DNA of 64,000 bases from assembly GCA_032622095.1 (NCBI GenBank), contig CP136066.1, positions 98,415,319-98,479,318 of the forward strand, in the 5' to 3' direction. Positions within the stretch are counted from its first letter, which is position 1; each line of letters begins with the position of its first letter. Position numbers and translations under genes: made by a program. This document shows positions 1 to 64,000 of this stretch, piece after piece. A model generated the notes under the pieces. The model was given only the letters and a program-made list of their open reading frames with translations. It had not been told where the DNA came from and ran no database searches. This stretch comes from Siphonodentalium dalli (lineage: Eukaryota > Mollusca > Scaphopoda > Gadilida > Siphonodentaliidae).

Positions 1-452
1 GTATCAAATCCAGTCGTAAGTCGGGATTTTTTTAACCCTGTGCCAATGTATTCTCTTATATATGCGAGTCTACCATAGGTCACCTCGCATATATAAGAGA
101 ATGCATTGGCTTAACAATTTTTTATCATGTTTTTTAAATAAATGTTTCTTACAATTTTTAGGACATAAAATAAAAAAAACATCCATTACCCTGCAGGGAG
201 CCCCACACATATATATAAGCACATAGAAGAGTGTCGTCTGCTCATGTTTGTCTGGGGCTCTGTATGGGTGAAATTATAAAATTGTTAAAGAATACAAGAA
301 AACATTATTAAAATTGTAAAAAATTCTTAGGCCAATGCATTCTCTTATATATGCGAGGCGACCTATGGCCGACTCGCATATAAAAGAGAATGCATTGGCA
401 CAGGGTAAAAAAATCCCGACTTCCGACTGGATTTGATATGGCGGGTCACATA
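1..452. mobile_element. Double-hairpin MITE, left end cut by the window edge
   Basis: Outer inverted repeats (caaatccagtcg... and ...cgactggatttg) enclose two near-perfect palindromes at about 38-111 and 331-401. Each palindrome has 27-nt arms (gccaatgcattctcttat...). Between them is AT-rich sequence with a CCCTGCAGGG site. The same element recurs at 24.4 kb and at both ends of the 56.6-61.9 kb composite. Confidence 0.8.
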
Positions 453-494
453 CATGTATACGCAACAACTCTGTCTCACATTGCTTAACCATTT
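363..494 (-). CDS. Uncertain last exon of the SPRY-TIR gene
   Basis: After acceptor tgcttccag the phase-0 frame reads KWLSNVRQSCC and continues to a TAG at 363-365. The first ~14 codons could finish the TIR domain. The rest lies inside the double-hairpin mobile element ending near 450, so the tail would be transposon-derived. Alternatives are a donor just after the TGC codon (gtatac) or a true last exon left of the window. Confidence 0.3.
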   Translation of the reverse strand, partial: KWLSNVRQSCCVYMYVTRHIKSSRKSGFFYPVPMHSLLYASRP

Positions 495-818
495 CTGGAA
501 GCAGACGAAAGATAACAAACATGCAGAGGAAGTCATATTTATTGGAGGACAATGTTCAGATAGTAAATTCAACAAACGTGGTCGTTTTATTGAACTTACT
601 ATATCAACATTTTATATGAGAACTACTCGTCGATGAGTATTTACTATAGATAGGGTAAACTAATTTTCGAAAAGCCCGAACTGTATGTGTTCTCTACAAC
701 CGTATCCACAATTTAAAGATGCTGCCATTTCGAGCTTTCGTGTAGTTTCATGCCGCTGCATTTATGACATCTGCACACCAATGTACTTTGCTACCCAGAC
801 GCCACATGGTTTACATAC

Positions 819-997
819 CTTATTTTCCGTTACCATGGAGTCGATTCGGCATGAGATAGCATCTTCTGGTAGCATGCTCGTGTGATAGATATTTATTTTA
901 TCCTTCAAACTGTTAAATTTGTCAGAAAGAGGACTTAATGTCCCGGATGGAGGCCAATCAACGTCATCATCCAAGAACACAAGTAGAATAGGCAAAC
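819..997 (-). CDS. SPRY-TIR exon 16: C-terminal part of the TIR domain
   Basis: 179 nt, phase 1 to phase 0, from acceptor tttccag to donor gtatgt. Encodes GLPILLVFLDDDVDWPP, the TIR strand D signature (P-I-x-P-V/L-like), and then a helical segment ending SMVTENK. Joined to exon 15 it reads FDSG-LPILLVFL, which fits the TIR fold. Confidence 0.72.
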
Positions 998-3900
998 CTG
1001 GAAAGCAAATTTCAATCTCGTAGTAACCAGGACTCGGTCATAGCCAATCAGAAGGTAGACGCGTGGATGTCTGATGCGAAACGTAGGCGGTGACGTCATA
1101 CTGCGAAGAAAGCCCTAGTATATAGCACTTGTAGTAAAGGGTGTAGTAAAGGGTGTCGGAATGTTTTAGACTATCGAACGCGTAGGCGAGTGGTTATATA
1201 TATAAAACCCTTGGAATCTACTGAATTCATTCTTCAGTTTCTATCCATTTAAATATTGGCATGATATACATTTAATTTAGACGGATATAAGTTAGCAAAC
1301 GACAGTTTAGAGGACAAATTCCGACGATTAATTTTATAATTAAAATAACCAAAATACCATAGGAATCTCTTATCACCCTTCATCTAGTGAGAAATGCTAA
1401 AAAAATGATTTCTAAAATATTTCTGACAAAAGCTAAAGATACAATAATCGCTCCTAAATGACTATAAATTTCATTGGCTTCAGGGTAACATATTTTATTC
1501 GAGTTTGATACCAATTTCCGTTGTTGAACAAAATGTTCATATATAATACTTTTTGGAAAAATTTCTACTAGATTTGACAGTGGTTCGCATTATTTTTGTG
1601 TAATTAATCGATTCTGATGACTAAAGTGTAGTTTGAAGACATATTGTTGTTGGAATCTGATGATACTGGGACCATCGAATCGGATTGTGTCCTTTTAAAT
1701 ATATTTAAATACAAATTAAAGTTATAGAGTTTAAAAAAATCGGCTCGCGAACTTTTTTTTCCAGCATAGTCCAGTGCATGTATTGTTAAGACTCTGAAAC
1801 GCTGCAATATTGTACATAAACTTACCACTGTCGAAGGCGATTCTGCACTCTTTGAACATCGATTCGCTATTATAGTTCGAGTCTGATAACATCATTATCA
1901 CAGCATTGCTTGAGCATATTATATTCTCTATGGACGGAGATTCGTGAGTATTAGCGGATTTCTTCACATCGTACCTCTCCATCAACCTGAAAGTTGAATA
2001 AGAACTTCCATTATCCTCAGGAAGATGTTTGGTTTATTGTGGGTTGGTCGGTCGTTTCGACCACTAGGCCAAGCCTGACTTTAGTGTGTCCTGTCATTTG
2101 CAGAATGAGGTCCCCAGAGAGTGGATTTAGTGATGCTATCCCGAATAGCATCACTATATATATTCACACACAGGGGACCTCATTCTGCTTAGGCCTCATC
2201 TTCTCTGTAAAGTTTCTTTATTATCAAATTTCTATAGAAACTTTCATCACATAGATTCTATTTCTTTTTTAGTTATTTTTGCTATATCCGCAAATTGTCA
2301 GAATACACATTGCATAATCGAGGTTCCGAACGGTTTACAACACAATATTCACAATTTGGGAACATCAATCTGAGTCTATGACTCCCCATAGCAGATGAGG
2401 CCATGCAGAATGAGGTCCCCATAGGGTGAATTTGGTTATGCAATCCCGATGTGCGGGATAGCTAGCGTCACTAAATTCACCCTCTGGGGACCTCATTCTG
2501 CAAATGACAAGCACATTATGCTCAGACTTGCACTAGGCTATATCAGGACTGTAGGTGGACGAGAGATTGCGTAGAAATGTTGATCGATTACACCGAGAAA
2601 TAAACTCCATGCAATGCACGTAGTAACAATGTTAACCGATATACCAGAAAGCAACTGAGTTGTCAGATACACAAATCAGCTTAAACTAGCGCTGAATATG
2701 TCGTTGTTCGGCTGTTTTCGTGCAAAAATACACCCAGGGATCTCCTAAATGTACAAAAAGACACATAGGATCTCACAAACTGTGCAAAAGTCACCCAGCA
2801 TATCAGACTTTATTTAAAAAAATCTGTTTTAGATTAGTCCGCAATTTAATTATTATTACATTAATGATTTGTTTGTGATTTAAGAGTGAAATTTCAAGGG
2901 AATTTGAATGGATATTCATTCCACTGTCGAAGACGAACGATAGTTTGAGATCATGTGTGTCTTTTTGCATGTTTGCGATATCCTGGGTGTCTTCTGCACG
3001 ATACCATGCGATAATGGACCAATTCGGCTTCACTATATATAGCCCCCTCCCCTTTCGCGCAGATTACAAACTCATGTCTCTCGGTATTCGAACAAGCTTC
3101 GCTATTGTGTTGGACGTCTTATGGCAGCTTAATGCGCAATTTCACATTATCAACCGAGCCACCCCCCTCAGGAACATGTAAACACTACTAAATACAGGCA
3201 CACAGAACTTTTTTCACGAAATATACGTTGCTTTTAAGTTAGTTTCAAATGCAAACATTATGACATTTAAATCTGCATGAATCAGACAACATAATATATC
3301 AGATTTATGGAGGTACAGGTATATGTGCTTGCTTCATTGAGCATTAACAAATTCTCATTTCTTATTACCGAAATGGCAATGCATCGATCAGAATGGCACA
3401 TTGAGATGTCCCACAACTCATATTAAGCTTCAGATATAGAAATTACACATACCCATCTATAAGGTTTTCGACAGGGTCCGTGTCTATCAACATGTGACAC
3501 ACATATAACCTTTGTTTAGCATCGTTGTCCTTCATGGTTGTGTCGTCTGTAATATAAAGTGAACTACAACAAAACAAATATAACCCTTTCTATAATAAAT
3601 ACTTATTGATAAGTAGTTCCCTTATAGGAAATGTTCAGATAATAAGTTAAACAATTTACAAACGACCATGTTGAGCTTATTATCTGAATATTCCCACCAG
3701 TGAATAGTAATCCTTCTACACTTAGACTACTATATTTTCATCTCTCTTTCGTCTGCTCAGTTGAACTTACTGTCTAAACATTTCCAACCAGTGGATCTGA
3801 ATCATTGAATCATTCTGCTCTTGAATTATCTTTAATTTCGTATAATTTTATTACATGAACACCCATCTAAATTGTTAATAGACCATTCCAATGTATACTG

Positions 3901-6900
3901 TTATAACTGAATGGGAGAATCCATTCAGTACATGCGCTAATTTAACCCCCTTGTTATGTTATTTTTAGCATGCTAACCGTTCGCCGTTTACCCCCCCCCC
4001 CCCCTATTCACTGTTATTTTTTAGCATGTTACCCATTCGTCATGTTACCCCCCCTTTTTTCGCTGTTATTTTTTTTTTTAGCATGTTATCACCCCCAATT
4101 TCACAGTAACTTTTAATAATTTCTTCGATTTATGATTTTATGCGTTTCTGTATTTTTATAACGTCTAGTTCTACTGTTTTGTTGATAACCATAATTATGT
4201 CTTAAGCCGCTTTCACACATGTCCGTTTCTCGGATGCGTTTCCTTGCGTTTCTAATATTTTAACGCATCCGGAAAACGCATCGGTCGAAATAGTGAAGCT
4301 AGCCACACATGCTTGTGTATGATTTTTTAGAAACGCAGGCGAAACGCAGCATTTCAAGTCCGTGACATGAACAAAAGAAACGCATCCGGCAAACGCACAT
4401 GTGTGAAAGACCCAGTGATATTATCACTGTTTTGACCGATGCGTTTTCCGGATGCGTTAAAATATTAGAAACGCAAGGAAACGCATCGGAGAAACGGACA
4501 TGTGTGAAAGCGGCTTTATATTTGCAATTGTATTTTATGTTTAACATGTCAAGCGTTTTAGAGCACTTCGGTGGATTTTACGCTATACAAAACTGTTATT
4601 TATTTATTTATTATTTATTCATGGGAAGAAGCCTTGAACCAATTTTGGTCAAATTCCGATAACGATATTGATGATGAGTGCCATGAAACGACATAACAAT
4701 TTAACTTGATATATTAGATTGTTACCCCCCCCCCCCAGTCTGATCACTGCCCTCACGTATACAAAATGTAATTATTATAACATTTTTTATTTAATTATTA
4801 TTGATTGCAATTCATTCTAATATGATCTGGCCAATTTCTAAATGAATACGGACTGTCAACTCTCTCAGAAAAAAACGAGGAATGAATTGTGACTGACAAA
4901 AGTCTTAAATAAAAAATGTGAGATTTCCTTACATTCAGTATTACGCGATGGATGTGTTCAGACCACCGTGAGATTTCCTTACATTCAGTATTACGCGATG
5001 GATGTGTTCAGACCACCGTAAACGAGGGGTGAGATTTCCTTACATTCAGTATTACGCGATGGATGTGTTCAGACCACCGTGAGATTTCCTTACATTCAGT
5101 ATTACGCGATGGATGTGTTCAGACCACCGTGAGATTTCCTTACATTCAGTATTACGCGATGGATGTGTTCAGACCACCGTAAACGAGGGGAACATAACTC
5201 TGTCTTGCAAGTTTGTGACAAAAATATAAGACAACGTTTAGATTGTTGGAGCCATAACGCATACATTGCATGGCACAGAGGGACTGTCAATCAAACCATA
5301 GGTCGAGTTTTGTTCTGACTAAAACATATAGGCCTAAGTGTGATATTAGTAGAGATATAGACAAAACACAACGCGCATCTTAATCGAGACCCTTTTATCG
5401 AATGAGTTGCGGATGGCGCAAGGATATATTTCGCGAGAGCGTAGCTCGAGCGAAATATAACTTTGCGCCGTCCGCAACGAGTTCGATAAAAGATTCGAGA
5501 TTATGATGCAAGTTGTGTTCTGTATTTATTCTACACCGTTCAGTCAGATAAGTTCAATCCACGAATGTCACCTCCATTGTTACTATATAGCTACCTTTAT
5601 TGTGATTTAAGTCTGACAAATAACCAGTAATTATGTGGGGATCACCGGAAGCGGATGATCGACGTAATGTACGTCATCTTTCTTGGCGACAACGTCAACA
5701 AGAATAGTTCCGGCTTGTATTCCACTAGAGGTATACACTTATATGTATTCAATGGCTGGGATTCCGTTGAATACATGTGACTCGCGCCAATGGGTGTGGA
5801 GTAAATATTATATATCCAAGTGAGCACTAACCTTTTTCATAAATATTTGGCATATATTGCATGACGTCAGCCATGAGATCGGCATTAAACGTCTCCGTTT
5901 GTTCAGCTTTAAACGTTTCATTTTCCGCCCACCATGACTGAATGAGCATCTGAGACAGATCTGGGGGCGTGGAATTGGTGGTCACCTCCACTGAATCACC
6001 TGTAATAAAGGGAATCATACATCGGTTGTCAATTAACGTTTTTATTGTGAGATGTGTTATCCCATTAAATTAAATAAACTGGCTCACTACCATATCAAAA
6101 TTTTTTGTTATAAGATGCCCTTAATAAATTTCTTTTAGATTGTTTTATAGACGATTATTCTGTACGTGTATGTGTGTATATGAATAACATGCCATCTAAT
6201 TAAAGGTACTCAATCCGATCAGACGCTCCTAAATTACTATGTCTTTGGTTCCGGGGGTAAAAAATATTTAATTCGAGTCGAGGAACCCACCCATCAAAGC
6301 TCATAGTGATCAGATATCGATTTGTGATGTTTGTTATTTCTCGAGATGTGTAATAATATGTGGCCCAGAAACAAGTGGTCAAACGGAGGGTCTCGGACAA
6401 AATTGCGGATAAAGATGGATAACTCTAAAATAAAGTGGTAATACGGTCAAATTTCGTGATATTTTATTGATAGTACGCATATTTTGTTGAACAAAATGTT
6501 GATAAATAACACGTTTTTTGAAATTTGATACCATAGTTGACAGTGGTTAGCATTATTTTGTTGCAATAAATCGATTCTGATAACTAAAGCCTATTTTGAA
6601 GAAGTGTTGTTGTTGTATCTTGATGGTATGTGGACCGTCTGATCGGATTGAGTACCTTTAATAATTTATATATAGCGATATTTGTTTTGGGAGAAGCAGG
6701 AAGCCTTCCCGGAAGGCTACGTTGGCTATGTTAGCCCCAACAATACACTGCATTATTACCTCGCATGTAATACGTTACTTCCATTGTATTATTCATGTAT
6801 GTATTGTTAATAAAATTATCCCATCCTATGCCATTAACTCATACATTGGAATGGTAAATTTTTCATTTTGAGGAGTGTTTTGATGATACATCAGGTGGCC

Positions 6901-9900
6901 GCAGGACTGATGGGATCCTATTCAGCCATTTGTTCGGAGGGAATATTCAGATAAGTTCAAGTGATTTGGAAACAAATACATGGTACTCGAAAAATCAACG
7001 GAGGTCAGATACCACCCACACGGACCTTATATCCTGGAATTGTTCACCCCACCCCAGCCCTATCGTCGCTATATCGTCACCTTCGTGGTCGAGATAGGCC
7101 GCCAGGTAGACACCACCGACTTGCTGTTGAAACATTTGATGATGGAAGACCTCTCCATTTTTTGTTAAGTAAACAATTATCGACTGTCGAGATCTGGGAT
7201 CCTGGTTGTCCCGCCTGATAACGCACAGACCGAAAACATCCGTGATTATAGCAGCATCCGAATCGTGTCTGGTCGTAACTGTAAAAGATAAAATTCCGGT
7301 GTCCAGTCTCATTAAAGATGCTCTATATCACTTACTAGAAATAACAAATCATTAAAACCCCAAAAGCAAAGAGGTCAAACCATTAAAACCCTACAAGAAA
7401 TGAGTAATAGACTATAAGCGGCAAACGATTGAATTAAGGGATTTTTGACACCTCGTGTACGTACCCCCGGAAACAATAGCCGTCGGCAGATCGAGATGCT
7501 CCCAAAATACGCCCGTGGTTTGTCAAAAATGTAGGTATGGATAAATTGTCATCTGATATGATGGTTCAAAGACAGAGCTCAATAATCAAATTGAGGGCAA
7601 ATTCCAACAAAGGGAACTCCGGAGAATATTGTGGGGGGGGGGGGGGGGTGGAACCCAAATTAGAAAGTTATCCGGAAATGGGCCATAACTCTGGTGAAAA
7701 TTGGCGGGTGGAATTCGAACTTGACCTGTGTTCATTCCATTCATTTGAGGATATATAAAGTTATCATCCGGAAACTAAAGGCGAACGGGCGGTCGAAGAG
7801 ACCAATAACATAATACCTTCCGTTTTTTAAACGGTGTATAAAAATTCAATAAAACCTTGTTCGAAGACACGTTACCACTGCTATTATCAGAAAGGCAGAA
7901 ATGACATTTGGTTTTACATATTTGACTTAAAATTGTTCTAATATATAGATTGTCAATCAAAATCTTCGTAAAAATAGAAACACATATCCTGTCTCAGTTT
8001 GTGGAAAAAATAAGAAGAAAAAAATAGGAAGAAAAAAAAAGCCTCATTGGGCACTATTTTGAAAGCATGGTTAAAGGTACTCAATCAGATTCGATGGTGC
8101 CCATACAATTAGATTCCAACAACAGCAACATTTTTAGAAATGCCGCTTCAGTTATCAGAATCGATTAACTGCCCAAAAATAATGCTAACGACTGTCAACT
8201 ATAGTATGAAATTTCCCGAAACGTATTATTTAACAACATGTTGTTCGACGAAATTTGGCCTTATTATCGACAGAAAGCCTCTTGATTTTAGAGTTCGAGA
8301 GCGTCGCATCGTCGACTTTTACTGGGCCACTAATAAGTCTCGATGGCGAAAAATAGTAGATTTCAGAAATCGATATCTAATAATTCTATTTTCGATAGGT
8401 GGGTTCCTCGACTCGAATCAAATATTGTTTCCCCCCGAATCCAAATAAATAGTAATTGAGGGGCGCTGAATCGGATTATGCATCTTTAACATCGTGCCAA
8501 ATTTCATTCAGATTCAATAACCCATGTCTGAGATATATGCCCGGAAGAACAAGAATGATGCTAATATATGTTTTCGGACTTTATAACTCGGAAATATTTG
8601 TTTCAAACTTCCAATAGATGACCATTTTGATAAAAATAGAAAAATAGATATGTTAATGTTGTTCTAAATACAACAAATTCACCACTATTTACTGGTTGGA
8701 AAATCGAACAATGATAACATTTTCGACATATAAGTCGTGAAAATGTTCCAGCCAATGTTATGTCAGGTATGAAATTCCCAACTGTTGAACATTTTGACCA
8801 TAGTTGGAGGTGATCGGGACACCCCGAACGCCACATCTCCTGTCGCACGTCCCTGATTCTTGGTATATAAATGGAAGTAACTCACTGTTACTGCATGTTA
8901 TCTCGGTCATGTAAGGGAAGTAAGCGATAGTTCCAGCCTCCACTCCTAACAGCCAGCTCCGTTTTGACGTGGCGCTCGCTAGACCGAACGCCATCAACGA
9001 GTGTCCGCTTACTCTATCAACATGGAACTCCACAAAATCCTGATCTGCAAGGGAAAGCGGACGGAATCATTCCACAAACTCGGGAAATGACGTTAAAACA
9101 TTATTTTTCAACTATCTCTCAAGATGCCTACACTGCCAAAAAGGATTTTCTTATTTTGAGGGAAAACACTTAAAATAAGTACAATTATCTTGGGAGTATA
9201 CTTAGAAAATGTTCTTGCATCATAGTTTTTTATAGTTCCTTATAGAAATTTAAATTCTAATTTATATGAGAATATTGTTCTTAATGTTTTCTAAGAACAG
9301 TTTAAATATTTTTCACATATTTTCTTAATAGTAAGAAATAATTTCTTAAATCCTTTGAAGTATTTTTCTCAATATCTAGAAAAAGTTAAGAAATATTTTC
9401 TTATATCCTAGAAAGTCTTATTCTCAGTATCTAGACAAATGTAAGAAATAGCCGAAGATAACGTTACATTAAAAATAGAAGCCCAAATCCTATAATTATG
9501 CCCCACATCATATATTGGGTAATTGGAGTATAAAATATCTTGCATTTTACACTCTAAGAATTATGAAAAACCTAATGATTTTCACATGTTTTTTGGCCAC
9601 CAAAAACCAAGAATAGGGGCAGGGTTTCTTCAATGTCCGACCGACTTCTTGTGTATTCGTTATAGAACCAATATAGCGTCTCCAAGAACCAATTTAGTAT
9701 CAGTAAGAGTTGGTTCTTCTTGAGTTAGGTAAAGTAAGCTACATATTCAAACACAAAGCATTTTGTTGATATATGAATGAATAGACAACAAGGAAATGAG
9801 AGTCAGATTTCGTCTTACATTCGGAAACAACAGAATTTGATCCCACGTTTACCGTGAATTCCCCATTGAACATTGAACAAAGTTTATTGGTACTTTTTCT

Positions 9901-12900
9901 TCCTAGTCAAACATAAGTTATGTAGCTTTTGAAATATGTTGATGGCAGATTCACGTACCTGGTTTAATTAAAGGTACTGGGGCCATCACCCAAAGAACCG
10001 AGTCACCGTGTTCAAGATCTCTCTGTGTAACAGTAAACCTGTTACCAATGGCGTTAGTAGTTTCTTGATTATATATCCAAGTCCGGATGTCTGCCTGGAA
10101 AACGAACAAATTCATTTGTATTCTTTGAAGATTTGTGTAAGCGAATGTATGACATCCAGGTAAACAAGTAACATACGAGCTCGAAATTGAAATGTCGAGC
10201 TTGAAGTATGAATATGTGAAATGTATTTCGATTTGGGTCAGGTGCATGGTTAGACGCTCCCCGTTGGGCGTGTCGACCTCAGAATTTACAACTGCACCCC
10301 CTTGAACCAGACCAAAATTTCGACCCCAGCCAATTCCATTTGCACCCCCCCCCCCCCGTTTGTGTCGTATTTTTCCAACTGTCACCCTAGATGGCTATTT
10401 CAGCCCAAAATGTTTTACTGAAATTGGAAAGTATGTCGACTTTCGTCCTAAAATCGACATATAATTAACGAATGAACAATTTTTCAGTGCGCCATATACA
10501 TAATTATGGCATGCTTGAACTCTGAAATTGTTCACTGATTTAATGTCAAGCTCCTAATTGAATCTTCGGTGTGCGCTATACACGAAATATGTGATATCAT
10601 ATCGTGAAATGATATGATCTTCTATACATCTATACATATCACACTAAAATTAATACTGATTTCAAATTAAAGTATCAGAACAATTTCATTTATTATTGGA
10701 CTGAAATCGAAAGAACGTGATTCCCCACCGTGTGATATATATGGTATTATAATCAGTGGGTGCTTGAAGTTCGGATTATTCACGTTTAAATATAGCTACT
10801 GCAGTTAACATGATTATGTCGAACAGAAACACTTTTTATAGTTTTCTGATGCCCGTGTGTGATTTCAAGCTCCAACGTGCATATATGGTAGTATACTTAC
10901 TGTGTCCACCGAAGGTTTCCCAGAAACTCTCCCTGGCCAATCAACCTCTGCCATGATAGGACCATTCTTCAGTGTTACAGTTGCGTAGATGTTTTCAGAC
11001 TCCGCCACAAGGACTTTGCCTCTCCCAACCAGCACCCCGTCTAACGTGAATGCCAATATGACAGAACTGGGTGTGTCGTATTCAACAAAACATCCAATGA
11101 GATCATCTGTGTGAAGAGAGATCGAAGTTTGAAGGTATTTTTAGTTGTACCTAAGCTGTCTCATTTTTGTTGCGAAACAAATACATGCATTTCCATAATA
11201 CTACAGTATTTTATAATCTGACATATGTTATCAGTGTGCAATGAGATAAGTCTGATGCCTTACCTCAGTTGTGTGTATATTATCAGTTTCCGGTCATGTG
11301 ACCACTCTGCAATGGCTGTGTTATTGCCGATTAAAGCATTAGTTAAACTACTATACAACTCGTTATTTCCCGTGAGAACATTAGTCGGCTACGAAATATA
11401 ACGTGGCTACATTTGGTATAGCAACTGAATATACAGAGGGTGAATGATAGAGAATACTGTGAACGATTGTTGCAATTTTCCTTGAAAATGGGGTGGAGGA
11501 TGCCGGAGAGTGGATTCCGGAAAGTTTATTGCTTGTGGTGCGATGACATACAAGTTGATTCGAGAAACTGACAGAATAAAACATTTAAAGAGATAACGTA
11601 ATTGGTAAAGATCCATCAAAATCCAAGACCATCAGAAATCCTGGCTAGATATAAATTCTACATCTGCGTTTAAAACAGGTCAAAGTGTAAATAAGTACAT
11701 TGCAGAACTTCGCCAACACTCAGAACTGTGTAACTACGGGGATATTCTGAATATGATTCGTGACCGATTAGTATGTGGGGTGGCAGATGAGCTGATACAA
11801 TGACCGCTGTTACAAAGTAGTAACTGGACATTAAACAAATCACTAGATATAATACTAGGAATGGAGAGAGAACAAAGCAATGTGCAAGAAATCAGTGAAA
11901 GAATAAAATCGTGCCAAAAGTACAAGCAACATACAAGCATTGAAATTACTTAACCAGAAATCCGACCGTGACACGGAGTGACAAAGTTGAGTGTGGGCGA
12001 TGCGATGGTTCACACAACAGTAATATTTGCATACATAAGTCACATAAGATGTTCGAAAGTGGGTCATTTGGATCGATTATGTAAATACATAGTGCATTGG
12101 GTTCAACCGCCAAATGAAATGGAAGACAGTTCCTCTGTCTAACCAGAATACGAATGACATTTACAATTTGTATAAGGTCAGACAAAGAAGTGTGGATCCA
12201 ATTATTGTGCATTTGAAGGTTTCGGTGAAATACGTACCGTTTGAACTAGATATGGCAGCATCATGTAGTATCACGAGTGAAAAACAGTTCACAACAACTT
12301 TTCAAGAAAGTGCACCCAGTCTTCAGCCTTATAAAAACATATACGAGTCAGACATTGGAAGTTTCTGGAACAGCAAACATTCCAATTGAGTACAGGAATC
12401 AGAGGCTAAATTTACCAATAGCGGTAGTCAAAGTGAAAGGTCTAAATCTTCTAGGCCGAGATTGGCTGCAGCACATCAAGATAGATTGGAGCAAAATAAC
12501 CTTTGTTGGAGCGAATATCGAAAGGGTGAATGAACAATTGCATGACACAGAACAGTCAGTCAGTTAGTATGTGGATGTGTTCCAAGATGAACTGGGTTGT
12601 TGTCGGGGAGCTACGGCAAACATTCATCATAATAAAGGTGTCTATTTTACAGAGCACATTCCGTCCGTTTGCTATCAAACTGAACTCAATCGTTTGAAAA
12701 CCTGGGCGTGATAAAACATGTTAAGAGTTCAGATTTGAAAAACCTGTTGAGAGTACATATTGGGCTACACCAGTGGTGCCTGTTATTAAGAACATTGTAA
12801 GACTCACGGTTAATCGTTGCTCAATGTTGGACAACTATCCAATTCCGAAAGTCCAAACTTGTTAAATACCTATCAAATTGTACTTTTTTACATGTATTGA

Positions 12901-15900
12901 TATGAACAATGTGTACATGCAAATGGATCTGAATGACAATTCTTAAACCTGTACTACTTTTAACACATAAAGGGTTATTCGAGTATGTAAGGGCTTCTTT
13001 TTGGAATAAAAGCACTCCCGAGAATATTTCAACGAGAGATGGAGAAATGTTTTATTGGTGTTCCCAAAACAGTTGTGTTTCTTGATGACATTTTCGTATC
13101 TGATCTAATAGGGATGAACATAACACACATTTGCAGGAAGTGTTGCATTCTAAAGGATTTGGGTCTTAAACGGGGCACGTGCTTATTTGTTTAAGATTTG
13201 GGTCACCAAATTAGTCATGAGTGAATTCAGTTAAAGCAGTTAAAGAAACTCCGAGTCCAAAAAATGAGGATGAATTAAAAACTTTTTTAGCACTGGTATA
13301 TTTTGCTAAATATCTGCGCACAATTAGAACCAGTTCACAGATTGTTGAGAAAAAGTCAAACATGAAAACGGACGGTTAAGCAGGACAATTGTTTGAAAGA
13401 GATTAAGCAATTGTTATGTCCCACACATCTTTTGGTCACGGCTTAGGCTCGGTATTATCATATCGTGACTCTGATGGAAATGAACATCTGATAGCATATG
13501 CATCACACACAGGAAATAATGGGAATGCGGATGTGTTGAGTAGATTACCATTGACCATTAAAGCAGCAAAATTTCAAAACCAGAAGAAATTGTTATTTTG
13601 TTTGAATACGTTGATTGAAAGTATATGCTTTGATTAAGTCATCTGACATTGAAATAAAATACCTCAAGATATCCAGTTCTGTCCAAGGTGAAGGATATGA
13701 TTTTGGGAGGTGATTGGTCAATGGCTAACAAAAATGTAGAAATTGAACCATATATAAGTAGGAAAAGTGGGCTCAGCATTAAATCAAGTTGTATACTCTG
13801 GGGTATGGTACCAGATTGGGTATAATTTTTGTCACTGTTGCATGAGTGTCATCCGGGTAATATGTCAATGAAATCATTGGCATGATCATATGTGTGATGG
13901 CCTAACATGGATAAAGAAATGAAATATTTGTCAAGAAATGTCATATTTGTCAGGTAAAGTCCAGCTGGAAACCCATTGCTAATGTGGGAGTGGCCTAAGA
14001 CTGGGGTAGAGTCCATATAGATTTTTCCAGTCCGTTTCGCAAAAATTATGGTAGAAGTGCATGTGCATTTGATATGGCTAGAGGATATGCCTATGCGCTC
14101 GATCACAACGGTGAATACCATTGAGTTCTTGAGAGAAATCTTCTCCCGTTCAGTTCAGTTTACCAGTTTCAGTTCAGTATAGTACCATATAATGATAGTA
14201 CATTCACCAGTTATCTATTCCAAGATTTTCTCAAAAGAAAAACAATATTAACCATGTGACGAGCGCATCGTTCAAACAAAGTTCACTTATTACTTCCCGG
14301 GATCCGTAATGAATCTCTGCACCGGCCGAATCTTCCTGACCGAATCTTCCCTAAACCGAAAATTACCTAGCTGAATCTTCTCTCGGACGAATCATAAGTC
14401 GTTTAAAATTATGCCGAGTTAGGGCTGGTTGGTGGGTGGGTGGTTGCTTTGTGGGGCCTTGGCATGTACTACATATACCGGCACAGGCAACTCGGTGTGG
14501 TATGGGGCATTTCTACATGAATATAGGATACTAACTTACCGATGCCCCATGATTCCGTGCTGTTGCCTTCTGAGTTGAATGCAATCATTCCCGGTGAATT
14601 TTTGTAACCGGCACTAGAAGCGTTACTGCCTAACGCTTTAGTACTCATAGGGAAATCCAATGTAGCAGCACCGATCTGGATTTCAAAGGACGGACCTATA
14701 AGGAAATATTCAGCAATTAGTGATTTAGTTCATAGTACTTAGTGTCAAAACTCTAAAAACTCTAACTAAAAGAAACAAAATATAACAAAAAAACAATAAA
14801 AACAGAAAAAAAACGGGTGAATAAAAACACTAAAATAATTTTATTTAACTCCTATGGAAACGCACACAACTACCACGCCGACTTCGTGGAAATAAGGCGT
14901 GATATATTGGGTCCATTTTCGATAAACTTATTATGTAGGTTCCCGGGTCTGACAAATGAATATCAGGTAGAAGAACATTTTAAATCAATCGAAAGAAATT
15001 TCATTTTTGGCGACTTGATATACGAAATATGAAATGAAGTTATCCGGTCGAAAATGTTTTAGATTTAGTTTTTGTTGTCGAAGAACCAAGTTGCTTTTAG
15101 CCGCATGTCACCAGAACAGAAATTGACACCACCACAATAATACTTAATCATATATAGAAGATTGTCACATGGATTTTTCAATGCGAAGCATGCATGTGCG
15201 TCGACGCCATATTGTAGGGGATGTCCTATGTAGCGGTTCTAATGAGAAAGATGTCGTAATGTTTCAGACCATTGAACGCGATCAATAGTCTGGGTTCGCT
15301 CATAATGTATCATCATTATGCATGTGGATCTTTAAGCAGATTATAATATAATTAGAATTCAAACCTGCTTCTAGAACTCTGATTTGGAAATACCCCGTTT
15401 TCTCGGTCAGTGGATCCTTCGTATATTGCACCACAGAAATCGCCGTCTCCTTGGGTCGGAGATACACTCTCGCCCCACCATTCCGCTCGAACTTGGGGAA
15501 TTCCAATAACTCCATAAACCGGAAATCCTGGTATAGATCAACAGTAGATGATTGGAAGCTAACATGATCATTTGGTGGTACCACGGGTGTAGGAAATGTC
15601 ACTTTTACGACGTCACCTGCAATATTAGAGAGCCTATACATGTATATATCTGAGGATCTAGACCACCAGTTACAGCAATTATTAACGTATTTATTTAAAT
15701 GTCAGTTTGCATTATTATTGGCTTTGTCCGACCTAGATACCACACATTTATTATATGCTTCCCCACTAAATAGTGGGAAATTGCCGCAACGTAAATATCG
15801 TATTTAGTGTCTGGACCGACAGTAAAGGTATAATTTTATTATTCAAATAATTATATCTTCGCTATCGCTTACTTCCGGTAAAATCACAAAATAACAGTGA

Positions 15901-18900
15901 ACGAATATCAATGCGCGACGGAACTACCTGTATGAAAATGATAAAAAAGACTTGTTTTAACTGAAATACCAGTAATGTTATTATTCCGCGATTAGAATGA
16001 CATCTTATTGTTATGTGAGATATTAAATTGGTATCCACACTCATTGCAGCCGGATCTGTGCGTTGCGTTGGCCCTGTGTATAGCGGCTCACCGGCGGGGA
16101 AAACAGTTTTCACCATCGCTCCCGGTCAGGCAAGCGAGTGGGGTGACATTAACGCCGCGTAGAGGGCGATAATTTGTTAATATGTCCACAGATTAGCTTG
16201 TAATTTGAGTATAGAAGTTTGTTCCATTTATTGGAAAATGTGGCCAATGTTCAAATAGAAAATCGTTTTATCTTACAATTCTGGCAAGTGTGTGATAACT
16301 ATTCAGAAAACCTACGATGTAGACACTTTTCTGAGTGCGTGTATATCTCGTTTATACAATGGCACCAAATCCCAGTTCAATATGCCCATATTTCATGGAA
16401 AAAATTCAGACCAACATGCATGTCATATCCTGAAATTATGGCGCATTTATAGCACTTATATGACTTGCATATAACACCAAAACATTTGTTATGATTGTGT
16501 GTAGAGGGTTTTTGATTTACGATTATCTGCGATTTTTCTCCAACTGAACAGCAGTGACAGGATTTGCGTGCCCGCCCGAAGGGTGGCAGGAGGACGGTGG
16601 TCGGCTCATCCGAAGATCGCCCTTACGCCCCTGACTTGAATTTTCTTTGGACTTGTAGGTACCATCTATCTAGGTCGTGGCTCAGGAGGGTCAGGTGAAG
16701 TGGGATTCTAGCTGTTAAGGGATTTTTTCTTTTTCTTTTTCTTTCTCTTTTTGACTTCCTTTCGTTTCTTCTTTGGTGGTGACGACTCACAGGATGATGA
16801 TTCTGGAGATGATGGTGGTAAATTGGCGAAAATTATTTCTTCAATGGTGCTATCTAAACGTCTGGATGGGTCATATTGGTCTTCCCAGTCTGTGTTGCTT
16901 CCTCTCATGGATCCGGCGGCTTCTGCTTTGGTTGAGGGCGAAGTCTCCGGCTCGGTATATTCCGGTGTCTTCGGAACGAAGTCAGAGGGGTCCTCGTCTT
17001 AGTTTTTAGTATCCTCGTCTGGCCGTGATGGTGGTTGTAATTCCATCCCCTGGGCAGACTGAACCGGGATCTCAGCTGTATGGGCGGAGTCGACTGGTGA
17101 AGTTTCCGTCGACTTTTTCGCTTTCCATGCTGCGAGTCTCTCGGCATCTCTCTTTTTTCTCGATGGTGTTTTCTTCTTCTTCTTATTTTTCACCTTCTGT
17201 CGAGGCTTCCGTGCTGATCTGGTATTATCCGATCCACTCCCGATAGGGAGCCCTGAAAAGGGCTTTGCCGGCTGGACTGGAAATCCAGAATCAACTGGTA
17301 TCCGCCTTTGTGAGCGTGGAGTGACCAGCTCAGACAAGGCGTGACATGTATGGCGTCCAGCATATTAGTGACACTAATTGGTATTAGCGGTGGCGAGTTC
17401 ATCCTGAGAGGTGGCGATCCGAGCTCTCTGGAGGTCCGACTGCTAATGATGACAAACTGAACATCCAAACTGCTCAACCAATATACGGCCGATCACAATC
17501 AAGCCCAGACCACTTGTATCGTGAATGCAAGTTGTAGAAAAAGAGCACAACGCCAACGCCATCATATTCCACACGTAGACATGATGATAGGTCATTGTTC
17601 CAAGCAGGGGGGGGGGGGGTGTTGATGAAGATCAATTATACATTTCCACACATATGTTCCCATTCTGTTCGTATTTCTGGTCCTATACGCATACCTATAC
17701 AAAACCATATGTATATTTTCAATGCATCAATGCATTCGCAGATGAACAACGATCTGTTTCGTATATAAATGATGGAATTACATACGGGACATTGATAGAA
17801 TTGGGAATTGGTACATTGCCTAATCTAGGTTTACTTATTCATTTAGCTGGATGGGGAAGGAATAATGGATATTAATTGCATACAATAACATTTATAATTG
17901 TAAGTAAAAGACTCTGTCTCATATAAAGATATATAAACTTGATATATGATGATAAACATATATATGGACACTTTTCCTTTTAAAATCATCAAAGTCCCAC
18001 TAAAACGTCACGACTGTGGTCGGTGCTAAAAAGGTCTTGTCGAATTGTAACTATACACTGTCGTAGACAAAAATATAATCTACATAAAAATATTAAACTC
18101 TCAATACAAAACCTTATTTAAGCTCTCTTTAAATATAGAGAACCAATGTACAAATTCGCGCCATAACATTCACGCACCAATAGTCGGATGCATATTTGTG
18201 TGTACTGTCGGATGAATATGAGTATAGGCCTACTACCTTTTGTTGTGAATCCTACTTTCGGATAGAATCCGCCTAGCGGTTGTTTCCTACAGCGCTTGTA
18301 AATGACTGATCCGTTTTTGGTGAAATAGACGACGACCAATAATGATTGGAATATCTCTGATGACGTCAGATCCGGTGGGAACACGAGGCCACACCCGAGC
18401 CTATCGCCGACAGTACACTTCCACTTCTCGTCCACACAATCTGTAAACAAGACATGCCCGACAAGAAAACCATAGTCAGAAACGGTAACGCCTTCAGGAT
18501 CATATTATTAGGCATATATCAAAGATATTGGAGCTTTACTTTAGTGATTGTGAAAATGCATGGGTATATAGGTAACGGCTATGTAGTTCATTATATGTAA
18601 TATTTTTGTATGTGTGTATATAGTGTGCAATTAGTGAGAAAGCATGTGAAAACATTTTTTTTTAATGGGACGTGCCAAATTAAAGTTATGATAATTATGA
18701 AATAATTACACACCATGTATGTGTTCACAAAGGGCGCACACGTTCCAATTGGTTGAAATGTTCATTTCCAAAAATGAATCGGCCATTGCATTGATACACC
18801 AATAACCACACCCCCATTGCCAAAAAAGTAACAAACGCCTTAAGTGACGATTGACACGTTATTATGTTGACGGGCTGCCAGCCCACGACAAATACAATAA

Positions 18901-21900
18901 AATATTTTCTCGGTTCTCTTATACGACATTTGAATTGTTTTCTGCTGACATGTATCTTTTCTTTGTTATTTGTTCTAATTTCTATTGCAATAGAGGTCTG
19001 AATAGTGGATGATATAGTATGCAGAATAACAATCAGGTCAAGATTGTCGAACTTCGTTACATGGTTCAAGTACGCAAATACCGAGTACGTTTTAATCACA
19101 TTTAGTAAATCACATCCTATGACAGGGACAGCTATGCTTTTCAATATACACCAAAAGAGGGCATAAAGTGACAGTGGCGAAATATATGTCACGTGGTACT
19201 TGTCACGCATTTGGTATATTAAATACACAGAGTCGCACATGACGCATCATAATGGTGTGTAGATGCTTCGAACACAATGTAATGTCATGTGACTTTTGTG
19301 AGAGAAAAAAACACCTAGAAATGAGCCGCTTTTTGTCACATGTTTGTGATGTACTTACTGCATTTTTATGTGCGACCGTCGCATCCCACACCGAGACAAG
19401 CGTGAAGGTATATTGCTGGTGCTATTGTTAATTTTGGAGAAAATTTCCCAATATTACTATTAGTTAGTGAAGAGACATAGAATGAAATTGCCATACCTAT
19501 TTATTTCTTACATCACCGACTATATTCTTATAGGCAATCCCTTTCAAACCATACATATATAAGTATCACTGGGGTTGCGGTTGACGCAGTTAAACGCAAC
19601 CGATTTCAAAACTTTTTTGAAATCGTTTGCGTTTAACTGCGTCAGCCGCAACCCCGGTGGTACGTTGATTGTGCCTATAACCCGATAGTCGCATGCATGA
19701 ATTGTGTTCGTCAATTAGCCTATATACATCAAAACGAATTAAACTTCATTGGGAAATCCACTAATTTTAGATAAATCCATGTTGTTTGTCTGATGGCTAT
19801 CGTGGTAATTCAATCTTAAATAGTGTATAGTGGAGAGGCTATTTAATGTAGCTCACCTCGTGTTTCACCACTATCGTGATAAATACCACCATCGTCACCA
19901 TGGTAACCTATCGTGCCCGAATCCCATCCTGGCATTCTGAATTTGTCTGTCCATGCTGCACTCAGACCGAGGCCCTGTCCACATTCTTCGTCCTCTCGTG
20001 ACAAAACTTCAATCTCGAAGTATGAACATTCTGAAATTGAAGGGCGAACGAGGAAATTAATTAACTTGTTAACAAATTAATTAAGGTCCAGGCCGCATAT
20101 ATACAGCTTCTAGGTTCAATGGGTTGCCGTTGAGGATTTGTCATTCAAATTCATTTATACGAAGAAAAAAAATCTGTATCGGTAAATAAAACTCATGATT
20201 GCATAGTTGCCATATCAATATTGGCTGAAGTGTCACTGACACTTTCATTTTAATAATCAATCATGTCAGAGTGAAAGTACACCACGTACACATAGCTGTT
20301 TCCATGAAACGTGTATTATTATTTTTGTAGTAGTTATGCTGTTAGGGGGTAGACTATTGTCAGTAAAATGATTATTATATAGTGTTCATTAGCACGTATA
20401 CTTGTACATGTAACACAAAATCGTGTTGGTTTTTCTAGGCTGCAACATTGAGCTCACCGGTATCAAGGGGCCTTGGCGCCTGGATGCTATATGCTAAGCG
20501 TTCTTTCTCGTCGTAACCGAGGAGAGTCAGTTTGTTTTCGCCGTTGTCCTTCCCGATATACTTGAAACCGTGCCAGTTTGTCATCAAATCCTGTAAAAAC
20601 ACGAAAATCTCATAAATATATCAGTGAGCATGGACTTGGCGAGAGGCCGAGTTATGAGAGGGCGAGTCCAACTTTGGTAAAAATTCTCAACAGTTGAAAA
20701 TTCAACGAGTGACACAACATCGCGGTTGAAATAGGTTATACTTTTTCTGATAGTTTGGTTTTCCAACCAGAATTTAGTGTGTAATTTGTTGTTTTTAGAT
20801 GAAATCAGACGTCCATGATTTTCCAACTTTCGGTAAAATATTCGGACTGAAAGGACCATCAGCTGGGAATTTTCCAACCACATATAGGAGGTGTACGTAT
20901 GCAACGCTTGAATAGTTGAGGTACTATAGCTGGAATTGTCCAACAACATAAGGGGTGCATGCTTGGAAATTCTAAGACTTGCAAGAAAGAAAGTGTGTGA
21001 TCAAATCTAATGTTATAAATGGTGATGTTCTAAGCGAATCATTCATTTGTAGTCTTAAAATGTATGGCTATTAATGACTTACCTTCACGGTCAAATTAAT
21101 TATGGGCCGAATTGTCTCAGAATGTTTCGCCATGCTCCCCTTACCAACACACGACACCACGTTTATCTACATTATTGTTCCAGAAATGTGTTTATGTGTG
21201 GTGTGAATCTTGTGATTTTTAACCAGCAAAAAAAAACGAAAAATTTCAATACTAAACCTGTTCCAAAGTTAAGTTGTCTCCCGTGACTTGTGGCCATTCC
21301 ACTGTCAGTTCTGCCGTTCCCCTGGACACGCCGATAGAAGCATAGAGCTGGTCCGGTCCGACGCCAATCCACTGTCTGTACACTATTACTCCGTTCTTGA
21401 AGAAGTTGATGACTGATTTTTCTGGGAATATTCTTTCCACATAACACATTACCGTGTCTCCTGAAAAAACATTCATTTATTACAATCTACATAATTATAG
21501 CCTGTGTGTGTACACTAAATCGTGTTTGGTGATTGGTCAACTGGGAATTGGGTAATATTTGCTTTTCATATCTCAATAAAACAGACCATAACACGAACTA
21601 ACGTCACTTCGTGTTGACCTATATATGACTAAATGCGCAGATCAAATGATGGACGTGCTTTTTTGAGTGGGTGGTCATAGACTATAATAGATCGATAATG
21701 CAATGGTAATATTGGGTTAACTCACATAGCTGCATGGTAATTATCGAAAGTGCTGACATATTCAGGAAAATAAATTGAGCTAAGTTTATAGAAATTACAG
21801 TAATGAAAAAGCTGAAATAAGTGTAGTGTGAGTGTTTTATTGAGGGGTATAATATACACCTTTCAATAAAACACTCAAACTACATTAATTTCTGAAATTA

Positions 21901-24900
21901 CACCAGGGCTAGCAAAGCTGGTCATGGCCGAATATTGTCTTTTTAATATACTCCCAGAATCACTCTAGTCATCTACTCGACTTCTCATATCTCGGAAGGC
22001 CATACTAGTATGCGGTTTATCCCAAGTTATGTCATAACCGTCATAAATATTTCTATTTTACTATAGTAAAAAAAACATAATTTAGGCCTACCATAGTAAA
22101 AAAAAAACACTACTATATATCCCGTATACAAAAAAACATAGTTTCCTAAATAAAAAAAACAATAGTTAATTAAAAACCATAGTTAAGCAGGATCATAACA
22201 AACAGCCATCGCTAAAATTCAGTTGAGACTGAATGTAAAATGTTGGTTTAGATTTTTGGTCTTTAAGTTCGAAAAGTCTATATATGGAAGCACATGCCGA
22301 CTGGAACTGCTAACTTTATGCCAGTCATAGGAAGTTTTAGCCATTTAGTTTTAGTGTTAGTTGTGTTTGCCCGATAGCACGAATACACGAATCGATTATG
22401 TAGCCATTTTCTGGTTTCGCAGATAAACATACCATTGTAAATACGAATTGACGTTATATGCGTTTATCAGACATTCATGTGTATAGAAGACGTTCACAAC
22501 CTACACGGTTGTTTAATATTTCGTGTTGATTTTCCGGTGTATATCAATTGACCAAGTGTTTAACTTACTGTACCAATATCCAATCACAAGTGTTTGTAGC
22601 AATTGTCTCAACACCCAATTTATAAGAACAACGTACACATATGCAAGCAGTACAAGTGATTGCACGTGTAAGCATTTTTCCATCGGTTGTTAGATAGCCT
22701 GCTGGGGGATTATAATACTAACTTAGTGGCCCAATTCAGTACACCATGCATGTGGATTAAGTTCTCCCTATTGTAGGGATAGAGTTCACTAAACTACATA
22801 AATTATATGTGCATGCGTTACACCTGATATTCCAAATGAGTTAAATATACGTGGAATTAGCATCAATGGTTGTAGTTATCTGCTGTATCTGATCATGTTC
22901 CACAGCAATACAAATCTCAGCCTGTTACAGAACCTAATCTTAAACGAGGCGTTTATTCAATGGCCATTAAAATAGCCATATTGGCGTTTAAGCAATATCA
23001 TGTTCCTGGTTTGCGTGTCTCGAAATCAGAGTGTCGGAAATCTTTCACACATAAATGGCGCCTTCTGATTGGTTGCGAGATGTGTCATATATATGGGGTA
23101 TTGTTGTGCTATATTTAGCATACTACTATATCAAACTCGCATGCAAAAAAGCAATGATCAGGGACAGCATATATACTGAAATGTATCCAAACTTAAAATA
23201 TTAATGTGAACACCTTTGTTCACATGAAGGAATGACGTCAACTTGCGGAGTGGCCACATTCGGTTGAATTCACTTTGTGGTAAAGTTTCGGGTTTTCGTG
23301 CATTCAAAATTAAAGCTAAATACTGCGCGTTTCAGTTTATTAACTTAGATTTCAACACAATCGTGTGACGATTATGTTTCTCCTAAACTAAAAAAAATTC
23401 TCAGTAAAAAGAGTTGAACTTGATTTCTATGTGAACGTCTTTTGAAGGGACTTATGGACAGTCAGCAGTTGGTGTTGGTATATGATACGATTATGTAGTT
23501 CGAATTGTTCATAAAATATAATCAATAGATCATGTCGTGTTGACTATACGCGGGTATATAGTTCCCATTGGGGTGGGTAGTCCATTCCGCTTCGCGTCGT
23601 GAACTATACCACCCCACTATAGGCACTAAACCCGCATATATATAGTCAACTCCAAGCCATGCTCTATTATTAACTATAAACTTTATTCAGACTCATGCAC
23701 TGTAAAATATTGATAATGCTATGTCGAAAGAAAATAACAATATATATAATTATTAAACATATTAGCAGCACAAACCTTTGCCATATGGATTGTCTGAGTG
23801 GAGCCCCGGTCCTCCAGTGAATACTCCACCAGTATCACTCACATATCTCACGTTGTTATTGGAGAACCACTGAGGCTTCCCAAGGTAGCATTTAGGATTC
23901 ACTCCAAACATGAGGAACGCCCCTGAAGGAAGAAAAATCAGGTCTGTGTCGGGAACTTACATTAATGCCCTAAATAATCGACTCCTTAACCACAGCAGAA
24001 TTATGGGTAATTTTTCAGGATTTAGTCGGGAATATGGCTTGTTGACATTCGTCGGAAAGCTTTGCTAAGGAGTCGATTATTTATGGCATTAGGTACGTCA
24101 GTGTTTGCTCGAAAATACATCGCGGCAGCAATTTAAACATTCGTTTTTTTCTATATTTTCCAAATAAAAAACCGCCGATATCGAACAGATTTGTTTGAAG
24201 GAAATTTTGGCGTTTAACTCTTTACCCAACAAAACGGCCAAAAACGCCCAAATAAAGCTTCAACAGCCTAAAATATCTTCGGTCTGTCTCAATAACACCA
24301 TACAAATATGGATATCATTGGAACCGGTTCATTGACCACATTGTGATGGTTACAGTTATGCCCTGTGCCAATGCATTCTCTTATATATGCGAGTCGACCA
24401 TAGGTCGCCTCGCATATATAAGAGAATGCATTGGCCTAAAAAATAAAAAAATTTAACTCTTTTTACCATTTTTTCTTACATTCTTTAACAATTTTATAAT
24501 ATTTTCTTACATTTTTTAACAATTTTTATAATATTTTTCTACATTCTTTGACAATTTTATCATTTTTAATATGTGTTAAGCCAATGCATTCTCTTATATA
24601 TGCGAGGCGACCTATGGTCGACTCGCATATATAAGAGAATGCATTGGCACAGGGCCGTTCTGTTGGGTAAAGGGTTAAATTTCACAACCTGGACATTGTA
24701 ATGGTTGTAAAAGTCACGCGAACACTTACATCTTACGAGCTGGTGTGTCCGACTTCGTCCGGGCTATTTAGGAATTTCTTTGCGAACAACGTTGAAAAGT
24801 ATTAGGAGAAACATAAATCAAATAAACATAACAAAATCTATATAAAATTAATTATTGAATTCTATTACACGAACCGACTATTATTCCAGTCATTAAAGCC

Positions 24901-27900
24901 ATTTTATAATGAAAGTGTCAATGACACTGTAGCTCAACTTAGGTAGGGGAATAATTTAATGGTTGACAGTAAATGGAGGAATAGGAAAGGTGCTAATTGA
25001 AATGTCTAACCTGCGCCAAAGGATTTAGTGATGCAAAGAGTAAAATACAAGATGGCTGCTGGTGGCCATTTTTTTTGGCCAATTGACCCCAAAAGGACTC
25101 GTTCCCATCTACGTATAATTGTTAACATCCATGACAAATTTTATGAAGATCTGACCAAAGCTACGACCTACAAATTTCATGATGTCAGATCAGACGAACA
25201 GTACGACCTGTAGACCGCGCCAATGGATTGAATTTTGAAATCCAAGATGTCGCTGGCAGCCATGTTTTTGACCGAATGACCCCACAATGATTCGTTCCCA
25301 TCTACATGTCAATGTCAACATTCATGACAAATTTCATAAAGATTAGACCAAAGGTACAACCTGTAGCCCGTGCCAAAGGATTTAGTCATGCAAAGAGTAA
25401 AATCCAAGATGGCTGCTGGCTGCCATGTTTTTTGGCCGAACGACTCCAAAATCACTCTTTCCCATCTACTTGTCATTGTTAACATCCATGACAAATTTCA
25501 TGATGTTCCGATCAAAGCTACGACCTGTAGCCCGCGCCAAAGGATTTAGTCATGCAAAGAGTAAAATCCAAGATGGCTGCTGGACGCCATGTTTATTGGC
25601 CGAACGACCCCAAAATGACTCGTTCCCATCTACATGTCAATATTAACATCCATGACAAATTTCATGATAATCAGACGAACAGTACGACCTGTAGCCCGCG
25701 CCAATGGATTGAATTTTGAAATATAAGATGGCCGCCAGCGGTCATGTTTTTTGGCCGAATGACCCCACAATGATTCGTTCCCATCTACATGTCAATGTCA
25801 ACATTCATGACTAATTTCATAAAGATTAGACCAAAGGTACAACCTGTAGCCCGCGCCAAAGGATTTAGTCATGCAAAGAGTAAAATCCAAGATGGCTGCT
25901 GGCGGCCATGTTTTTTGGCCGAACGACACCAAAATCACTTGTTCCCATCTACATGTCATTATTAACATCAATGACAAATTTCATGATGATCAGGCGAACA
26001 GTAGATCTGTAGCCCGCGCCAATGGATTGAATCTTGAAATCCAAGATGGCTGCCAGCGGCCATGTTTTTTGGCCGAATGACCCCAAAATGACTCGTTCCC
26101 ATCTACATGTCAATGTCAACATTCATGACAAATTTCATAAAGATCAAACCAAAGGTACGACCTGTAGCCCGGGCCAAAGGATTTAGTCATGCAAAGAGTA
26201 AAATCCAAGATGGCTGCTGGCGGCCATGTTTTTCGGCCGAACGACACCAAAATTACTCGTTCCCATCTACATGTCATTATTAACATCAATGACAAATTTC
26301 ATGATGATCAGGCGAACAATACGATCTGTAGCCCGCGCCAATGGATTGAATCTTGAAATCCAAGATGGCTGCCAGCGGCCATGTTTTTTGGCCGAATGAC
26401 CCCAAAATGACTCGTTCCCATCTACATGTCAATGTCAACATTCATGACAAATTTCATAAAGATCAAACCAAAGGTACGACCTGTAGCCCGGGCCAAAGGA
26501 TTTATCATGCAAAGAGTAAAATCCAAGATGGCTGCTGGCGGCCATGTTTTTCGGCCGAACGACACCAAAATTACTCGTTCCCATCTACATGTCATTATTA
26601 ACATCAATGACAAATTTCATGATGATCAGGCGAACAATACGATCTGTAGCCCGCGCCAATGGATTGAATCTTGAAATCCAAGATGGCTGCCAGCGGCCAT
26701 GTTTTTTTGCCGAATGACCCCAAAATGACTCGTTCCCATCTACATGTCAATGTCAACATTCATGACAAATTTCATAAAGATCAGACCAAAGGTACGACCT
26801 GTAGCCCGGGCCAAAGGATTTAGTCATGCAAAGAGTAAAATCCAAGATGGCTGCTGGCGGCCATGTTTTTCGGCCGAATGACCCCAAAATCACTCGTTCC
26901 CATCTACATGTCATTGTTAATATCCATGACAAATTTCATGATGTTCCGATCGAAGCTACGACCTGTAGCCCGCGCCAAAGGATTTAGTCATGCAAAGAGT
27001 AAAATCCAAGATGGCTGCTGGCGGCCATGTTTATTGGCTGAACAACCCCAAAATCACTCGTTCCCATCTACATGTCAATATTAACATCCATGACAAATTT
27101 CATGATGATCAGACGAACAGTACGACATGTAGCCCGCGCCAATGGATTGAAATCTAAGATGGCCGCCAGCGGCCATGTTTTTTGACCGAATGACCCCACA
27201 ATGATTCATTCCCATCTACATGTCAATGTCAACATTCATGACAAATTTCATAAAGATTAGACCAAAGGTACAATCTGTAGCCCGCGCCAAAGGATTTAGT
27301 CATGCATAGAGTAAAATCCAAGATGGCTGCTGGCGGCCATGTTTTTTGGCCGAACACCTCCAAAATGACTTGTTCCCATCTACATGACAGTGTTAACATC
27401 CATGACAAATTTCATAAACTTCCGACCAAAACAACGACATGTAGCCCGCGCCAATGGATTGAAATCTAAGATGGCCGCCAGCGGCCATGTTTTTTGACCG
27501 AATGACCCCACAATGATTCGTTCCCATCTACATGTCAATGTCAACATTCATGACTAATTTCATAAAGATTAGACCAAAGGTACAACCTGTAGCCCGCGCC
27601 AAAGGATTTAGTCATGCAAAGAGTAAAATCCAAGATGGCTGCTGGCGGCCATGTTTTTTGGCCGAACGACACCAAAATCACTTGTTCCCATCTACATGTC
27701 ATTATTAACATCAATGACAAATTTCATGATGATCAGGCGAACAGTAGATCTGTAGCCCGCGCCAATGGATTGAATCTTGAAATCCAAGATGGCTGCCAGC
27801 GGCCATGTTTTTTGGCCGAATGACCCCAAAATGACTCGTTCCCATCTACATGTCAATGTCAACATTCATGACAAATTTCATAAAGATCAAACCAAAGGTA

Positions 27901-30900
27901 CGACCTGTAGCCCGGGCCAAAGGATTTAGTCATGCAAAGAGTAAAATCCAAGATGGCTGCTGGCGGCCATGTTTTTCGGCCGAACGACACCAAAATTACT
28001 CGTTCCCATCTACATGTCATTATTAACATCAATGACAAATTTCATGATGATCAGGCGAACAATACGATCTGTAGCCCGCGCCAATGGATTGAATCTTGAA
28101 ATCCAAGATGGCTGCCAGCGGCCATGTTTTTTGGCCGAATGACCCCAAAATGACTCGTTCCCATCTACATGTCAATGTCAACATTCATGACAAATTTCAT
28201 AAAGATCAAACCAAAGGTACGACCTGTAGCCCGGGCCAAAGGATTTATCATGCAAAGAGTAAAATCCAAGATGGCTGCTGGCGGCCATGTTTTTCGGCCG
28301 AACGACACCAAAATTACTCGTTCCCATCTACATGTCATTATTAACATCAATGACAAATTTCATGATGATCAGGCGAACAATACGATCTGTAGCCCGCGCC
28401 AATGGATTGAATCTTGAAATCCAAGATGGCTGCCAGCGGCCATGTTTTTTGGCCGAATGACCCCAAAATGACTCGTTCCCATCTACATGTCAATGTCAAC
28501 ATTCATGACAAATTTCATAAAGATCAGACCAAAGGTACGACCTGTAGCCCGGGCCAAAGGATTTAGTCATGCAAAGAGTAAAATCCAAGATGGCTGCTGG
28601 CGGCCATGTTTTTCGGCCGAATGACCCCAAAATCACTCGTTCCCATCTACATGTCATTGTTAATATCCATGACAAATTTCATGATGTTCCGATCGAAGCT
28701 ACGACCTGTAGCCCGCGCCAAAGGATTTAGTCATGCAAAGAGTAAAATCCAAGATGGCTGCTGGCGGCCATGTTTATTGGCTGAACAACCCCAAAATCAC
28801 TCGTTCCCATCTACATGTCAATATTAACATCCATGACAAATTTCATGATGATCAGACGAACAGTACGACATGTAGCCCGCGCCAATGGATTGAAATCTAA
28901 GATGGCCGCCAGCGGCCATGTTTTTTGACCGAATGACCCCACAATGATTCATTCCCATCTACATGTCAATGTCAACATTCATGACAAATTTCATAAAGAT
29001 TAGACCAAAGGTACAATCTGTAGCCCGCGCCAAAGGATTTAGTCATGCATAGAGTAAAATCCAAGATGGCTGCTGGCGGCCATGTTTTTTGGCCGAACAC
29101 CTCCAAAATGACTTGTTCCCATCTACATGACAGTGTTAACATCCATGACAAATTTCATAAACTTCCGACCAAAACAACGACCTGTAGCCCGCGCCAAAGG
29201 ATTTAGTCATGCAAAGAGTAAAATCCAAGATGGCTGCTGGCAGCCATGTTTTTTGGCCGAACGACCCCAAAATCACTCGTTCCCATCTACATGTCATTAT
29301 TAACATCAATGACAAATTTCATGATGATCAGATGAACAGTACGACCTGTAGGCCGCGCCAATGGGTTGAATTTTAAAATCTAAGATGGCCGCCAGCGGCC
29401 ATGTTTTTTGACCGAATGACCCCACAATGATTCATTCCCATCTACATGTCAATGTCAACATTCATGACAAATTTCATAAAGATTAGACCAAAGGTACAAT
29501 ATGTAGCCCGCGCCAAAGGATTTAGTCATGCATAGAGTAAAATCCAAGATGGCTGCTGGCGGCCATGTTTTTTGGCCGAACACCTCCAAAATCACTCGTT
29601 CTCATCTACATGACAGTGTTAACATCCATGACAAATTTCATAAACTTCCGACCAAAACAACGACCTGTAGCCCGCGCCAAAGGATTTAGTCATGCAAAGA
29701 GTAAAATCCAAGATGGCTGCTGGCAGCCATGTTTTTTGGCCGAACGACCCCAAAATCACTCGTTCCCATCTACATGTCATTATTAACATCAATGACAAAT
29801 TTCATGATGATCAGATGAACAGTACGACCTGTAGGCCGCGCCAATGGGTTGAATTTAAAAATCTAAGATGGCCGCCAGCGGCCATGTTTTTTGACCGAAT
29901 GACCCCACAATGATTCATTCCCATCTACATGTCAATGTCAACATTCATGACAAATTTCATAAAGATTAGACCAAAGGTACAATATGTAGCCCGCGCCAAA
30001 GGATTTAGTCATGCATAGAGTAAAATCCAAGATGGCTGCTGGCGGCCATGTTTTTTGGCCGAACACCTCCAAAATCACTTGTTCCCATCTACATGACAGT
30101 GTTAACATCCATGACAAATTTCATAAACTTCCGACCAAAACAACGACCTGTAGCCCGCGCCAAAGGATTTAGTCATGCAAAGAGTAAAATCCAAGATGGC
30201 TGCTGGCAGCCATGTTTTTTGGCCGAACGACCCCAAAATCACTCGTTCCCATCTACATGTCATTATTAACATCAATGACAAATTTCATGATGATCAGATG
30301 AACAGTACGACCTGTAGGCCGCGCCAATGGATTGAATCTTGAAATCCAAGATGGCTGCCAGCGGCCATGTTTTTTGGCCGAATGACCCCAAAATGACTCG
30401 TTCCCATCTACATGTCAATGTCAACATTCATGACAAATTTCATGAAGATCAGACCAAAGGTACAACCTGTAGCCCGCGCCAAAGGAAATTGTTGACGGAC
30501 ACACGCACACACGCACACACGGACACACGGACGACGAACGCCAAACCATGGCAATAGCTCAAACTTACAAAAGTAAGTTGAGCTAATAATGATATACAAG
30601 TTACAACGGTCATTGTATAACAAGAATAGTATAGGTGTACCCAAAGGTATTATTGTTGCGCAAAGTGACATTTGACTGCCGGCTTGTCATTTGTTTACAT
30701 TCCGTATGCTATACGCACGCTAAATCGATGTTTGTGACTATTGTTGAATAAGTTTGAACAAATATTTTATTAAATTTACGTCTTTAAGTACGTCAAAGAC
30801 TAATATTTATCTGGGACTAGCTACGCGTAGTTACGTCACACGTCATCACAGGCCTTACAGAAACCGTTGTTAGTTTGACGTAACATTTATTGATTTAAGT

Positions 30901-31733
30901 ATGTTTTATGGAGTTCTTGTATCAAGTGATAAATATAATCTACAACTCGTCCCCAGTTTATATCGATATTTACAAAACTCGTCCAATAAATTAGGTCGAG
31001 ACCTCGGCGAAGGCTCGTTCAGACCTAAGTTACTGGACTCGTTTTGTAAATTTCGCTATAAACTGGGGACTCGTTGTAGATACTCCATATATTTTATATC
31101 TAAATTTAGTACAAAATAAAAACTATATCTTCAATTAACCTCACATGATCAGTGTATTGCTTTGTTTAATATATAAGTGCGAGATCTAATATCAAAGCAT
31201 ATACACGGTTGAAATTATCAACCGATGCTGTCTATGTATATGTTGATCAAATTTGTGTCATATGCAAATTTGGACCCCCCTCTCAAAATGGGGTGAATAT
31301 TTAGATTGGCCTGGGCCACACCATACAACGCCTATTTGAACCCTTCTGGGCGGCGCCCATTTTGGACCAGGGTAGGAGTGTGGAAAGAGTACCATGGGGC
31401 CACCATACAACACCCTTGTTTGACCTAAATATAAAAAAAAACATTCGAATAAGGAATTGAAGTCACATTCGTATATATTATGAGCCTAAATTTAACAAAA
31501 CATGTTATAACACCGATACAGGGCTGTACGAATAGTCTGGACATACCTTCTCCAAGAGATCTGACAGTCATCTTAAATGACCTTGCCCTTTCTGACAACG
31601 GTATTCTGTGATACTGCACCAAGCTGGTCGACAGTGGTACATCACAGGCCGCCGCAACAATATCTTCTCCGCCATTATTCAGCTGTATGTTCTCCGAGAA
31701 CGTGAAATACACGTGGTGACCTTCCGAAGACAT
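819..31733 (-). CDS. Four-SPRY plus TIR domain protein (16 coding exons, C-terminus unresolved)
   Basis: Hand-assembled minus-strand gene. Exons: 31733-31547, 23922-23776, 21460-21258, 20590-20458, 20030-19857, 18440-18237, 15616-15365, 14695-14540, 11106-10901, 10094-9959, 9044-8886, 7278-7048, 5999-5832, 3546-3453, 1986-1826, 997-819. All junctions are gt/ag and every phase matches its neighbour, giving 930 codons with no stop. Order: SPRY1 (about 45-175), SPRY2 (215-350), SPRY3 (420-550), SPRY4 (600-732), linker (733-790), TIR (790-930). SPRY2 is the most canonical (MPGWDSGTIGYHGDDG, then VYFTKNG). The TIR has AVIMMLSDSNY followed by FKECRIAF. No signal peptide or membrane segment is seen, so it is probably cytosolic. 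SPRY domains are usually protein- or ligand-binding; TIR domains signal or hydrolyse NAD. An innate-immune sensor is my inference. The two-SPRY half resembles SPRYD3-type architecture. Introns are full of transposons. Nothing is known here about expression. Confidence 0.82.
1432..1698. mobile_element. TTAA-type MITE, degenerate copy
   Basis: Starts taaagatacaataatcg and ends cggattgtgtccttTTAA, a decayed form of the AGGTACTCAATCCG terminal repeat found at 6.2, 8.1, 39.7 and 62.0 kb. Lies in the intron between TIR exons 15 and 16. Confidence 0.6.
1826..1986 (-). CDS. SPRY-TIR exon 15: core of the TIR domain with putative catalytic Glu
   Basis: 161 nt, phase 2 to phase 1. Encodes LMERYDV (helix A end and strand B), SIENIICSSN, the TIR strand C motif AVIMMLSDSNYNSE, then MFKECRIAFDSG. 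Glu863 of FKE sits where SARM1-type and plant TIRs have the catalytic Glu. The Trp usually four residues before it in those enzymes is Ser here, so NADase activity is possible but not shown. Confidence 0.75.
2062..2540. mobile_element. Second family of double-hairpin MITE
   Basis: Outer inverted repeats (about 45 nt, with GTCATTTGCAGAATGAGG in both arms) each continue into an internal palindrome, at 2102-2192 and 2403-2503, whose arms share gcagaatgaggtcccc. The 210 nt between them is unrelated to the first family. It sits in the intron between exons 14 and 15. Confidence 0.75.
3453..3546 (-). CDS. SPRY-TIR exon 14: start of the TIR domain
   Basis: 94 nt, phase 1 to phase 2, from acceptor atattacag to donor gtatgt. 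Encodes QRLYVCHMLIDTDPVENLID. It reads as TIR strand A and helix A (hydrophobic strand, D-x-D, then V..LI). The FISY-like box 1 is divergent, so this rests on its neighbours. Confidence 0.65.
3940..4095. repeat. Degenerate tandem repeat with poly(C) tracts
   Basis: Three diverged units of about 55-65 nt of the form gttatttttagcatgttacc followed by a C run (up to about 14 C). It lies inside an intron and has no coding signal. Confidence 0.6.
4204..4517. mobile_element. Fold-back MITE with ~100-nt inverted arms
   Basis: Left arm begins aagccgctttcacacatgtc; the right arm is its near-exact complement ending gtgtgaaagcggctt. Both arms contain repeated aaacgcatcc motifs. There is no coding capacity. 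The element would form a long hairpin in RNA or single-stranded DNA. Confidence 0.85.
4917..5190. repeat. 50-nt tandem repeat, five copies
   Basis: Five almost identical units of gtgagatttccttacattca... ending gttcagaccacc. Copies 2 and 5 are followed by an extra taaacgagggg spacer; the others abut directly. Near-identity suggests recent amplification. Confidence 0.92.
5361..5522. repeat. Inverted repeat (hairpin) in intron
   Basis: Arms begin acaaaacacaacgcgcatctt and end gatgcaagttgtgttctgt, with ttttatcgaa/ttcgataaaa and gatggcgcaa/ttgcgccgtc pairs further in. The central palindrome is cgagagcgtagctcgagcg. Confidence 0.75.
5832..5999 (-). CDS. SPRY-TIR exon 13: linker between SPRY4 and TIR
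   Basis: 168 nt, phase 1 to phase 1. It begins GDSVEVTTNSTPPD, closing SPRY4, then an acidic, probably helical stretch (WWAENETFKAEQTETFNAD) ending MPNIYEKG. The beginning resembles exon 7, as if a third cassette started and was replaced by the TIR. Confidence 0.7.
6200..6661. mobile_element. TTAA-flanked MITE
   Basis: TTAA target sites flank inverted termini AGGTACTCAATCCGATC and GATCGGATTGAGTACCT. Internal motifs (gattcgagtcgaggaa-type, caaaatgtt) are shared with the copies at 8071, 39676 and 62026. Noncoding. Terminal repeats and TTAA sites fit the piggyBac/Kolobok type of transposition. Confidence 0.88.
7048..7278 (-). CDS. SPRY-TIR exon 12: C-terminal half of SPRY4
   Basis: 231 nt, phase 1 to phase 1. 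Encodes a long loop, then IIVYLTKNGEVF and VGGVYLAAYLD, matching VVVYFTKNG and LGGFYPKVG of SPRY2. Donor gtgaac at 7047 joins GLGW to GDSVEV of exon 13, as FTTK joins GDVVKV earlier in the gene. Reading through without splicing would end at a TGA at 6995-6997; a transcript retaining this intron would give a protein without the TIR. Confidence 0.75.
8071..8489. mobile_element. TTAA-flanked MITE
   Basis: TTAA then AGGTACTCAATC at the left, and a diverged ...GGATTATGCATCT then TTAA at the right. Same family as the 6200-6661 copy. The intron around it also holds a poly(G) tract at about 7632-7649. Confidence 0.82.
8886..9044 (-). CDS. SPRY-TIR exon 11: N-terminal half of SPRY4
   Basis: 159 nt, phase 1 to phase 1. 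The acceptor ccttgcag is strong. I chose donor gtgagt at 8885 because it is near consensus and keeps phase with exon 12. Encodes VEFHVDRVSGHSLMAFGL and GVEAGTIAYFPYMTE. The GTIAY portion aligns with GTIGY of SPRY2. An open frame continues past the donor, so the end is the least certain part. Confidence 0.7.
9120..9480. repeat. AT-rich degenerate repeats
   Basis: Repeated phrases such as taagaaat, tatctagaaa and ttcttatat recur every 60-70 nt. No coding signal. Intron between exons 10 and 11. Confidence 0.4.
9959..10094 (-). CDS. SPRY-TIR exon 10: linker before SPRY4
   Basis: 136 nt, phase 0 to phase 1, ending at donor gtacgt. Encodes ADIRTWIYNQETTN and ends in a Pro-rich segment (APVPLIKPG). 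It is the counterpart of exon 4 in length, phase and position. Confidence 0.75.
10901..11106 (-). CDS. SPRY-TIR exon 9: C-terminal half of SPRY3
   Basis: 206 nt, phase 1 to phase 0, from acceptor cacacag to donor gtaagt. Encodes DDLIGCFVEYDTPSSV, FTLDGVLVG and MAEVDWPGR. It aligns with exon 3 (GDTVMCYVE, FFKNGVIVY, LTVEWPQ). The intron before it, 3.4 kb long, contains the Ty3-type remnant. Confidence 0.82.
11640..14165 (+). mobile_element. Decayed Ty3/gypsy-type LTR retrotransposon (gag-pol remnant)
   Basis: In order on the plus strand: gag-like block (AELRQHSELCNYGDI, MIRDRLVCGV) near 11700-11900; a Cys-knuckle-like CGRCDGSH near 11998; a protease end block (LLGRDWLQHI) near 12450; RT pieces near 12760-12850 and 13010-13110 (VFLDDIFV); a truncated RNase H block (GLGSVLSYRD) at 13430, fused by deletion to NADVLSRLP; and integrase-like residues near 13985-14140. 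Stops and frameshifts break every part, so it is dead. No flanking LTR pair was recognised. It sits antisense in a SPRY-TIR intron. Confidence 0.85.
14540..14695 (-). CDS. SPRY-TIR exon 8: core of SPRY3
   Basis: 156 nt, phase 1 to phase 1. Encodes FEIQIGAATLDFP and GMIAFNSEGNS, ending SWGIG. This is divergent SPRY sequence that aligns by position and phase with exon 2. The canonical PGW and GDDG residues are missing, so SPRY3 may have lost or changed its ligand loop. Confidence 0.75.
15365..15616 (-). CDS. SPRY-TIR exon 7: linker and start of SPRY3
   Basis: 252 nt, phase 1 to phase 1. It begins GDVVKVTFPTPVVPP, closing the last strand of SPRY2, then a linker. It ends with DPLTEKTGYFQIRVLEAG, the opening strand of SPRY3. 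This is the counterpart of exon 1, and its first residues resemble the start of exon 13 (GDSVEVTTN). Confidence 0.8.
16690..17480 (-). pseudogene. Lys-rich ORF, probably transposon-derived
   Basis: Two overlapping minus-strand frames, broken by a stop/frameshift near 16999, together encode about 200 residues. These include KVKNKKKKKTPSRKKRD, ERLAAWKAKKS, acidic/Pro/Ser segments and a terminal poly-Lys run. Such SRKKRDAERL-type basic ORFs occur in invertebrate retroelements, but I cannot name the family. No intron sites are evident. It lies in the intron between SPRY-TIR exons 6 and 7. Confidence 0.35.
18237..18440 (-). CDS. SPRY-TIR exon 6: C-terminal half of SPRY2
   Basis: 204 nt, phase 1 to phase 1. 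Encodes VGDRLGCGLVF, an insertion, then VVVYFTKNG and LGGFYPKVGF, completing SPRY2. The loop between GCGLVF and VVVYF is longer than usual, as it is in exon 12 of the same gene. Confidence 0.88.
19564..19663. repeat. Short fold-back hairpin
   Basis: Near-perfect inverted repeat: cactggggttgcggttgacg at the left and its complement ending gcaaccccggtgg at the right, with 40-plus-nt arms and a loop of T-rich sequence. Confidence 0.85.
19857..20030 (-). CDS. SPRY-TIR exon 5: N-terminal half of SPRY2
   Basis: 174 nt, phase 1 to phase 1. Encodes YFEIEVL, GLGLSAAW, then MPGWDSGTIGYHGDDG. The PGW...YHGDDG block is the clearest SPRY signature in the window and is close to the form seen in RANBP9- and SPRYD3-type domains. 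Confidence 0.9.
20458..20590 (-). CDS. SPRY-TIR exon 4: inter-SPRY linker
   Basis: 133 nt, phase 0 to phase 1. Encodes residues about 180-223, beginning DLMTNWHGFKYIG and ending in a Pro-rich turn (APRPLD). It corresponds in length and phase to exon 10 (136 nt). It supplies the strand preceding SPRY2. Confidence 0.75.
21258..21460 (-). CDS. SPRY-TIR exon 3: C-terminal half of SPRY1
   Basis: 203 nt, phase 1 to phase 0. It opens with GDTVMCYVE, followed by the SPRY hallmark INFFKNG, then LYASIGV and LTVEWPQ. This reproduces the usual SPRY order (GD..GC.., FF.KNG, .YP.vg). Length and intron phases match exon 9 (206 nt). Confidence 0.88.
21823..21889. repeat. Short inverted repeat
   Basis: gagtgttttattgagggg pairs with ctttcaataaaacactc around a 12-nt loop. 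Intron between exons 2 and 3. Confidence 0.7.
22055..22200. repeat. A-rich low-complexity tract
   Basis: Repeated catagtaaaaaa / aaaacatagtt phrases of about 20-30 nt. No coding signal. Confidence 0.5.
23538..23656. repeat. Inverted repeat (hairpin)
   Basis: gtgttgactatacgcgggtat at the left pairs with acccgcatatatatagtcaac at the right. The centre also has complementary ttggggtggg/ccaccccact parts. Confidence 0.7.
23776..23922 (-). CDS. SPRY-TIR exon 2: core of SPRY1
   Basis: 147 nt, phase 1 to phase 1, between acceptor ccttcag and donor gtttgt. The product carries AFLMFGVNP, then GGVFTGGPGLHSDNPYGKG, the strand-loop segment that in SPRY domains leads into the G-D-x-V/I-x-C motif. That motif begins exon 3. 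Confidence 0.8.
23963..24093. repeat. Small inverted-terminal repeat element
   Basis: taatgccctaaataatcgac at the left and gtcgattatttatggcatta at the right enclose about 80 nt. Immediately upstream of the exon 2 acceptor side of the intron. Confidence 0.7.
24214..24678. mobile_element. TTAA-flanked MITE with two internal hairpins
   Basis: TTAA-CTCTTTACCCAACAAAACGG at the left mirrors CCGTTCTGTTGGGTAAAGGG-TTAA at the right. Inside, two long palindromes (24362-24435 and 24583-24655) are the same as those of the element at 1-452. So either the hairpin element lies inside a TTAA element, or the two share termini. Confidence 0.8.
24928..30586. mobile_element. Tandem-repeat mobile element (pearl / Helitron-associated type)
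   Basis: About 34 monomers of ~160 nt fill 25020-30485. The left flank carries tagctcaacttaggt. The right flank has an acacacgg-rich tract, then a terminal hairpin (tagctcaaacttac / gtaagttgagcta, loop aaaa) at 30555-30586. Sub-terminal inverted repeats, a core of ~160-nt tandem repeats and a 3' hairpin are the published layout of bivalve 'pearl' and related non-autonomous elements. It lies in the first coding intron of the SPRY-TIR gene. Assignment is by architecture, not by alignment. Confidence 0.7.
25020..30485. repeat. ~160-nt tandem array with higher-order structure
   Basis: Two monomer types alternate. One contains catgcaaagagtaaaatcc-aagatggctgctgg, the other gccaatggattgaat-...aagatggctgccag. 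Both continue gcggccatgtttttt, a cgttcccatctacatg block and a catgacaaatttcat block. A block of about 1.7 kb (near 25.8-27.4 kb) is repeated at an exact 1743-nt offset (27.6-29.1 kb), and a 483-nt trimer repeats near 29565 and 30048. Open frames crossing it are by-products of the repeat, not genes. Confidence 0.95.
30939..31080. repeat. Inverted repeat (hairpin)
   Basis: tctacaactcgtccccagttt at the left and aaactggggactcgttgtaga at the right. Inner arms also pair (acaaaactcgtcca / tggactcgttttgt). The loop is cgagacctcggcgaaggctcg. Confidence 0.85.
31547..31733 (-). CDS. SPRY-TIR exon 1: start codon and first strands of SPRY1
   Basis: 187 nt encoding residues 1-62, ending in phase 1 at a gtatgt donor. 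The protein begins MSSEGHHVYFTF. Its end (VRSLGEG) is the edge strand that opens a SPRY fold and matches the end of exon 7 (VLEAG) in position and phase. No hydrophobic leader is present. Confidence 0.75.
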
Positions 31734-31770
31734 GGTCTAAACTAGCGAGATTCACGACATTATGCCGTCT
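31734..31770 (-). other. 5'-UTR part of the first coding exon of the SPRY-TIR gene
   Basis: The acceptor tttttcag precedes position 31770. The 37 nt before the start codon hold a minimal ATG-TCG-TGA upstream ORF, and an in-frame TAG two codons before the ATG at 31733. The in-frame stop fixes ATG 31733 as the first possible start for this reading frame on this exon. Confidence 0.6.
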
Positions 31771-31788
31771 CTGAAAAATAGTGTGCAA

Positions 31789-32010
31789 TTAAAGATGCGG
31801 GCGGCCTTGGTGGTGGGTATAGCTGTTAAAATAGTCACATCCGCTAAAACCGCCATAAACAGAAAGAATATCACATAATAGACAGACATTGTTCTTATAC
31901 CAATCATAAATATCGCGTACAGTGCATGTTATTGTCACGTTTGTACGCTTTGTTTTGTAAACAAACACCAAAAACGTTACAGAGCTTTTGTTCATAGACA
32001 AACACTAGGA
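31789..32010. mobile_element. Half of a fold-back element next to the SPRY-TIR 5' exon
   Basis: TTAA followed by agatgcgggcggccttggtgg and a body (aaaatagtcacatccgc, caatcataaatatcgcgta) closely related to the left arm of the 39344-40190 element. It ends about 20 nt upstream of the 31770 acceptor. Confidence 0.6.
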
Positions 32011-32687
32011 ACTACGGGATCGTCCAATGAAAATGTTCCGTTGTGCTGCAGTATTTTCTCCTAACCAATATATGGTGATACATACTAAATAAGGAATTTA
32101 CTATGGCTAGTATTGTGAGTTGTAAGTTGTAGACGCACCAAATTAGCGGTTTTACAACAGACGTGTAATGCGCCCGAATCTAAATAATGAAATGACGCAA
32201 TATCCTTACTATGCTTTATAAACAATCCACTGCGCTTTTTGCGAGAAACTAAACAATACTCGACCTATGTTTTCTCGGACACAAATCGTGTTATGTGAAT
32301 ATCGCATTCATATATCATCATTATGCTATACTATTAGTATATTCTTGAGGAAATTAACATAATTTGATAAATGTTATTTCTAATTTACAACCTACAACGA
32401 ATGCCGACCGTCCTTTAAAAGATGGTGCAGCTCTTTCCTGAACTGCCTGTATAAATTCGGTGTGAAATAATAATTTTGAGTGAGAGAGACTGGCCAAGCA
32501 GTAGCAGCTTCTATCACAAGCAAATAATATTTTCTCCGGTTATTTTCTATGAATTGGGATACGAAATGTAACTATACTTTTACATGTTAAAACACGTTGT
32601 TATTAGAAACACTTTTAGTTGAAATATTAGCAACTTTAGATGTTAAATTCTTATATGTGTTTGTTTAGTAGTAACACGAAAACATAC

Positions 32688-32755
32688 CTTCAAAACGAGT
32701 TTCATAGAAATTGTGTTGTTGCTGTTATTGTTGTTGTTGTTGATGGAAATGGAAC
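32688..32755 (-). other. Candidate internal 5'-UTR exon of the SPRY-TIR gene
   Basis: A 68-nt minus-strand segment lies between a good acceptor (attcctacag) and a good donor (gtatgt). It is rich in CAA/AAC triplets and holds an ATG that opens a short reading frame (MKLVLK). Joined to the next segment at 31770, that frame runs about 37 codons and stops out of frame with the SPRY-TIR frame, so it would be an overlapping upstream ORF. Because it starts with an acceptor, a further upstream first exon must exist; it was not found. Confidence 0.45.
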
Positions 32756-32789
32756 CTGTAGGAATAGATAGCGCATCTTTAAAGTGACA

Positions 32790-34430
32790 GTCCTGGTTTA
32801 AATTAATTTTGGAAATGGGACAAGCTTAGCATTGTATACATATATTTGAAATCGAAACCATATCGCTAATCCGGGCTGAATGCCATCAACAGTCGATGAC
32901 AAGAATAACTAGATTTCATGTCGACAGAACTGAATTGATAGAACATAATAGAGTTTTCATATCATCGATTCACAGTTCTGATTCGACATCGAATCGAATC
33001 GAATCGGTGGTGATGGTCGATAAATCCCAACAGCCGCATGAATAATCCCTCAGATATAGATAAACTCATTTCATAAAATATTGTATCCCAACATAACTCG
33101 TTGGAGATCTTGAATATCACATGAAAAACAAACTAAGAGCTTTATGCCTTTATAACAAATAAAAATCCTTAAAAGAAGCTACAGAATTCATACATTTACA
33201 GCGTTGGCTGAGGCGCTTCGCACCCGCATACGACAGTATTGCGCGCTCTGGGGCTGGCGGCGGAAAATATAGTCCCCCATTTTTCCTCTTAGTTTGTGTG
33301 TCTATTTTCGTTCCTACAACGACAAGAATTTAACTTTAATGAACAAAGCAATCATTTTGTATTGCCTGGTGTTGGTTTCCCTCGCTTTTCGAAATAGTAT
33401 TAATGCGCCTGAATCAATGTAAAGACGCACGGTACTTTTGTTGGTGCGATGCCAAGTGATATGTAACTAATTTGCACGCGCCGTCCGGGAAGCACGCGGC
33501 TATTCATAACTAGTGAGAGATAAGAAAATATGTAATGGCTTTTTAAATGATATAATAGGGGTTTCATGTTATATTTTCATATACTACATATTATAGCAAT
33601 ATAACTCTTATATCATGCATATACATGCCATGAATCTAAACTCTGCATGGCTACCGTCGTATTCCAATAGTTCAAACCCTGGGAACTTTTTTATGCTTGA
33701 CGGGGAACTTTATAATATTGAAAAAAACAACGTATGTCTCATATTTCTTAGTTAATGCACATTCCTGATTAATTATTTCACAGTAGGTGATGGTCTTTAC
33801 TTTAAACATATTTTATTCGTATATAAATATACAAAAGGTATCGGGGCACAAGTTATTTCAACTTAAGTAGCCCCTCTCCAGTACAAAATTGACAATACAT
33901 TGTTATGACAAGAAGGCGATAACAGAAACGTTTGTAACGATATGCTTTATTCTCTCATCCAAATAAACACATGGAAATTACATGTAACGGATATTGAGAA
34001 ACAGAGTTATATACAATAGTCATATAGTATGATTATAATACAAAAGATAATATATACATGTAACCCCGGATCTATAGCAGGTTGGGTTTAATAACCCTCA
34101 TTAGTTGTCAGAAACCGCTACCAGCGTATCAGCTGAGACGAGTAAGACTGCACCGCGCATTTTCCGAATCTGCAAGACTACTCGGGCCTGTTTGTGTTCG
34201 TAAATAGTGAGAAAACAATTTGAGTTTGCATTATGTCGAATAACATCTTTCAGCGTATATGTCTATGGATTACCAATTAGGACGAGCATACAACTATGCA
34301 TATCTATATCTATTGAGATATTTAAGAAAGATGTGAAATATAGATTTCAAGGCTATATATATATAAAACATTTGACTGTAATGTTAATCTGAATTGGTAT
34401 ATATAGTAGATAATTTGGCGATTGGCCCAA
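32790..34430. other. Upstream intergenic stretch, no gene recognised
   Basis: Mostly AT-rich single-copy-looking DNA. GC-richer patches with CpGs lie at about 33200-33250 and 33470-33510 and could belong to the SPRY-TIR promoter region, but no first exon or initiator could be fixed. A tcgaatcgaatcg run lies near 32985-33005. Confidence 0.3.
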
Positions 34431-34439
34431 TGACTCCCT

Positions 34440-37400
34440 TGACAGATACGCTGGAAGAAATTATCGATGTGTATACAAATGGTGGATGTGGCGATCCGAA
34501 TTATGGGGGGGGGGGGGGGTGTCTAGCAATGTTTGTGTTTGGTGTATGTTGAGCGATTTGTGGTTGACATTGGATTGTGGCTATTTAATGTCAGCGCAGC
34601 CAGACAGTCATGAATCGAAGCGTTTTGTCGCAGCAATATACTGTTGCACTGTTTGGAAAAACGTTATATTCTCCGGAGATGAGATGTACCATATCCCGGA
34701 CAAAAAACTGGTCAATGTCGGTTATAGTGAAGCGTTCGCGGTTTAACTTATCTTCGAGTTCCAACCGTTCATTTTGATATAAAGGGCACATAAAAAAGAA
34801 ATGGTATGCATCTTCCGAAGGGTTCTCACAACTGCAAGTAGGACTTTCGGCTGTGAAGTTTTGATACACCTCAGCGCAAAGTTCACTCCACCCGTTTCGA
34901 ATTCGGGAATGCATCATATTATATCGTCTGAGACCTGAATAAAGGTGGGGGGTCACGGGGTTTGGGGGTTGGTATATGAGTCGTAAATTGAATTTGAAGT
35001 CAGAGAATGGGACAACGTCGGTCATTTCAGTTGGGATTATGTTCCAATCAGCTATCGCCGAGGGCAGAAAGGACTTTTTTTAGTGCTCAGTGTGGCATCG
35101 GTAAGAATAGAATTTTCCCGGGCGTCTGAAATTATAACTTGAGACCTGGTTAGCTCTGGGTGAGAGGATAGCAGATAAGTAATTGGGCAATTCATTTTTA
35201 ACTATTTTGTAAATCACTTCAATTAAGCTTGTGGAATAATTAGAAACCGAGCGTGTCAGTCCAGAGACTGTACGGTTATATACAGCATCTGAATGGAGGC
35301 GATCGAGGTAACGCGGTGCGCAGTCCCATACACCATCAGAATAATCGAATAGTGGTAATATATAAGTTTTGTATATCCTATCGAGCGTTTTTCTATCGAA
35401 ATGATATTTTAATCACCTCAAGTGGGCCAGACGAGAGGCGATTCTCTTCACTGTACTTGTTTCAATTTAGATTGTGTGGTAGTTCAAGACCAAGGTGTTT
35501 ATGTGATTCCACAAAGACGACAGGGTCGTTTATAAATTTAAGTTTTGGTATTTCTGGAGAGGGTGTGGTCAACGAGAAAGACATACCTACGGTTTTGGTT
35601 GGGTTAAAGCTCACGAGCCAGTTTTTTTTTACCAGGTCGTTATTTTCATAATTTTAGAGAGTTCATCCAGATCCCAGTGGCTGCTCATAATACAAGTGTC
35701 ATCTGCGCACATTCTCGTGTTGGAGTCAATATTATCTGCTAAATCATTTATGTAAACAAGGAATAAAAAGGGCTCAGAATAGATCCATGGGGGACTCCTG
35801 CGGAGATAACCTCGTAGCCGGAAAAGGTATTATTTATCAGGACTCTTTGTTTTCTGTTTAGTAAATAGTCTTCGATCCATTGTAATGTTTGACCCTCCAC
35901 ACCGTAGCGTTGAAGTTTGTAAATAAGTCCCCTGTGCCATTCTCTTTCAAATGCTTTGGATATGTCACAAAATATGCCGCATGGGAAGAGGCCTTTATCG
36001 ATAGATTGACAGATATTGTGGTATAGATCGATATATTAATTGGTATGTGGTATTGAGACCAGAGAGAAATCAGGATTGGTGAAAGTACACGATTTTAGAA
36101 AGCACTTATCTGTTTCAAGACAACCTTCTCAAAGACTTTGGCTAGGCATGGTAGCAATGAGATCGGGCGGTAATTTTTGGGGTCAGCGGGGTCTTCTTTT
36201 TTGAAAATTGGGATAACATTAGCTAGTTTCCATATTTCTGGGAATTTCGCACTATTGGTGGATTTCTTAAATAGGAGGACTACGGCTTTGATATTGAATT
36301 TGAAGTTTCGCGTGGAGCATTCTAACACTGATTCCGTCGTGGTCATGAGCTTTATTCAATTTTAAAGATTTGATAGCTGTTTCAACATCTGATTCCACAA
36401 AAGACAATCCTGGCATCAGATTTTTGGTGCAAACATATTTATTTCTCTAAATCATGCACATAAATTAACAGAGTTGTATAATATATAAAGACAATTATTT
36501 TAGAGAATGGGATTTTGCAGAAAGTGTGACGCTTATATTAGGCATTTCCCCATCTTTAGCAAACACATGTGGTGGTGTCTTTATAGCTTTTTCATAAAGC
36601 TTTTTGCTTCCAGTGTGAAAGAGGGGAGGGTATGCGCAGAATCGTTTATGGTGGAGTTTGATATGAAGTTCATATTTAGAATTTTACCTTTTTCAGAATC
36701 ATCTGACCCATATGTTTTCCCACTGCATGGCATTTATGGTTCCAGTGGCGCTATATAGAGGAGGGATATTATTCACTTTCTTTTTATTTAGGAGACGGTT
36801 AACAAGCTGCCAGAAATCACGGGGGTTTGGGGATTCTTTTATTCTGTCTCCCAAATATTCATCAAATTTTATTTTGGCGTATTTTTTCATGTTATTAACT
36901 TTATTTCTTGATTGTTTATATGCCCGCCATGAAACTGGGTTGTTGATTTGTATAATGCCTTTGCCCTGAGCCTATCTCTCTTGCGTAACTCTATTCTAAT
37001 CTCCGGTGTGAACCATATTTTATCTTTGGGGCGGATTGTCACGTTATGCTGTGGTATATGTCTGTCCATGATTAATAGGGAAGTAGATTGGAATATTTTG
37101 ACTGCCGAATCGATATCAGGGGCCGCATTGATTAGGTCTTCCCAATGTACCTCATTTAGCATGCAGTTCGCTCGCTGGAAATTAGCTTTTTTGTAATTCC
37201 ATACTTTTCTCTGGAAAGCGGAGACTGTGGAGCAGTCGAAGGATATTGTTGCATAAACACCCAAGTGGTCTGAAACTCCGAGGTTTAAAACATCGTAATC
37301 CAAGACATGAAGTGATTTACTGATAATAATAGGATAAAGTAGTGTGCTATAGTCCTAGTGGTAACTCTTGTTGGGTCTTTTATAACATTTTCCAAGCTAT

Positions 37401-37640
37401 ATGCGTCGGAAATTAGTTTTATTTTGGAGGTGCTCACTAGGTAATTAGAATTATAGTCTACAGTGAGTACTATATTTTCAGAGATGTCAAGTGCATCAGA
37501 AATTGAGGTGCCCAGTAGGTCCCAGTAATTATGGCTACAAAATTGGTCTGACATGTATGAGACCCCAAGTATCATGCAAAGTATCATGTGAGATTTTGTT
37601 AGCAAATAATTCAAACCAAAGAATCGAGGAGTCGAATTCT
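34440..37640 (-). mobile_element. Decayed LINE (APE endonuclease type, Jockey/CR1-like group)
   Basis: Minus-strand order. Endonuclease end: DYNSNYL near 37450, LGVSDHLGVYATISF near 37270, then W-x-T-P-E and R-x-R-D-R-L. Reverse transcriptase: NVIPIFKKEDP and NYRPISLLPCLAKVFEK at 36.2 kb, ISAGVPHGSIL at 35.8 kb, CADDTCIMSSH at 35.7 kb. C-terminal Cys/His region: CSCENPSEDAYHF then CPLYQNERLELE at 34.8 kb. Several frameshifts separate the parts, so it is inactive. The 5' end is probably missing. Family assignment is by motif order only. Confidence 0.88.
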
Positions 37641-38482
37641 AGGTCAAACCTTTCTCTGTAAATAACATGATCAGCAAACATGACACATATTCCGCCCCGT
37701 ACGCGTCTCGGTCTTTTCGAATAGGGGAACAGTAACCATGGACTTCTAAATGTTCGGAGGTGATGGTCCTATCTCGAGTTGACGCGATGGTAAAACGAGA
37801 ACCTCGCGGCACGACACGACAAACGAGTGTGATAACGTTACCATGTGTTGTTCTGTGTTTATTCCACACTCTAAAGATTGTAATACATGCTAAAATTTAG
37901 GTCGATATTGTTTTATTTAATCAATCAAACGTGTGATTTATGCAGACTATACTCCATAAGTTAGTCAATAATTTTATTTTAATGTTGACGTCGTGAATTA
38001 CGCTGTCAACGTAATCGGTCTGTATTGTTCAACGACAAGACAAATCTTTTTATTGAACATTGTAAAATATTCTGTATTTTACTGAATTTCGAAGAAATAA
38101 ACAAATGGGTTTGCGATAAAGTTGATTCTTGTCGCTGTACATCTATTCCAGCTAATTTCCGAATGAAAAATAGCTTTTTGACGTTCGAAAGCCCGTGCGA
38201 TACATAGTTCTCCTCTAAAATCCGAATGAGCAGAAGAAAAATTAGATCGAAACAATTCGAAAAAAATGCATATGGGCTGAACTATAGAAAACATTCCCAC
38301 TTCGTATAGATGGACATACACGTATATTCTCTTTGTTGTGAATGTGTATATTGGAATGATACATGTCTCATAGCCTACATTTATTATCTGTGTGAGAATA
38401 TTAATTTTCCCATTCACTCCATTGTCTTTGATACCATCCAGGTAGGTGATACTCGCTTTAATGCATATGTATCTATATACAG

Positions 38483-38718
38483 GTAAAGAACGACACGGAG
38501 ACAACAACTCATGTCGATTGGATATTTTGCGAGTCAGCCGACCGATTCCATCTCGAATATTCGCAGAGCCATATTATCGGACTGACATGCAGATCAAAAC
38601 CAAATGGGCTCATTTAAAGATCCACAATGGTCGTTGGTGGTTTAAATGCCATTATTATGTTAAGGGAGACTATCTGAAACCAATCGCTTGGCAGCGGAAA
38701 GTTTGTATTAGAAATTAA
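38483..38718 (+). CDS. Possible plus-strand terminal exon, unknown product
   Basis: After acceptor ctatatacag an open frame (phase 1) runs 78 codons to TAA. It encodes SRPIPSRIFAEPYYRTD, IKTKWAHLKIHNGRWWF and KCHYYVKGDYLKPIAW. The composition is protein-like (Trp, Cys, balanced charges), unlike neighbouring frames, but I recognise no family and no partner exon was found. It could be a fragment of an unrecognised mobile element. Confidence 0.28.
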
Positions 38719-39343
38719 ATCAGCGATACTCTTTAGTCATAGTATAGTCCTACTCGTGCGTATTGGCGTGGCAACCTTTGGCAATCAAATATTATTCTGG
38801 GTATACCTCCAAATGCTCGGGAAACCCTAGTGTTATTCAGCTGATAATATCACAACAGTGCGTTATAAGGAGATGAGTTGCGTCCAATTTAAGACATGTA
38901 TACTAGTTATAGGCATCTTACCTGTAATCACTGACTATGAATCCGCAGGTAATCCTCGAGATCCTGAGCCACATGTGCCCCTTTGCATATATAGTTTTAA
39001 ACGTGACACATGAACCAGTTCTACGTCCAGTGATAACCAGTCAGAACATACCCTCTGTTATACCCATTAAAGACCCCGGAACACACGCATTCACCCGACA
39101 CAAACCATACATATGCGTGATAATTGATCCGTACAGTACTATTTGTCGACCTGCAGCGATCAATAGCAAATATAACAAAACGCCATTCACAGCAACACTA
39201 TCAACAAACACAACGGCATAACAAGGGGAGCCACTCTATTAGGCCGATTCTGTAGTGTATCGATCATTTGGGTTTCAGTGTTGGGTGGCTCAACAAAAAT
39301 TATGCTTATTTTAACATTGATGGTCATAACATTTTCCTTCAAA

Positions 39344-40190
39344 TTAAGTCACGGATAGCCTTCGCGGTGGGTGTGTATTAAAATAGTCACACTCGTTAAA
39401 ACTGCCACAAACAGAAATAATATTAAAATATAGACATATCTTGTTCTTATACCAATCATTAATATCGCGTAAATAGTATGCCATAATCAAGTCTGTACGC
39501 TGTGTTATGTAAAACAAAGGCCAGGTTCTGTAGCATTTTTTGGCATTTGTTTACATAACAAAGCAAATGAACTTGACAATAACTATTTACGCGATATTTA
39601 TGATTGTAAAAAGAACACAGTCTGTCTATATTTTGGTATTCTTTCTGTTATGGTGGTTTTAACAGATGTGACTATTTAAAGGTACTCAACCCGATAAAAC
39701 TCCTCTCAATTACTATTTCAATGGCTTCGGGGGTCAAAAATATTTGATTCGAGTCGAGGAAGTCACCCATCAAAGCTCAGATTTGTTAGATATCGATTTT
39801 AGAAATCTATTATTTTTCATTATCGGGAATACTATCTGGCCCAGAACTCAGTCAAAATTGCGTTAAAATTACCACTTGATTTTAGAGTTATTCATCCTTG
39901 TCTGTTTGAATAGATTTGGAGTACACATCCAGAGCAGATTACGGCAGTTATGAGTACTCATCTCGAGAACATAACAAATTTGAAAAATCAATATCTAATA
40001 ACTCTGAGCTTTGTTTGATGGGTTCCTCGACTCGAATCAAATATTTTTTACCCCCAAAGCCAAAGAAATAGTAATATAGGACCCTCTGATCGGATTGTTG
40101 TTGTTGGAATCTGTTGAGATGGGGACCCTCTTTACGGGTTGAGTACCTTTAAACAGCAATACCAACCACGAAGGTCATCCGTGCCTTTAA
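39344..40190. mobile_element. TTAA fold-back element, interrupted by another TTAA MITE
   Basis: TTAA and cacggatagccttcg at the left pair with cgaaggtcatccgtg and TTAA at the right. Long arms (39350-39530 and 39545-39675) fold on each other. The right arm is interrupted at gtgactattt / aaacagcaat by the MITE at 39676-40152. The same element half lies at 31789-32010. Confidence 0.82.
39676..40152. mobile_element. TTAA-flanked MITE nested in a fold-back element
   Basis: TTAA-AGGTACTCAACCCG at the left and CGGGTTGAGTACCT-TTAA at the right. Two internal gactcgaatcaaatat-type segments are themselves inverted. Same family as 6200-6661. Confidence 0.9.
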
Positions 40191-40430
40191 ACTTGATCAT
40201 TCAAAACGGAGTTACATCTTCAAACTTCACCGATACCCTGTTTCCTGGTGAATGTGTTGCTAGAAGCTATTAGAGCCGATATAGGTTACAAACAACTAAT
40301 TATTGTTGCAACGTCAGTGTGAATTTAATTAACTCATATATGCCTAGCGTCCTTTTTAAAGGACGGCTATCATTCCTGCATTGATGGACGATAGGCAGTG
40401 GGACATTCCATTATGGATCGTTCCAAATTG

Positions 40431-40438
40431 TATAAATA
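40431..40438 (+). promoter_or_regulatory. TATA box of a possible transposon promoter
   Basis: TATAAATA on the plus strand, about 100 nt before an ATG that begins an 8-codon open segment ending in a consensus donor. It lies within the left arm of the 40.3-47.3 kb element, outside the part shared with the right arm. Confidence 0.35.
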
Positions 40439-40537
40439 TAGAACGTCCTTGAAAGTTCCACATGATACTAAATTCAAATATCAATTTCAGCATTGTTTTT
40501 GTCTGGAAGTCGGGTTTTGTTTGTTGCTGTTTTTATC

Positions 40538-40561
40538 ATGGAAAATGAACTAACAAGGGAG
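40538..40561 (+). CDS. Possible 8-codon first coding exon (MENELTRE)
   Basis: ATG followed by seven codons and a strong donor (GAG|gtaagt). The position downstream of a TATA box suggests the first exon of a transposon gene. Exit phase is 0. The piggyBac-like exon at 48278 needs phase 2, so the two do not join directly. Function unknown. Confidence 0.3.
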
Positions 40562-41540
40562 GTAAGTTCACATAATAAATATATTTAACCCCATGGTATC
40601 ACTTATTTCATTACGATTGCAATAGTGTTTTTAAATGAATATGTGATAAATTTATGGCAAATTGTGGATATCTCTAGCGAAAATATCGTCCGTGGGCCAA
40701 TTCTCATAAAGCCTCTAGTTTAGAAGTTGGCTGCACCCCCCTCCAACAAAGGTTTTTATATATCAAATTAAAGGTCATTATATGACTCATCCGATTTTGC
40801 TTGTTGCCCGCTTCAGTGTGTGTCCCTTCAGGGAAGAAAACTCCTACCCCTTAATAAAATAGAAATTTCATCGAGTACAAGTGTCAGCGTATAAAAATAT
40901 TACTGCGGTTATAAAGTGAATAAGACATTGTTTATATTAATTACAGATCACCATAAAACAACATGAGATACAACACTGGACCAATGTATAAGTTAGTTGA
41001 ATTTTGAAAAATAGTGTCACATACAATTGGCTATAACTTGTGAAACACATGGGCTATTGGCGCGCAACATATCTCAAATATTGCCCCAAAGACCTAGCAA
41101 AACATTTTGGATGATGGACTGATAATTATATTTCTGTGAAAATGCGCTGTGGGCATAAACTTAACCCCACCCCCTAAAATATAATTTTCTCATAAAAATG
41201 AATTGCATAGTTTATACTTAGAATGCCGCATGCAAAGGATGCTTTAGGGGCATAACATTAAAAGGTGTAGATATTGATGAAGGGGAATTATAAACAACCT
41301 TGTCCGAACATGTTTTAAGATGAACATTTTGGGGAAAATGGTGAAAAATGTTTTTTTCTTTTTCACTAATTTCTCAAAATTTTACAACATTGTGATTAAA
41401 TTTTGATAGGGATATGGAAAAGTCACCGAGGATACTGGTCCAAAAAATGTAAATTCATAAAACCTCACATGATAACTTTTTTGTCAACTATTTCATATTT
41501 TTTCAATTTTTATTTGAAGTTTTATACAAAGCCGATTAAA

Positions 41541-41994
41541 TCTCATATATATTTTGAAGACCTCTGTCTGTTTGTTTGTCTGTCTGTCTGTCTGTATGTT
41601 TGTCTGTATGTTTGTCATTAATACAAATCTACGATTCTCGACCGATCGGGACGAAACTTGGTGCGTGTGTGTAGTTTGACCAGGCGGTGGACGTTGTCGT
41701 ATTGGCGAGCCCGTGCGGCGCCCGCTTCGCGCATGCGCAGACGAGATCTCGGAAACGGGTGGAGCTATCGACTTGAAATTTGCTATGTGAATGTATCTTG
41801 CCCCGGATACGAATTTTATCGGGTCGCCGAGCCCGTGCGACACCAGCTTCGCGCATGCGCAGACGAGATCTCGGAAACGGGTAGAGCTATCGACTTGAAA
41901 TTTGCTATGTGAATGTATCTTGCCCCGGATACGAATTTTATCGGTTGAAATTTGGTTTTTGAATAGCCCGGACAACGTCGGGCTCATCGGCTAG
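41541..41994 (+). mobile_element. Helitron-like non-autonomous element, copy 1
   Basis: Begins TC (tctcatatatattttgaaga) after an A. Ends with hairpin agcccggac-aac-gtcgggct, then catcggCTAG before T. A-T target, 5' TC, 3' hairpin and CTAG end are Helitron hallmarks. The interior holds a tctg microsatellite and two ~120-nt repeats with cgcatgcgcagacgagatctc. Confidence 0.82.
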
Positions 41995-42632
41995 TCTCAT
42001 ATATATTTTGAAGACCTCTGTCTGTATGTATGTATGTATGTCTGTATGTATGTCACTGATACAAATCTACGATTCTCGACCGATCGGGACGAAACTTGGT
42101 ACGTGTGTGTAGTTTGACCAGGCGGTCGTCGTTGTCGTATTGGCGAGCCCGTGCGACGCCCGTGCGACGCCCGTGCAGCGCATGCACAGACGAGATCTCG
42201 GAAACGGGTGGAGCTATCGACTTGAAATTTGGTGAATGTATCTTGCCCCGTATACGAATTTTATCGGGTCGCCGAGCCCGTGCGACGCCAGCTTCGCGCA
42301 TGCGCAGACCAGATCTCGGAAACGGGTGGAGCTATCGACTTGAAATTTGGTATGTGAATGTATCTTGCCCCGGATACGAATTTTATCGGGTCGCCGAGCC
42401 CGTGCGACGCCAGGTTCGCGCATGCGCAGACCAGATCTCGGAAACGGGTGGAGCTATCGACTTGAAATTTGCTATGTGAATGTATCTTGCCCGGATACGA
42501 ATTGTATCGGGTCGCCGAGCCCGTGCGACGCCAGCTTCGTGCATGCGCAGACCAGATCTCGGAAACGGGTGGAGCTATCGACTTGAAATTTGGTTTTTGA
42601 ATAGCCCGGACAACGTCGGGCTCATCGGCTAG
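41995..42632 (+). mobile_element. Helitron-like element, copy 2, fused head-to-tail to copy 1
   Basis: Starts TCTCATATATATTTTGAAG directly after the CTAG end of copy 1 and ends with the same hairpin and CTAG. It has four ~115-nt internal repeats (gcgcatgcgcagac, ggagctatcgacttgaaat) instead of two. A related 5' end follows at 42633 and again at 43424 (tctaatatatattttggga), without recognisable 3' ends. Confidence 0.82.
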
Positions 42633-44633
42633 TCTAATATATATTTTGGGACTTCTATTTGTCTGTCTGTCTGTTAGCTATGGCCGGGAAAACTGTCGGA
42701 CGGATTTAGCCTAAACTTGTTATATAAAGTTAAAATCCCAGATGGAATGTCATCTGAGAACGTCAGAGCACTCATTCTCCAATCCCCCGCCACCACAATT
42801 GGTAGTTCATGGGTTAATCGCGTGATAGTTAAAGAGCATTCGTATCCGCAGTGTCGTTGATAAAGAGCGTCTATGTGTCAAACCGTTACATAGGATATAC
42901 GAGTCTTCCCAAGGCTGGCAAAATTGTTAATAAATGCGTTTATGTCTCTTCGATAATTGCCTAATACAATTAAAGCGTGGAGTCTGTCCATTTTCCCATG
43001 AAAAATCGAATTCTACGACCACCGGGTTCGAGATATGTTATTATTTCCGACATCGTCATTTTTGTCACTCGAAATCACGCACTCGATTCGGCGTCAATTC
43101 ATCCCTTGCGAGGCCTTCTAAAATTATGTCTTCACTTCCCAGTTATGCCCCAGGGTGTGGACTATGAGGAGAGATTTATTGCAAGTCATAAGATATTTTG
43201 TATTGCCCGGGAACAATACTTATTAGTTGATTCCATCGATCGTCTTGTGTTTCCGTTTTCGACGCATCGCGTAAATAATGTACTTGCACTAAATCGTTCC
43301 TCTTGACTCATCGCCGAGAGGCTTTATCTGTATGACATCATAAGGGTGGATGAGGGAGATATTCATCGGGTCAGTTTTTCCACCCGATGTGAGCTTCACC
43401 TTGAAACGGGTACCCACAAATGATCTAATATATATTTTGGGACTTCTGTCATGTCGGCGGCCAAATAACAATTCGCATGAATCATTGTAGCCAATTGCAA
43501 ATCGCAATAGTCCTATAACTGCATTTGGATGGGATGAAATGCCATCAATGCGTTGTTGACGGGTAGGGCTTCCGGGTCCCTCACGCAACGACCATGCGAT
43601 GGCCCTCAAGGAAAACCAAACCCATATAATCTCATGCACCCATATATCTCATGCACGGTACGTACGCTTTATATACCAGTACTTCTGTTGCGGGATCATT
43701 TTGGCCAGACCTATGTTCAACCTTGAGGGAGACAAGCAGAACTCCCATGGCTTGATTATATATTAGCGCTGGGAGATGGACCGGGCCACCCGGGGCGATC
43801 CGATACACTGCATGTCAACAGGTTCAGTACTTCAGGATTTTAGGAAAATATTTGACTCTGTTAGGCTGTTATGTTTCTGCCCAGCTTGTGGGCATATATT
43901 CTTGGTCAACTGAAATAATTTGGGTTTGTTAACAATCCGAAGATTATAATAGTAGCATGGTGTTGATCTATGCTATGAACCCGACGGGCATGAAAGGGAC
44001 AGTAAGAGTGGACTGGCCGATCATGAATACGCCTGAATCTTGCTTCATCATTGGTTATAGATTCATTTTTATGCATGTGCATCTGGGTGCTGACTATTCC
44101 CTCTCTGCGTAGAGGATAACGTTATTTACATGAAACTCAAACGGGCATATAGGTAAAGTGACATACTTTAGGGACACCTCATGTCACTCTGCCTAGTGTT
44201 GTTATCATATAACCATAAACTTGTATCTCGTCCACTATAGATAGGGCTATGGTTATATATGCCACACACCATAGGACACTATCGAGCCCAAATTACATAG
44301 GGTTATAAGGACATGGCATTCCAGACTGGGTTGAGTTATTGTGTCAAGTAATTGCCTGATAGTTCACACGAAAAAAGGGTGACTTAAGAAGTCTGTATTT
44401 TTGTTATTCTTGTTTAACAACAGAACATTTATCGTAATTCGTGGACTTGAATACATGTCGGCTTGTCACATAAAGCACATACAAAATCTTGACAGGATGT
44501 AAGTAGGTCATCATCGATATTGGTAGATTGTTGAAGTTGTTGCATAATATGATGCATTGCAATTCTTTTTCAGAATAAGTCATTATGCTACCTTTTTCCT
44601 GCAACCCGAGAATACAATCCTGGTATTCAGGCA

Positions 44634-44984
44634 ATGCTTCACACGTCCTGTGTTCATGACACAGTTCCAGACAATGCCAAATATTTATCAGGTGGTGATA
44701 ACAAAGACTCCTTGACAGGCTTTTATTTTTTTCGCGAATGGTGCATAATTTACATGTGTTTCAAAAACACTGAATTATATGTTTGCCATGGGGTGGAATG
44801 TCACGTGATATGGTCCCCGAATGGCGACGTTCGCTTACAGTTAGTTCCTGCTCTCGTGCTAGTATGTTACAACGAGGACGCGGATACATGTACTGTTACA
44901 TGCAGCCAGTGCACTACGCCTCGGTCGGAAGCTAGTTATTGTTTTATTCCACTTAACGACATAGCGGACAGTATTGTTCAATGA
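44634..44984 (+). pseudogene. Weak match to the PIN-like 'EAD' transposon protein
   Basis: Open frame of 116 codons. Its middle reads ELYVCHGVECHVI, then NEDADTCTV, in the order (LYV..G..C..I, then EEADTR) seen in a family of invertebrate transposon-associated proteins with a PIN/XPG-I-like domain. The key R and following LHA are absent, so if related it is decayed. Lies inside the 40.3-47.3 kb element. Confidence 0.28.
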
Positions 44985-45324
44985 GGTGTGTGAATCCTTG
45001 CCTCCAATCCACGCGTTGACAGGCTGCGACATTCACAAATACCTATAAAATGAATCCGTTTGACTTAGTAGTCAAAAGCAGTGAAATGTGATGCGACTTT
45101 AAATTTTCATCAATTTGTGTAATATATTAATTTTGAAGATATATCCTACCAAGAGTCTGCATGTGGGCTATATTATGGTGGGCCATAATTTCGTCTATTC
45201 GACAAATTAATGCACACGTTCTTATATTGTATAACCGAACGCTGGAACACATTTTCTACCCCCAGCAGCCACAGACTCCTTAAGAAATCACATTAACACA
45301 TCTTCGTGTGAATTATACCAGTGA

Positions 45325-45450
45325 TTGGCACAGCATACTAACTCCCCATCCTGGTGTGCAATATCCTGACATGGTCGCTCTTTGATTAGTGATTGGCACA
45401 CCATACTAACTCCCAAGTCATGACAACCATGGCTGGTCGCTCTTTAATTG
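45325..45450. repeat. Direct repeat of ~80 nt
   Basis: Two diverged copies of gtgattggcaca.catactaactccc ... tggtcgctctttgatt. The surrounding 45.0-46.3 kb shows nothing else recognisable. Confidence 0.7.
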
Positions 45451-47359
45451 AGTCCTACAAACCAGACGGATTATACTTCTCCCGACGGACTGTGACTACT
45501 GAGCTTTGGTTGCAAAGATTCACGTGAATCTGACACATGATCTTGTTTCAGCGCAGACTAACAATGTAACGGTGTATGTGAGAATGTCTACAATTTACAA
45601 TAGCCGAAATAGTATAAAGTTTTACGACTCATAGGATGAGTAGAGTGAGAGAACATTTAAGGACTATAGATACTCAAATTATAGAACAAGAAGTAGTAGC
45701 ATGTCCTGAAAACTGTTGGCAACACAATATTATATACAACAAAAGTCATTCCTTTATTGACAAAAAATCCTCTGTATAACAACTAATTTTTTTAATATAA
45801 AAAAACTACACCTGAACATATGTTTACATCAGAGATAGGCAACTTGAAATTGGAGGCTGGTAATTTGGGCATACAATTTGTCAGAAAAATTATATAAAAT
45901 GATATTACTTATCTAAACTGGCCCAAAAGGCTCATGTTTAGTGGTGATTGTTTTAATCTTGCTTGTATCAAGCATTCCCCCAATAAATGATTATCTATAT
46001 TCGTTAAGACAACCAATTACTCATTAGCTTAAATTAATTGAAACAATAGTAGGGTTCTATGGTCTGATTATGGTTACCAGTGAACTCGTGATTAACAATT
46101 TCCTTGTCCCCAGATAACGAACTCAGTCACGTTTTTGATGGAAAGTGTGAGAAACTTCGATTTTGTTGGCCGATTTGGATGCCATCCTAAACTTATTGTC
46201 AAATGTGGAGTGCATGTAATGCCGTATCTATTGTCAGTTTTTATCATTGTCCCGACATGCGCGGCACAAATAAGATACCGTTCTGTATAAGGTAAGTCTC
46301 ACTCACAAGCCTTTGTAGCCATATGTGTTCTGTTGAAAAATATATATATATATAATCTTTCCATAAAAATTCAAACTAAAAATTGAAAATTATACGAAAT
46401 AGTTGCCAGAAAGGTGATCGTATAAAGTTTTATGAACTGCCTAATTCTAGACCAGTTTTCTCGTGAGGTTATACCATAGCCTATCAAAATTTAATAGAAA
46501 TGTTGTAAATTTTACAGAAATTAGTAAAGCTTCTCATTTTTCACATTTGTTTCTTCAAATTTTAATCTTAGATCAAGTTTAGACACCGTTATTTATAATT
46601 CCCTTCAACACTCTGCACACTGTTTCAGTTTAGGCTTCTAATGCCAACTTGACATGCAGCATTCTTAGTGTAAACTACATAATTCGTTTTTCTGCAAAAG
46701 TTATATTTTAGGGGGTGGGGTTAAGTTTACGCTCATATCACATTTTCACAGCAATATTCTTGGCATTCCATTACTAAAATCGTTTTGATATGCCATTGGG
46801 GCAATTTTTGAGCCATGTTGTCGATCATTAGCCCACGTGGTTCACAGGTTATAGCCATTTATATGTGACCATTTTTTTCATAATCGCGATTTCAAAATAT
46901 TTATCGCAATATTTTCTAACTAGCTCATAAATTGGTCTAGTTTTGTATCTCGTATCATTTTACGATCATATCTTATTAATATAAACTACAGATTGTGCAG
47001 TATTGTTTTTATGCTCTGACACTTGTACTCAAGAAAATATTCATTTTATTTTAGGGGTAAGAGTTTTCTTCCTGAAAAATCTATTTTGGGACACTTTCTG
47101 AAACTGGCAACAAGCAAAATCTGATGCGCCATATGATGACCTTTAATTTGATATGTAGAAACCTTTGTTGGAGGGGGGTGCAGCCAAATCGAAAAATATC
47201 TGGTTTGGCCCACGGACTACCCGATTCAGCGTATCGGCCCTGAAGATTTCCATTCCAGATCCTTTATAAAGGACACTAGGCATATGCGTGATATTGTGGT
47301 CAATAAATGTCGGACAATGATTGACATACACATCTTTATTACACACTTATAATCCCAGA

Positions 47360-48110
47360 AATTACAGTGTCTCTGTTCCATATTTACAAATCCGTTCAAT
47401 ACGCATCCCGTTGACGTCAGATGACGTAAATGACGCTCCTCTCAACCACGAAACCGGAACTATAAAATAAAAACGTCATCTTACACGACAGAGCAAGCCC
47501 TGTATGACTTTTTGTGCCCGAATAAACATTGGCTGTTGTGTCACGGTTTTAGGACGGGTGTGTGTAATAAACATAGAGCGACCATGTGTTAACGAGTTTG
47601 TCGATACGGCACTTGCGCCATCGCGGAAGGAAAAACTCGAGGCTACGCCCTCATTCTATCCTTCCGCGCTAGCACCCGTGTCATATCAACAAACATATTA
47701 AGACACTTGTGTCGTTCTGTGTATTTATTACATGCTTGTTCCTAGAATTGCAGTGTTACTGCTGTTCCATATTAACAAATTCACGAGTATGGAACATACG
47801 CATCCCGTCAATGTCACATGGCGTAAATGACGTTCGCATCAACCATGAAACCGGAACTATAAAATAAAGCATCACAACACATGCCAAAACAAGCCCTGTG
47901 TGTGCCCGAATAAACATTGTAAGTCTGTTTTTACGGATTCTATGTCGGTGGTGTATAATAACAATCGAACGACACATATGTTAATGGGTTTGTTGATACG
48001 GCACTTGTACCATCTGGGAATGATATATAAAACTTGAGGCTATGCTACTCGTTCTATACGTATGCGCTAGTACTTGTGCAATATCAACTAATCAATTAGC
48101 ACACCGATGT
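47360..48110. repeat. Two diverged direct copies of a ~370-nt unit
   Basis: Both copies contain gaaaccggaactataaaataaa, a caagccctgt block, cccgaataaacatt, gttgatacggcactt-type and gctagtacttgtg-type blocks. Copy 1 is about 47360-47735, copy 2 about 47736-48110. The TATA-like ataaaata motifs are conserved in both. No ORF is conserved. Confidence 0.7.
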
Positions 48111-48277
48111 CGTCATATGCATATATATAATGTCTATATATGCCATGGAATTTGTTTTCACTGTTTTAACTTTCCACAAATGTGAAACGAACGCTCTTTA
48201 TTCATACAACATCAGGCATAGATTCCATAAACGCTCTTCAATTTGATATAAAGTTCTGCTTTATTTTTTCACTCCAG

Positions 48278-48410
48278 GAGATATACGGCCCCCGATCTGC
48301 TTGGAATGACAGAACAAGGCGACTTCTGTGAGGCCACAGTCTACATCACTCCTCCGGATGGCGACCATTCAGATGTGGATAGTGGTGATGAGGCGAGCGG
48401 AGGATACTAG
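48278..48410 (+). pseudogene. piggyBac-type transposase N-terminal fragment
   Basis: Acceptor tcactccag, then a frame (phase 2) encoding APDLLGMTEQGDFCEATV and YITPPDGDHSDVDSGDEAS, ending in TAG. The I-x-P-P ... S-D-x-D-S-G-D-E block is typical of the acidic N-terminus of piggyBac transposases. The rest of the transposase is absent. It could relate to the many TTAA-flanked MITEs here. The short length keeps the call tentative. Confidence 0.42.
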
Positions 48411-48599
48411 TGATTAGTGATAAGGGATTTAACGAATTTACTAAACGATTCAGGGATTTCGCGTAATTACTAATTTCACTGATTTACTGTAACATATATA
48501 AAGTGTAGTTAAATCATGTTATATATCTACTTATCATGTTACATGTATTCTGTCTGAGTAATAAACCATTACATTACAAAAAAGACTGGTTGACAATCT

Positions 48600-48800
48600 A
48601 TCTAGGTCACAGTTGTACACTGAAGACAACATGTAGACTAACTAAGCTTAGTCAAACGTTTGTCCACATGATGACTAACTTAGTTTAGTCAAAATGACTA
48701 AGGTAGAAAATTAGTCATAATCACTAAAGTGATGTTAGTCACAACGACGAATAATTGGGCCATTATAGATTCAGTTGTTTTGACTATCTTTTCTTAGTCA
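48600..48800. repeat. Cluster of TGACTAA/TTAGTCA motifs
   Basis: About ten tagtca or tgacta words on both strands within 200 nt (gactaacttagtttagtca, tgactaaggtag, ttagtcataatcac). Possibly a decayed short-palindrome repeat. The rest of 48.4-49.5 kb shows nothing recognisable. Confidence 0.5.
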
Positions 48801-49589
48801 CTGGGAAGTGAAAATGTAATTGGTGGAAAGTTTATGCACACAATTCTGATACTCAGCCAGATGCTATATTCTCCATAATCAAACACCGAATTGGAAGCAG
48901 AACAACCATCGTTCAATTCCCTAAAACACTGATTCCAACACTGGTCAGTTGAGAAGTATATCAACATATTGTGATGTAAGTCTGTTTAACTGGATGATTT
49001 GTCCTGGACGGATGGATTTTACGAGATGATGTCTATGAAATCTACTGCTATCTGGGTATATTACTGCCTCCTGGTTGTAACTTAAATTGCGACGTAGCGC
49101 TAGAGTTCAACACCTTTCAAATAACTTTTTTATTCTGTATTTATTTTTACATCACTGAATAATATAGTATGACACTTTTCAGACGAGGGTCAAGAGACTT
49201 TTAAGCGAGGGTCAAGTTGGATTAACACATTACAGAGATTTATCGTTGACATATTTCATTCAACACCCCCGGAGCCCCTGTAATAAATATTTTCACTTGT
49301 ACTCATACACTTCAGAAGTCCAAAGTAGTATTAGTATCAATTTTATGTTTTATAACATGTACACACAATGCCGCCCAATGTTGATTTTGCCCTTTACTAA
49401 CCTGAAACTATCTAACATCATAAAAGATTTTTTTTTTCGCAATATATGAAAGTCCCGGCAGCGATGGGTTAAGCCTATTTAAACTTCAAGAGGTCAATGT
49501 TCCTTTTCTGGTATTTTAAAAAACAATAATCTTGCAGTTCCACAACAACCCAATTTACTGCACAAAAATCAGCAGTATAAATAATACCT

Positions 49590-49850
49590 AGACTCCTTTC
49601 GTAACTTCGGAACTCCGCCAGACTCTACCTGGCCATCCAGGGGGGAGTCGAAAAAAATTTGCAGGCACGTATGCTGATTTTTTACTTTCGATCCTTGTTG
49701 GGACCCACCCACCCCCGCGTCCAAATTTTTTTCCATTTTCGGCAGGGGGGGGGGGTCGGAAAAAATTTCCAGGCACGTATGATGGGGTGGGTGGGTGTCT
49801 CTCGGGTCCGAAAAGCAGTTTTTTCCATGTGCCAAATTTCTGTTCCATTT
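49590..49850. repeat. G/C-tract repeat family
   Basis: Contains tccaggcacgtatgatgg, cattttcggcagggggg and cccacccacccc segments, with gcaggcacgtatgctgattttt repeated. Related sequence at 52200-52480 lies in reverse orientation. Long reading frames here are shadows of low complexity. Confidence 0.65.
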
Positions 49851-49918
49851 CTGCTATTGAGTCTTATTTTGATGTGTTTTGAACAGAAACAGGTCATATA
49901 TAGTTAATAGCAATGCTA

Positions 49919-50657
49919 TCTATTATATATTTTGGGAAATCTGTGTGTCTGTCTGTCTGTCTGTGTGTTCGCGATGGACTCTAAAACGGCCGAGCCGATT
50001 TCGACGAAACTTGGTATGTGGGGTTACTTTCGGCCGGGGAGTGGCATGGGCCTGTTAATTTGCCCATGCGACGTGACTTTGACCTTGAAATCGGGTTATT
50101 TCAAGGTCGAACGCCCGAGTATCACGGGATTTCGATGAAAATTAGTGTCTGGGGATACTTTCGTATGGGGAGTGTCGTAAGCCTATTCGTTTGCCCGTGC
50201 GACGTGACCTTGACCTTGAAATCTGGTCAATTCAAGGTCAAATCGCGAATTTTGATGGGATTTCGACGAAATTTGATACGTGGGGTTACTTTTGTCCACT
50301 GAGTGTTTTGGACGGGTCGAGTCGTGACCCCGACCTGACCTTGACCTTCAAATTGATCAATTTGAGGTCAAATCGGGTAAAACCGGATGGATTTCGACGG
50401 GTACTATTGTCGGGTACTTTTGTCCTGGCAGTGTTTTGGACGGGTCAAATCGTGACCCCACCTCACCTTGACCTTCAAAATGGACAATTCTAGGTCAAAT
50501 CGCGCAATTCGCCGAAAATCAGAGGGGAAACATCCCGGACGAAGTCGGGTCCACCTGCTGACCTTGACCTTCAAAATGGACAATTCAAGGTAAAATCGCG
50601 CAATTCGCCGAAAAGCAGAGGGGAAACAGCTCGGACGAAGTCGGGTCCACCTGCTAG
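49919..50657 (+). mobile_element. Helitron-like element, second family, copy 1
   Basis: Starts TCTATTATATATTTTGGGAA after an A. Ends with a hairpin (tcggacgaagtcggg), then tccacctgCTAG before T. The interior holds a tctg microsatellite, gatttcgacgaaacttggtat, and repeated gacctgaccttgaccttcaa blocks. The 50510-50550 part repeats the 3' end internally without the final CTAG. Confidence 0.82.
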
Positions 50658-51298
50658 TCTATTATATATTTTGGGAAATCTGTCTGTGTGTGTGTGTCTG
50701 TCTGTCTGTCTGTGTGTTCGCGATGGACTCGAAAACGGCCGAGCCGATTTCGATGAAACTTGGTATGTGGGGATACTTTCGGCCGGGGAGTGGCATGTGC
50801 CTATTAATTTGCCCGTGCGACGTGACCTTGACATCGGGTCATTTCAAGGTCGAACGCCCGAGTATCACGGGATTTCGATGAAAATTAGTGTCTAGGGATA
50901 CTTTCGTATGGGGAGTGTCGTAAGCCTATTCGTTTGCCCGTGCGACGTGACCTTGAAATCGGGTCAACTCAAGGTCAAGTCGCGAATTTTGATGGGATTT
51001 CGACGAAATTTTATACGTAGGGTTACTTTTGTCCACTGAGTGTTTTGGGCGGGTCAAATCGTGACCCCGACCTGACCTTGACCTTCAAAATGATCAATTC
51101 AAGGTCAAATCGGGTAAAACCGGATGGATTTCGACGGTACTTTTGTCGGGTACTTTTGTCCGGGTAGTGTTTTTGACGGGTCAAATCGTGACATCCACCT
51201 GACCTTGACCTTCAAAATGGACAATTTAAGGTCAAATCGCGCAATTCGCCGAAAAGCAGAGGGGAAACAGCCCGGACGAAGTCGGGTCCACCTGCTAG
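50658..51298 (+). mobile_element. Helitron-like element, second family, copy 2, head-to-tail
   Basis: Begins TCTATTATATATTTTGGGAA directly after the CTAG end of copy 1 and ends cccggacgaagtcgggtccacctgCTAG in front of TA. The body is highly similar to copy 1 with small deletions. Shared CTAG/TC junction shows tandem insertion or rolling-circle read-through. Confidence 0.85.
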
Positions 51299-52200
51299 TA
51301 CTATATATAGAGGTTATCAGAAGTTGGATCAGTTGCACGACGGCCAACAATAACCCAAATTCAACTTGATAGAACAAGAAACTGGGCTATTGGAAAAATA
51401 AAATTTAATCAGGATTCCATCTACTGATACAACAAAATAAGAATAACTATGCAGAACTCAGCTGAAAATAAGCAATAAAATGAAAGCACACTTGACCATA
51501 TGTGACATGGAAATAAAGATATAATAAATAATGGAATAAAATAGACTTTTGACAACGTAAAACATAAAATCTTAACATATAAATTGAAGGCCAGCCGGGC
51601 CAGCTTGAATAATTTCAAATTGTTTTCCAAGTCAATGTGGATCAGTTTGTAATGTTAATCACAGTAACAAAGATTTTATCGTCACTGATATCGTGAGCAA
51701 AAAAGAAGTGAGATTGGGCTATCCATCCATATGTTATTCCCAATTATTACGAAGTCTATTACGTCAAGCAGTGGCTACCAGCCTGCCATTACACGCTATA
51801 ACATGTTTCCTCACTTCTGGTTTCTGAGATGCCACAAGAAGAGTCATGCGGGTATATCATGGTTATGTTTGGTATTAGCATTATTCTTCAAACTGGGATG
51901 AACTGGGATGAACAGTTGTATTTCCACATGTTTTGATAAACAATTTAGTTCAAGCAATATATCACATAGCAAATATCAAAATATCAAATAATCTGAAATG
52001 TGTTGTACCATGTAGTCTGTAGAATACTCAAATGTGATTATGTGACTAGATCATGTGACTATATATTATGAAAATGAATGTTAATAAAAACTTTGGCACT
52101 CTGCCTATCCCTAGAAATGTGATTATGTTGACACATTTCTTGATTAATGACACTTATATGATAAATTCAAATAGTATCGTTATCTTCATTATGCACTATT
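51299..52200. other. Intergenic stretch, nothing recognised
   Basis: AT-rich DNA with a short duplication (aactgggatg repeated at 51893-51910). No splice-flanked open frame, repeat end or RNA gene was recognised. Confidence 0.4.
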
Positions 52201-52480
52201 AAAATCTCGCGCAATAAACTATTTATGGGGTGGGTGTCCAAAACTGACCGAAAAAAAATTCCTGAAACGGAAAAAAAAGGTGCCGAGGTGTCCAAAATTG
52301 CCTGGAAAAAAGGCCGGAAACGGAAGAAATTGGGTGGGTGCGTTAAAAATTAAAATGATCATACGTGCCTGGAATTTTTTTTCCGACCCCCCCTGTTTTC
52401 GGCAGTTTTTCCTACCATTTTTGGACACCCACCCCCTTTTAACACTAAAACAGAGATTTGCGGGGGGGGGATTCACCTTG
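52200..52480. repeat. G/C-tract repeat family, second copy
   Basis: Contains gatcatacgtgcctggaattt, ccgaccccccctgttttcggc and tttttggacacccaccccc, matching the 49590-49850 repeat in reverse orientation, plus internal inverted parts. Confidence 0.65.
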
Positions 52481-52689
52481 AACAGCTGTATATAAATTTA
52501 TGTGCATACTATTAAAGACATATTATGTACTTGTTCGGGTGCGTATAACTCACCTGATACAGACCAATGTTACTCTGTAGTAATACAAAACTATTAGTTA
52601 AAAGGCCTGAGTGGTAAAGGGTATGTGGCATGCCACGCCAGCCGTTGAGGCATGCCAATATCCCATAATATGTCAAATATAGAGAATTA

Positions 52690-52910
52690 TTGAAATATGA
52701 AATACAACGAAAAAGCGAAATAGGAAAATACAGCAAAATAGCGGAATAAAAAATGCATCGAAATGACGAAATAGCTCGAATTATAGAAATAAGAACGAAA
52801 TAGAGCGAATTATAGAAATAAGAAATCATTTTTATTAACTAAATAACGGAGATATTTGAAGAAGTGTTTTTGACGAAATAACGGAGATATTTGAAGACGT
52901 GTTTTAAAGA
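52690..52910. repeat. Short tandem duplications
   Basis: gaattatagaaataagaa occurs twice near 52777-52830, and gaaataacggagatatttgaaga occurs twice at about 52842-52895. No coding signal. Confidence 0.7.
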
Positions 52911-53079
52911 GCGTAACCCGTAAGCATAAGGGTGGGCTTGTGGAGGTTTGGGGCCGCTATTTAAAAATACGCTCTTTAAAAAATCGTCAGTTGTGGGTTG
53001 CACCCCACAAGTTACTCAAACAAAAGATCGCACCCCACAAGTATTCATGGGTATGTGTGGTCACCCCACAAGTATACTC

Positions 53080-53530
53080 TGGCCAGTGCGTCCATCCGTC
53101 CGTCCGTCCGTACAAACATGTTGCATTATTGTTCAGCAACCGCTGGGCAGATTTAGCTGATTTTTGGTATGGTGATAGAGCAGCATGGGGGAACAGCTAC
53201 ATGCATAGCGCGGGATTCGTCCACCCATTTTCACCAGAGTTATGGCCCTTTTTTCACTTAGAAATTTCAATTTTGTCCGTCCGTACAAACATTTTGCATT
53301 ATTGTTCAGCAACCGCTTGGCAGATTTAGCTGATATTTGGTATGGTGATAGAGCAGCATGGGGGAACAGCTACACGCATAGCGCGGGTTTCGTCCACCCA
53401 TTTTCACCAGAGTTATGGCCCTTTTTTGACTTAGAAAATTCAATTTTGTCCGTCCGTACAAACATTTTGCATTATTGTTCAGCAACCGCTGGGCAGATTT
53501 AGCTGATATTTGGTATGGTGATACCGTCCA
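53080..53530 (+). repeat. ~180-nt tandem repeat, 2.5 copies
   Basis: Units start gtccgtccgtacaaacat and contain tgcattattgttcagcaacc, gcagatttagctgatat, gtgatagagcagcatggggg and agagttatggccctttttt. The long open frame across it encodes the same repeated peptide and is not a gene. Similar tgatagagcag... repeats are common in Helitron-like elements. Confidence 0.85.
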
Positions 53531-53697
53531 TGCTTAATCCGAATAGCTACGATCGGGGGTAAATGCCACGCGACAGCGTACCTCTTGTTTTGGTTGTGTT
53601 CATATTTCAAAAAGCCTATTTCCATCGGAATTTTGACTGATATTAAAGTCGGAAATTGATGAAATGATCTCTTAACTTTTAAACGTAAGGGGAATAG

Positions 53698-53703
53698 TTT
53701 ATT
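53698..53703 (-). terminator. Possible poly(A) signal for the FReD gene
   Basis: AATAAA on the minus strand, about 425 nt after the FReD stop codon. The motif is common in AT-rich DNA, so this is only the best-placed candidate. Confidence 0.3.
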
Positions 53704-53809
53704 TTTGTCCTATTCACGTTATTTGGTATAATGATTCGATTTTTTTAGAGTATAGACTCTTAAAACAATAGGTACTCTAGAGTATAGCTACGTAGGTACT
53801 GAGCTTTGT

Positions 53810-54000
53810 CCCAGGGGGACCTGCCTAGGTACTCTGTAGTACCAAATATTTAGGTACCCTGGAGTACCAATATTTAGGTTATCTGGAATACCTATATTTA
53901 GGTTCTCTGGAGTACCTATATTTAGGTTCTCTGGAGTACCAATATTTAGGTTCTCTTGAGTATCTATATTTAGGTTATGTGGAGTACCTATCCAGGCATT
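53810..54000. repeat. 24-nt minisatellite downstream of the FReD gene
   Basis: About seven units of taggttctctggagtacctatatt. Many units contain the near-palindrome ggtac....gtacc. The array lies within 130-320 nt of the FReD stop codon, probably in its 3' UTR if the poly(A) signal at 53698 is used. Confidence 0.85.
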
Positions 54001-54128
54001 ATAAATAACGCCAACGTCATTGTTGAATCAACTGGTGTACAGTACACTTCACTTATACCCGACAAAGTCAAAACGTTATTCACTGCACATTCAATTTAAG
54101 AAATATGTCTGTCCAACGATGCAATTCA

Positions 54129-54760
54129 TCATCCCACACGACGCAGCATCATTTTGGTATGCATCATAGACTGGCTGCTTCCGTAGTTGAATTTCCACCG
54201 CATCCCATATTGACCTGGGCCCACTTGAGTTGTGTTGAGATATTCGCCATTAAGACTGCTATGGAAACAACAATCAAACCACCACGCCCCGCGCCGAGTG
54301 CTTGGACATTTGCATCGGCTGTGGTCATTATCAAAGGTGCTGAACTCTTTCCCGTCATGGTAACTCATGGATTCACCAGTCGTCCCACTGTAGCCGGTCA
54401 CGTGGATGGTGTAGCTGTTTGGTGCGCCATCGAGACTGAACCTGGAATATTTAGCATACCCTTCCTGTCCGTCTGCCCTTCTCAGTGCGACATAGAGCTC
54501 GGTCGTTCCACTTTGAGTGAGAATGTGTACATTTTCCAGCCCAAGCCAATAATCTCCAGATAAGAAGGTATTACTGAATCCACAGACATAATCAATCCAG
54601 TTCCGGAAGAAATCAACCTTCCCGTCGCGTCTCAGTTGGAACACCGTCCACCCGCCTCCATCAGTCGCCATGTCGCAGACGACTTCCATTTCAGTGGTGC
54701 CATCTGGAAGAATCCGATACAAGCCTTCACCGTAGCCAGCATCCAATAACTCTTTACAAT
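54129..54760 (-). CDS. Fibrinogen-related domain (FReD) protein, terminal exon
   Basis: A 632-nt exon from acceptor ttcatttag to a TGA stop encodes a whole fibrinogen C-terminal domain (about 210 residues, the usual size). It opens DCKELLDAGYGEGLYRI, then VVCDMATDGGGWTVFQ, DYWLGLENVHILT, FSTFDNDHSRC, GAWWFDCC and LNGEY. These match ficolin/tenascin/FREP-type domains. The calcium loop is shorter than usual around DNDHSRCKC, and the expected Cys pair is C..CC-like, so ligand binding may differ. FReD proteins are mostly secreted lectin-like recognition molecules. The exon enters in phase 1, so upstream exons (signal peptide, linker) exist. A possible poly(A) signal for the minus strand is at 53698-53703. 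Confidence 0.92.
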
Positions 54761-54769
54761 CTAAATGAA

Positions 54770-56550
54770 AAATATTATTAATGTATAACTCATGTACACT
54801 CTAAAACTCCAGGGGCAAACCTCTCTAATTAAGCAGCTCAAGAACAATTTATCACTCAACGAAATTACTACTCTTTCTGGGGATACATAATAGCACTTTC
54901 GAGGAGCAAAACAGTTCTGCCATCCGGGGTTATAACTTAGCACTTTCGAGTGCTTGTGAAATATTGCACCGCAGAATGGTAACAAATATACCCACCAGAA
55001 TTGTTAATGGTTTACCTCCCTGGAGAGGCAACATATATCAGTTAAATCCAGAGACAACTGTGTCACAAGGCCCTCTTGGTGGGGAAATTAACCATCCAAG
55101 ACTGGTAGAGTAGCATTTATGGAGCGCAAAGACATTACCTCCATGGAGAAACAACTTGAATGTGAATTAATGTGTGACTCCAATGTATGAAGCTGGTTGA
55201 GTGCAATTTAAACTAGAATGCACTCAGAGAGATGCCAACGTGCGCAAAAATGTAATAAACAATAATTTAAAAAATAATTTCACTGTATTTTACTTAATTT
55301 ATTTAATTTAATTTAATGTTAGCAAAAAAAAGACAATTACCATTTCTCATTTCATCACAGATAAAAGGCAAATTACTATATTAATCATTTAAGTAATTAA
55401 AACCAATTCCATGTTGCCGAAAGGATGAGACTTTAATATCGATTACATTTTTTTCAGCGGCATATTTTGATTTTCATTTTCCGATAGTCAAAGTTGACCA
55501 AAGGAGCAATTATAAGAAATAATTAATACTATTTGTGTAAATATTGATAGCAGCCAATATGCAACAATAAATATCAATAATTAATCAATAATTATTCAAT
55601 AACGATCATTTTATGTAATAATAAACTCTTCAAACGGTGTTTGTGTCAACAAATGCGTTTTGTTTTGTGTTACGTCATTCGTCGTATTTGACCCGGAACT
55701 CGGCTGAAGGTTAGGCTATTAAGCCTATTGCGTCGAATTACGAAATCGCGTTTTGAATGTCTCTCTTTTCCCGCACGATAAAAAGAGGTCTTCGCACGAA
55801 CCAAAAATGATAAAACTTCCCAATTATAAGTAAAAATACCCAAATGAAGGAGTCTATGTAGGTCCCGAAGGAGTCTATAGACTCTTTGATGTAGAGTTCT
55901 GATGGAGAAAATGTAGGTCGATCTATTTTTGTCATAACTCTGACGTATTTTGACCTGGGAGAAAAAATCGAAATCGAGGCTCACTACGAGCATGCCAGTT
56001 TTAAATATAGAAACAGGGAATCCTGACAAATGGCGATATCGGCGACAAACAAATAATCGAAAACACATAAAATAAACATAGCAAAAACGCGGCACAGTAA
56101 AAATGTCAGAACGCCACGAAGTTTTACGTCGCTTTTGGTGACGTCATGGAGTGTGACACCAACCTACGAATCTGTCTGATCGCCATACTGTTGCGCGAGC
56201 GCACGTAACAAGGTAAATGAATAGATTGACTCTTTTATTTTTTCAATGTGAGAAAGTATCGGATAACAGTTTCAAAAATAGTACAAACTGTGCAGATATA
56301 TTCTGTATAAATGTTGCATATATATGTACCAGAATAATAATAGTCTTTTATATACAGCTTGAGAAAATGTTATCGCTCAACAGCACGCACCATAGGCATG
56401 CCATTCAACGGGGTCAATGGGATTGTGATAAATTGACAATTGACTAACCCATCATTACCGATGATTAATAACTAGTTTTTTTTCTAATATATATTCTTCT
56501 TTAAGCAAAAGTGCTATACTTTAATGGATGTGCACGCATGCATGCAACAT
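54770..56550. other. Intron or upstream DNA, nothing firm
   Basis: AT-rich. Diverged direct copies near 54790-55170 share 'ccatggagaaacaac'/'ccctggagaggcaac'-type words. A TGACGTCA palindrome at about 56139 with CpGs around it is a CRE-like site, but no transcript start is evident. The 141-codon open frame at 55670-56095 shows no family resemblance. Confidence 0.3.
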
Positions 56551-58939
56551 AAATGTGACCCGCCATTTCAAATCCAGTCGTAAGTCGGGATTTTTTTACC
56601 CTGTGCCAATGCATTCTCTTATATATGCGAGTCGACCATAGGTCGCCTCGCATATATAAGAGAATGCATGCATTGGCCCAACAATTTTTTACAATTATAA
56701 TAATTTTTTCTTTTATTCTTTAACAATTTTATAATTTCACCCATACAGAGCCCCAGACAAACATGAGCAGACGACACTCTTCTATATGCTTCTATATATG
56801 TGTGGGGCTCCCTGCAGGGTAATGGATGTTTTTTTATTTTATGTCCTAAAAATTGTAAGAAACCTTTATTTTAAAAAAATGACAAAACAATGTTAGGCCA
56901 ATGCATTCTCTTATAGTGTAGTGACTTAGCGACAAAATTTTGTCATATCGGAACGGACTGGCCAAAAGTGCCATTTTTTTATATTATGTCAAGTTAGGTG
57001 TGCTCTTTCAGAAAGTGAACTAGAAACAGGTTTCTGGTCAATATTAACCCTTGTTTCCAGTATAAATCCAAGATGGCGGCCAAATTCAATCATTATTTCA
57101 CCATGACGTTCCAACTGGTATACAATTTAAAGCACATGCATAATAAAGGCGTCATTCTATCCGGCATTGTCATATTTTGAAGATAGTAGCAATCCAGGCT
57201 GACCAAATTTGAAAATTATCACTTTTTGGACCAAAAGCATGAAATTTTGTCATAAAATCATTCTCGTTTCAATTATTTCGGAATAATAAACAGACAATTT
57301 CTCAAAACTGTTTCAGTGCAGATCAAAGGTTAAGATCTTAAAAATTTCAGAAAAGTATACTGCAAACAAAATATACAACATCTAGGACAAATTCGTAACC
57401 ATATTTTAGACATTTTGGATTATGTTACCCCTCACCTCAAAAATCATGAAATTTTGTTTTTGTGATAAACATCCGATAGAACATGGATGAGAATCTGTAA
57501 AGGGCTCTATTCGATCACATTTCTAAATACTGTAATTGCAATTACACACACAATGACCAAAGTTGAAATTTACAACTTTTTCGACTAAAATATGCAATTT
57601 TGTAAGAAAATCCTCATCATTTCAAATATTTTGGTCCAATAAATGGTCATTTACACATAGGATATTTGCGATTGTTCAAAATGTTTGGTCTTAAATGTTT
57701 TGGACATATATACTGAAAACAATGAATACATTCTCTGTGGTTCATATGTAACAACGTTTCAGAAAATTTGTTTTATGTTACCCCTCACCCCAAAAAGCAC
57801 GAAAATGTGACTTGGTTGTAAAGATTCAATAAATCTTTGGTTAAATCTTATAAAGTGAGTTTGTCGATGACAATTAGTCATATATTGTTATGTAACAATC
57901 TCATTGCCAGTATACTGTTTAAATTTACAATTGTATGCCTAATAACAGCTATATTTTATGGTAAAATAACCATCATTTCAAATATTTTCAACCAATATAT
58001 GGGCAATTTCTCAAACATTTCCCAAGATTGTACACCACATGCGGCCTTGAAAGTTTCGAAAATGACTGTCAAATACAACACATTTAAAGGTGTATACATG
58101 TCATGTCTTGGTGAAATAGAATAAAATTCTAAAAATCTATTATACCATAAATAATTTGAAGGTTTTGACTTATATAATCTACAAATGTAGCATACAAGAA
58201 GGGGTATATATAGACATGTAGTTCAGATCACAACTTTAATTTGTCTATCAATAATACACATAACATAAAGATGGTCTATCTTTGTTTATACTCTGTTCTT
58301 AAATTCACGTTTGTTATGTTGTACCTGTATTACTATAATGTGCACAGTCTGATCATACTAGCAGATATATAGCAACTCATAGATTGTCATGTTATAATCA
58401 CCGGTGACCATGTTGATACATTGAACAAATATTTTAGGCATTCTTAATATCACAATTACAACTGCATAATTATGAGCATGGTAAATCAGCTATTGCACAT
58501 TTGCACCTGTTACAAGTTTGGGATTTGCAACAACACTTGATGAGTTCTGAACACGCAGCTGCAGCTTCGGTAATGTAGTCCACAATGGTTTACATCCATG
58601 ATCTTCAACTGTCCATTCCCAGTCATGCGGGCCATGTATTGGAATTTTTATGTCATGACAAGTGTACCACAATCCTGCATGGTATATGGCTCATTTCATA
58701 TGATGTATTAGGGCCCCTTTTGAGCGACAAGTTTTGGAGAATTCTCTTCATATGCCTCATTATCAGCAACTTTTGACAACCTTTATTATAATTAATGGCA
58801 ATGAAACGTTTGAGTTCTTTGAAAATATATGAGGACGAATCTAGTTGAATAAAAGGTTGATTCGCCTATAGAAGAAATGTACATGTATCTGTGATAACAG
58901 GATATTATTTCCATGCTATCCAGAAACTTTTTCTGCCCT

Positions 58940-59251
58940 TTATATGGAAGAACAAAGTGGTATCAAACCCAGATATCGAATGAAAATTGGGTAGTGATAA
59001 CAATTGTCATCGCCCAGAGCGGAAAATGAGCTGTTGTCATGGTACAATGTTTTAGTTTTGCCTGTTCCTAGAGAAACACATGTATCACCACCACTGTTAG
59101 CATCCGTAAACTTTGAAAACAGACCGATGACCATTACCAGGACATATGTGTCAACAATCCGAGCACGGATGGTCGTCAGCCCACAAGAAAGCGCATGGAT
59201 AATGTGCGGCACAATTCTAATATCAGCTTCCTCCTGACAACAGTTTCTCAA
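58940..59251 (-). pseudogene. PIN/XPG-I-like domain fragment of a transposon protein
   Basis: Minus-strand frame encoding CCQEEADIRIVPHIIHAL, then IRARIVDTYVLVMVIGLF. This matches the EEADTR..LHA....DTDV.VL block of a widespread invertebrate transposon-associated protein; the EAD and DTD acidic residues resemble a PIN/FEN metal site. Here DTD is DTY, so a metal ligand may be lost. The frame lacks the rest of the protein. Confidence 0.5.
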
Positions 59252-59547
59252 GATTTACTAGGAAGAATTTGCTATTTAGAGAGTTGACGAACATTCTGTC
59301 ATGTTTAACACTTTATCATCATGTTCTGACGCATTACTTGTCAGGAATACAAAAAGTTCAAGCTTATTGTCAGAATGACGGAGGAAGTTGTTCCATTTTT
59401 TTTTAATCTTAGTTTGGCCACCAACTTTTCGTCAAAGAACTATACCACGATTCTCATTAGTGCTGCCTTTTGTGCTGCCTTCTAAACAACTATCCCACAT
59501 AACACACATGACATTAACACTTCTTAGTTTGTAGAGTATAAAGTTCA

Positions 59548-60015
59548 TTGGTGACTGTAATAATTAAAAGTACATGTAGATCTTATCGCAGGCACAATAA
59601 TTATATGTACAAGAACGCCTCCATAAAATATCTTGCACGTACTTCCAATATTTTATTTCTTGTAATAGTGTGTTCGAACAACAATTGGGCAGTTCAAAAA
59701 ACCCGAAATCGCTTCTCCGCCATTCCAAACGATCAAGTGCAGGAACAGGAGAACATCAAATTGAAAGGAAATGGAGCGTTGATAGGTTTAACAGAGAGCT
59801 CATCAACAATAACGAGATGGCTACAACTCCCCGAACCAGACGTGTTTTTCTCTCATGAGAGTCGGCTATTTCCCCACGCCTTATCAACGGGAGGTAAATT
59901 CAAGGGGACACAATCTGATTTCTGGGATGTATCCGGGAAGCAATTGGGGATATATCGGACCCACCTAAAAATATTCAGTGCAAGATATTTGATGGAGGCG
60001 TTCTTGTGGATATGA
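59548..60015 (+). pseudogene. Second fragment of the same transposon protein, opposite strand
   Basis: Plus-strand frame. Its middle reads FSAIPNDQVQEQENIKLKG, NGALIGLTESSSTITRWL and PEPDVFFSHE. This resembles the DQ.HEQ.N..VKG.GGAVGLTE....RW...GPE block that normally lies on the same polypeptide as, and before, the EEADTR domain. Here it points away from the other fragment, so the gene was rearranged. Confidence 0.5.
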
Positions 60016-62025
60016 TTGTACCTGCGATATAGTATCTACTTTTAATGATTACGCCCAGTCACTAATGAAGTTTCTACTCTACAGACTAAGAAGTGTTATT
60101 GTCATATATATGTGGTGTGGGACATATGAAACGAGCTGCCTACCAGGTAGGATTGTGGTACACTTATGTCATGCCAAGCTGCAGTTGTGTGCTCAGAACT
60201 CATTAATTGTTGTTGCAAATCACAAACTTGTAACAGATGCAAATGTGCAAACGCTGATTTACCATACACAGAGTTATGTAGATGTAATTGTGTGCTTAAA
60301 ATATTTGTTCAACGTATAAACACAGGCAGCCGTGATTATAACATGACAATCTATGAGTTGCTAGGTATTATCAGTCTGTGAACATTATAGCTACATAACA
60401 TAACAAATATGAATTTAAGAACACACTATAAACAAAGATAGGCCATCTTTATATGTATTATTGATTGAAAATTTAAAGTTGTGACCTGAAATGCATATCT
60501 GTATATACACCCCTCTTGAATGCTAGATTACATAAGTCAATGATATTTGGTCAAATATATCAATTAATGGTATTATAGATTCTTTTATTTTTATTTTATT
60601 TCACCAAAACATTACATGTATATACCCTTATATGTGTTGTATATATATTGGATGTTCATTTTCGAAACTTTTAAGACCGCATATTGTATATTATTGCATA
60701 TTGCCATTTTATTGGTTGAACATATTTGAAATGATCAAATAAATTGTTATTAGGCATACAATTGTTAATTTCAACAGTATACTGACAATGAGATTGTTAC
60801 ATTATAATATATGACGAATTGCGATCGACAAACTCATTTTATAAGATTTAACCAAAGATTTATTGAATCCTTACAACAAGTCACATTTTCGTGATTTTTG
60901 GGGTGAGGGGTAACATAAACCAAATTTTCTGAAACGTTGTTACATATGAACCACAGACAATGTATTCATTGTTTTCAGTATATATGTCCAAAACATTTAA
61001 GACCAAACCTTTTGACCTCTCGCAAATATCCTATGTGTAAATGACCATTTATTGGACCAAAATATTTTAAATGACGAGGATTTTCTTACAAAATTACATA
61101 TGTTTTGTCGAAAAAGATGTTATATTTCAACTTTGGTCATTGTGTATGTAATTGCCATTGCAGTATTTAGAAATGTGATCAAATAGTGTCCTTTATAGAT
61201 TATCATCCATGTTCTGTCGGATGCTTATCACAAAAACAATATTTCATGATTTTTGGGGTGAGGGGTAACATAATCCAAAATTTATAAAATACGGTTAAGA
61301 ATGTGTCCTAGATATTGTATGTTTTGATTAGAGTATACATGTCAAAAAATGCTAAGACCTTAACCTTTGATCTGCACTGAAACATTTTTGAGAAATTGTC
61401 TGTTTATTATTCCGAAATAATTGAAACGAGAATGATTATATGACAAAATTGCATGTTTTTGGTACAAAAAGTGATAAATTTCCAATTTGGTCAGCCTGGG
61501 TTGCTACTATCTTCCAAATATGACAATGTCAGGTTGAATGACGCCTTTATTATGCATGCGCCTCAATTGTTTATACCAGTTGGAACGTCAGTGTGAAATA
61601 ATGATTGAATTTGACCGCCATCTTGGATTTATACTGGAAACAAGGGTTAATATTGATCAGAAACCTGTTTCTAGTTCACTTTCTGAAAGAGCACACATAA
61701 CTTGACAAAATATAAAAAAAATGGCACTTTTGGCCAGTCCGTTCCAAAAAAAACGCTAAGTCACTACACTATGATATATGCGAGGCGACCTATGGTCGAC
61801 TCGCATATATAAGAGAATGCATTGGCACAGGGTAACAAAATCCCGACTTACGACTGGATTTGATACGGCGGGTTACAAATTGGCGTTCGAATTGTCAAAA
61901 TAGACAAAATAGGAGTACATGTTTGTAAATGAACAGAAGATCGTTTTAATAGAGGACGAATTCGTGTGGTTACAAATTTAAGTTTAAATTATTTTCTTTC
62001 TGTTTTTCATTTATGAAAGATTATT

Positions 62026-62463
62026 TTAAAGGTACTCAATCCGATCAGACGGTCCCCATATCATCAAGATACAACAACAATATGTCTTCAAAATATGCTT
62101 TAGTTATCAGAATCGATCATTTGCAACAAAATAATGCTAACTATTGTCAACTCAGTATGGTATAAAATTTCCCAAAATTTATCAACATTTTGTTCAACGA
62201 AATATGGCCGTATTATTATCACTTGAGTATCACTTGATTTTAGAGTTATCCTCCGCAAATTTTGTCCCAGACCGTCGGTTTGACGACTGTTTTCTGGGCC
62301 ACAAATAATTGCACATCTCGAGAAATAACAATCTTCAAAAATCGATATCTGATCACTCTGAGCTTTGATGAGTGGGTTCCTCGACTGGAATCAAATATTG
62401 TTTACCCACCGAAGCCAAAGAAATATTAATTTGGGAGCGTTAATTCGGATAATGTATCTTTAA
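62026..62463. mobile_element. TTAA-flanked MITE
   Basis: TTAA-AGGTACTCAATCCGATCAG at the left and a diverged ...TTCGGATAATGTATCT-TTAA at the right. Internal gagtgggttcctcgactgg and caaaatgttg-type segments match the other copies. It lies next to the candidate FReD microexon. Confidence 0.85.
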
Positions 62464-62543
62464 GGACACGCACGTGAGATATGATGATATGTGAGAACCA
62501 TGAGATGAAATGAGCCTGTGTATTTACACATGTTATAACTCAC

Positions 62544-62565
62544 CTCGATGTCTGCTATGAACAAT
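62544..62565 (-). CDS. Candidate 22-nt microexon upstream of the FReD exon
   Basis: On the minus strand a polypyrimidine acceptor (ctttttcag) and a consensus donor (gtgagt) enclose 22 nt. Read from phase 0 it encodes IVHSRHR and leaves phase 1, exactly what the FReD exon at 54760 needs. The intervening 7.8-kb intron would contain the 4.86-kb transposon. The other two phases are less suitable; phase 1 hits a stop. No further upstream exon was identified. Confidence 0.4.
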
Positions 62566-64000
62566 CTGAAAAAGTAGGAGACAAGACGGTATATCACAGG
62601 TGCATGCATGTGTTAAAATAACTTAATTAGGGCGGAGGTATGACTTAAGAGGGTATATAGTTCATCTGAAGAGGACATATGCGCGGTTTCAGAATATTTG
62701 TACCCGAAATTTCAGGGAGATGATTTCGTAACCTTATATATGCCGAATGCAAATTGTGGTTTGATAAACACGAGGAAATATACAGAACATAATTATATAG
62801 TGCTACTACACCCAGGCCTGTATCCGGATATGTCTATAGTGGTGGACATGTCTATAGCGGCGGATATGTCTATAGAAGTGGTTTGAAAGCACGTGATTTT
62901 ATGGTAAGTTTTTTTTCCAATAAACACAGCTTTCTCCAACATGTAGTCTTTTTCTAATTTAACATCGATGATCGGCTCAAACAATAAAGCAGTTATCGCC
63001 ATCATAAATGATGAAGTTTGAAGACTATGTTTTCTTTTAACATTTCAATGTAAAATGTTGAAGTGTTCCCAATTTAATTCAAATTAATTAGTATATGTAT
63101 TAGCACTAGACATATAAGTATACTAGTAGTTGAGCAATGTATAATATCCAAACTCCATGAATGTGCACAACTGCAGTCAAACATAAGCGATATAGTTTTA
63201 TCATAAGTGCTCGAAAACTCAATTTGCGTCGATACACTCAAACGGTTTTGTGGCATGCTATTGTTTTCTTGAAACTTGTTATGATATGGCTATATCAAAA
63301 TGGATATGCTCATATCGTGACAAGAATTTCCAAGTTATAAGTCGGAAACACATTGTTTCATGACATTTTTACATTGCTAAGCTCAGCTATGAGACTGACA
63401 GGCTATTAATTGAAAACGGGATAGGCAACAAAAGAGATACCATAATTATGAAATATTAATTCCACATAATTATAATGACGTTCTTAGTTCATTATTATAG
63501 CACATACACGGGTTGAATTATGTTGTGGGGATGTGACGTCCAGGTTTGTGCTCCGTTCGGGCTTTCACAATCGTTGTGGTGGCACTAACTTGGCCGCTTT
63601 TAAAACCTCCACAACAACATGCTATCCTTAGTTGTTTTCAGGGTGTACCGAAAGAAGAAGTGAGAAGGCTGCTGCATGCGTCGCGAGACATCGTCAGTGA
63701 TATATTTTTTATTTTAAAAGGCAAAAAGCCTTAATATATCATGCCAAATTAAGTTTATTTTAAAATTAAGTTATTCTTTATTTTCAGACAAAGTCTTGTA
63801 TATATACATATTTAAAAAAAAAATAAAGAATATATATATTCTTTATTTAAAAAAATAAAATCTGTAATTGCATTTAACACATATTCAATAATTATTATAT
63901 GTTGGCAGCTAAATGAGTGCAGGTAATTTGGTCAAAATAGCACTTTTCGCGCAAAAAACTCAAATTCGGTAAAGTCCAGAGATGGTCTGGAAAATGGGAG
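62566..64000. other. Right end of window, nothing firm
   Basis: AT-rich. A small direct repeat (tatgtctatag.gg.ggacatg) lies at 62821-62880. An open segment after a ttgttttcag acceptor at 63642-63734 is too short to call. An AT-rich palindrome (ataaagaatatatatattctttat) lies near 63822-63845. The upstream exons of the FReD gene may lie here or beyond. Confidence 0.3.

Follow-up and report, generated by a model that had tools for sequence, protein, structure and literature searches.

A predicted gene joining four SPRY domains to a divergent TIR-like domain in the scaphopod Siphonodentalium dalli

Animal TIR domains are mostly immune or cell-death modules. In SARM1, a regulatory array of the ARM-SAM kind is followed by a C-terminal TIR domain, and RanBP9 and RanBP10 carry one SPRY domain together with LisH/CTLH/CRA domains. 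TRIM and NLR proteins with B30.2 join a SPRY-fold recognition module, in their case PRY-SPRY, to an effector part with RING or NACHT, and TLR/MyD88 proteins are marked by LRRs and a transmembrane segment or by a death domain. According to the accessible text of PMC12664034, human SPRYD3 has two such domains, named SPRY1 and SPRY2, and works together with the ligase MYCBP2. In a survey from 2021, as far as its text was available, the partners named for SPRY-like domains are RING, HECT, NACHT and death-fold modules (PMC8195603). Among invertebrate TIR proteins, the ecTIR-DC group (evolutionary conserved TIR-domain containing, Gerdol 2017) is described in the available part of PMC6321704 as absent from vertebrates and as comprising proposed adaptors or regulators, and several eukaryotic TIR clades, in molluscs among others, are given as uncharacterised in the accessible part of a 2026 preprint (PMC13142454).

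We analysed a window of 64,000 nucleotides, located on contig 6 of the 2.23-Gb genome (9 contigs) of S. dalli, for which a first-pass annotation had suggested four SPRY domains joined to a TIR domain, a combination not known to it from any described family. Among the literature matches listed, no report of SPRY joined to TIR and no family with this order was found, in line with that suggestion. The locus shares with the ecTIR-DC proteins that it would encode an invertebrate TIR-like protein; judging from the available excerpt, a SPRY-bearing family among them is possible, and there is a real chance that the SPRY-TIR order already occurs in the bivalve TIR survey of Gerdol 2017.

Gene model and exon structure

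Rebuilding of the gene from the sequence reproduced the sixteen minus-strand exons of the first-pass annotation, running from 31733 to 819 and giving 933 codons with zero stops, all 15 junctions matched in phase and exon borders at GT/AG. The agreement in phase does not count as independent evidence, since phase, along with visual inspection, guided the choice of exons and borders; independent support is provided by a match to RanBP10 that extends across three junctions (E 2.4e-15) and by the internal repeat described below. In addition, a leave-one-out codon-usage test set each exon against 3000 segments drawn at random from the stop-free parts of the window. For 12 of the 16 exons, no more than 2.7% of these segments reached the value of the exon; exons 10 (0.148), 12 (0.059), 15 (0.087) and 16 (0.077) were weaker. 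The GC content of the exons was 0.46; in the surrounding half-window, 13 of 17 two-kb steps lay at 0.35–0.39 and four at 0.40–0.44.

All exons are on the minus strand. Exon 1 (31547..31733; codon test 0.011) encodes the start codon and the N-terminal part of SPRY1 (type a), followed by the middle of this domain in exon 2 (23776..23922; 0.0013) and its end with FFKNG in exon 3 (21258..21460; 0 of 3000). SPRY2 (type b) begins in exon 4 (20458..20590; spliced frame and PDB match), continues in exons 5 (19857..20030; PGWDSG and YHGDDG) and 6 (18237..18440; YFTKNG), both recognised by Pfam and PDB matches, and ends in exon 7 (15365..15616). The latter also contains the start of SPRY3 (type a), with the middle and the end in exons 8 (14540..14695) and 9 (10901..11106); all three are backed by the spliced frame and Pfam. 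SPRY4 (type b) starts in exon 10 (9959..10094), where the codon test was weak, and extends through exons 11 (8886..9044; 0.0013) and 12 (7081..7320; YLTKNG) into exon 13 (5832..5999; 0.0037), which also carries linker sequence and has an in-frame stop inside its donor GTTAGT. The middle of SPRY4 is uncertain, as is the upstream junction of exon 12, because the acceptor of this exon (tagag) is poor. Exon 14 (3453..3546; 0.027) encodes further linker and the start of the TIR-like domain (LYVCHMLIDTDPVENLIDG) and includes an ATG in good context. Exon 15 (1826..1986; Pfam and alignments) encodes the core of that domain, including FKECRIA with Glu866 as candidate catalytic residue, and exon 16 (819..997; Pfam) its end, with LPILLVFL and DWPPSG. 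Every motif quoted in the first-pass annotation (PGWDSG, YHGDDG, FFKNG, YFTKNG, YLTKNG, AVIMMLSDSNY, FKEC and LPILLVFL) was found in the translation.

Exon 16 may be the terminal exon, its frame continuing beyond the GT at 819 as far as a stop codon at 764-762; this possible read-through (762..818, minus strand, seen in the sequence) would add 18 residues and yield a protein of 951 aa. AATAAA signals downstream of exon 16, at 591 and 543, fit a terminal exon but say little because this strand holds 82 AATAAA in 64 kb. On the minus strand of the adjoining stretch to the left of the window, mostly repeats and no convincing further exon were found. Two exon candidates within the gene were dropped, one at 20.8–21.0 kb consisting of two near-copies of one sequence and out of phase, and one at 2.5 kb that looks like an inverted repeat. 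Lysine-rich open frames inside intron 6 (16.7–17.4 kb; 16711-17364, minus strand), retroelement-like by eye, were likewise discarded as exons. Elsewhere in the window, intron 1 contains a large tandem array (25187-30486; periods of 164, 319 and 483 bp, with 32.9 copies of the shortest), broken frames at 34594-37896 (minus strand) resemble by eye a non-LTR retrotransposon with reverse transcriptase, and a single open frame at 54132-54800 (minus strand) encodes a fibrinogen-related domain (Pfam Fibrinogen_C, E 9.1e-55), probably belonging to a FREP-like gene.

The SPRY array and its relatives in the genome

The order of four SPRY domains, linker and TIR-like domain was supported, with SPRY2 and SPRY3 identified by Pfam and the two outer SPRY domains by internal homology. 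The Pfam SPRY cut-off of 26.3 bits was passed by SPRY2 (32.4) and SPRY3 (32.5). SPRY1 and SPRY4 alone gave no Pfam SPRY match and were assigned by their homology to SPRY3 and SPRY2, respectively. When the modules were compared by BLAST in a database of the four sequences, SPRY1 matched SPRY3 at E 3e-10, SPRY2 matched SPRY4 at 5e-8, and SPRY2 and SPRY3 matched at 0.006. The exon-end phases repeat in the same manner along the array, 1,1,0 followed by 1,1,1, twice. By sequence, the array is an (SPRYa-SPRYb)x2 arrangement, a duplicated pair of the SPRYD3/RanBP9-10-like kind.

Among solved structures in the PDB, the best sequence match of SPRY2 was RanBP10, with which, as with RanBP9, it shares the PGWD...GYHGDDG signature; RanBP9 and RanBP10 differ from the protein described here in having no TIR. 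A profile of modules 1 and 3 found SPRYD3 at 2.5e-5 and RanBP10 at 0.61, and a profile of modules 2 and 4 found them at 8.3e-6 and 6.3e-9. The solved SPRY domain of SPRYD3 (2yyo) was thus matched by both a-type and b-type profiles and represents the same SPRY subtype; SPRYD3 itself has two SPRY domains and no TIR, in contrast to the four SPRYs and TIR-like tail of this protein. The comparison with the B30.2 domains of TRIM and NLR proteins drawn in the first-pass annotation was not supported, since Pfam detected no PRY and the matching structures were RanBP9, RanBP10 and SPRYD3. What is shared with those proteins is the coupling of a recognition module of SPRY fold with an effector. In the whole protein, searched with Pfam to E 10 (filters drop most matches above 0.1), there were zero matches to PRY, RING, B-box or NACHT, and the TLR/MyD88 hallmarks, LRR, transmembrane segment and death domain, were likewise without a Pfam match. 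The highest 19-residue mean hydropathy of the whole protein was 1.66 and no signal peptide was seen by eye, which agrees with the cytosolic location proposed earlier.

A protein search of the genome with the SPRY part matched its own exons, a gene on contig C4 and a site on contig C1 (0.017). The C4 gene is SPRYD3-like, a single frame of 445 codons from stop to stop with two SPRYs (L034:964-2298, G000:C4). In a two-sequence database, the match values were 3e-21 and 1e-18 for module 2, 2e-6 and 1e-5 for module 3, and 0.002 and 6e-4 for module 1, while the best for module 4 was 0.01.

The C1 site, read over 90 kb, is a multi-SPRY gene (G000:C1:33352275-33392931; L038-L042). Both of its b-type units match SPRY2 (6e-8 and 1e-9), and its first unit is a-like, matching pieces of SPRY1, SPRY3 and SPRY2 at 4e-5 to 0.04. 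The third unit is assigned by where it lies and by weak scores of 0.028 and 0.033 against the profiles, BLAST giving no better than 0.12. As read from these matches, the C1 gene probably has four SPRYs, as here. Its introns are of phase 1 at both sites inspected, and its last intron coincides in position with intron 12 of the present gene. It differs in its end: the last exon closes with KSKSKSCYIL, a charged tail with a CaaX-like CYIL, so that its product is possibly lipid-anchored, and no TIR was present at this gene among the TIR matches of the genome searches. A TIR-like match at C1:33406556 (E 4) was taken as chance. Nothing in the window could be recognised convincingly as a remnant of the C1 tail. 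Exon 13 gave no BLAST match to that tail, and the two are therefore equated by intron position, phase and inspection by eye. Translations from the C1 locus look by eye like those of the intron 1 tandem array, and an element that recurs in the window at 73-555, 24.4–24.7 kb and 56.5 kb, with translations like CILLYMRGDLWSTRIYKRMHW, occurs in the C1 locus as well.

A divergent TIR-like tail

The first-pass annotation had named the C-terminal domain TIR. In the Pfam search of the spliced protein that it had proposed, its SPRY assignment was confirmed for SPRY2 and SPRY3, and both TIR families stayed under their curated cut-offs. Searched alone, the tail (residues 788-933) matched ThsB_TIR (PF08937) at E 6.7e-4 with 20.5 bits against a cut-off of 21.2, and TIR_2 (PF13676) at E 8.1e-3 with 17.1 bits against a cut-off of 28; in the context of the whole protein these matches weakened to E 0.014 (16.2 bits) and 0.17 (12.8 bits). 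We therefore call the tail 'TIR-like'. These two TIR families were its sole Pfam matches, and none of eight controls (one reversed and seven shuffled tails) matched TIR. Two shuffled controls matched unrelated Pfam families at 0.037 and 0.11, which makes the TIR_2 value of 0.008 a modest one.

Against a profile of 30 TIR domains from the same genome, the tail ranked first of 2001 sequences (itself and 2000 shuffles) with 11.4 bits. A profile of 11 domains from one TIR subfamily of this genome did not distinguish it from shuffles. In pairwise comparison with the 30 genomic TIRs, the shuffle z of the tail ranged from -0.6 to 5.4. Of three alignments inspected, the sole colinear one was with L001 (z 4.2), in which Glu866 lies opposite the Glu of CRREATLA and WPPSG is common to both; those with the top-scoring L063 and the third-ranking L051 were non-colinear. 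A generic TIR sequence gave z 9.0, with 0 of 1000 shuffles as good and 33 other protein windows at 2.4 or less, and this is weak support because that sequence was typed after the query had been seen. Glu866 also aligns with its Glu, the alignments to it and to L001 being weak. Similarity to the human SARM1 TIR was at chance level (z 1.1; 132 of 1000 shuffles equal or better). What SARM1 shares with the present protein is the layout of an array ahead of a C-terminal TIR. By eye, the first strand and BB loop of the tail are unusual. Exon 14 is without a FISY-type first strand; when the interval from 6.1 to 1.9 kb was searched for an exon encoding one, three matches appeared, of which none was better than exon 14.

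No TIR chain was found with the tail by phmmer against the PDB, and single-sequence searches of PADLOC, NCBIfam and viral contigs yielded no TIR relative of it; a search of plasmids returned, at E 1, three records from Rhizobium in which the matched stretch carries no annotated feature. Within the 2.23-Gb genome, a protein search revealed no second copy of the tail, the next best match beyond its own three exons being at E 2.1. TIR domains as such are numerous in this genome: 150 scored TIR_2 matches, many in single open frames of 600–1200 codons, point to a large TIR repertoire. The closest SPRY-TIR pair in the family scans, judged by eye, lies about 110 kb apart on contig C3. The absence of a second such pair is weak evidence because the scans miss small-exon genes, including the SPRY and TIR exons of the present one.

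That the C-terminal domain is not a TIR at all is a reading we regard as very improbable. The sub-threshold Pfam scores and the failure of the narrower genomic profile speak for it; the restriction of Pfam matches to two TIR families with none among the controls, the first rank against the 30-domain profile and the colinear L001 alignment with its shared WPPSG speak against it. Taken together, we hold with high but not full confidence that the tail is a very divergent TIR, as far as sequence comparison can indicate.

Gene boundaries and proposed function

The predicted fusion of SPRY array and tail rests on splice sites and phase; two genes are possible, given the stop at the exon 13 donor and the ATG of exon 14. 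In that case a four-SPRY gene would end in exon 13, next to a stand-alone TIR-like gene on the same strand starting at the exon 14 ATG. Besides the in-frame stop, AATAAA signals past exon 13 at 5601 and 5530 (a motif common on this strand), the Kozak-like context of the ATG (ACCATG) and the C1 relative, whose final exon is the one that corresponds in intron position and phase, speak for such an arrangement. Against it, few GT sites equal the exon 13 donor in score, 0.36 per kb on the strand by hand-entered weights; for an exon as long as this one, that corresponds to about 0.06 such sites, with the phase match left out of account. Moreover, exon 14 opens with an acceptor in matching phase. The two exons are 2.3 kb apart, a distance we take as short in a genome of 2.23 Gb, and a stand-alone TIR-like gene would require a promoter or 5' exon. 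Two neighbouring genes are thus an improbable reading, and SPRY array and TIR-like tail very probably form one gene, as judged from splice sites and reading frame.

For the product of this single gene we favour, with somewhat better than even confidence, a cytosolic protein of about 933–951 residues in which two SPRYa-SPRYb pairs are followed by a short linker and, at the C-terminus, by a divergent TIR-like domain that would give a TIR output by assembly. Most likely it would be a multi-SPRY adaptor or sensor in the cytosol. The SPRY array would make several contacts with a partner protein, which may be self or foreign, and the TIR domains, brought together by this binding or by clustering, would signal by TIR-TIR assembly. 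NAD+ cleavage by the TIR-like domain is conceivable. The CaaX-like end of the C1 gene and the TIR-like tail might then be alternative outputs of binding arrays that are of one kind.

That the domain is an active NAD+ hydrolase, turned on when the SPRYs bind a target, as in SARM1 or a TIR-type NLR, appears rather unlikely. Glu866 occupies the position of a catalytic-type Glu in the alignments to the generic TIR and L001, the ExxxA spacing is that of SARM1, and the best Pfam family of the tail is ThsB_TIR. However, the generic sequence was typed by the analyst, the first strand and BB loop are unusual and SARM1, with ARM-SAM in place of SPRY, resembles the tail no better than chance; beyond Glu866, nothing else points to NADase activity. 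The main functional rival is a role as adaptor in ubiquitin ligation, as for SPRYD3. In this reading, which we likewise consider doubtful, the protein would serve mainly an E3 ligase or another complex, with the TIR as a docking surface and no part in immunity. The resemblance of the SPRYs to SPRYD3 argues for such a role, as does the report, in the accessible text of PMC12664034, of human SPRYD3 (SPRY1 and SPRY2) as a specificity factor of MYCBP2. The predominance of immune and cell-death functions among animal TIR domains argues against it. A further reading, that of a new animal cytosolic sensor in which the duplicated SPRYD3-type array, of a kind shared with the possibly CaaX-anchored relative, drives an NAD+-using TIR enzyme, is less likely still; if true, it would connect a lineage of ubiquitin-ligase adaptors with defence or cell death based on TIR domains.

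If array and tail are one protein, as we favour, the locus would show that, besides TLR, MyD88 and SARM1, animals have another means of linking a binding array to TIR output. With its testable binding array, the gene would provide a handle on uncharacterised TIR clades, and a natural comparison would be that between the two related multi-SPRY genes, which differ in their tails.
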